DNA of 37,199 nt from Stentor roeselii (taxonomy: Eukaryota > Ciliophora > Heterotrichea > Heterotrichida > Stentoridae): the NCBI GenBank assembly GCA_006503475.1, contig RSEH01000354.1, forward strand, positions 1 through 37,199, given 5' to 3'. Each line of letters opens with the position of its first letter. Positions within the stretch are counted from its first letter, which is position 1. A program made the position numbers and the translations under genes. The notes beneath the pieces are model-generated. The model did no database searches. It was not told the DNA's origin and saw only the letters and a list, made by a program, of their open reading frames with translations. This document shows positions 1-37,199 of the stretch, piece by piece.

Positions 1-597
1 TCAGCGGATCTAAAGACTAGGTTTATTTAATAAAAAAAACTCTAGAAATGAAGAATAGAATTAGAGCTTTGGGAAAATTTATAAAAAGCAGAGTATTAAT
101 TAGCTCGGTTTTATTCGATCATTTTGAGTATAAAGAAAATGTTTTGACTTTCACATCAAATTTCTGTTTTCTGGATAATTTTAAATACTTATGGGCATTT
201 AACAGATTTATTTTATTATAATTTTAATTTAGGGATATATAGATTTCGCTTGTGACTCAGTCTATCTGGTGGAAGATATTTACGTGATATATTCGGGAGT
301 ATAACTCATGATTTAACTTAAAACTTCCTGAAACCCTGATGAGTTAACAATAATAATATTCACTTCTCCTAAAATCAATAATATTTCAAATTAACCAAAA
401 CCTTCTTAAGTAATTAAATCTAATCATTCAAACAATTAACCTTAAAAATCTTCCATTAAAAAGAAACCACAACTAAAATCCATATTATTAATACCAAAAA
501 ACCTAAATCAAACACTCTATCAATAAACCCCTTAAAATAAACCAAACCAATCCAATATTTCCAAAATCAAGCAGAAATCTAAATAATCTTAAAGAAC
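1..597. other. Left-edge non-coding stretch and 5' leader of the TBC gene
   Basis: I see no supportable gene. The first 340 bases are AT-rich without a long frame; nine codons at the very start ending in TAA could be the tail of a gene outside the window, but nothing identifies it. From about 341 to the ATG at 598 the + strand becomes almost free of G and rich in A and C. The same composition precedes most + strand starts here, so it probably marks promoter/5' leader sequence. No TATA-type element can be defended by eye. Confidence 0.5.
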
Positions 598-2235
598 ATG
601 GCAGAAAAGTCTAAAATTGAAATCGACTCACCTTTTCTCTCAACAGACAAGAAAGTATCTCAAATGATCTCTTACCTGACCCAAAGCCACATTTTTGTTA
701 ACTATTCCAAAAAATCGAGAAGGCAAGTTTCAATCGTTTACTTCAGTGAAAACCTTCAAAAGCTGATCTTCGAGATAAACAAGCAAACTCGTAAAATTGT
801 TTTACTTTCTGACATTTATTACGTCGAATCTGGCATCTCTAAAGAGTTGGTTCTTGAGCTTTACAAAGAAGATCTGAGAAATTTATTTGGCTTTAAAATT
901 GTCACGAAGAAAAGGAATATTGAACTTAGTGCCATGCATAAGTCTGATAGAGATATGTTCATTCATAATGTCAACCTTCTTGTATCTATCATGAAGGAAT
1001 GGAATGGAACGAATGGACTTAGAAACTATTTCAACAAAAAAATGCAGGGAAATGCAAATTCTTGTCAAAAACCAGTTAGAAGAGAAGAGGATGAAATGGA
1101 AAGGCAAGTTATTAGAAGCTTGTTGGATGATGTTATTTATAAAATTGAACTTAACTTGGTTACAAGTAATAAAAAGAAGTTGCATACTGATTTAAAACTA
1201 ATAGAATACGAAAACAAATACTTAACAGACCAACACGATTTACTAATAAAAAAAACCATCGAAAAAGACAAAAACCTAGAATTAATCCAAACAACTCACA
1301 CATACCTAAAACACAAGTTTTACCTAAGGTCCTTAATCGACAAGTTCGAGAAAACCGACGAAAAGCTAAAAATCTGGAAAAAAATCATCAGTTTCTGTGA
1401 CTGTCTCGAGCTAAAAACCGTCGCAGGTGTGAGCAGATGGTACAAAAAACTAGTAAAAAACTACTTAAAACAGAAAAACTCTTGGAAACAACTTTGCTTT
1501 GTAAGTCTCAGTCCCAGATCGATTTATTGGGACATTTATTTTAAGAATTTTCATCCAATGATTCGTGTTAAAAGTCTTCATTACAATGAAGAAGTTAATG
1601 AAGAGATCAGAAAAGATGTCATCAGAGGCCTTCCTGATCGATTGGAAGATGTTGAACTTATTTTGCAGCAAATTTGTTCTAGAAATAGTGAAGTTGGATA
1701 TTGTCAAGGGATGCAAGTTGTTACTCACTTTTTGATTACGGTTTTTAATGATATTGATAAAGTTGCAAAGACTTTAAATATTTTAATGGAACCGCCTTAT
1801 TATATGGGAGAGATCTGGAAAAAAGGCCTTTGTAGACTGAAACTGGCGGTTTATCAACTTGAAGTTATTGTTGAAATGAAATTTCCTTTTCTTCTTGAGC
1901 ACTTGAAAAATCTTGAGCTTAATATAGAAACACTTGTGACTCCTTGGATAGTCACAATTTTCACTCAAATGGTTTATCAAAAACAAATGAGCCGTACCTC
2001 ACTCGAGCAGATCTGGGACATGTTCTTAGTCCTAGGTTGGCCAGTGTTAATAGCATCATGTCTCGGAATGTTTTACTTACTTCTAGACCGTATAATGCAT
2101 CGAAATTTTGAAGAAACAATGAACGGCTTCACATTAAACCTTCCAAGTCTGACGTCAAACACAATAAAGAAGTTTTTAGTCGATCAGAAATTTTTGGAAC
2201 AACTGGAGACAAGTTTTAACTCTCAATTAAACTAA
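598..2235 (+). CDS. TBC-domain Rab GTPase-activating protein with PH-like and F-box-like regions
   Basis: 545 residues. It probably accelerates GTP hydrolysis on a Rab at a cytoplasmic membrane face. Residues about 30-140 look like a PH/GRAM-type lipid-binding fold, followed by a charged helical linker. Residues about 255-305 resemble an F-box-like helical motif (WKKIISF..., then VSRWYKKL, then SWKQLC). The TBC domain is about 315-530. The arginine-finger motif IxxDxxRT reads IRKDVIRG (residues 337-344): the catalytic Arg343 is present but the following Thr is Gly. The glutamine finger YCQGM (368-372) is intact, so the protein is probably active. The start is the first ATG after a G-free leader. 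The gene ends 24 bp before the next ATG on the same strand. The TBC assignment is firm; PH-like and F-box-like are weaker pattern matches. A Rab array lies 1.9 kb downstream, but partnership is only a guess. Confidence 0.9.
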   Translation: MAEKSKIEIDSPFLSTDKKVSQMISYLTQSHIFVNYSKKSRRQVSIVYFSENLQKLIFEINKQTRKIVLLSDIYYVESGISKELVLELYKEDLRNLFGFKIVTKKRNIELSAMHKSDRDMFIHNVNLLVSIMKEWNGTNGLRNYFNKKMQGNANSCQKPVRREEDEMERQVIRSLLDDVIYKIELNLVTSNKKKLHTDLKLIEYENKYLTDQHDLLIKKTIEKDKNLELIQTTHTYLKHKFYLRSLIDKFEKTDEKLKIWKKIISFCDCLELKTVAGVSRWYKKLVKNYLKQKNSWKQLCFVSLSPRSIYWDIYFKNFHPMIRVKSLHYNEEVNEEIRKDVIRGLPDRLEDVELILQQICSRNSEVGYCQGMQVVTHFLITVFNDIDKVAKTLNILMEPPYYMGEIWKKGLCRLKLAVYQLEVIVEMKFPFLLEHLKNLELNIETLVTPWIVTIFTQMVYQKQMSRTSLEQIWDMFLVLGWPVLIASCLGMFYLLLDRIMHRNFEETMNGFTLNLPSLTSNTIKKFLVDQKFLEQLETSFNSQLN

Positions 2236-2259
2236 TAACTATGCTTCCATAATTCAAAC

Positions 2260-3294
2260 ATGGCTCTTTCAAATTATCTTACAGACAAGTACATTGAAGA
2301 ACTTGAAGCCACTTTAAGGGCAAAAGAAATGGAAATCTCGAAAATCAAGACTAAACCGAATCTTGAACCTACTGTTCCCAACTTTGATGGATATGAAGAA
2401 CAGATTCGTCAGGACTATCTCACCCGCATACCGGAAAATGAAAGAAGTACTATGAAGTTTGGATGTACAAGGAAATTTAATGACTCGGTTTATGAAGGAG
2501 ATCTTTATAATAATCAGAGGCATGGGTTTGGAAAGATGACTTATGAAAATGGAAGAAGCTATCTTGGTGAATGGAGATACGACCTTCGTCACGGTCGAGG
2601 AATCGAAAAATACTCAAACCGCAACACCTACAAAGGGGAGTACCAAGAAGGCAAAGCAGACGGTAAAGGAATCTACATCTGGGAAAACGGAGAGTCCTTC
2701 ATCGGTGACTGGAAAAAAGGTTCAAAGCAAGGTAAAGGTAAATGGCAGAGTCCAGAAGGCGACCACTACATCGGCGAGTGGCAAGAAAGCAAAGCTCACG
2801 GTTGGGGCAAGCACATGTGGAGCACCGGCGACTACTACGAAGGCGAATGGTTTTCATGCACTAAACACGGAAGAGGCATCGAGTACTACGCTGAAAACGG
2901 CGACAAATACGTAGGCGAGTTCAAAGATGGAAAGCCAAGCGGGTATGGAAAATACTCTTATCGCAATGGAACTGTCTATGTTGGACAGTTTCTTGATGGA
3001 AAAAAACATGGAACTGGAAAACTTACAACGAATCAAGGACAAATTCATATCGGGGAATATAAAAATGATAAGAAAGATGGACTTGGATGCTTTAGATGGC
3101 CTAGTGGAAATGAATATCGAGGGTACTTCAGGGATGATAAAAGAAATGGGAAAGGAGTTATTTTGTGGAGTGATGGGTCTAGTTATGATGGAGATTGGGC
3201 TGATGGGGTTCAACATGGACAGGGTGTTATGCATTTTTCTGATGGAAGACCACCGAAAATAGGAAAGTTTGATAATAATCGGTTTGAAGATTGA
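2260..3294 (+). CDS. MORN-repeat protein (11 repeats)
   Basis: 344 residues. A short N-terminal helix (residues about 8-30, EELEATLRAKEMEISK) precedes eleven consecutive MORN repeats from about residue 77 to the end, each of the form Y-x-G-[ED]-[WFY]-x(6-8)-G-x-G. MORN arrays form long beta-hairpin rods that in protists scaffold cortical or ciliary structures, or bind membranes and partners; there is no catalytic domain. Codon usage shifts inside the gene: C-ending codons dominate 2580-2930 and T/G-ending codons follow to the end. It ends in TGA. The last repeat and tail are duplicated in decayed form immediately downstream (3331-3478). The TBC gene ends only 24 bp upstream, so its promoter must overlap that gene or the two may be co-transcribed. 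The specific role is unknown. Confidence 0.88.
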   Translation: MALSNYLTDKYIEELEATLRAKEMEISKIKTKPNLEPTVPNFDGYEEQIRQDYLTRIPENERSTMKFGCTRKFNDSVYEGDLYNNQRHGFGKMTYENGRSYLGEWRYDLRHGRGIEKYSNRNTYKGEYQEGKADGKGIYIWENGESFIGDWKKGSKQGKGKWQSPEGDHYIGEWQESKAHGWGKHMWSTGDYYEGEWFSCTKHGRGIEYYAENGDKYVGEFKDGKPSGYGKYSYRNGTVYVGQFLDGKKHGTGKLTTNQGQIHIGEYKNDKKDGLGCFRWPSGNEYRGYFRDDKRNGKGVILWSDGSSYDGDWADGVQHGQGVMHFSDGRPPKIGKFDNNRFED

Positions 3295-3478
3295 GAAGGG
3301 AGTGATAATTAATTAGTAGAAAGTGGTTGTTATGAGGAGATTGGGATTATGGGGGTTGGGATGGACGGTGTTATGATTTTTTTGTGGATGATAAATGAAA
3401 ATAGGAAAGTTTGATAATTATTGGTTTGATGATTAAGAAGGTAGTGATAATTAATTATAGAAAGTGATTTCAGTGAGG
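3184..3478 (+). repeat. Imperfect tandem duplication of the MORN gene 3' end
   Basis: About 147 bp covering the last MORN repeat, the stop codon and the start of the 3' flank (3184-3330) recurs at 3331-3478. Shared landmarks are GGAGATTGGG, GGTGTTATG, AAAATAGGAAAGTTTGATAAT and GTGATAATTAATTA. The second copy has small deletions and substitutions and lies after the gene's TGA, so it is a non-coding relic. It keeps the G/T-rich composition of the original. Confidence 0.85.
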
Positions 3479-3540
3479 ATGTGAGATGGTTTATTTGATT
3501 ACTTAAACAACTTTAGAAGAATTTTTGAGTTCTTATTCTA

Positions 3541-3789
3541 TTAAAATAATTCACAATTACAGTGGTTATTTTCAGTTTTATCATCATCATTCGATCTTTG
3601 CTTATTTTTCACGTAGGCATTATAATGATCATCAAAATTACTTGGACTTCTTAAAAATGACTCACGTTGACTTTCTAATGATAAAACACTTTGCTTTGGG
3701 TCAGTGAATCCTTTCGGTAAATTCTTATTGAAAAAAGGCGTGTTTTGATGATAATCCGTGTCTTTTTCATTCAAAAGTTCGTTTTCCAT
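3541..3789 (-). CDS. Small hypothetical protein (82 aa)
   Basis: 82 residues, hydrophilic, rich in Asn, Asp, Ser and Lys, with no membrane segment and no domain I recognise. The C-terminus ends in CNCELF, so two cysteines lie near the end, but this is not a standard prenylation box. It begins at an ATG and ends in TAA. The upstream side (3790-4121) would be shared with the divergent first Rab gene, a plausible two-way promoter. An 82-codon open frame is longer than expected by chance at this base composition, but it is not decisive. It could be a chance frame. Confidence 0.42.
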   Translation of the reverse strand: MENELLNEKDTDYHQNTPFFNKNLPKGFTDPKQSVLSLESQRESFLRSPSNFDDHYNAYVKNKQRSNDDDKTENNHCNCELF

Positions 3790-4121
3790 GTATTTAAATA
3801 AATTTATTAACTTTAATCATCCATTCTTAGGATTTTCCATCAGAAATTCAAAGATTTAGGAAAAATCTTGCTTTAAAGTATTGGCTTTCAAAAATTCACT
3901 TGAATTTTTAAGAATAGTTCTGAAATTTTAGCGAAGTTCTTTAATAATCAATCAGCAAATGAAACCTATCTAATAAAAGTATTTTCATTTGAACCATCCA
4001 CTCTAAAAAAATCCTATTTTCCAAGCCAATCCATTAAAACCTTCCTAAACTTCCCTTCTTCCTTCCTAACCCAAATCCATCAAATCAATCACTGATCCAA
4101 ACAAATTCCAACAATCTAATA
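3790..4121. other. Intergenic region upstream of the Rab array
   Basis: 332 bases without a supportable gene. The part nearest the Rab start (about 3980-4121) is very poor in G on the + strand and rich in C and A. The last 30 bases (ATCCAAACAAATTCCAACAA, then TCTAATA before ATG) recur with small changes ahead of the other three Rab copies, so they belong to the duplicated unit and probably include the leader. Confidence 0.5.
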
Positions 4122-4721
4122 ATGGCAGATCCAAGTACTCTAAAAATTCTCACCCTGGGAGACTCAAGCGTTGGGAAAACCTGTTTGTTGTTGCGGTTCG
4201 CAGAAGATGATTTTCCCAAGAACACGATGCCGACAATCGGAATAGAGTACAAAACAAAGATGATCAATCATAACAACCAAGCCGTCAAATTACAAATTTG
4301 GGACACTGCAGGGCAAGAGCGTTACCATCGAATCTTAGCAAGCACGTTTTACAGAAGAGCAAATGGAATCGTCTTGGTTTATGATTTGACAGAACGTTCA
4401 AGTTTTATGAACGTAGAAAGTTGGATGAAACAAATTCGACAAAAGGCTGATCCTGGAATTGAAATTGTTTTAGTCGCTAATAAACTTGACTTGGTGCAGG
4501 AAAGAGATTTTAGTGAAGGAAGGAGAATGGCTGATACTTTTGGAATCCCTTTTTTTGCTGTTTCTGCGAAAACTGGAGAAGGGGTTGGTGAGGCGTTTAA
4601 GGCTCTTACTGATATGATTATATCGCATAATCCCAAAATTTTAAACACCTCCAATGCGCCTGCTGGAAATAGACTCACTAAAGACCCTTCGATTTTAGAT
4701 AGGGTTAAATGTTGTGCCTAG
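4122..4721 (+). CDS. Rab family GTPase, copy 1 (canonical)
   Basis: 199 residues, normal length for a Rab. All GTPase motifs are present: P-loop GDSSVGKT (13-20), switch I Thr38 in TIGIEYKTK, G3 motif WDTAGQE (60-66) with catalytic Gln65, G4 NKLD (120-123) and G5 SAK (148-150). It ends in Cys-Cys-Ala, a RabGGTase-type CCX prenylation signal. The sequence is Rab8/Rab1-like, but I cannot fix the subfamily by eye. It probably cycles on and off an endomembrane to direct vesicle traffic. It stops at TAG, where the other copies carry one extra Trp; a single extra base (CCTAGG against CCTGG) explains the difference. It is the only one of the four copies expected to bind and hydrolyse GTP normally. 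Confidence 0.95.
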   Translation: MADPSTLKILTLGDSSVGKTCLLLRFAEDDFPKNTMPTIGIEYKTKMINHNNQAVKLQIWDTAGQERYHRILASTFYRRANGIVLVYDLTERSSFMNVESWMKQIRQKADPGIEIVLVANKLDLVQERDFSEGRRMADTFGIPFFAVSAKTGEGVGEAFKALTDMIISHNPKILNTSNAPAGNRLTKDPSILDRVKCCA

Positions 4722-4723
4722 GT

Positions 4724-4736
4724 AATAAGGCTTATT
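4724..4736 (+). other. 13-bp palindrome at the Rab 3' ends
   Basis: AATAAGGCTTATT is a perfect inverted repeat with a single central G. It follows the stop codon of copy 1, and exact copies lie at 6330-6342 and 7175-7187, where they overlap the TAA stop of Rab copies 3 and 4. Copy 2 has one mismatch (5450-5462). It could be part of a 3'-end signal, or may simply be inherited with the duplication. Confidence 0.5.
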
Positions 4737-4848
4737 GGATTAGAAGTAATTTTTTTGGGATGGTTGATTGGAAACATCTTCTCTTTTTTACTTGAGTGAG
4801 AGGGTCTAATCTAAGTACTAATCCAAAGAAATCCCAAACAATCTAATA

Positions 4849-5451
4849 ATGGCAGATCCAATTCAACTAAAAATCCTCACCCTGGGATGCACTGGGGTGG
4901 GGAGAAAAAGTTTATTGTCGTGGTTCGTAGAAGATGATTTTCCCAAGAACACGATGCCGACAATCGGAATTGAGTACAAAACAAAAATCATTAATTATAA
5001 CAAGCAAGTCGTCAAACTACTATTTTGTCGCACTTCAGGGCAAGAGAGGTACCATAAAATCTTAGCAAGCACATTTTATAGAAGAACAAATGGAATCATC
5101 TTGGTTTATGATTTGAAAGAACCTTCAAGTTTTGAGATTGTAGAAAGTTGGATGAATCAAATTCGAGAAAAGGCTGAACATGACATTGAAATTGTTTTAG
5201 TTGCTAATAAAATTGATTTGGTTCAGGAAAGAAATTTTACTGAAGGAAGGAGAATGGCTGATACTTTTGGAATACCTTTTTTTGCTGTTTCTGCGAAAAC
5301 TGGAGAAGGGGTTGTTGAGATGTTTGAGGCTCTTACTAATATGATTTTATCGCGTAATCTAAAAATTTCAAATATCTCAAATGCGGATGCTGGAAATAGA
5401 CCTAATCAAGACTCTTCGATTTTAGATAGTGTAAAATGTTGTGCATGGTAA
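4849..5451 (+). CDS. Rab-like protein, copy 2, degraded P-loop and G3 motif
   Basis: 200 residues, intact frame. Aligned without gaps to copy 1, the P-loop lysine and threonine (19, 20) are Arg and Lys (GCTGVGRKS), and WDTAGQE is CRTSGQE, so Trp60 is Cys and Mg-coordinating Asp61 is Arg. Switch I (TIGIEYKTK), catalytic Gln65, G4 (NKID) and G5 (SAK) remain. The C-terminus is CCAW, a CCXX prenylation form. It should still reach membranes and recognise guanine, but normal phosphate and Mg binding looks lost. It is best described as a probable pseudo-GTPase. The absence of stops or frameshifts argues against simple decay. Confidence 0.88.
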   Translation: MADPIQLKILTLGCTGVGRKSLLSWFVEDDFPKNTMPTIGIEYKTKIINYNKQVVKLLFCRTSGQERYHKILASTFYRRTNGIILVYDLKEPSSFEIVESWMNQIREKAEHDIEIVLVANKIDLVQERNFTEGRRMADTFGIPFFAVSAKTGEGVVEMFEALTNMILSRNLKISNISNADAGNRPNQDSSILDSVKCCAW

Positions 5452-5725
5452 TTAGGCTTATTGGATTAGAAATAATCTTCTGGGTATAGTTGTTGAGAAT
5501 TGGAAATACGATGGGAGATGATTTATTGGGTATTGTTTAATTTGATACAGATTTGATATTAATTTATTTTAAGACAATAATATTATCAATCGCAAAAGTA
5601 TTCAATCAGTATCAAAAAACTCAAATTTCAAAACAATTTATTTAAGTCCCTCAACCTCCCTTATTTCCTTATGCGAGAGCCGGGTAATCTTATTACTAAT
5701 CCAAAGAAATTCCAATAATCTAATA

Positions 5726-6331
5726 ATGGAAGATCCAATTCGACTAAAAATTGTGATTGTGGGATGCATTGCAGTAGGTAAAGGCTGCTTGTTGTTGCGT
5801 TACACAGAAGATGATTATCCAATAAAAAAAACGAATCAGATAATAGGAATGGACTACAAAACAAAGATCATTAATTATAATAATCAAGCCGTCAACCTAC
5901 AAATTTGGTATATTGATATACAAGAGCGATACTATCCAATATTAACCTCTACGTTTTTTAGAAGAGCCAATGGAGTTATTTTAATTTATGATTTAACAGA
6001 ACGTAGGAGTTTCAAAATTGTAGAAAATTGGATGAATCAAATTCGAGAAAAGGTTGAACCTGGCACTCAAATTGTTTTAGTCGCTAATAAACTTGACTTG
6101 GTTCAGGAAAGAGATTTTACTGAAGAAAGGAGAATTGCTGATACTTTTGGAATACCTTTTTTTGCTGTTTCTGCGAAAACTGGAGAAGGGGTTAGTGAGA
6201 TGTTTGAGGTTCTTACTGATATGATTTTATCGAATAATCCCAAAATTTTAAACACCTCAAATACACCTGCTGGAAATAGACTCGATAAAGACCCTTCGAT
6301 TTTAGATAGTGTCAAATGTTGTGCCTGGTAA
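5726..6331 (+). CDS. Rab-like protein, copy 3, most degraded nucleotide site
   Basis: 201 residues, intact frame, with one extra residue before switch I. The P-loop ends GKG where GKT is expected (position 20). The switch I threonine is Ile (IIGMDYKTK). The G3 motif reads WYIDIQE, losing both Asp and Gly, although Gln remains. G4 NKLD and G5 SAK are intact and the end is CCAW. Every residue type that contacts Mg or the gamma-phosphate, except the P-loop lysine, has changed, while the base-recognition and prenylation features are preserved. This is the strongest pseudo-GTPase candidate of the array. Confidence 0.88.
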   Translation: MEDPIRLKIVIVGCIAVGKGCLLLRYTEDDYPIKKTNQIIGMDYKTKIINYNNQAVNLQIWYIDIQERYYPILTSTFFRRANGVILIYDLTERRSFKIVENWMNQIREKVEPGTQIVLVANKLDLVQERDFTEERRIADTFGIPFFAVSAKTGEGVSEMFEVLTDMILSNNPKILNTSNTPAGNRLDKDPSILDSVKCCAW

Positions 6332-6570
6332 TAAGGCTTATTGGATTAGAAATAATTTTTTGGTAATAGTTGTTGAGAATTGAAAACAACCTGTGAGATG
6401 ATTTATTAGGTGTAGTTATCATTTTATATAGATTAAAATAAGTGTTTGTTTTAAGATAATAATATCAGCTGATTTCTTTCTATTATGAATATTGTTTAGG
6501 AATCAACATCCTTTCTTATGTCCTTATGCGATATCCCGCTAATCTTATTACAAATTCCAACAATCTAATA

Positions 6571-7176
6571 ATGGCAAATCCAATTCAGCTAAAAATTAGC
6601 TTCCTGGGAAACACAGGAGTAGGTAAAACCTATTTGTTGTTGCGGTACACAGAAGATGATTTTCCAAAGAAGAACACGATGCCGACAATCGGAATCGAAT
6701 ACAAAACAAAAACTATAATAAAAAACAACCAAACCCTTAATCTACAAATTTGGACCTCTGCAGGGCAAGAGCGTTACCATCAAATATTACGAAGTACTTT
6801 TTTAAGAAGAGTAAATGGAATCGTCTTGGTTTATGATTTGACAGAACGGTCAAGTTTTATGAATATAGAAAATTGGATGAATCAAATTCGAGAAAAGGCT
6901 GAACCTGGCACTCAAATTGTTTTAGTCGCTAATAAACTTGATTTGATTCAGGAAAGAGAATTTACAGAAGGAAGGAGAATTGCTGATACTTTTGGAATAC
7001 CTTTTTTTGCTGTTTCTGCGAAAACTGGAGAAGGGGTTAGTGAGATGTTTGAGAGTCTTACTGATATGATTTTATTGAATAATCTAAAAATTTTAAACAA
7101 CTCAAATGCACCTGCTGGAAATAGACTCACTCAAGACTCTTCGATTTTAGATAGTGTCAAATGTTGTGTTTGGTAA
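6571..7176 (+). CDS. Rab-like protein, copy 4, G3 aspartate lost
   Basis: 201 residues from the ATG at 6571. An in-frame ATG at 6526 lies within the conserved upstream repeat (compare CCTTATGCGA ahead of copy 3), and the paralogues all start at the equivalent of 6571, so I prefer that start. The P-loop GNTGVGKT and switch I TIGIEYKTK are intact. The G3 motif is WTSAGQE, so the Mg-binding Asp is Thr, while Gly and Gln remain. G4 NKLD and G5 SAK are present, and the end is CCVW. It probably binds nucleotide with altered Mg handling; whether it hydrolyses GTP cannot be told from sequence. Confidence 0.88.
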   Translation: MANPIQLKISFLGNTGVGKTYLLLRYTEDDFPKKNTMPTIGIEYKTKTIIKNNQTLNLQIWTSAGQERYHQILRSTFLRRVNGIVLVYDLTERSSFMNIENWMNQIREKAEPGTQIVLVANKLDLIQEREFTEGRRIADTFGIPFFAVSAKTGEGVSEMFESLTDMILLNNLKILNNSNAPAGNRLTQDSSILDSVKCCVW

Positions 7177-7462
7177 TAAGGCTTATTGGATTAGAAATAA
7201 ATTTTTGGTAATAGTTGTTGAGAATTGGAACAACCTGCTACTCTGCAAGAACTATTAAAACCACTTCAAGAAAAATCGACTGCAACAAGACACCTTCCTA
7301 AAAAATCTCGCATAAAAATTCATCATTCCTAAAAAATTCACTAAATCCTTTCATATTTCCTAAAACCAAAATCCTCTCTCTCAAAAAAAAAATTCCTTCC
7401 TACAATCCAAAAAACTCTCCTAAACAAATTCACCCTTCAAAATCCAGCCCTAATAAAAATCA

Positions 7463-8479
7463 ATGGGAGTCGACTGTTCATGCATGAGAACCGATCAACT
7501 CGAAGAAAAAACCATCATGATCGGAGACCCAATCCAATTAAAAAAAAGTTTCATCATAAACGAGTCATGCGAAATCCAAGAAAACTCCAGAGAAACAATC
7601 GAAACCTCAACAATTCACTTGACAACTCTTTGTCGAAAATTCCTGACCCGTTCTTTAAAACCTTCAAATTTTTACGAAGAACAAGAAGCTTCTCTGTCAT
7701 GTTTCGTTCATGAGCAGATCCAGTTCTACGAAAGCTATTTAACGCCAGTCCTAATCCCCACTCACTGCAAAGTCTTTAAAATAAGTGACTGTGAAGTATA
7801 CCAAGGCGCTTTTGACAGTTTGATGCGAAAAACCGGCTTCGGAGCTCAGGTGTTAAGTGACGAGAAGTACACCGGAAACTTTATAAAAAATCTTAGAAGT
7901 GGCTTTGGAAGACTAGTGAAGTCAGATGGAAGTCTTTATGAAGGCGATTTCGTGAAAGGAAGACCTGAAGGCGAAGGGATCTGTCTTGAAAATGGTTTGA
8001 AGTACCGAGGAATGTTTAAGGCCGGACTTAAGTGGGGAAAAGGACAGGAGGACTGGCCTGATAAGACAGTTTATATCGGAGAGTTCGAAAATAACTTGAA
8101 ACATGGAAAGGGCAAGTTCATTTGGGCCAATGGGAATAAGTATAAAGGAGAGTTTGAATATGGAAACATCTCTGGAAAGGGAAGGTTCTGCTGGAAGAAT
8201 GGAAATGAATATAAAGGAACTTGGAAAGATAATCAAATGCATGGACATGGAACTTTCAAATGGCCTGATGGAAAAGTTTATGTCGGCCAGTACCTTGAAG
8301 ATAAAAAACATGGAAAAGGAACTCTTGTATGGCCTGATCAGAGAGAATATGAAGGCATGTGGTTTAATGGAATGCAACATGGAGAAGGAGTCTATAAATG
8401 GTTCAATAAAATGAAAGGGGTTCAGGAATCAAGAACTGGACTTTGGGAAAATGGAAATAGAATACAGTGGATTAATTAA
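7463..8479 (+). CDS. MORN-repeat protein with N-terminal dual-acylation signal
   Basis: 338 residues. The N-terminus is MGVDCSCM: Gly2 is a likely N-myristoylation site, and Cys5 and Cys7 are likely palmitoylation sites, a pattern that would fix the protein to a membrane. About 110 poorly conserved residues follow. Then come nine MORN repeats (roughly residues 112-320) and a partial tenth ending at the C-terminus. It is related in repeat type, but not closely, to the MORN gene at 2260. A cortical or membrane scaffold role is inferred. The leader (7240-7462) is G-poor and C/A-rich like those of neighbouring genes. It ends in TAA. MORN repeats are certain; acylation is a prediction. Confidence 0.9.
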   Translation: MGVDCSCMRTDQLEEKTIMIGDPIQLKKSFIINESCEIQENSRETIETSTIHLTTLCRKFLTRSLKPSNFYEEQEASLSCFVHEQIQFYESYLTPVLIPTHCKVFKISDCEVYQGAFDSLMRKTGFGAQVLSDEKYTGNFIKNLRSGFGRLVKSDGSLYEGDFVKGRPEGEGICLENGLKYRGMFKAGLKWGKGQEDWPDKTVYIGEFENNLKHGKGKFIWANGNKYKGEFEYGNISGKGRFCWKNGNEYKGTWKDNQMHGHGTFKWPDGKVYVGQYLEDKKHGKGTLVWPDQREYEGMWFNGMQHGEGVYKWFNKMKGVQESRTGLWENGNRIQWIN

Positions 8480-8483
8480 TTAT

Positions 8484-9194
8484 TTAATAGAGAGAGTAAC
8501 TTAAAATTAAATTCCATTGGAAAACTAAAAGACTTGAGAGAATTATTCGGGATTTGAATTGGAAGGATTGAGGAAGATGCTCGAGAAGTGGTTGGAGTAA
8601 GGAGGGTAGGGAACTTAGTGAGAAAATATTTAGAGCTGAGGAGTTTTCGAGAATGGAGGACTGGAGGAGTAGGAGTAGAGTGAATAGTGAGTCGAGTGAG
8701 CGGAGGATGAAAAAGGACCAGTTTGATAAAATTGATTCTATTGAGGAGAAGATTGAGGAGTATATGTAAAATGCCAATATTAATATCTGAATTAAAATGA
8801 TCAAGGTGTAGGTTATTATGAATAGTGTTGAGTATATATTTACATCTCGACAACTCGACATTTTAACATCAAAACAAACTATTTTGATACTTTTCCTTAA
8901 TATAATTTGATGCTGAAAATTCCCATAAGACAATCCATTTCCTTGACACATCCTTCTAACTAACCCAATCAAATACCAAGTACAAAAAAAAGCTCTTAAC
9001 CCAACAGTAAAAGATTGAAAAATAAAATATTTCTCATACTCAATAAAAATCCCATAACTCAATCCCGACAACAAAACAGGAAAAAAAACAATTAAATCCC
9101 CTTTCCGTTTATTAGCCAGTTGCATAAAAAGAACAAACCCAAGCAGTACACCAAGCGAGGCAATACATTTGAATTCAATTCCAAAACTTTCCAT
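8484..9194 (-). CDS. Putative multi-pass membrane protein (236 aa)
   Basis: 236 residues. Hydrophobic segments lie at about 9-27, 33-50, 56-82 and 122-150, with a possible fifth near 155-175, and the C-terminal third is rich in Leu and Ser. I recognise no family. A stop-free frame of this length is unlikely by chance here, and the codons of the 3' half (TCA, TCC, CTA, CTC, TAC, GAC) match the A/C-type blocks of other genes in the window. It is convergent with the MORN gene, with only 4 bp between the two stop codons. Caution: the opposite strand at 8494-8769 also gives a protein-like reading rich in Glu and Arg, interrupted by one TGA. Confidence 0.55.
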   Translation of the reverse strand: MESFGIEFKCIASLGVLLGFVLFMQLANKRKGDLIVFFPVLLSGLSYGIFIEYEKYFIFQSFTVGLRAFFCTWYLIGLVRRMCQGNGLSYGNFQHQIILRKSIKIVCFDVKMSSCRDVNIYSTLFIITYTLIILIQILILAFYIYSSIFSSIESILSNWSFFILRSLDSLFTLLLLLQSSILENSSALNIFSLSSLPSLLQPLLEHLPQSFQFKSRIILSSLLVFQWNLILSYSLY

Positions 9195-9295
9195 TTATTT
9201 CAAAAAATCCAAAAATTTCATAAATCTTCAAATTCTTTAAACTAATAAATCTTCCTCCTTCTTAACTGAAGTAAATCATTTAGTTTTACTAAAGT

Positions 9296-9712
9296 TTACA
9301 TCACTTTCTTGGTAATGACTGAAATTTTGTAAGTATTTTCAATCGGGTTTTCCAATTCCCAGCTTTCATCCATTCTTGTACTGAGACTTTGATCGACTTT
9401 CTTCTTTTTCGTGAATAAAGGTTTCAAGTTTTTATAGTTTATCTGGTACTTTGGTGAAAACAACTTGTGCTTATTTGATCTTCCCCTTGAATTTATTGTT
9501 ATTGGTGGAAGAGTCTCGCTGAAATGCTTCGTTGTTGACATGGAACTGCTTGTTTCAGGGATTATTGTTTTTATTACCCTTTGGCTGTTCAGGGTGTCTT
9601 TTGATGTTGAGATTTTTATTAGCCAGGGTGGGTGTTTTTTGTAGCTTTGGTTATGTTGGCTTGATTCGGCTGGGATGCAAAGACTGTATTTTCTGGTTTT
9701 TGGGTAACTCAT
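9296..9712 (-). CDS. Small basic hypothetical protein (138 aa)
   Basis: 138 residues, rich in Lys, Ser, Thr, Pro and Asn, with no predicted membrane segment and no recognised domain; it is probably largely disordered. The start region has the C/A-ending codons seen at the 5' ends of other genes in this window, which supports the minus strand over the overlapping + strand frame. The 241 bp between it and the divergent gene at 9954 would serve as a shared upstream region. No function can be assigned. Confidence 0.55.
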   Translation of the reverse strand: MSYPKTRKYSLCIPAESSQHNQSYKKHPPWLIKISTSKDTLNSQRVIKTIIPETSSSMSTTKHFSETLPPITINSRGRSNKHKLFSPKYQINYKNLKPLFTKKKKVDQSLSTRMDESWELENPIENTYKISVITKKVM

Positions 9713-9953
9713 CAGTCAAATGGAATTTGTTAGATTGTAATACCAAGGTGAAATTTTGCATCTAAATATAATTTTTTACTGTACAATTATTTTTTCATTG
9801 AAGTGCCGTATGTTAGTGACTTTGGACAATGGTGATACTAACTCTTTGCTTATAGTCATAAATTGGGTTTATTATATCTTAATTTAAAACTTACATCCTT
9901 AAGTCTGAAATCCACACATCGAACCAAATAACTTCAAGAATCAAATTTAATAA
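9713..9953. promoter_or_regulatory. Probable two-way upstream region
   Basis: 241 bp between two divergent genes. The half next to the + strand gene is rich in A and C (TCTGAAATCCACACATCG), consistent with a leader. No specific element is identified. Confidence 0.35.
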
Positions 9954-12900
9954 ATGAAACATAACCTCTTGTATATATTTCTAGAATCAATAATCCTCAA
10001 GAGCAGAGCCCAACGTTACTCCATCAAAACTCAAAAAATATTTGAGAGTCTTCATGCCATTTTGTCAATTTGCCAGTCATTTCGCTTGATATGGAAGCCA
10101 GATTTAATGTTAAGAAATTCAAATCATTATATGAGATTTTGGGAGCTAGTTTCCTATTCAAGTATTGAAACATTTTTTGCAAAACTAGAAAATTTTTCGA
10201 TATTTGCCTTAATTTTAGGTTTTCTGCCATTGTCAACTCTGATCTTGTCACTTTTACAACTAGGTCTTATCTTATTGAAAAAAGCTCCTTCAAGGTCACT
10301 AAGTTCTCTAATGAATTCAATAATATTCCTTCTCGAAAGATTTTTGATGATACCTTCTCTTTTGATTTTATTCATGTTTTTTAAGTACTCCAGTAAAGAA
10401 ATGTTTAAAGTTTCAGAAGTTTCTGGGCAAGTTTCTTCAGAATCTTTGAATTTCGGTCCAAAGGCAATTTTTGGTGCAGTTTTTTCGATAATTCTTTTAG
10501 GATTTTTTATTACTTTAAAACAAGGATGTTCATATGAAGTAAATCATTACAAGTCGAAAGAATTTCTTTCAAGTAAATGTTTTTACGATGCTGATTTACT
10601 TGAAAAAGGTTTAGTTTTTTTGAGGTGTTTTTTATATGTACAGATATCTGCAGACTTTTACACTGTTTATTTAATCATTACACTTTTCACTTTTATCATT
10701 CAAGGATTTTGCTATTTTATGTACATGAGCTATTATAATATGTGGATGAACAGACTGAAAATCATTGAAAGTCTCGAAGGAGTCTGCTTTTCTACAGGAT
10801 TTCTTGTTGCTCAATTAATGGATAATTCAACCATCATCTTTCTACTCACTCTGGCAATTCAACCTTTTATCTTTATAACTGCCTTCTCACTTGTAGAGTC
10901 TAGAAATGAAATCATTAAAAATAAAATGCCTGGAATTTATATTTCTAGTAAAGTTTCATTTGAACATGCTGTTAGAAATTACTTGATTCAAGAAGAAATC
11001 ATTGAAAATTTTTTCAAAACTTCTCAAAAACAACTGAAAGAAACAGGAGATAGTTTTATTTACCTTTTCGAAGCTTTTTACTGTCAGAAAGTTTTAAAAA
11101 ATTCTATGTTGGGTTTAAATAAATTGAGTCAATTCAAGCCGAGTATTTTTAAGATTTTTGTAGGATTTCATATTTTCCAAGCTTATAAAGAATTAACCTC
11201 GACCCTAGAAGAGTCGACTGGGTTGAAACTAGTATTATTTCTAGATTCTATTGAAAATATCATAAAAAACGAGATGAAATATATAAACTCAATCAGATCC
11301 TTATCAATTAACATTTCACAAAGACTTCCTTCACTTAAATCTTTGAAAAGTTCCATTACAAAGATCTCAAATAATAGACTAAAAGTGAATAAAAGTTATG
11401 AACTTTGCTTGAAATCTTATCCGAATTCTAGCATCGCTTTAGAAATGCTAGGAACTTTCTTGGTTAATATTCTAAATGATGCTGAATTAGGAAAACCTAT
11501 TCTTGACAGAGCCCGTTTCGAAGACTCTTCTCATGTCGGTAAAAGGAACTTACTCTCTAGTTTGACTGACAATCTCATGTTGTTGTCTGTTAAACCTAAA
11601 GAAATAGGAAAAATTTTATATTTAAGTCGGCATTTATGCAAATTACTAAAAATACGGTTTTCAGAATCTCAGGACTACTATTTAAAGGACTTTATTCCAG
11701 CTCCTTTCAACAAAAAACACGATTTTTACCTAAAAAAATTCATAAATTGTGGAGAAACAAATGTTTATTCTCCTGGATTCACTTTTTTTATAAAAACTCG
11801 AGATGACTTCATGGTCGAGTTTGAAGTTCAAGCGGAATATTTAACAATAAACGGAAAATCATTCGTAATCTCAATTTTAAAGAAAAGTAAATTTAAAAGA
11901 GAAGCTGCCCTGGTAAGTAAAAATGGAGACATTTTTATGAATTCTCGAAAATTTGGATCAAAAGTTGGACTAAAAAATAAGAATTTTGAAGGAAATAATA
12001 TTTTTTCTATTATTGGACAAGAGTTATCAGAAAATTCTAAAAGTTTTATTAAGGTTTTTGATAAAAAAAGAAAAGTTTTTTTACAAGTTGGAGTCAGTTT
12101 TCAAACAAAGACGGTGAAGTTAACGAATTTTTATATTATTTATTTGACCAAAAACTTTGAACCCTCTTCTACCAAGATATTAAGTCAGAAGAAAAATGAA
12201 CCTAAAAAAGTAAAGTTTGAAAAAAGTGATATAAAGAATTATAGTCAATATTCTGAACGCTCTAATAGTGAAATGACGAATTGTGTTAAATATTCGAATG
12301 TTTCTAATGAGCAAACTCATACGAAATTGATTATTTTTCATAAATCAAAACGAATTTATACCTGGATTAGACTTAGTTTGATCCTAGTTATTTTGATGAT
12401 CTTTGTTTTGGATGTGATTCTTATGATTTATATAAATCAGCAGGTCCAGCATTCTTCAAGCTTAGGAAGTTTGAATATTTTAGGGTACTATAAGTATATG
12501 TCTTCATATTATTCGTTGATCAGTCGAATTACATATATGAATGACTTTCTAGAAACAACTCATTTCTACGAAAACTCAGAGATTTATAATATCTTTCATG
12601 ATCTGGAACAGTATAAAACAGAGCTGGTTGATAACTACAAAGACTGGAGTTATTGCAGTATTTCTAAAGAAATCACAGAAAATTCAAATATTATTTACCA
12701 TAGTAACAATACTGAACTCAAAAGTATCATAAATGAGATTATTGATTTTACCTCTATTGTAATCTAAATTTAGTCAAAAAGTTTTTATGAAAAAGTAGCA
12801 AATGGAAGTACTGATTATAAATCAGAGGTCGATTATATTCATATGAACAAATTTCGCCTCTCACTAAACAAATATGAATATTTTCATGACAGTTTTACTA

Positions 12901-13922
12901 ACTGTGAGGTAGTAAAAGTAGAAAAGCTGAAACAAACAGTCTACATCCTTTTCTACTTAAGCATGGCAATTCTTTCGTTTTTCTTAATTTTCCTATCGAT
13001 CACTATAAAACTAATAACCAAAAACCTGAATATCATTTGGAGAATTTTCTACAAGAGAGGAAAACATGGTCTTGGTAATGTATATGAAAATTTAACTGAA
13101 AGAATAAGACACCTCTATAAACGTCTTCCAGGTGCAAATCCAGTGATCCCAGTTTTTTTAAATATCTTGAAATTCGACGATTTTCACCACAGTTATTTTT
13201 ACATGTTTAAATTCAGTTTCTTCATAGTCCTTATAGTAATTTCCCATGCAATTGCAGTAATGTTTTTTTATGAAAAACTTCATTATTTACTCATAAAAAG
13301 AATCATTTTCACTAATTCAGACTATGACCAAAGATTTAATATCATCAATCTTTCCTATTTCATGACTCAGTCAATAGCTGAAAACGATTCAAGCCTAAAA
13401 TCAATAATCCCTGAAATTAATCCATTTACTAACTCATTACTCGAAACAACTAATATAAAAGAAGACATCATCGAAACTCGTAACAAGTATTTTACAACAG
13501 ATCTTCATAACTTTTATACAAAAAATGCTTGGAAAATTCTTTACAGCTCTATTTCTGATAATAACTCTTATTTAAAATTCGGGATTCTTCAGGCTTACTT
13601 GTTTATAATTCATGAAATAGAATATTTACTTTCTCAGCCTTTAAACCCAAAAGAACTTCAAAAATTTATTGAAAATTTGAAGAACCTAGTAAAAGTTTTA
13701 GCAGATACAGGAGTAGAACTAGAAAGTAACACAAATGAAATAATAAATCAACAAATCTCAAGCTTAATGTCCTTCCTCGTGACTTCATTCATAATCCTTC
13801 TCCTACTGACAATTTTTTATTACCTTCCTTTCATATCCTCCGAAAAATCTCTTCTTGACGATCTCGAAAGATTCCTCCAGACCATTCCAAGAAAAAAGAA
13901 AATAACTCAAAAATCTTCTTAA
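9954..13922 (+). CDS. Large multi-pass membrane protein with TPR-like and PAS-like regions (tiny-macrocysts/TmcB-like); one 15-nt intron
   Basis: The coding sequence is 9954-12758 joined to 12774-13922, giving 1317 residues. Without removal of the 15-nt intron the frame ends at a TAA inside it. After removal, 23 codons link it in frame to the next 359-codon frame. About six hydrophobic helices span residues 77-315. A cytosolic stretch follows, with a TPR-like YPNS...LxxLGxFLxxxLND motif near 485-510 and a PAS-like region at about 600-700. Four more hydrophobic segments lie near 801-830, 990-1016, 1081-1104 and 1266-1292. The layout resembles the very large ciliate family related to Dictyostelium TmcB, which is thought to be sensory or signalling; this link is from memory of the motif pattern. 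Ligand and partners are unknown. The next gene starts 78 bp after its stop. Confidence 0.82.
12759..12773 (+). other. 15-nt intron (phase 0)
   Basis: GTAATCTAAATTTAG lies exactly between codons 935 and 936 of the membrane protein. It contains the in-frame TAA that would otherwise end the protein, and the A at position 10 fits a branch point five bases before the 3' end. Removing it joins two long frames with no shift. Confidence 0.93.
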
Positions 13923-14000
13923 AAATCTCCTCCATCTATTAACTTCCTCTAAAACTTCTTAACCCCATCATAAAAAATTCCATCTAATAATAATCGTTAA

Positions 14001-16070
14001 ATGTCAAATTCCGTGACAATAATCCTCAACCGTCTACAAGGCTGTGACTCAAAAACAATAACCGCTTCATCAGGTTCCCAAAAAATCGACCTTCACTTAA
14101 ACACTTCCTCAACACTTCACTCAATCCAATCAGGAACCTTGTTAAATTTTTCATCATCATCCTCCGACGGTACCCAAGGAATTTCAAGTCTTTCAATAGA
14201 CCAACTTTCCCAAAGTCCTTCAACAATCTGGTTAAAATTCAAGTCATCATCAACAACTTCACAAGATCAAAAAGCAAAAATAACCGTCTCAAAAGTTCAC
14301 AACGCAGGAAGACTAGACGACTGTCCTTATCTTCAGCTTCTCGCAGAAGGAAAAGCAGATGACCGGGTTTCAAGTCGAGTCAACCAGCGAGGCGAGGCAG
14401 AAGTAAAAACATTGAGAATCAACTTCGAGGCAGATGCGCCTGTTCGACTTGGAACTGAAATAAAAACTTATGAACCTGAGTCTTTGGCAGACCTCGACAG
14501 TGTCAGACTTGAAAGCATCGGAGGGGACCAGATTAAAAAGCAAATAAAAGCCTTGGCTGAAGAGATTAAAAAACTTGGAATTTCTTCTGTTAAAAATGCA
14601 AGAGATGAACTTTTAACACAGGTGGACTCAAGGGTGGCGCAGGAAGAGTCTTTTGAGAAATTTACGGAAAATGCTGTTTTGGAATTAACTGAAATGATTT
14701 CTAATCTTTGGGCATTGGAAGACCAAAGAGCTGCTCTTCAACTTGAGATTAACTCTTCGGAACATCTTCGGAATCAAACTGAGATTGAAATTGATGAAAG
14801 TAAAGCACTTGTTGGAGCTATTCAAAGGGAAATATTGATGCTTAAGGCTGAAAGACTTAGATTTCGTGATTTGGAAAACCTTTTAGAGTCTTCTAAAGCT
14901 TTTCATCACAGTCAAAGTGAAAACTTGTTAAAACTCAAGGAAAAGTTCGAAGATTCCAAAGTCCAAACTGCGAAAGTAGCCCAGAACTCTTCAGATTTAA
15001 TTGAAAAACTTGAGAAAGAAACCCAAGAGTTCATCGAAAAGCTTAGAAAAGTATCTGAAAATGAAGCAGCTGTGACTGAAAACAACCAGAAGTTAAAAAG
15101 TCATCTTTCTGACTTAAAGGTAAAACTTTCTCAACAGAAGAACTTCGAAGCACTCGACCCTTCCAAGTCCTCAGACCAAAGATACGCAGGTCTTAACAAA
15201 TTACAAGCAATTCAATCAGAAGCCTTCGAATACGACCAGGAGTCAAAATTGAAGTTCAAGGCAAGTCTAAAGCAGAAACATTCCGCTTATGATTCCCTTC
15301 TCGCCGCTTACACCCACTATGAAGACGCCCAGCATAAAAACCTTGAAAAACAAGTAGAAAAGTTTTTAGTCTCTAATGAACTTACTTATTTAGAACAGTC
15401 CTGTTGTATCGTTGGAGATGTTTCGAACTTGACTGAAACTTTATCGAAATTTCAGAAGTTTTACTCAAACACGAGTAAGTCTTCATTGAAGTTTTTAGAC
15501 CTGACTACAAATGAAGTGCTGAAAGAAACTGATACTATTAAAAACGAATGTAATAAAATAGGAGATATTATGAACGGGGTACTAGAAAAGGACTCAGAAA
15601 CTGAAAACGTCAAGGCAATAATGGCAGAAATCAAAGAAAGACACCCGCCTTATATCCCAACATTAGACGACCCGATAGACGTTGCTTTATTTGAATACAT
15701 CAAGTCATGTGACGAGCCAATTCCAATTCCTTTCACAAGAGAAGAGCAAGGCATTTACCTATTCGGTACCAAGAGAGTTTTTTTAAAACTAGAAAATGGA
15801 AACCTTGCAATTCGAATAGGAGGAGGTTTCACAAGTATTCAAAACTTTATCGAAATTTACACGTCTATCGAACTTGAAAGACAAGAAGAAGCCATTGAAG
15901 AAGCAGTTCCTCAGTTTAAAAATTCACAGGCTCGATTTGTTCATAGTCCGCAAAAAGGAATGTCGCCGTTGAGAGCTGCTCGGATCTTGCAAGGCGCGGT
16001 GGAAGTTCAAGTCTCTGGCACTCCTGTTAAGGTTCAGTCGCCTATTCGCAAGACTCCAGTTAAAAGATAG
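14001..16070 (+). CDS. Coiled-coil protein with C-terminal GAS2-related (GAR) domain
   Basis: 689 residues. The N-terminal ~100 residues are beta-rich and Ser-rich and may be a C2-like fold. Residues about 170-520 are long coiled coil. Residues about 546-625 match a GAS2-related domain (IYLFGTKRVFLKL, then NLAIRIGGGF and FIEIYT), a zinc-associated microtubule-binding module. The tail is basic with SP/TP sites (HSPQKG, GTPVKVQSPIRKTP) that could be phosphorylated. No calponin-homology domain is present, unlike animal GAS2. A role in microtubule-based cortex or cilia is inferred. It is flanked by very short spacers, 78 bp upstream and 19 bp downstream to the likely next ATG. It ends in TAG. Confidence 0.85.
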   Translation: MSNSVTIILNRLQGCDSKTITASSGSQKIDLHLNTSSTLHSIQSGTLLNFSSSSSDGTQGISSLSIDQLSQSPSTIWLKFKSSSTTSQDQKAKITVSKVHNAGRLDDCPYLQLLAEGKADDRVSSRVNQRGEAEVKTLRINFEADAPVRLGTEIKTYEPESLADLDSVRLESIGGDQIKKQIKALAEEIKKLGISSVKNARDELLTQVDSRVAQEESFEKFTENAVLELTEMISNLWALEDQRAALQLEINSSEHLRNQTEIEIDESKALVGAIQREILMLKAERLRFRDLENLLESSKAFHHSQSENLLKLKEKFEDSKVQTAKVAQNSSDLIEKLEKETQEFIEKLRKVSENEAAVTENNQKLKSHLSDLKVKLSQQKNFEALDPSKSSDQRYAGLNKLQAIQSEAFEYDQESKLKFKASLKQKHSAYDSLLAAYTHYEDAQHKNLEKQVEKFLVSNELTYLEQSCCIVGDVSNLTETLSKFQKFYSNTSKSSLKFLDLTTNEVLKETDTIKNECNKIGDIMNGVLEKDSETENVKAIMAEIKERHPPYIPTLDDPIDVALFEYIKSCDEPIPIPFTREEQGIYLFGTKRVFLKLENGNLAIRIGGGFTSIQNFIEIYTSIELERQEEAIEEAVPQFKNSQARFVHSPQKGMSPLRAARILQGAVEVQVSGTPVKVQSPIRKTPVKR

Positions 16071-16089
16071 TAAGTATGATTTGATTATA

Positions 16090-17874
16090 ATGAATTATGA
16101 TAGTGTCGCTCTTTATTCTTGCTTGTCACTTGTTCCTATTTGGTTTTTAATCTACTCGCTCAATCGCATTCGAAGGCATTGGAAGGATGGCAGAGAACGG
16201 GCGGAAAGAAGAAATAATAACTGTTCTTTTAGTTTGTGGGTTAAACTTGGGGTTGAATCTGTTGTCATTGCACTTCTTGCTGTCAAAAACTTTTTTGTTG
16301 TTAGGGATGATGTACAGGTTAGGGTTTTTTTCATTTTGTTTTTACTTGCTTGGGTTGATAGTTTTGCCATGTTGTTGTTTGAGTTTTTTTTTAAGCTCTC
16401 TTCGAAATGGAGAGGACACAGAATGTTTTTTGTCTTAGGTTTCACTATTTGGATTATCTTGATTTTTACTCATTTGAGTGATCTTCATTTGAAAATCGTG
16501 AAAAACTTTAATTCTGAGATGGGTGTTTATATTCCTGCAGGTTTTTTTAACTTGTGTTTATGTCTTTTGAACCTCTGGAGACCAAATGAATTCAGAAAGA
16601 ACTTTCAAAAATATGATAAATTACTTTTGAAGTCAGCCAAGTCGTCTTATGCGAAAGAAACTAGCATGTTCGGAAAACTGAATGTAAAAATTCGTGATTA
16701 CAAGATAAAAGAAGTCGATGGTCGAAGCATTGTCATCTATAACATATGTGTTCAGTTTCAAGATAAAGTTCACTATGTGAAAAAACATTACAACGAATTT
16801 GAAAAACTTTCAAATTCAATTAAAATTTCATTTCCTAGGCAAAGTTTTCCTAATTTGAACTATCCAGAACTACCGCGAATCTTAAACCAAGCAATCACAA
16901 CAGATGAAAAGTTAATCTACTTAAACGAATTTTTAAAAAAGATCTGCCAAGTCGATTTCTGTAACAGCGAAATTCTAAAATTCCTAGAAATCGAAGGATA
17001 CGTGCACGACTTACTTCTAAAAGAACACTTAGACATCCTAGACTGTTACGACGCAGTAGTAATGATAGAAAGTGACCCAGGCCACATTGACTTATCAGCA
17101 GTAAACTACGAGCACTCCACATACGACAGCCCAAAACACGAAATTTTATCAAAATTCGTTGAAGTCTGCATAAAATTAAAAGAATTAGAATCCAGCAAAG
17201 TCGAGTACCTCGTCATCACAAGCACAGTCATATCTAACCAAGAAGTCATCAAAACTTTCAAAGATTTTATGAATCTTCACTCACAGCTAAAAAAAAGAGT
17301 AAATCGACTGATCATGCCGAAATTTCCTAAAAAGTCTTATTTTTCACTTTTAAGTAAAAGTGACTCTCAATCCGTAGAGGTTAGAAGAAGAAAACTTGAG
17401 GAGTACTTGAGACATGTTCTTAACGACCCTGTTTATCACATTGAAGAACTTTTCAATTTTATTGGCTTTTCCTTTGATTTCAAAGAATTATGGCAAAATA
17501 ACCTGGATTCCTTTAAACTACTTCAAATTGAATGGGAACCTGGAATCGATGAAGATGAAACAATCATTTTTTTACTTTCTTTTGAGAAAGTCTCAGAAAA
17601 AAATACTTGGCAGGTGAAAAGACAGTATAAAGACTTCGAATGGATCCACAGACTACTTCAAAGCAGGGAAACAAGTGAAAACCTGCAAAAATTCTACAAG
17701 TTTTGCAATATTTTCCCTGAAAAACTGCCAGATCTTCCTAAAAAACTAGCAAGTCTCACAGGAAACATTGAAACTCTGAGAGAAAGTCTTGAGACTTATC
17801 TTCAACAACTGTTAAATTTTCCCTATTTGCTCAACTCTCATGCGTTTGTTCGATTTTTAAATGACTCATGCTAA
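16090..17874 (+). CDS. Membrane protein with five N-terminal helices and three PX-like domains
   Basis: 594 residues from the ATG at 16090. The frame is open a little further back, but that gives only a TTG. Five hydrophobic helices fall within residues 1-165. Three tandem regions then have PX-domain character: about 195-305 (KKHYNEFEKL, then YLNEFLKKI), 353-465 (TFKDFMNLHSQLKK, then PKFPKK, then LEEYLRHVL) and 473-594 (KRQYKDFEWIHRLL, then ESLETYLQQLL). PX domains bind phosphoinositides; the first two have weak lipid-site basic residues. The five-helix N-terminus looks a little like the TMD0 bundle of ABCC transporters, but no transporter core follows. It probably sits in an endomembrane and tethers or senses lipids. 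It begins 19 bp after the GAS2-domain gene. Confidence 0.8.
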   Translation: MNYDSVALYSCLSLVPIWFLIYSLNRIRRHWKDGRERAERRNNNCSFSLWVKLGVESVVIALLAVKNFFVVRDDVQVRVFFILFLLAWVDSFAMLLFEFFFKLSSKWRGHRMFFVLGFTIWIILIFTHLSDLHLKIVKNFNSEMGVYIPAGFFNLCLCLLNLWRPNEFRKNFQKYDKLLLKSAKSSYAKETSMFGKLNVKIRDYKIKEVDGRSIVIYNICVQFQDKVHYVKKHYNEFEKLSNSIKISFPRQSFPNLNYPELPRILNQAITTDEKLIYLNEFLKKICQVDFCNSEILKFLEIEGYVHDLLLKEHLDILDCYDAVVMIESDPGHIDLSAVNYEHSTYDSPKHEILSKFVEVCIKLKELESSKVEYLVITSTVISNQEVIKTFKDFMNLHSQLKKRVNRLIMPKFPKKSYFSLLSKSDSQSVEVRRRKLEEYLRHVLNDPVYHIEELFNFIGFSFDFKELWQNNLDSFKLLQIEWEPGIDEDETIIFLLSFEKVSEKNTWQVKRQYKDFEWIHRLLQSRETSENLQKFYKFCNIFPEKLPDLPKKLASLTGNIETLRESLETYLQQLLNFPYLLNSHAFVRFLNDSC

Positions 17875-17903
17875 TTATTTAATAACGGCTAGAATAACTA
17901 CCT

Positions 17904-19283
17904 TTAATCTTCATCTTCCAGGAATTCTCTTCGATCTCTTTCTTCTGGAGGTGTTTTTACCACGAATTTTTTTACTTTCTTTTCAGGAGGTTTACTTTTA
18001 GGCATTGCCATTCTTCCTATTTTCCTAGTTTTAGGATTTTTAGTTCTTTCATTATATCTTCTTACTTTTTCTAAGTTACTCTTGGTTTCTTCTTCAAGAG
18101 TCTTTTTCCTTCCAAGGTCTCTTCTTTCTTTCGCGAGTTCTTCAACTTTCTGCTTCGTGGCAATTGGGTCGATTTTACTAAGATCATCAAAAGCTCTCAA
18201 GTATAAGTCAAGTTCCTGCTCCATTCTTCCAAGTAACTGAAAACATCCTTGTTGTCCTTCATCATTATTAAGTTCAAGTGTTTCTCTTAAAGTTTCTTCA
18301 AGTTTCACTAAAATAGGAGAACCTGACCTTTCATCTTCTTTTTCTTTTTTTAGTTTAATTTCAAGTTGAGCACATCTTCTTTCTTTATCTTCAATAAGTT
18401 TATCATAATGTTGTTTTTCTATCACAAGTTTTTCCATTTTTTCATTAGTTTCACTTTCAAGTTTCTCAAATTCATGTTTTGCTTGTTCCAGGTTTTGCTC
18501 AAGTTCCTGAATCATCTGAATAAGTAACAAGTTCTCTTCAATCAAAGCATGGAATATTTCAGTGAGCATGTCAGGGTCAGCCGTTTTATCAACAGGGCGA
18601 TTACTAAGAAGTGTATCAAGAAATTCTTTATAATTCCTGCACTCTGCAAGACTATCTTCATATTTTTGTATCTGGTTTAAAAGTTGTTGAACTTCTTCAG
18701 TCAAAGAGTTGATTTCATGAGTCAAGTCAAGTTTTTCCTTATTAAGTCTTTTAGCTTCTTTCATAGCGTCATGACTTTCACGTTTACATTCATCCCAATA
18801 GTCGTTAAATCGGTTCATGTCTTCCATGAGCATATCTTCCGAGCTTTTCAGTCCATATTCACGTAAAAGTGCGAATTGTTCAAGTTTTTTTATCTCTTCT
18901 TTTTTTATGTCGATCATCATTTGAAGTAAAAACATTTCACGTTTTTTTCCTATTGTTTTGTGAATGTTTTCTTTTGTTCGTACCCGGTCAGTGACTAAAG
19001 CGGCGTGAGCGGCTTCTGCGACTGTTATTTTGTCGTCGTGCACCTTCATCTCACCGTCTACCTCGTCGATCTTTCGAAGGGCGCCCGCTCGGTTGAACTT
19101 TAAACCTTTTTCCCAGATTGGAAGACTGTTTGCTGCTTGTTTTTCTACTTTTTTACGAGTTTTCATCTCTTTTACGTTCAGGATCTCTTCGTCTGGAGGA
19201 ACGTCGAAGGGATTCTCGTGGGTTATGTCGAAGATCGTGGATTTTATTGGAGGCAGAGTAACTCCTGAAGTTTGAGATTTCAT
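17904..19283 (-). CDS. CFAP100: CFAP100 (CCDC37/MIA1-like) ciliary protein
   Basis: 459 residues, almost entirely coiled coil. The N-terminal NPFDVPPDEEIL motif, and the coiled segment at about 100-220 with KKREMFLLQMMIDIKKEEI and LLREYGL, match the CFAP100/CCDC37 family (DUF4200-type). In Chlamydomonas the counterpart MIA1/FAP100 forms the MIA complex with FAP73 on axonemal doublets and affects inner-arm dynein f/I1 motility; this is family knowledge. A basic C-terminal tail (KSKPPEKKVKKF) ends in acidic residues. It is shorter than the human protein, which is about 600 residues. It is convergent with the PX gene (29 bp between stops) and divergent from the PERK-like gene, with 358 bp between. 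Confidence 0.83.
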   Translation of the reverse strand: MKSQTSGVTLPPIKSTIFDITHENPFDVPPDEEILNVKEMKTRKKVEKQAANSLPIWEKGLKFNRAGALRKIDEVDGEMKVHDDKITVAEAAHAALVTDRVRTKENIHKTIGKKREMFLLQMMIDIKKEEIKKLEQFALLREYGLKSSEDMLMEDMNRFNDYWDECKRESHDAMKEAKRLNKEKLDLTHEINSLTEEVQQLLNQIQKYEDSLAECRNYKEFLDTLLSNRPVDKTADPDMLTEIFHALIEENLLLIQMIQELEQNLEQAKHEFEKLESETNEKMEKLVIEKQHYDKLIEDKERRCAQLEIKLKKEKEDERSGSPILVKLEETLRETLELNNDEGQQGCFQLLGRMEQELDLYLRAFDDLSKIDPIATKQKVEELAKERRDLGRKKTLEEETKSNLEKVRRYNERTKNPKTRKIGRMAMPKSKPPEKKVKKFVVKTPPEERDRREFLEDED

Positions 19284-19641
19284 TTTTATTATGTTGGAAA
19301 ATTTAAAGGGTTGGATTTTTGGAGGTTTTTGGATTTGGAATGAATTTAAAATTTTAAGGTTTTTAGGAGTTTTAGGGTTATGGGTTGGTTTTAGTTATTA
19401 GGGAAGATTCTTTTGGAGATGAGGAATTGTTTGATGATTTTGTTGGAATGTTTAAAAATATTCAATTTGAAGATTTAATGGAAATTTTTCATCAAATCTT
19501 CTAAATAAATGAAAATCTTAAGATTCCAAATAATCTCCATCCAAATTTAACCCAATCTAAAATATCATAAAAATAACTTCAATACATAATCAAGAAAATC
19601 TCATATTTCTGATACCTTCCATTTCGAAAATCACATAAATA
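19284..19641. promoter_or_regulatory. Probable two-way upstream region between CFAP100 and the PERK-like gene
   Basis: 358 bp with no gene. Composition flips in the middle: the CFAP100 side is G/T-rich on the + strand (so A/C-rich in CFAP100's own sense), and the PERK side from about 19500 is A/C-rich on the + strand. Each gene therefore has a G-poor leader on its own strand. No defined motif is recognised. Confidence 0.45.
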
Positions 19642-21867
19642 ATGTCATTATTCATCTTATCCCTCTTCCACGTCATTTCCCTCGCCTCCCCCTCCTCGGA
19701 TCTGATAATAGTTGAAACAGACGACGGTTCAATTCACGGCATTGACCCATCTCAAGGTTCCTCCCTTTGGAGTGTGATAGCAGGTCCTCCAATATCTTCA
19801 TCAAATTCTTTAAACCAACCTTTCGAGTTTTTGATATCATCTTCAGGTTCAATCCTTTTTCACAACAAAGAAAAAAGCGCATCTTACAAGTTGCCCTTCG
19901 ACGTTCAAGACATAATCACAAGCGGGCCATTTCGAATTGAAGAAATTCCAGACTTGATAGTCTACGGCAATAAAAACACTCAGATTCTAAGAGTGGACAT
20001 TTGCAATGGCGAGTATATCTTGCAAAGCTTTTCAGATAAAATGTGTCCTTTCAAGTCTTCTCCATTTGAAAATTACTTTCATATTGGAAGGGTTGACTAC
20101 AGCTTGTTTGCTTTGAATGAGCAGACAAATCTAGTGGTTTGGAATGCGAGTTACAGCAAATTCACTTCTTTTTCTAATATGATTGACAAGCCCAAGTCTC
20201 AGTCACTGGTTTTATATGAAAAAGACCATCTTATTTCAAAAAATGAAGAAAAAACACTTTGGAAGAAAAAATTTGAAAATAGGATTATTTCTATTCATAG
20301 TTATTCATCACATAAGTACTCTTTAGAAGGTATTGAACTTGAATACTTACTTGAAGAAAGTAACTTTTTATATCTTTACCCTGCTTTAATCATGATGGTC
20401 GTCACTGCAGCAGCCATCGGCTTTTTCCTCGGGAAAAAATACGTGACTCCCAAGACTTTAACCACTGAGCAGCTGGTTCCTTTATGCAAGTCGCCCATTC
20501 ACAGCAGAAATAATTCAGAGTCTGAAAAATGTTTAGCTTTATGTTCTTCAAAAGAAACCAAAGGCAGTATCATGTGTTTCATGTTGGCGCCAAAAAACAT
20601 CAACCTTGAAAAAATTTTAGATGAATCAAATAAAGAAAAATTATCTGAAAGAGAAGACATCATCTGTGAGAACTACTCAATAGGAGAATACGACCGAATC
20701 TCTAAAGTAGAAAATAATGAATTGATAGTTCAAGAGACTTACAAAACAACTTCTTCATATCTGATTGAAAATAATGAATCTCCTGCAATTTCAGCTATAA
20801 ATGTGAATATCTTGAAAAAAGGAGAACAGACTACTACAAATTTTCATACTTACCCTGAAGGCGACTTCACTGAAATCATCAAGTCACTTGACAATGGAAA
20901 CTACCACAAAAAGTTCGAAAAAATAAATGTGCTTGGAAGAGGCGGGTTCAGTGAAGTCCATTTAGCGAAACATCGACTTGACGACCAGTTCTACGCAATA
21001 AAAATAGTAAGAATAGAAATCGCTGAAAAACAACCTGTGACTTCTCATAAGCTCTTCTCAGAAGTTAAAGCAATTAAGACCTTACAGTCAAAATACGTTG
21101 TTCGGTACATCACTTGTTGGGTGGAATTCGAAAAAGACGACTCGATCAAACCTTTGATGGGAGAAAGTTCGTTTGAGTCCTCAGAAAGTCAAATTTCTTC
21201 AGTTTTAAGTAACTCGAATACTGAAAATTTCATGCCAGTCCTGCTGCATATTCAGATGGAGTACTGTTCTGGCATTACTTTAAGGGACTGGCTTGATCGA
21301 CCAGGAAGAGAAATCTGTCGAAAGCAGGTTTTTGAGTATTTTTACCAGTTGTTAAAAGGTATCAAGCACATTCATGAACGAGGAATTATTCATCGTGACT
21401 TGAAACCAGCGAATATTTTCATGCATGAAGAAAGAGATGGGGTTAAAGAAATCGTGACTTTGAAAATAGGAGACTTTAACCTTGCGACTTTTCTTTATAT
21501 GACATCGCATAATGGGTCTTTTGTTAAGATACAGAGAAGGACGAGGAATACTGGGACTCCTCTTTATTTGGCACCTGAACAGAGTACTTATGAGTATAGC
21601 AATAAAGTTGATATCTACCCACTTGGGATTGTTTTACTTGAACTTTGTTATAAATATAGCACTTATCATGAATTGCATCGATGTTTGAGACTTCTTACTA
21701 ATAAAAATCAACTCCCTGAGGAAATTAGAAATTTGTATCCTGTTGAAAGTGAAGTTATTTTACTTTTTACTAGTAAAAACCCGGAGAGTAGACCGGAAGC
21801 TCATGAATTTCTTAAAGGAGAACTATTTCAGAAGTGGAGAGCTGAAGTTGGAGGTGATATTTTTTAG
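19642..21867 (+). CDS. PERK-like eIF2-alpha kinase (ER stress sensor)
   Basis: 741 residues. A signal peptide covers about residues 1-16. The luminal region to about 240 has PQQ/propeller-type strands (DDGSIHGIDPSQGSSLWSV) as in PERK and IRE1. One membrane helix lies at about 242-264, and a cytosolic kinase domain at about 425-735. The glycine loop (GRGGF), Lys454 in YAIKIV, an insert after KDDS typical of eIF2-alpha kinases, and HRDLKPANIF (584-593) are all present. The metal-binding motif reads DFN (611-613) instead of DFG, and the usual DIYSLG is DIYPLG. The family phosphorylates eIF2-alpha to damp translation when unfolded proteins fill the ER. The insert between beta-4 and beta-5 is short compared with animals. 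Activity is likely but not certain because of DFN. Confidence 0.87.
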   Translation: MSLFILSLFHVISLASPSSDLIIVETDDGSIHGIDPSQGSSLWSVIAGPPISSSNSLNQPFEFLISSSGSILFHNKEKSASYKLPFDVQDIITSGPFRIEEIPDLIVYGNKNTQILRVDICNGEYILQSFSDKMCPFKSSPFENYFHIGRVDYSLFALNEQTNLVVWNASYSKFTSFSNMIDKPKSQSLVLYEKDHLISKNEEKTLWKKKFENRIISIHSYSSHKYSLEGIELEYLLEESNFLYLYPALIMMVVTAAAIGFFLGKKYVTPKTLTTEQLVPLCKSPIHSRNNSESEKCLALCSSKETKGSIMCFMLAPKNINLEKILDESNKEKLSEREDIICENYSIGEYDRISKVENNELIVQETYKTTSSYLIENNESPAISAINVNILKKGEQTTTNFHTYPEGDFTEIIKSLDNGNYHKKFEKINVLGRGGFSEVHLAKHRLDDQFYAIKIVRIEIAEKQPVTSHKLFSEVKAIKTLQSKYVVRYITCWVEFEKDDSIKPLMGESSFESSESQISSVLSNSNTENFMPVLLHIQMEYCSGITLRDWLDRPGREICRKQVFEYFYQLLKGIKHIHERGIIHRDLKPANIFMHEERDGVKEIVTLKIGDFNLATFLYMTSHNGSFVKIQRRTRNTGTPLYLAPEQSTYEYSNKVDIYPLGIVLLELCYKYSTYHELHRCLRLLTNKNQLPEEIRNLYPVESEVILLFTSKNPESRPEAHEFLKGELFQKWRAEVGGDIF

Positions 21868-22188
21868 AATTAATTAAAGTATGGTGTGAAGATTTAACTA
21901 TTTGGTGAAATGTTCTAATTGAGTGAGTAAGTAAAAAGGTTTTGTTTCTCGGCTTCGCTGATAGATAAAAGTTCTAAGAGTTCAAAAATATTGAATTTAA
22001 GTAAAAAGGTTTCATTTAGCATGTCTATTAAGAATATAAGTGAGCTAACTTTTCGAAAACATCTCAATTGATACCAATTTAAACCTTTCCAAAATTTCAC
22101 AAAATCCAAACCCACTCCAAACTAAAAAATCCTCTAAATCAAAAAAATATCCAAACCCCTCAAAAGTCCTCTAAACCGCTTTTATAAA
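21868..22188. other. Spacer between the PERK-like and PKG-like genes
   Basis: 321 bp, no supportable gene. A 14-bp direct repeat TAAGTAAAAAGGTT occurs twice, near 21928 and 21998. The last 110 bases before the PKG start are very C/A-rich and nearly free of G, the usual leader composition here. Confidence 0.5.
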
Positions 22189-24978
22189 ATGGGAAAATGC
22201 ACAAGTAAGGAAAAATCCGTCACAAACGGCCAACCTCGAAACAACGCCTCAACCCCGAAATCCCTGAAATCCCCAGAAAAAACCCAGCCATCAACCCCTT
22301 CAAAGCCCTTAGCCAAAGCTCTCCGATACTCAGCAGAACAGACCCAATTCTCAAAAAATCTTGCAAAATCAGGAGCACAAGCAACAGGAGTTAAAAGTCG
22401 TCCAGCAGTAGAAAACCCATCAAAAGACGTTACAAAGACCTTAAGCCGTAGTACGACCCTACGTCCGACCCTTGTGCGGAAGTTCACAACAGAGGCATCT
22501 TCAGCAACAATCAGCAAAGTGGTTCCAAATCAACAAGTCCAGAAAGAACTAGTCCTTGTGTTGAAGTCTCACTTTCTGTTCAACATGCTTTCAGAAGACG
22601 CGATAATGCAAATGGTGAAAGAAATGAAGTCTTTAATGTTGGAGCCTGGGCAGTTGATTTATCGTCAAGGGAATTATGGAAATACTTTTTATGTTGTTGA
22701 AAAGGGAAAAGTCGATGTGTTGGTTGATGGAGTCCCTTGTAATAGTTTGATGGCCAAGCAAAGCTTTGGCGAGCTTGGATTGATTCAAGACACTCCTCGG
22801 ACTAATACAGTTGTAACTGCTGAGAAAAGCTCTTTGAGGTCTATTGATAGGAACTCTTATCGTAATGTTCTGACGAAGGTTTATTCAGGAATGGATGAAG
22901 AAGGTGTTGGATTTTTAGAAGTTATTCCTTTATTCAAGACTCTTTCTGCAAGTCAATTGAATCAACTCGCAAATGTCACAACTACTAAAAAATACATGCC
23001 TGGTGATAAGATCATTATTGAGGGAGAAATGGGAGATAGTCTTTTTATTGTAAAAGAAGGAGTTGTGGATTGCTCGAAGTATGACCAGCATATCAGGGAT
23101 TTTAATAAAGGAGACTTTTTTGGAGAACAGGGACTTTTGTATCAGACGAAAAGAACTGCTACTTGCACTGCTGCTGGGAAAGCCACTTGTATTTGTATCA
23201 GTAGAAGTGACCTTGTCGCTTGCCTTGGGGTGGACCTTGAAGCAATTTTAAGTAAAAACACGATCAGAATCGCAATCACTCGTAATCAGTTCTTAAAAAA
23301 CCTCTCCGAAGTGCAGGTCGATATGGTCTTCGGGAAAATGTCAATAAAATCATATAAACCTGGAGAAATAATCTTGCCTAAATCAACTTTAAAATCGTCA
23401 AATCTTTTAATCATCCTCAAAGGATGCTTAACAACAGGTGATACTAAATTTCGACTTTATGACCTTATCGGTGATGAAGAGTTTCTTCTTGAAAACTGCA
23501 AAAGGTTCTTCAGAAATGACCTCACAGCTGAGCAGGAGTCAACAGTCGCAATGATCCCTAGAGTGACTTTTGAAGAAATCATTGGAGGAAACTTGAAATT
23601 TATTTCTCAAAAGAACAGTTTGATCACAATATTGAAAAAAATTCCACTTTTTAAAAATCTTCCTCAAAGTAAACTTCAAAGTCTTGTCTCGGTCTTGAGG
23701 GTTGAAGAGTTTCCTGCACAGTCAATTATTTTTAACCAGGGAGACTTGGGTGATAAGTTTTATTTGGTTAAAAGTGGCTCTGTTGAGATAGTCAAGAATG
23801 GTGAGTCGATTAGGAAAGTGGAAGTAAATGGGTTTTTTGGGGAAAGATCTGTTTTGCTTAATGAGCCAAGGGCTGCCACTGCTGTCACCATCGGCAATAC
23901 AAGTTGTTGGGTTATGAATAAAATCGACTTTTCCCATTTTGTTGATGGAAAAGCTCAGGAAGACTTGCGTAAGAGAATTGAACTACTCAATGATAACTTC
24001 AACTTGAATGACTTGATTTATTTGAAAACTATGAGCAAGGGAAAGAATAGTAAAAGTTTCTTGGTTTTCATGAAAAATACTTCGAAAATGTTTTTTTTAA
24101 GAACTGTCAGTCGAAATTCTTTGGCTTTGTTTAATGGGTATGAAAAAATACTTATGGAAAGAAATATTTTAAAAATGATTGATCATCCGTTTATTGGGAA
24201 AATTATCAAAACTTTTAAGGATAATTTGAGGATTTATTTCTTGATGGAATTCGTTCCTGGGCAGGATTTGTTTGATGTGCTTGCTGATTGGAATAAGATG
24301 GGAAATGAAAATGCGAAGTTTTATGCTGCTGGGATTGTTATTATATTGGAGTACCTGCATAGTTATAATATTGTTTATAGGGACTTGAAACCTGAAAATA
24401 TTTTGATTGATTCAGAAGGTTACCCGAAGATCTGTGATTTTACTTTTTCCAAAATCATTGAAAACAGAACCTATTCCATAGTAGGAACTCCTCATTATAT
24501 GGCTCCAGAAGTGATCTCAGGTAAGGGCTACAATCATACAGCTGATTATTGGTCATTAGGAGTTATGATATACGAGTTCCTTTTTAACAGTCTTCCCTTC
24601 GCAGCAAATGCAAGCGACTTATACTCGATCTACCAAAGTGTTCTTATTGGAAACTTCAATTATCCTTCTGGCACTCACACCGTTAAGCCTTTACTCGATA
24701 AACTTCTGGTGAAAAACCCGAACATGCGAGGAAATATAAAAAATATAAAAGAAAATCCTTGGTTTATAGGAATAAATTGGGATGATTACATAACAAAACA
24801 ATTGAATGCTCCTAGAAAACCCAAGATTAATAACTATGACAAGCAAATAGCAGGAAACAATGGAAAAAATGAACTATTTCTTAAAATTTCTGTAAGATTT
24901 ACTTAGAAAGAAGAAAGTCGAGAGGATGATGCTAAAAAAAATATTCATGGACCTCCTGGGTGGGATGAAGATTTTTAG
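22189..24978 (+). CDS. cGMP-dependent protein kinase (PKG)-like protein with altered catalytic residues; one 15-nt intron
   Basis: The coding sequence is 22189-24891 joined to 24907-24978, giving 924 residues. MGKC at the start suggests myristoylation and palmitoylation. Four cyclic-nucleotide-binding domains lie at about 128-230, 246-348, 364-465 and 482-585. Domains 1, 2 and 4 keep the FGE...R phosphate-binding cassette (the second with RTAT, a cGMP-type Thr); domain 3 has lost it. The kinase domain is at about 604-855. YRDLKPEN (730-737) and the GTPHYMAPE activation segment are intact, but the glycine loop is degenerate (MSKGKNSKS), the beta-3 lysine is Arg638 and DFG is DFT (750-752). Removing the intron restores the C-terminal GWDEDF motif typical of PKG/AGC tails. 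The four-CNBD layout is that of alveolate PKGs. It may be a pseudokinase or a weak kinase. Confidence 0.9.
24892..24906 (+). other. 15-nt intron (phase 0) hiding a TAG
   Basis: GTAAGATTTACTTAG has GT-AG ends and an A at position 10, and its last three bases are an in-frame TAG. Removal adds 23 residues ending in GWDEDF, the conserved PKG C-terminal motif, followed by a true TAG at 24976-24978. A naive prediction would stop here and lose the motif. Confidence 0.93.
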
Positions 24979-25548
24979 AAGAGATTAAGTATTGTAAAGA
25001 ATGTTTTGGTGAATTGGGTTATTTTAAAATGGTTTAGTATTATAAAGTATTTTTATTAGAACATATATCAACATTATTAATTACCACTTCAGATTGAAGA
25101 CTTTTCTTTGTAGGATTTAATAGAATGTGAGATAAAACAAAAAGTGAATCTCTTTTGTATGAATAAATCACAATAGAATCTTATTTTCACCTGATTTTGA
25201 AAAAAAGTTAATGATTAAATTATATTAAATACAATAATGATGTCACTTAAATTGTTTACTCATCTAAAACTACTCTAATTGGGAAAAAATCTATAAAATC
25301 TGTATCCAGATTAGACTGAAAATAAACAAATTATTCTATAAATTGCTCGAGTATTCATCCTTGCTTTTCTAAAATAATTGTTTAGTGCTTAATAAATCTT
25401 CATCAAATTACGTTTTCTTATCAATTTTATCCATCCCAGCCCTTATTCTCTATAAAACTAGTGATTGAACTCTGTTGAATTTATTAATTAAAATAAACTT
25501 GTGAAAAGTTTTCGCAATAAGCACTCATTATATTCAAGAATTCCATGA
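24979..25548. other. Convergent intergenic region, nothing recognised
   Basis: 570 bp between two convergent genes. It is very AT-rich, with no open frame of note, no tRNA-like cloverleaf that I can see, and no repeat. It presumably holds the two 3' ends. Confidence 0.5.
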
Positions 25549-25956
25549 TTATTCACTTAAACTATCTAAAATTTCATTGAAAGGCTCGAACTCCTTGTCA
25601 AGAACATGATCTACATCGAATTTGGCGTATTTAATCAAATCTGTAAGCTGAATATTCCTTACTTTTAATTCAACAAACCGCATATTCTCGTTGATCCTCC
25701 TATGAATCTTTTTATGATTTGAAAGTTGACTACAGTATCTGTACCGAACACCACAAAAATTGCATTCGTATGGTTTTTCTCCTTTGTGCATTGAATCATG
25801 TTCTCTAAGGTTTTGCATAGAAGACAGCTCACGATCACAAATAGTGCACTTGAACACTTTGGTTTTGAAGTGCTTGATGACTTGATGTCTCTTAAGATTG
25901 TAAGGATTGGTGTATGTCCTGCCACATCCATTTTCATGGCAAATATATTCTTTCAT
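25549..25956 (-). CDS. Three-finger C2H2 zinc-finger protein
   Basis: 135 residues. Finger 1 is C6-x4-C11-x12-H24-x4-H29. Fingers 2 and 3 have the C-x2-C-x12-H-x3-H spacing, and fingers 2 and 3 are joined by KGEKPYEC, close to the classic TGEKP linker. The first finger's x4 spacings resemble TFIIIA/Zap-type fingers. About 45 residues follow the third finger; they are acidic at the end and have no known domain. It is probably a nuclear DNA- or RNA-binding protein, with unknown target. The ATG at 25954-25956 starts only five residues before the first finger cysteine. Confidence 0.88.
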   Translation of the reverse strand: MKEYICHENGCGRTYTNPYNLKRHQVIKHFKTKVFKCTICDRELSSMQNLREHDSMHKGEKPYECNFCGVRYRYCSQLSNHKKIHRRINENMRFVELKVRNIQLTDLIKYAKFDVDHVLDKEFEPFNEILDSLSE

Positions 25957-26343
25957 TTATATCGAAATCCATTTCGGAATTGATGAAATTCTAAGATATT
26001 TATGAAAATGAAATATTGTTAAGAGGCTCATCCTTACATTTCTTGATAAATTATAATCGAATAGTTTAGTATAGCATATTGGTATCCTAATAATCCTTTA
26101 AAATTTCATCAATTCAAAAAGCATAACCCTTATTCTTTCTCTACCCAAAACAATAATCCTCCTCAATAAACCTACAATCCAATTATAAAATGATCAAAAA
26201 GTCATAAAAATAATCAAAAATGCTAAAAAAACCCTAAAAATTCTCTAAAAACCACAAAAAACCCTCTAAATCAAATGAAACCTGAATCTGAATCAAAACC
26301 CAAATTTAAAAACAATCACTAACCAATTAAGCAGGGGCCATAA
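25957..26343. promoter_or_regulatory. Upstream region shared by the zinc-finger gene and RFC3
   Basis: 387 bp between divergent genes. From about 26095 to 26330 the + strand is nearly G-free, with repeated AAAAACCCT/CTAAA words, and is the RFC3 leader side. No gene or defined motif is seen. Confidence 0.45.
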
Positions 26344-27399
26344 ATGTCATCAAAGTTATGGGTAGATAAATACCGTCCCAGTACTCTATCAGATCTTTCA
26401 TACCACAACGACTTAACCCGTCTCTTAGACCGTCTGGGAGAATCAGGAGACATTCCGCATCTTCTCTTTTACGGTCCTTCCGGAGCAGGTAAAAAAACCA
26501 GGATCCTTGCTCTTCTTCACAAGATATTTGGCGCGAATGTTCTAAAAGTAAAATGCGAAGTAAGGAACTTCAAAGCTGGGACTTTATCCACAGAAATCAC
26601 AGTTCTTCAAAGCAACGTGCACATTGACATGACTCCTTCAGACGTGGGCTTTAAAGACAAGGTGGTAGTCCAGCAGATGATAAAAGAAATCGCATCAAGT
26701 AAGAACCCAGACGGGCGGAGTTTCAAAGTCCTCATCCTCAACCAGGCGGATTATTTGACAGACGAAGCCCAAGCTGCCCTTCGTCGCACTCTAGAAAAAT
26801 ACACAGCAACTACCCGAGTCATCCTCGTCGCTAACTCACTTTGTCGCATCATCGCTCCTCTTCGAAGCAGATGCCTGGGAATCCGAGTGGCAGCTCCAAA
26901 TGAAAACGAAATAAAAGAAGTTCTATTAAAAATCGCGGCAGACGAGCGACAAAATCTTACTTCCTTGTTATTAAATCGCATTGTGATGAACAGTAACAGA
27001 AACCTTCGCAGGGCAATCATGATCATGCAAAGCGCACTTATTCAACATGGCAAACTTTCAGATGACTGCCAAATTCCAGTGCCGGAATGGGAAAAGTACG
27101 TGAAAGAAATAACGGCGAATGTACTTGAAGAACAGTCTCCTAAACAACTAAAGCTGGTACGTGGAAAGTTGTATGAAGTTATCGCGAACTGCATATCGCC
27201 CACTACTATTTTCATTGCTTTGACTAAAGAACTACTCATGCGGATTGACCCTGGGCTGAAGCCGTGGCTTATTCAAGAAGCAGCGAAATATGAACTTGTG
27301 ATGAAGTCAGGCTCGAAGCACATCATTCATCTTGAAGCTTTTATTGCACGGTTTATGAGCGGGTATAAAGACTTTAGTAACAATGTAACCTTTTCTTAA
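26344..27399 (+). CDS. RFC3: Replication factor C small subunit RFC3 (yeast Rfc5 type)
   Basis: 351 residues, full length for the family. It is a subunit of the clamp loader that places PCNA on primed DNA. The start LWVDKYRPSTL, Walker A GPSGAGKKT (44-52), LRRTLEKY, the arginine-finger SRC motif (LRSRC, near residue 175) and the C-terminal HLEAFIARFM all match animal RFC3. The Walker B equivalent reads VLILNQAD, so it lacks the usual DE, as is also normal for this particular subunit. The first ATG fits the family start. The stop TAA is followed by just TAA and then the ATG of SF3B1. Confidence 0.95.
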   Translation: MSSKLWVDKYRPSTLSDLSYHNDLTRLLDRLGESGDIPHLLFYGPSGAGKKTRILALLHKIFGANVLKVKCEVRNFKAGTLSTEITVLQSNVHIDMTPSDVGFKDKVVVQQMIKEIASSKNPDGRSFKVLILNQADYLTDEAQAALRRTLEKYTATTRVILVANSLCRIIAPLRSRCLGIRVAAPNENEIKEVLLKIAADERQNLTSLLLNRIVMNSNRNLRRAIMIMQSALIQHGKLSDDCQIPVPEWEKYVKEITANVLEEQSPKQLKLVRGKLYEVIANCISPTTIFIALTKELLMRIDPGLKPWLIQEAAKYELVMKSGSKHIIHLEAFIARFMSGYKDFSNNVTFS

Positions 27400-27402
27400 T
27401 AA

Positions 27403-30400
27403 ATGGCCGAGTCGAGAGAAACTCTTACACAAAGGTATGGTTCCAGAAGGTACTCTCCAGGAAAGGACCACTTCGATGTTCCTCAGTCTTATGGAGATAT
27501 TCTGAAGGACAGAGCTGAGGAAAGTGAAAGACAAAGATATATTCGACAGCTTAAAAGAGATAAACATGAGAAAATCAGAACGGAAGACGTCAGTATTAAG
27601 ACACAAGATAAAAGTAGTACTTCAGCTCATAGTGAAAGCAAAAGATGGACTGAAGATAAAGAGGACTCTCAATGGGATCAGGTAAATGAAAGTAGTGAAT
27701 CTGTTTATAATAATGTCACTCCTAAGAATCTGCAAATGTTGAGACTTTCGAAGGAACTTCAGGAAAGGAATAGAGAATTAACCGATGCTGAACTTGATGA
27801 GATGCTTCCTTGTGATGGGTATGAAATTGTTAAACCTCCCGAAGGGTATAAACCTAACCCTACGAAAAATAACCCTTTTTTGAATGGAGGAAATTTCTAC
27901 AACATCCCAGAAGAGCTAACCAAACCCTACGACGTTCCTGGAGACACAACCGGAACAATGCCTCAAATAAAGCCCGAAGACCTAAGCTACTTCGGAATCC
28001 TATTAAAAGAAGTAGACTTCGACAGTCTAACCTACGAAGAGCAAAAAGAAAGAAGAATCGCTGAACTTCTCCTAAAGATAAAAAACGGTAACCCAATAAT
28101 CCGCAAGCAAGCCTTAAGACAAATAACAGAAAAAGCAAGAGAACTAGGTCCAGGTCCTCTTTTCCAGCAGATCCTTCCACTGATGATGAGTGTGACCTTA
28201 GAAGACCACGAGCGTCATTTACTGGTAAAGGTTATAGACAGAGTTTTGTATAAACTTGACGACCTGGTCAGGCCTTACGTTCAAAAAATCCTTGCAATCA
28301 TTGAGCCGATGCTCATGGATGAAGACTACTACGCCAGGGTGGAAGCAAGAGAAATCATTTCAAGTCTTTCAAAAGCTGCAGGCTTGCCTACGATGATTGC
28401 AACTATGAGACCTGATATTGATAATTCTGATGAAAATGTAAGGAACAATACAGCTCGGGCCTTTGCTGTTGTCGCTTCAGCTCTTGGTATTCCTGCACTT
28501 CTTCCTTTTCTTAAAGCTGTCTGTGCTAGTAAAAAATCGTGGCTTGCAAGACATACTGGATTGAAGATTGTGCAACAAATCGCGATTTTACTTGGATGTG
28601 CGGTTTTACCGCATTTGAAAAATTTGGTTGAGATTATTCAATGTAATATTAATGATGAACAACCGAAAGTTAGAACTATTACTGCACTTGCTCTTGCTGC
28701 CTTGGCTGAAGCGTCTTATCCTTATGGAGTCGAAGCTTTTGAATGTGTTTTAATACCTTTATGGGAAGGAATTAATTGTCATCAAGGAAGATTCCTAGCA
28801 GCTTTTTTAAAAGCGATGGGATTCATCATCCCACTGATGGACGCTGAACACGCCGGAGGATGCACTCGTAAAATAATGAAAACAGTAATCAGAGAATTCG
28901 ACACCCCTGAAGAAGAAATGAAGAGAACTGTTCTAAAAGTCTTAAAGCAATGTGTTGCCACAGAAGGAGTCACTGCAAATTACGTAAAAGATTTCGTTAT
29001 TCAAGACTTTTTCAGATGCTTTTGGAACAAAAGAATTGCGATGGACAAGAAGTCTGCGAAACAGGTAATTGAAACCACAGTTGAAATCGCAAACAAGATT
29101 GGAGGAGGAGAAGTTATTTCACGAATTGTTGATCATTTGAAAGATGAAAATGAACCTTATCGCAAGACTGTCATGGAAACTATTGAGAAAATTGTGATTA
29201 ACTCTGGGGTTTCTGATATCAGTTCTAAGGTTGAGGAGAAGTTGATGGATGGAATGTTGTATGCTTTTCAGGAACATACTAGTGATGACTCGAGTATTAT
29301 TATTAATGGATTCGGAACTATTGTCAATTGTCTTGGGTCTAGATGCAAGGTATCTATTCCCTATATATGTGGAACAATTCAGTGGAGGCTCAATAACAAA
29401 TCTCCCAGGGTAAGAATGCAAGCTGCAGACCTAGTAAGCAAAATCGCTCCAGTAATGAAAACATGCGGTGAAGACATGTTAATGGGAAGAATGGGAGTAG
29501 TCCTCTACGAATGTCTAGGTGAAGAATACCCAGAAGTCCTTGGCAGTATCTTAAAAGCCATGAAAGCAATAGTAAACGTAATCGGTATGACAAAAATGAC
29601 TCCCCCAATAAAAGACCTTCTTCCAAGACTAACTCCAATCCTAAAAAACCGTCACGAAAAAGTCCAAGAAAACGTAATCGACCTAATCGGCCGTATAGCC
29701 GACCGAGGAGCTGAATACGTTTCAGCAAAAGAATGGATGCGCATTTGTTTCGACTTGCTCGATCTTTTAAAAGCTCACAAAAAGGGTGTCCGTCGAGCAA
29801 CAATCAACACTTTCGGTTACATCGCGAAAGCAATAGGTCCTCACGACGTCCTTGGCACACTTTTAAACAACTTGAAAGTCCAAGAAAGGCAAAATCGAGT
29901 TTGCACTACAGTCGCCATTGCGATAGTCTCAGAGACTTGCGGTCCTTTCACAGTGATTCCAGCTTTGATGAATGAATATCGTGTGCCTGAGATAAATGTT
30001 CAGAATGGAGTGTTGAAGAGTTTTAGCTTTATGTTTGAGTATATTGCGGAGATGTCTAAGGATTATATTTATGCTGTCACACCTTTGCTGGAAGATGCGC
30101 TTATTGATAGAGATTTGGTTCATAGACAAACTGCTTGCACGGCAATTAAACATCTTGCTTTAGGAGTCGCTGGACTTGGATGTGAAGACGCTTTGACACA
30201 TTTGTTGAACTTTGTTTGGCCGAATATTTTTGAAACTTCTCCTCATGTTATTAATTCAGTCATTGAAGCTCTTGATGGACTTAGAGTTGCTTTGGGAGTT
30301 GGAAGGATTCTTAGTTATGTCATTCAAGGACTCTTTCATCCTGCTAGGAGGATTAGGGATATTTATTGGAGGGTTTATAATTTGTTGTATCTGGGGAATC

Positions 30401-30486
30401 AGGATGCACTTGTCATGGCTTATCCTCGACTTACTGATGAGAAAATGAGCCCTTTTCAGAGGAATGAGTTGGAACTTTTCTTGTGA
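27403..30486 (+). CDS. SF3B1: Splicing factor SF3B1 (U2 snRNP), short N-terminus
   Basis: 1027 residues against about 1304 in human. It is the HEAT-repeat core of SF3b, which clamps the U2-branch-site duplex in the spliceosome. From about residue 165 the match to animal SF3B1 is dense and ungapped to the end ([39 protein letters not shown]). The branch-site pocket region ARHTGLK and DEQPKVRT are conserved; Lys422 corresponds to human Lys700. The N-terminus lacks the long series of TPGxTP repeats and has one U2AF-ligand-like motif (SKRWTED) plus a weak second (SQWDQ). The start must be 27403 because two stops lie immediately before it. It ends in TGA after LELFL, matching the human end, so TGA is a true stop here. 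Confidence 0.97.
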
Positions 30487-30682
30487 TTGATTGTAAGGTT
30501 AGATAATAGATTTTAAAAGGTTTATAAAGTATTGTTTAAGTTCATTTGATTTTAAGAGTATCTTGAGAATAACTTTTATTTGATTATAAGAGAAACCTTG
30601 AAAAATTATTAAATATGAACATTTATCCTTATATTTACATCTTATTGTCTATACTCTTAATTATTTATATAATCTAACTCAT

Positions 30683-33073
30683 CTAATGATGTCTTTTCTT
30701 AACAGCATCTTCAATTTTCTTAGTTTCATCTCCAAGTTGTTTCCAAACCGCCTTCAATAGTTTAGCAGAATCCTTCCAACAAACCTTAAGTTCCTTATTA
30801 TTCTTAGAAATCCTGGTGATTTCCTTTTCTTTCTCCACCAGAGCTTCTCTCAGTTTAAAAATCTCTTCACTGACAAGCAAAGTAGGATCTTTAACAGACA
30901 TAGCTCTTTGCCATCCAATCATAGTATTTCTCCTTTCAAACTGCAACTTGGCAGCAAGTTGTTCTCTTTGCTTGAAAAGTTCATTCATAGCTTCTTCAGA
31001 CTGTGCCATGATTTCCTTAGTCTTAACTTCCATCTCTTCATTAAACTTTTCTTTATTCTCTTCAATGAGTTTCTGAAGTTTTTCAATTGTTTCTTCTTTA
31101 GTCTTAACAACCCGACTGCTTCTTGACTTTTGGTCTTCAAGTCGCTGTTTAAGTTCAGAAGTTTCACTTTTCAAAGCAATGATCTGCCTTTCCAGGTCCA
31201 TCACAGCCTGAGACTCATTTCCGACGAGTGGGTTTTTACGAAGACTGGCGATTTCCATGTTGTAAACCTTTTCTTTCTCATCAGCTGCGAGGATTTTTTC
31301 CCTTAAGACTTTGATTTCGAATTCCAGTTCTTTGATCTGCATGTCTTTTGACTGTATCTGACTGTTGACGACGTTGAACTCTTCTTTAATAGAATCGAAT
31401 TTTTTGCTGGTATTTTCTTTTTCAGACTGTAAAAATCTGATATCGTTCATAAGTGCGACTTTAGAAGCTTTGACTTCTTCTAACTCGTACATGGTCTGTT
31501 CATGAACCACTTTATCATTTTCCTTATCAGCCAAGGACTCGTTAATCACTTGGATCTGGTCACTTAAAATCACGTTGTTTTCTTCCAGTTGTTTAATGAT
31601 GCCTTGGTAAGAATACAGCTTCGAGTTCATTTCCTCAATACACATCCTCAGTCTTTCTTTATGTTCTTTTATTTTTTGTTTCTTGTTCTCTGTTATCGAC
31701 TTTTGAGACTCCAAGTCTATCATGGCCTTCGCGATTTGCTCGTGGGAAGTCGGAAGACAAGACTTACGAGGAGAAAAAGCTTCAGAAAAATTCAACTGCG
31801 ATGCAAGGTTAGTCGGTTTGCTGTTAATATTAGAAGGCATTGAAAAAGAATCGTCGCTATTTTGAGAACTTTCTTGAAGTTCTTGCATAAGTTCCTGGTT
31901 TTTACTTTCTAAGATACTGATTTTATGTTTGTATTCCAGGAAGTCTTTTTCGAACTTTTTTATTGTTTTTTCTTTTGTGTCAAGGTTGAATGAAAAAGTA
32001 TCAGCTCTGCTTTTTTCTTTAGAGACCTGGTCTTTCAATGTAGAAATCTGTTTTTTTAGTCCTGGGATTTGGTCGATTTGTTCCAGTTGTGACTTGACTG
32101 TTAACATCAGGTTTTCATTTTGTTTTTGAAGCTCGTCGGATTTTTGCTTCAGGCCTGAAAGTGACTCGAGGCGCTTTTTGTATTGCTGAAGTGTTTTTTC
32201 TGCGTTGATGTTTTGGAAGACTTTCGCATTTGCTATGTCGAGGTCGTCTTTAAGTTGGGCGATTTCGTTTTCGTATTGTTTTTTTAGACGGTCAACTGCT
32301 TTTCTCATTTCTGTGATGCTTTCGTCTTTTTCGTTTAGTCTCATCTTGAGCTCGCTGACGAAAGCTGTGGAAATTCTTTCTTCTTGAACGGACTTTCTGC
32401 TGATGTCTTCGTATAGTCTCTCGTTTTCGTCTTTGAGTTGTTGAATTGAGGATCTCATTTCTTGCTTTTCATCTTTTGAGGAGGATAGTTCTTGTTCAAG
32501 TTCCATTACTTGTTTGGTTAGTTTTCTTTTCTCGGTCTTTAGCATTTCGTAGTCTTTTCTGAACATTTCGTTGTCTTGGATTGGTGCGTCTTCATTTTCT
32601 CCCATGACTTTTTGAATACAAAACATCATTTGAACCTGCATACTTTCATCAAGTTCCATGATTCTCTTAATGTAAACAGACTTAGACGGGCAGTTCACAA
32701 TAGCGAAAAGAACACTTTCAATCAACTTGATGATATCTTCAGGTTGAGACCTACGCGCAAGATTAGGAAGGTCAATTCGATCAAACTTAGAGTTAGAGAT
32801 TTTCAGTTCTTCTTCAAGGTATTTGTCCAGAGCTTTCTTGAGACGACGAAGGTTTCCTAGTTTAAGAGCCCAGTTGTTCTTAACGTCGATGGAAATGCAT
32901 TCCATGTCGAAGTACTCAGAAGCGCTTTTTAAAGGTTACACTTGATTCAAAAGTTCGTATAGAAGAATTCCATCAGAAAGGTCGGTTAAACTGTAGCACT
33001 TCGCTGATAGGTTGTTTTTATTTATCTTTTTAGAAATTACCCAATGGACTAGACTGACTTCTAAGTCAACCAT
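30683..33073 (-). CDS. Hook-family cytoplasmic dynein adaptor; one 15-nt intron
   Basis: The coding sequence on the minus strand is 33073-32940 joined to 32924-30683, giving 791 residues. The first exon (44 codons plus 2 bases) supplies the start of the Hook N-terminal CH-like domain (LEVSLVHWVISKK, then LSDGILLYELLNQ). Splicing continues it as VASEYFDMECI...NNWALKLGNLRRL. The domain ends near residue 140 with SVYIKRIMELDESMQ. A long coiled coil runs from about 165 to 760, with a Ser-rich break near 385-430, and the C-terminus is basic (KKRHH). Hook proteins link dynein light intermediate chain to cargo such as endosomes. Without the intron the frame starts at an internal Met and loses half the CH-like domain. 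It is convergent with SF3B1, with 196 bp between. Confidence 0.9.
32925..32939 (-). other. 15-nt intron (phase 2) in the Hook gene
   Basis: On the minus strand GTAACCTTTAAAAAG, with GT-AG ends and an A at position 10. Removal joins codon GT+C (Val) in the middle of the Hook CH-like domain, giving NQVASEYFDMECI, which fits the family at the position of the conserved YFD. Confidence 0.92.
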
Positions 33074-33520
33074 CTTAGATTATCGTGAATTGGTTGGATT
33101 TTTTTACTCAGATTTTAATTGTGTAAATAGTTTGGATGTATTTGAAAGAGATGTCTGAGGAATTGAATTATTTCCAGGATTTTTATAATTTCTTAGACAT
33201 TTCTAGATGTTTTGATGGAAATAAAGATGATTTTAAATTTTTCTAAAAAAAACTTTATAATTTTCAAACTTTCCTTGAATTAACTTCAATTCAAATAAAA
33301 AACTTATCTTTACCTCTTAATCATTAATCTAAAGAAACTACTCAATCTCTCTTCTTGATAAAATAAACTCTATAAAAAATACTAAAAAATCCTTCTTCTA
33401 CAAAAATCAATCACAACCCACCAACCATCCTCTAAAACCCTTCAAATCCTAAAAAAACCCCAAATAAAACTCAAGTGATCTCCCCCCAGATCCAAGAGTA
33501 TCTTCCCAATACATTTAAAA
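33074..33520. promoter_or_regulatory. Upstream region shared by the Hook and Wee1-like genes
   Basis: 447 bp between divergent genes without a supportable frame. The Wee1 side (33270-33480) is rich in A and C with very few G. The Hook side (33075-33200) is G/T-rich on the + strand, that is, A/C-rich in the Hook sense. Confidence 0.45.
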
Positions 33521-34606
33521 ATGAGCGCGTTGTATTCCTGCAAAACTCCTTTATCCCAAAGCAACCCAATGCAAGGTTTCCGTTTAAAATCCGAGAAAGT
33601 TCCAGAAGACTATCTTTACCCATCTTCTCCATTCCGTTCAAAGCAGCGTCGCTACACAACAAGTCAAAAGCACATAATCCGATCACGTAACCTGAACTTC
33701 AGCCAGCTTCTTTCATTCGACGCTGAATTCACCGACATGAAAGTGATCGGCGAAGGGACTTTCTCAACAGTTTTCCGAGCCCAAAGTTTAAGAGACCGTG
33801 AGTACTACGCGGTAAAGAAATTGAAGAAGCTTTGCACAGGTATCAAAGACCGAGAGCATCACATGAACGAAATCAAGAAACTTGCCCTGATCTGTTCAGG
33901 CAAAACAGGAGCAGAAGAAAACATTGTGAAATATTTTGACTCTTGGGAAGAAGAGAATCAGTTTTACATCCGTACTGAACTCTGTGAAAATACTTTGAAA
34001 TCTGTTTTAGCTGATGGGAACATCTTTGATGATCAGGACCTTTGGTCACTTTTAGGACAAGTCGCAAGAGGACTTGAGCTTATTCATAGTTATGGATTTG
34101 TGCATCTTGATATAAAACCTTCTAATTTGTTTATGTCGGGAAAGATGGTAAAAATAGGAGATTTCGGACATATGATTAGGGTTGGTGATCAAGTTGATAA
34201 TGAAGGTGATATTGCTTATGCTGCTCCTGAAGTTATTAATGGCGATGCTGCTTTTGGATCAGATGTTTTTAGTCTTGGATTAGTTCTTTTTGAAGCAGCA
34301 ACGGGAGTCGTCATGCCTGAGTCTGGCGAACAGTGGCTTGCTTTGAGAAGAGGAGAAATTCCGAAGATTGATGGAGTCTCGAAAGAACTGCAGGGAATTA
34401 TTAAGAGAATGATTAAAGCTGAGGTGCAGGATAGGATTAGTGTTCAGGAATTACTCGCTTTTAAGTCACCTGGAAGGAGGAGGATCTCGCATTGTCAACT
34501 TTCTGATATTTGCCCTGATTTTGAAGTTCAGGCTGTTGATGAACAGAATCAGATTAAATTAGCGAAAAATCTCAATGATATGTTTGATTCTGCTTTGAAA
34601 TATTAG
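33521..34606 (+). CDS. Wee1/Myt1-like protein kinase
   Basis: 361 residues: an N-terminal ~65-residue tail with SP sites (YPSSPFRSK), a kinase domain at about 70-320, and a short tail. The glycine loop GEGTFSTVF, beta-3 lysine in YAVKKL, catalytic loop HLDIKPSNLF and IGDFGHM are present. HxDIKPSN (Asp in place but no Arg of HRD) and the EGDIAYAAPEV segment (in place of a standard activation loop) are the Wee1-family signature. Wee1 kinases phosphorylate the inhibitory tyrosine of CDK1 and delay mitosis. No membrane helix is seen, so it is nearer Wee1 than Myt1, but the short N-terminus prevents a firm choice. Confidence 0.88.
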   Translation: MSALYSCKTPLSQSNPMQGFRLKSEKVPEDYLYPSSPFRSKQRRYTTSQKHIIRSRNLNFSQLLSFDAEFTDMKVIGEGTFSTVFRAQSLRDREYYAVKKLKKLCTGIKDREHHMNEIKKLALICSGKTGAEENIVKYFDSWEEENQFYIRTELCENTLKSVLADGNIFDDQDLWSLLGQVARGLELIHSYGFVHLDIKPSNLFMSGKMVKIGDFGHMIRVGDQVDNEGDIAYAAPEVINGDAAFGSDVFSLGLVLFEAATGVVMPESGEQWLALRRGEIPKIDGVSKELQGIIKRMIKAEVQDRISVQELLAFKSPGRRRISHCQLSDICPDFEVQAVDEQNQIKLAKNLNDMFDSALKY

Positions 34607-34716
34607 GAATATAGTGTTTATAAAATGTTAATTGAGTGATTTTAAAGGTGGGAAAATGAAGAATTTTAGGAAAGTTTAAATGGATTTGAGAGTTTATTTG
34701 ATTGTGGTAAACTAAG

Positions 34717-34931
34717 TTTAATACCTAACTAATAATGTATTATTCTTTGATAATCATCATTTAACACCTAAATAATAATCTATTATTCTTTGAAAATCAT
34801 CATTTAACACCTAACTAATAATCTATTATTCTTTGATAATCATCATTTAATACCTAACTAATAATGTATTATTCTTTGATAATCATCATTTAACACCTAA
34901 CTAATAATCTATTATTCTTTGATAATCATCA
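34717..34931. repeat. Five tandem copies of a 43-bp unit made from the protease gene 3' end
   Basis: Units are 34717-34759, 34760-34802, 34803-34845, 34846-34888 and 34889-34931, head to tail with no spacer. Each holds CTATTATTCTTTGATAATCA or a near copy (GTATT in some units). The unit at 34889-34931 contains the last codons and TAG of the minus-strand protease gene. Units 1 and 4 are identical, and units 3 and 5 are identical, with unit 2 slightly different. This suggests that a block of three units (129 bp) was duplicated or converted. The unit length is not a multiple of three. Confidence 0.95.
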
Positions 34932-36127
34932 TATCTTCTGAATCTCCAGATATAAACAACTCCAACAGAAAGAACAGCTGAAACTGTTACAGCCAGACTC
35001 TTCAGAGTACCACTTTTCATCATATTTCTGTTAGCTTTGGTAAACCTGATCTCATGTTTTGAATAGTCAAACATTGTATAGTGTTCCTTGAAAAAAGGGT
35101 AACCAATATTCATTTTTTTCCCACGTCTAGAACGAACTAAAAGAAAACAAGTTCCAGAGCTATTTCCTTCATCGACGAAATGAACATAGCTCTCAGGATG
35201 AATATTAAAAATTTGACTATTCACTTCAAACCCGATTTGAGGCAACTTCGAATATTTTCCTTTAATACAAGGACATCTTAAAACTCGACGACTGGAGTCA
35301 TTCAAACAATTGAACTCTTTCAAAACTTCTTCTTGATATTTCATATAAACCGAAGAATTCAATTCTAAATAAGGAGATCCTAAGTCAAATACAGCTTGTG
35401 TCTTTTTTAAAGTTCTAATTTTTTTTCCATTTATCAGCACTGAAGTCATTCCGCTCATCCAGCGTTTTTTTAACTTGTTGACTTTTACGGAAGAAATAAT
35501 CCCGTCTCCATATTTAAAAGAATCCCATTCTCCAAGAGTCAGGACTGAAGAATGATCATTTTCGACTTCAGGGTCATTGATGTAAATAGAAAAGATTTTC
35601 TTAGTAATTCTTTTATTTTCATACAAGTTGTAAATAAGACCTTTTTTCCTATCAACTAATCTCAGCCCTAAACCTAAAATTCCGTCTTTTTTAAAGTCGT
35701 TCAAAGCTGTATGATTCGTTATCAGCCCGAATGTCTGGGAAAAACTTTCAAGAGATGATATTGACATTGAATCAGATGCCCAGTTTCCAGAGATTTCTTT
35801 AAAGTACTCGTTGAATTTAAATGATTTTTTAGAGGGGTGGAAGGAGAGACTTGATGTTTTAAAGCCTGAAGTGTTTGAAATCAGAGAATTGTTTACAAGG
35901 AACGTGAAGGATGAGTCCATCACTAGCTTTAACTTCAAGGGTTGACTTGGAGTTCCTACTGATAGGTCTACTGTAAAGTCTACGTCGAAGTCTGATATCC
36001 AATCGAGACCTTTGAAATTTTCAGATCTTTTTAGGTCTATATTTGAAGTTTCGACCTCTGAATTTGAAGTTATTGATAGGTCTATTGAGTTAGCTTGGAG
36101 GAAATTTATGAGAAATAAGGCCAACAT
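34901..36127 (-). CDS. Membrane-anchored pepsin-family (A1) aspartic protease, non-standard active-site motifs
   Basis: 408 residues. A signal peptide covers about residues 1-13; the two-lobed A1 fold follows and a C-terminal membrane helix lies at about 376-396 with a short basic cytoplasmic tail. Family landmarks are VGTPSQPLKLKLVMD, DGILGLG (148-154), a flap-like region with Tyr108, and AVFDLGSPYLEL. The two catalytic aspartates are in place (Asp71 and Asp248), but the triads read Asp-Ser-Ser and Asp-Leu-Gly, where Asp-Thr/Ser-Gly is usual. Activity is therefore uncertain. It would face the lumen or cell surface. The last codons (YDDYQRIIDY) lie in a 43-bp unit repeated downstream. The ATG is at 36125-36127. 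Confidence 0.85.
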   Translation of the reverse strand: MLALFLINFLQANSIDLSITSNSEVETSNIDLKRSENFKGLDWISDFDVDFTVDLSVGTPSQPLKLKLVMDSSFTFLVNNSLISNTSGFKTSSLSFHPSKKSFKFNEYFKEISGNWASDSMSISSLESFSQTFGLITNHTALNDFKKDGILGLGLRLVDRKKGLIYNLYENKRITKKIFSIYINDPEVENDHSSVLTLGEWDSFKYGDGIISSVKVNKLKKRWMSGMTSVLINGKKIRTLKKTQAVFDLGSPYLELNSSVYMKYQEEVLKEFNCLNDSSRRVLRCPCIKGKYSKLPQIGFEVNSQIFNIHPESYVHFVDEGNSSGTCFLLVRSRRGKKMNIGYPFFKEHYTMFDYSKHEIRFTKANRNMMKSGTLKSLAVTVSAVLSVGVVYIWRFRRYDDYQRIIDY

Positions 36128-36353
36128 TTTAGATGGTTTATTAGGTTAGTTTTAATGGTTTTGAATATTTTTTAAATATTTCTCGAAATGGTTGAGATTG
36201 AATCATTTTTTATGAAAAATACTCAGGCTTAGAGAGTCATTGTGTATATCGGCTTAGCTTGAGTGGATCCAAGAGTTTCATTCGAGTCAAATCTCCCTGC
36301 TTCAAAATAGATTTATCTGTGCACAATTCTGAAGAGGTTTGCAATCCAAGCTT
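36128..36353. other. Spacer between the protease gene and the broken USP gene
   Basis: 226 bp. I find no frame that continues the UDP-sugar pyrophosphorylase match beyond 36354, and nothing else recognisable. Confidence 0.4.
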
Positions 36354-37199
36354 CTACTCTGCTGATGTCTGAACTTTACATAAGATTTTAATAATATTGT
36401 ATTCAACACAAACAGTCTGATCAGGCTCTCCATTTTTACCCAGTTTTGCAACACCAACCAAGCATTTATTGAGTATTCTAGGTACCCCAACAAAGTTCAT
36501 CGCATAATGATAACTTTTACTAACACCCAAAGCCGAAGCCAAGGCCTTAAAAGGATAATGATTATTATCTTGTATGAACATGACCCAATTTTTTCCATCT
36601 TTCAACCATTTCTGTTAAATTCCATCGCGAAAGAGTAAAATATGAGCTTTGCCATGTCCATGATGTTTTCCTGTAAGTCCTCGTTTTTCAAGGAAAAATC
36701 TTTCTTCATTATCAATGATCGCTGGAACTTTTTCCTGTTTCATCAAATGAATACTATCAACATATTCAGAATGTCCTAAAGTCTTCAACAAGTCGACAGT
36801 TCTAGAGTGCGTATCTTCCGATGTCATGATTGCCAAAGGAATTTAAGTCCCTGTGCGGTCCATGAGAGCCAAAATACTTTCAATAAAAAGCTGAAGAAAG
36901 CAGGTCCCAGTGATCAGCTCTACTGGAAGATCAACTTTTATTCCACTGTATCCAAGTCTTTCGCCTAATCCTCCTGAAACTAACACGATTCCGCTTTGAC
37001 CTAGTTCTGGAAGACCTACTTGTTCTAGAGATAAAACTCTTCAAGGTTCACCTCTGGAGGACTAAAAGACCTTCTGGGGCGGAAGGCGCCCAGCCTTCAA
37101 GTGGATTTGCTCCTGTTGCTGGATCTACTAAAAGCCGACGGGCTCTTGCAATGTAATTTTTGATTCCTCCTGGATAGTGACGGTCGAGATAACGTAGCT
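36354..37199 (-). pseudogene. UDP-sugar pyrophosphorylase (USP) remnant, broken and truncated
   Basis: Read on the minus strand from the right edge, the translation follows the USP family in order: YPGGIKNYIARA, NPLEGWAPS, GGLGERLGYSGIKVDLP (nucleotide-binding loop), TGTCFLQLFIESILAL, IMTSEDTHSRT, LMKQEKVPA, HGHGKAH, KNWVMFIQDNN and VGVPR...VEYN. USP makes UDP-sugars from sugar-1-phosphates and UTP. The frame is broken: a one-base shift in the T-run at 37064-37067, a second near 37027-37031, TAA at 36843-36845 and TAA at 36615-36617. The match ends at a stop at 36354-36356, with the whole C-terminal half missing. The 5' part lies outside the window. No 15- or 16-nt intron fixes the breaks. 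It is a decayed copy or, less likely, poor sequence near a contig end. Confidence 0.85.

Follow-up and report, generated by a model that had tools for sequence, protein, structure and literature searches.

The DNA of Stentor roeselii swings between A/C-rich and G/T-rich composition about once per kilobase, abruptly in one direction and slowly back. This compositional wave is real and genome-wide, and at nearly neutral sites the preference for A/C or G/T is governed by a signed field that is strand-specific. This field shifts the odds of C to T and of A to G about equally, without altering GC content and without regard to protein content; the wave resembles a scar left by strand-specific mutation at fixed sites. 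The window, by which we mean the whole analyzed stretch of 37,199 nucleotides (contig RSEH01000354.1, GenBank assembly GCA_006503475.1), is summarized in Table 1.

Table 1. Compositional steps and block-patterned genes in the window. D, step size, computed over 150 bp on each side; the 19 GT-to-AC steps are all those listed in the window at D of at least 0.36.
Feature	Position	Strand	Value
GT-to-AC step, upstream of TBC gene	314..315		D=0.53
TBC gene (CDS 598-2235) and leader: AC, GT, AC, GT, AC	341..2260	+	per-ORF p 0.005
GT-to-AC step, within TBC gene	1193..1194		D=0.51
GT-to-AC step, upstream of first of four tandem Rab-like genes	3942..3943		D=0.40
Four tandem Rab-like genes, common wave pattern	4122..7176	+	block r 0.77-0.93
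GT-to-AC step, between second and third Rab-like genes	5570..5571		D=0.55
GT-to-AC step, upstream of MORN gene 7463-8479	7228..7229		D=0.52
GT-to-AC step, within minus-strand ORF 8484-9194	8915..8916		D=0.49
GT-to-AC step, upstream of ORF 9954-12767	9885..9886		D=0.52
GT-to-AC step, within ORF 9954-12767	11176..11177		D=0.39
GT-to-AC step, within PX-domain ORF	16569..16570		D=0.48
GT-to-AC step, within minus-strand CFAP100-like ORF	18176..18177		D=0.37
GT-to-AC step, between divergent genes; strongest in window	19453..19454		D=0.80
GT-to-AC step, upstream of PKG gene	22055..22056		D=0.60
PKG gene (CDS 22189-24906): AC, GT, AC, GT, AC	22080..24906	+	per-ORF p 0.005
GT-to-AC step, within PKG gene	24387..24388		D=0.37
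GT-to-AC step, upstream of RFC subunit gene	26142..26143		D=0.52
SF3B1 gene: GT, AC, GT, AC, GT, AC, GT	27403..30486	+	per-ORF p 0.005
GT-to-AC step, within SF3B1 (by eye about 27896)	27831..27832		D=0.41
GT-to-AC step, within SF3B1	29372..29373		D=0.37
GT-to-AC step, within minus-strand HOOK-like gene	32598..32599		D=0.51
GT-to-AC step, upstream of kinase gene 33521-34606	33244..33245		D=0.56
GT-to-AC step, between convergent genes	34708..34709		D=0.37

A preliminary description of the window had reported alternating A/C-rich and G/T-rich blocks that switch codon choice inside genes. Its codon counts, made by eye, were exact both at 1198-1500 (TAC 6/6, GAC 5/6, CTA or TTA 13/15) and at 1561-1860 (GAT 5/5, TAT 4/5, CTA or TTA 2/12). 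All 17 blocks named in the TBC, SF3B1 and PKG genes were of the claimed type at third codon positions, with C/(C+T) of 0.35-0.77 in nine AC blocks versus 0.09-0.22 in eight GT blocks and A/(A+G) of 0.71-0.89 versus 0.43-0.69. On all bases, the claim failed for two of the GT blocks, 840-1190 (0.00) and 27403-27890 (+0.07), neither of which is GT-rich.

Along the genes, third-position choices between C and T and between A and G run in the same direction over about 250 bp, are opposed at about 550 bp and weakly agree again at 900-1000 bp. Compared with within-gene synonymous shuffles, C/T autocorrelation in the window gave z-scores of +12 to +22 at lags up to 60 codons and of -10 to -14 at 101-200 codons, and the correlation of C/T with A/G choice reached about +9 to +15 at 6-60 codons. 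The preliminary description had expected its blocks to exceed shuffled synonymous codons and to recur on other contigs, and both expectations were borne out: z rose to +22, and the wave was equally present in 83 ORFs on 200 kb of other contigs of the same genome. In a per-ORF test with a p-value floor of 0.005, p was at most 0.05 in 79 of 91 ORFs of at least 300 codons (14 of 15 in the window), a count into which at least one ORF was entered twice because stretch L035 overlaps L015. The remaining 12 ORFs (p > 0.05) include both genes of the L016 paralogue pair and window ORF 12843-13922 (p 0.09). The variance ratio was only 1.3 in stretch L019, compared with 3.2-8.8 in 19 other stretches.

The overlap of L035 and L015 also means that a few kb were counted twice in the step composition profile, gene-end continuity, the C/T-A/G cross-check, codon positions 1-2, step density, the 6-mer test and the per-ORF and non-coding analyses. 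Copies of the window (L001, L022) were left out of counts and L038 out of jump counts. The sampled sequence amounts to only about 0.7% of the 44.4 Mb genome. In 50 kb of E. coli, used as a control, the wave was absent, all lag values lying between -0.002 and +0.006 versus +0.066 and -0.027 in S. roeselii; the largest z there was -3.2, from only 10 shuffles. This stretch (L039) was left out of all ciliate counts except for its four stops in the list of lone stops. A literature search for compositional waves of this sort found none described in titles or abstract openings, and among viral contigs two query proteins had 0 relatives.

The reading frames follow the standard genetic code. An alternative code was rejected, since TGA alone or TAG alone as sense adds only 2-3% of coding sequence. 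With TAA and TAG both read as sense, the gain is 15%, an amount that the loss of two stop codons could produce by chance. Fifty PKG-like genes were scored in the sampled genome, and 47 of the 50 frames had no internal stop. Three of eight lone in-frame stops at sample loci and one in L030 end predicted 15-nt introns of the form GTR-N9-TAG with A at position 10, matching the Stentor-type consensus (15 nt, branch A at position 10) given in the consulted part of PMC9505925.

The switching described earlier is real, but its shape is a sawtooth, in which composition jumps from GT to AC within some 100 bp and then declines slowly. Symmetric blocks were dropped in favor of this shape based on the asymmetry of the steps (synonymous-site skew +0.57, 95% CI 0.41-0.69, 47 blocks) and on a cross-check of sharpness. 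When changes were located on C/T sites and measured on A/G sites, or the reverse, the upward change took about 60-130 bp, as a step, and the downward one about 250-450 bp, as a ramp. Among jumps in 237 kb, 58 were up and 25 down at D of at least 0.45, and 34 and 9 at D of at least 0.5. Up and down jumps were nearly equal at D of at least 0.30 on all bases (170/184), and transitions were equal in number at one threshold for single site classes (82/83 for C/T, 69/80 for A/G), so that the asymmetry resides in sharpness. Around the steps, which lie about 1 kb apart and relax over about 500 bp on each side, C/(C+T) drops to about 0.17, leaps to 0.50 and drops again while GC3 stays flat. The odds of C:T and of A:G each shift about 4-5 fold across the step, a change somewhat inflated by picking the steps on the same bases.

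Reading 5' to 3', the usual skew switch at replication origins is from AC to GT. Sawtooths of replication skew in mammals and bacteria resemble the present wave in their sharp change one way, gradual return and involvement of both AT and GC skew, the classic shape expected if very closely spaced initiation or termination sites were at work here. However, they extend over a far larger scale, their sharp origin switch has the opposite sign to the steps, and a spacing of about 1 kb would be implausibly dense, which makes replication asymmetry a highly improbable source.

The wave is not confined to coding sequence. Non-coding DNA follows it (skew 0.32 in 80 kb), codon positions 1-2 follow weakly (r 0.047, null sd 0.005) and amino-acid choice is dragged along, supporting a strand-specific process that acts on DNA. 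Of the strand-specific mutational or chromatin-linked process suggested earlier, the strand-specific character is upheld; a chromatin link, with nucleosome-free regions as the sites, may or may not apply. The wave was also said to run regardless of gene limits. It does cross gene ends (r 0.60 at 98 5' ends, 0.48 at 86 3' ends), but the density of steps is about 2.5 times higher at 100-300 bp upstream of the ATG (about 1.2/kb at -300 to -100 versus about 0.46/kb in the first 800 bp after it). Pairs of close neighbors gave no consistent picture of continuity, with r of 0.07 in 41 co-directional, 0.28 in 16 convergent and 0.60 in 6 divergent pairs. Leaders, described as always AC-type, are so on average (+0.11 in the 100 bp before the ATG), and 'always' goes beyond this check of averages; 3' flanks are GT-rich on average, as described.

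This enrichment and the average composition of leaders and 3' flanks would fit steps that mark nucleosome-free regions or sites of bidirectional transcription initiation, genic as well as cryptic ones inside genes, with asymmetry arising from transcription-coupled damage or repair on either side. In mammals, the coding strand becomes G/T-rich downstream of transcription starts, whereas here it is A/C-rich, judged by the average before the ATG, and ORFs, 68% of the sequence, hold 64 of the 112 steps. We regard an origin in transcription starts or nucleosome-free regions as unlikely.

Protein or domain demand was ruled out, in agreement with the preliminary description, by the synonymous shuffles together with 12 PKG paralogues whose block patterns, taken on average, are unrelated (r of -0.68 to +0.66 for single pairs, with a mean of -0.017 and a null sd of 0.034). 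The same lack of resemblance within a family argues against selection on composition, tuned for nucleosome placement or unstructured RNA, as the source of A/C and G/T stretches. G-poor, A/C-rich leaders fit unstructured 5' ends and a spacing of about 1 kb could reflect chromatin, but non-coding DNA also shows the wave, amino-acid choice is pulled along and selection does not predict an abrupt step of a single sign; we consider it quite unlikely.

The Rab and L012 paralogues hold blocks in common. In the L012 trio, one pair had a block r of 0.80 at a 4-fold identity of 0.53, where simulated passive inheritance gave medians of 0.27-0.50; the other two pairs were not exceptional (P 0.03-0.36 versus the same simulations). 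For three L009 pairs (4-fold identity 0.42-0.56) r was low, at 0.16-0.36, and for the L016 pair (identity 0.79), whose genes both lack the wave, it was 0.02. Among the paralogue sets, only L012 hints at maintenance beyond inheritance, and the lack of support in L009 and L016 lowers our confidence in a maintained field. Polarized synonymous changes were K>M 24/57 and M>K 18/67 in AC zones, versus K>M 12/88 and M>K 18/70 in GT zones (z about 2.2 by hand from few sites, with 21 multi-change columns set aside); all-base polarized counts in Rab and L012 had no clear direction. Differences between the young Rab and L012 pairs were not sign-coordinated, and transversions were about as frequent as transitions. 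Burst-like, strand-coordinated mutation was thus not seen between these pairs; strand coordination was present in older pairs with differing block positions (window PKG/L023, z +7.9).

Altogether, we hold with good confidence that a maintained, strand-specific field acts at the DNA level. The fixed sign of the step makes the earlier idea of a mutational or chromatin-linked cause testable and favors recurrent sites next to which DNA is exposed as a single strand. Our full reading, a field of strand-specific mutation flanking sites of recurrent germline breaks spaced by about 1 kb, is more tentative, the breaks being inferred as its cause. The field would be a mutational equilibrium and the step sites recurrent germline DNA breaks. 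Following 5'-to-3' resection, the top strand would be single-stranded on the left flank and lose C and A, leaving it GT-rich; on the right flank the bottom strand would be exposed, so that the top strand would lose G and T and become AC-rich. Exposure declining with distance from the break would give the slope. Such sites would be promoter-rich and long-lived, yet different between old gene duplicates.

The composition at the steps, where skew flips sign at the center between a left side poor in C and A and a right side poor in G and T, is analogous in sign to the single-stranded flanks of human meiotic breaks (Hinch et al., PMC7615360), although composition is compared here with mutations there. 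In the part of that paper available to us, skew likewise flips at the center, and loss of both C and A affects the exposed strand to the left of the break and the opposite strand to its right, if its ambiguous strand wording is read with the figure legend. The human signal, as far as that text goes, is a rare-variant spectrum within +/-2 kb of PRDM9 hotspots, with flanks of 2 kb, peaks that are partly off-center and a central 100 bp free of asymmetry, whereas the wave recurs about every kilobase across genes and spacers, slopes over about 500 bp and is strongest at the step. Strand-coordinated clustered mutation at breaks in yeast and cancer has the same substrate as our model, single-stranded DNA beside breaks, but comes in one-off bursts, unlike the long-term pattern here, with no burst-like tracts between young paralogues. 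The breaks would most likely be Spo11-type meiotic ones, and the genome encodes a putative Spo11-type domain (PF04406, one match over the cut-off, E 3.9e-18). Conjugation in Stentor is rarely seen, so that meiosis may be too rare for a break model.

There was no GC rise in the composition profile at steps. A junction motif, TTT|AAA, was discarded as a selection effect because it is mirrored at down-jumps, and no 6-mer at steps did better than in simulations (words and complements both counted, equally in data and simulations), leaving no common motif. The somatic genome of Blepharisma, also a heterotrich, is about 41 Mb. At that size, the about 40,000 IESs given in the consulted portion of PMC9942856 would amount to about one per kb, which would suit steps at positions of germline-limited segments (IESs) lost from the somatic genome, with asymmetry spreading from the ends of retained segments. 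Excision breaks, however, are somatic and would not be expected to pass to offspring, and the steps are without a motif, so that we judge an IES origin very unlikely; a search for piggyBac-type transposases returned 0 matches, but as the controls likewise matched nowhere this result is uninformative. The subtelomeric bias of Oxytricha nanochromosomes is another case of biased base composition in a ciliate, tied to DNA ends, but in the available excerpt of PMC3558436 it lies at real telomeres, extends for about 50 bp and has a periodicity of about 10 bp, in contrast to about 500 bp inside contigs and genes here.

A bolder version of the break model, which we think unlikely to be right, is a self-reinforcing heritable break map of about one site per kb, in which breaks would fall at GT-to-AC junctions and the resulting mutations would sharpen these into a self-spacing wave. 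Equally doubtfully, the wave would then set codon usage within genes and be readable from sequence alone. Synonymous codon choice in S. roeselii swings about four-fold in odds inside single genes, and the pattern differs between paralogous proteins. Were the wave mutational, it would record germline strand exposure at kilobase scale in organisms whose germline breaks are difficult to map, and it would call for caution with codon-usage and dN/dS methods, which treat mutation as uniform over the length of a gene.

The alternating A/C- and G/T-rich blocks of the top strand, which the preliminary description had seen switching synonymous codon choice inside genes, are real: they exceed within-gene shuffles of codons among their synonyms, our null, in the window and recur in other contigs of the genome, and a recount reproduced its codon numbers exactly. 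Third-position C/T choice in the window was autocorrelated up to 60 codons (z +12 to +22), turned negative at 101-200 codons (z -10 to -14) and was correlated with neighbouring A/G choice. For 83 ORFs on other contigs (200 kb), z reached +32 and -34, and in both analyses the C/T correlation was about twice the A/G correlation. Without per-gene centring, the correlation was lowest at 540-600 bp and had a minor second maximum at 900-1000 bp. Tested singly, 79 of 91 ORFs of at least 300 codons gave p≤0.05. L019, another sampled stretch, nearly lacked the wave (variance ratio 1.3); it carries a tandem repeat with a 126-bp shift (387-1528) and is possibly a different kind of contig.

The wave is a sawtooth, sharp from GT to AC and slow in return. 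As a GT-to-AC switch is identical read on either strand, its sharpness can be compared with that of the reverse switch irrespective of genes. At synonymous sites, the difference D between the 150-bp means right and left of a position had a skew of +0.57 (95% CI 0.41-0.69); a 50-kb E. coli control was without such a wave (step skew 0.007). With D taken on all bases, up- and down-jumps in 237 kb numbered 34 and 9 at D≥0.5, 58 and 25 at D≥0.45, and 170 and 184 at the loosest threshold, D≥0.30. Selection bias was avoided by locating transitions on C/T sites and measuring them on A/G sites, and vice versa: up-steps were completed in ~60-130 bp and down-transitions needed ~250-450 bp, with similar totals (82 up vs 83 down; 69 vs 80). 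Averaged over 158 steps (312 kb), C/(C+T) ran from 0.40 to 0.17 and then, past the step, from 0.50 to 0.26, and A/(A+G) from 0.70 to 0.48 and then from 0.82 to 0.62, at constant GC3 (0.30-0.37), the contrast at the step being inflated because the same bases served to place the steps. The fold change in odds was alike for C/T and A/G. Successive called steps lay a median of ~1.2 kb apart (101 distances listed, weak steps being missed).

The wave acts at the DNA level. The composition of flanks followed that of the gene end they border (r 0.60 at 98 5' ends and 0.48 at 86 3' ends), and non-coding stretches of at least 400 bp (80 kb) had the same autocorrelation and a step skew of 0.32. Codon positions 1-2 tracked the wave to a small yet clear extent (r 0.047 against a null sd of 0.005; 110/153 genes positive), with Pro, Ser, Thr and Lys in AC zones and Val, Cys, Gly and Phe in GT zones. 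Step density peaked 100-300 bp upstream of the ATG (~1.2 per kb; 29 steps, two bins) and was ~0.46 per kb over the 800 bp downstream. Protein demand, already dismissed as a cause in the preliminary description, is excluded, as the patterns of 12 PKG paralogues were on average uncorrelated (mean r -0.017 against a null sd of 0.034, with individual pairs ranging from -0.68 to +0.66).

Other paralogues did have the wave in common: young Rab copies (r 0.77-0.93) and the L012 trio (r 0.74-0.80, with a 4-fold identity of 0.53-0.67). For three L009 pairs with an identity of 0.42-0.56, r was 0.16-0.36; for the L016 pair, both genes of which lack the wave, it was 0.02 at an identity of 0.79. Under simulated passive inheritance at identity 0.53, that of the most diverged L012 pair, median r was 0.27-0.50, and 0.7-3.5% of the simulations attained the 0.80 observed for that pair; the two remaining L012 pairs were unexceptional. 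In the Rab and L012 sets, synonymous changes, once polarised, ran in the maintaining direction (z ~2.2, calculated by hand): G/T to A/C and the reverse amounted to 24/57 and 18/67 in AC zones, 12/88 and 18/70 in GT zones, and 12/43 and 13/38 in intermediate zones. Against maintenance count the all-base polarised counts, which gave no clear direction, and the young-pair differences, in which no co-ordination of sign was found. The wave is probably maintained beyond inheritance, on thin evidence.

The window is the entire contig C292 (37,199 bp) of a 44.4-Mb genome in 522 contigs. Its genes are long and eukaryotic with open frames: TBC, two MORN proteins, four tandem Rab-like GTPases, a PKG with three cNMP domains, an RFC subunit, SF3B1, a HOOK-like and a CFAP100-like protein and an aspartyl protease. 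The ORFs of the RFC subunit and SF3B1 lie 3 bp apart (27399-27403) and those of TBC and MORN 24 bp apart (2235-2260), which leaves UTRs hardly any space between a stop and the ATG that follows. Judged from sequence, the genetic code looks standard; TGA was the rarest terminator (11/103 sample ORFs, vs 49 TAA and 43 TAG). The PKG-like kinases are a very large expansion, with at least 50 genes in 44 Mb (1361 first-look candidates, 50 scored, 47 of these without internal stop); contigs C391 and C129 carry three apiece. A screen of the sample loci for lone in-frame stops with long open frames on either side gave eight; in three of them the stop closes a 15-nt GTR-N9-TAG stretch whose position 10 is A, and a further such stretch occurs in the PKG paralogue L030. 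PMC9505925 describes the Stentor intron in these same terms, and by their form the four stretches would be introns of this type. The code and these putative introns point to a Stentor-like heterotrich as the probable host.

Intron-like 15-nt stretches (GTR-N9-TAG, A at position 10)
Location	Strand	Effect
L030 3895-3909		frame kept, stop introduced
L012 6969-6983		frame kept, stop introduced
contig C1 48024-48038 (= L006 8024-8038)		frame kept, stop introduced
L021 2706-2720	minus	frame kept, stop introduced

The sawtooth is best read as a strand-specific mutation field, jumping at a site and decaying across ~500 bp on either side, a profile that single-stranded DNA flanking resected breaks would produce. 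Replication origins and mammalian transcription usually produce skew of the sign opposite to that of the steps here. No motif was found at the steps, and no rise in GC in the 158-step average. We infer breaks as the cause: in Hinch et al. (PMC7615360), human meiotic break hotspots have, on our reading, a sign that agrees with our steps, and combine loss of C and A, as here. A Spo11-type domain is encoded in the genome; should sexual reproduction be rare in the lineage, the breaks would have to come from another source.
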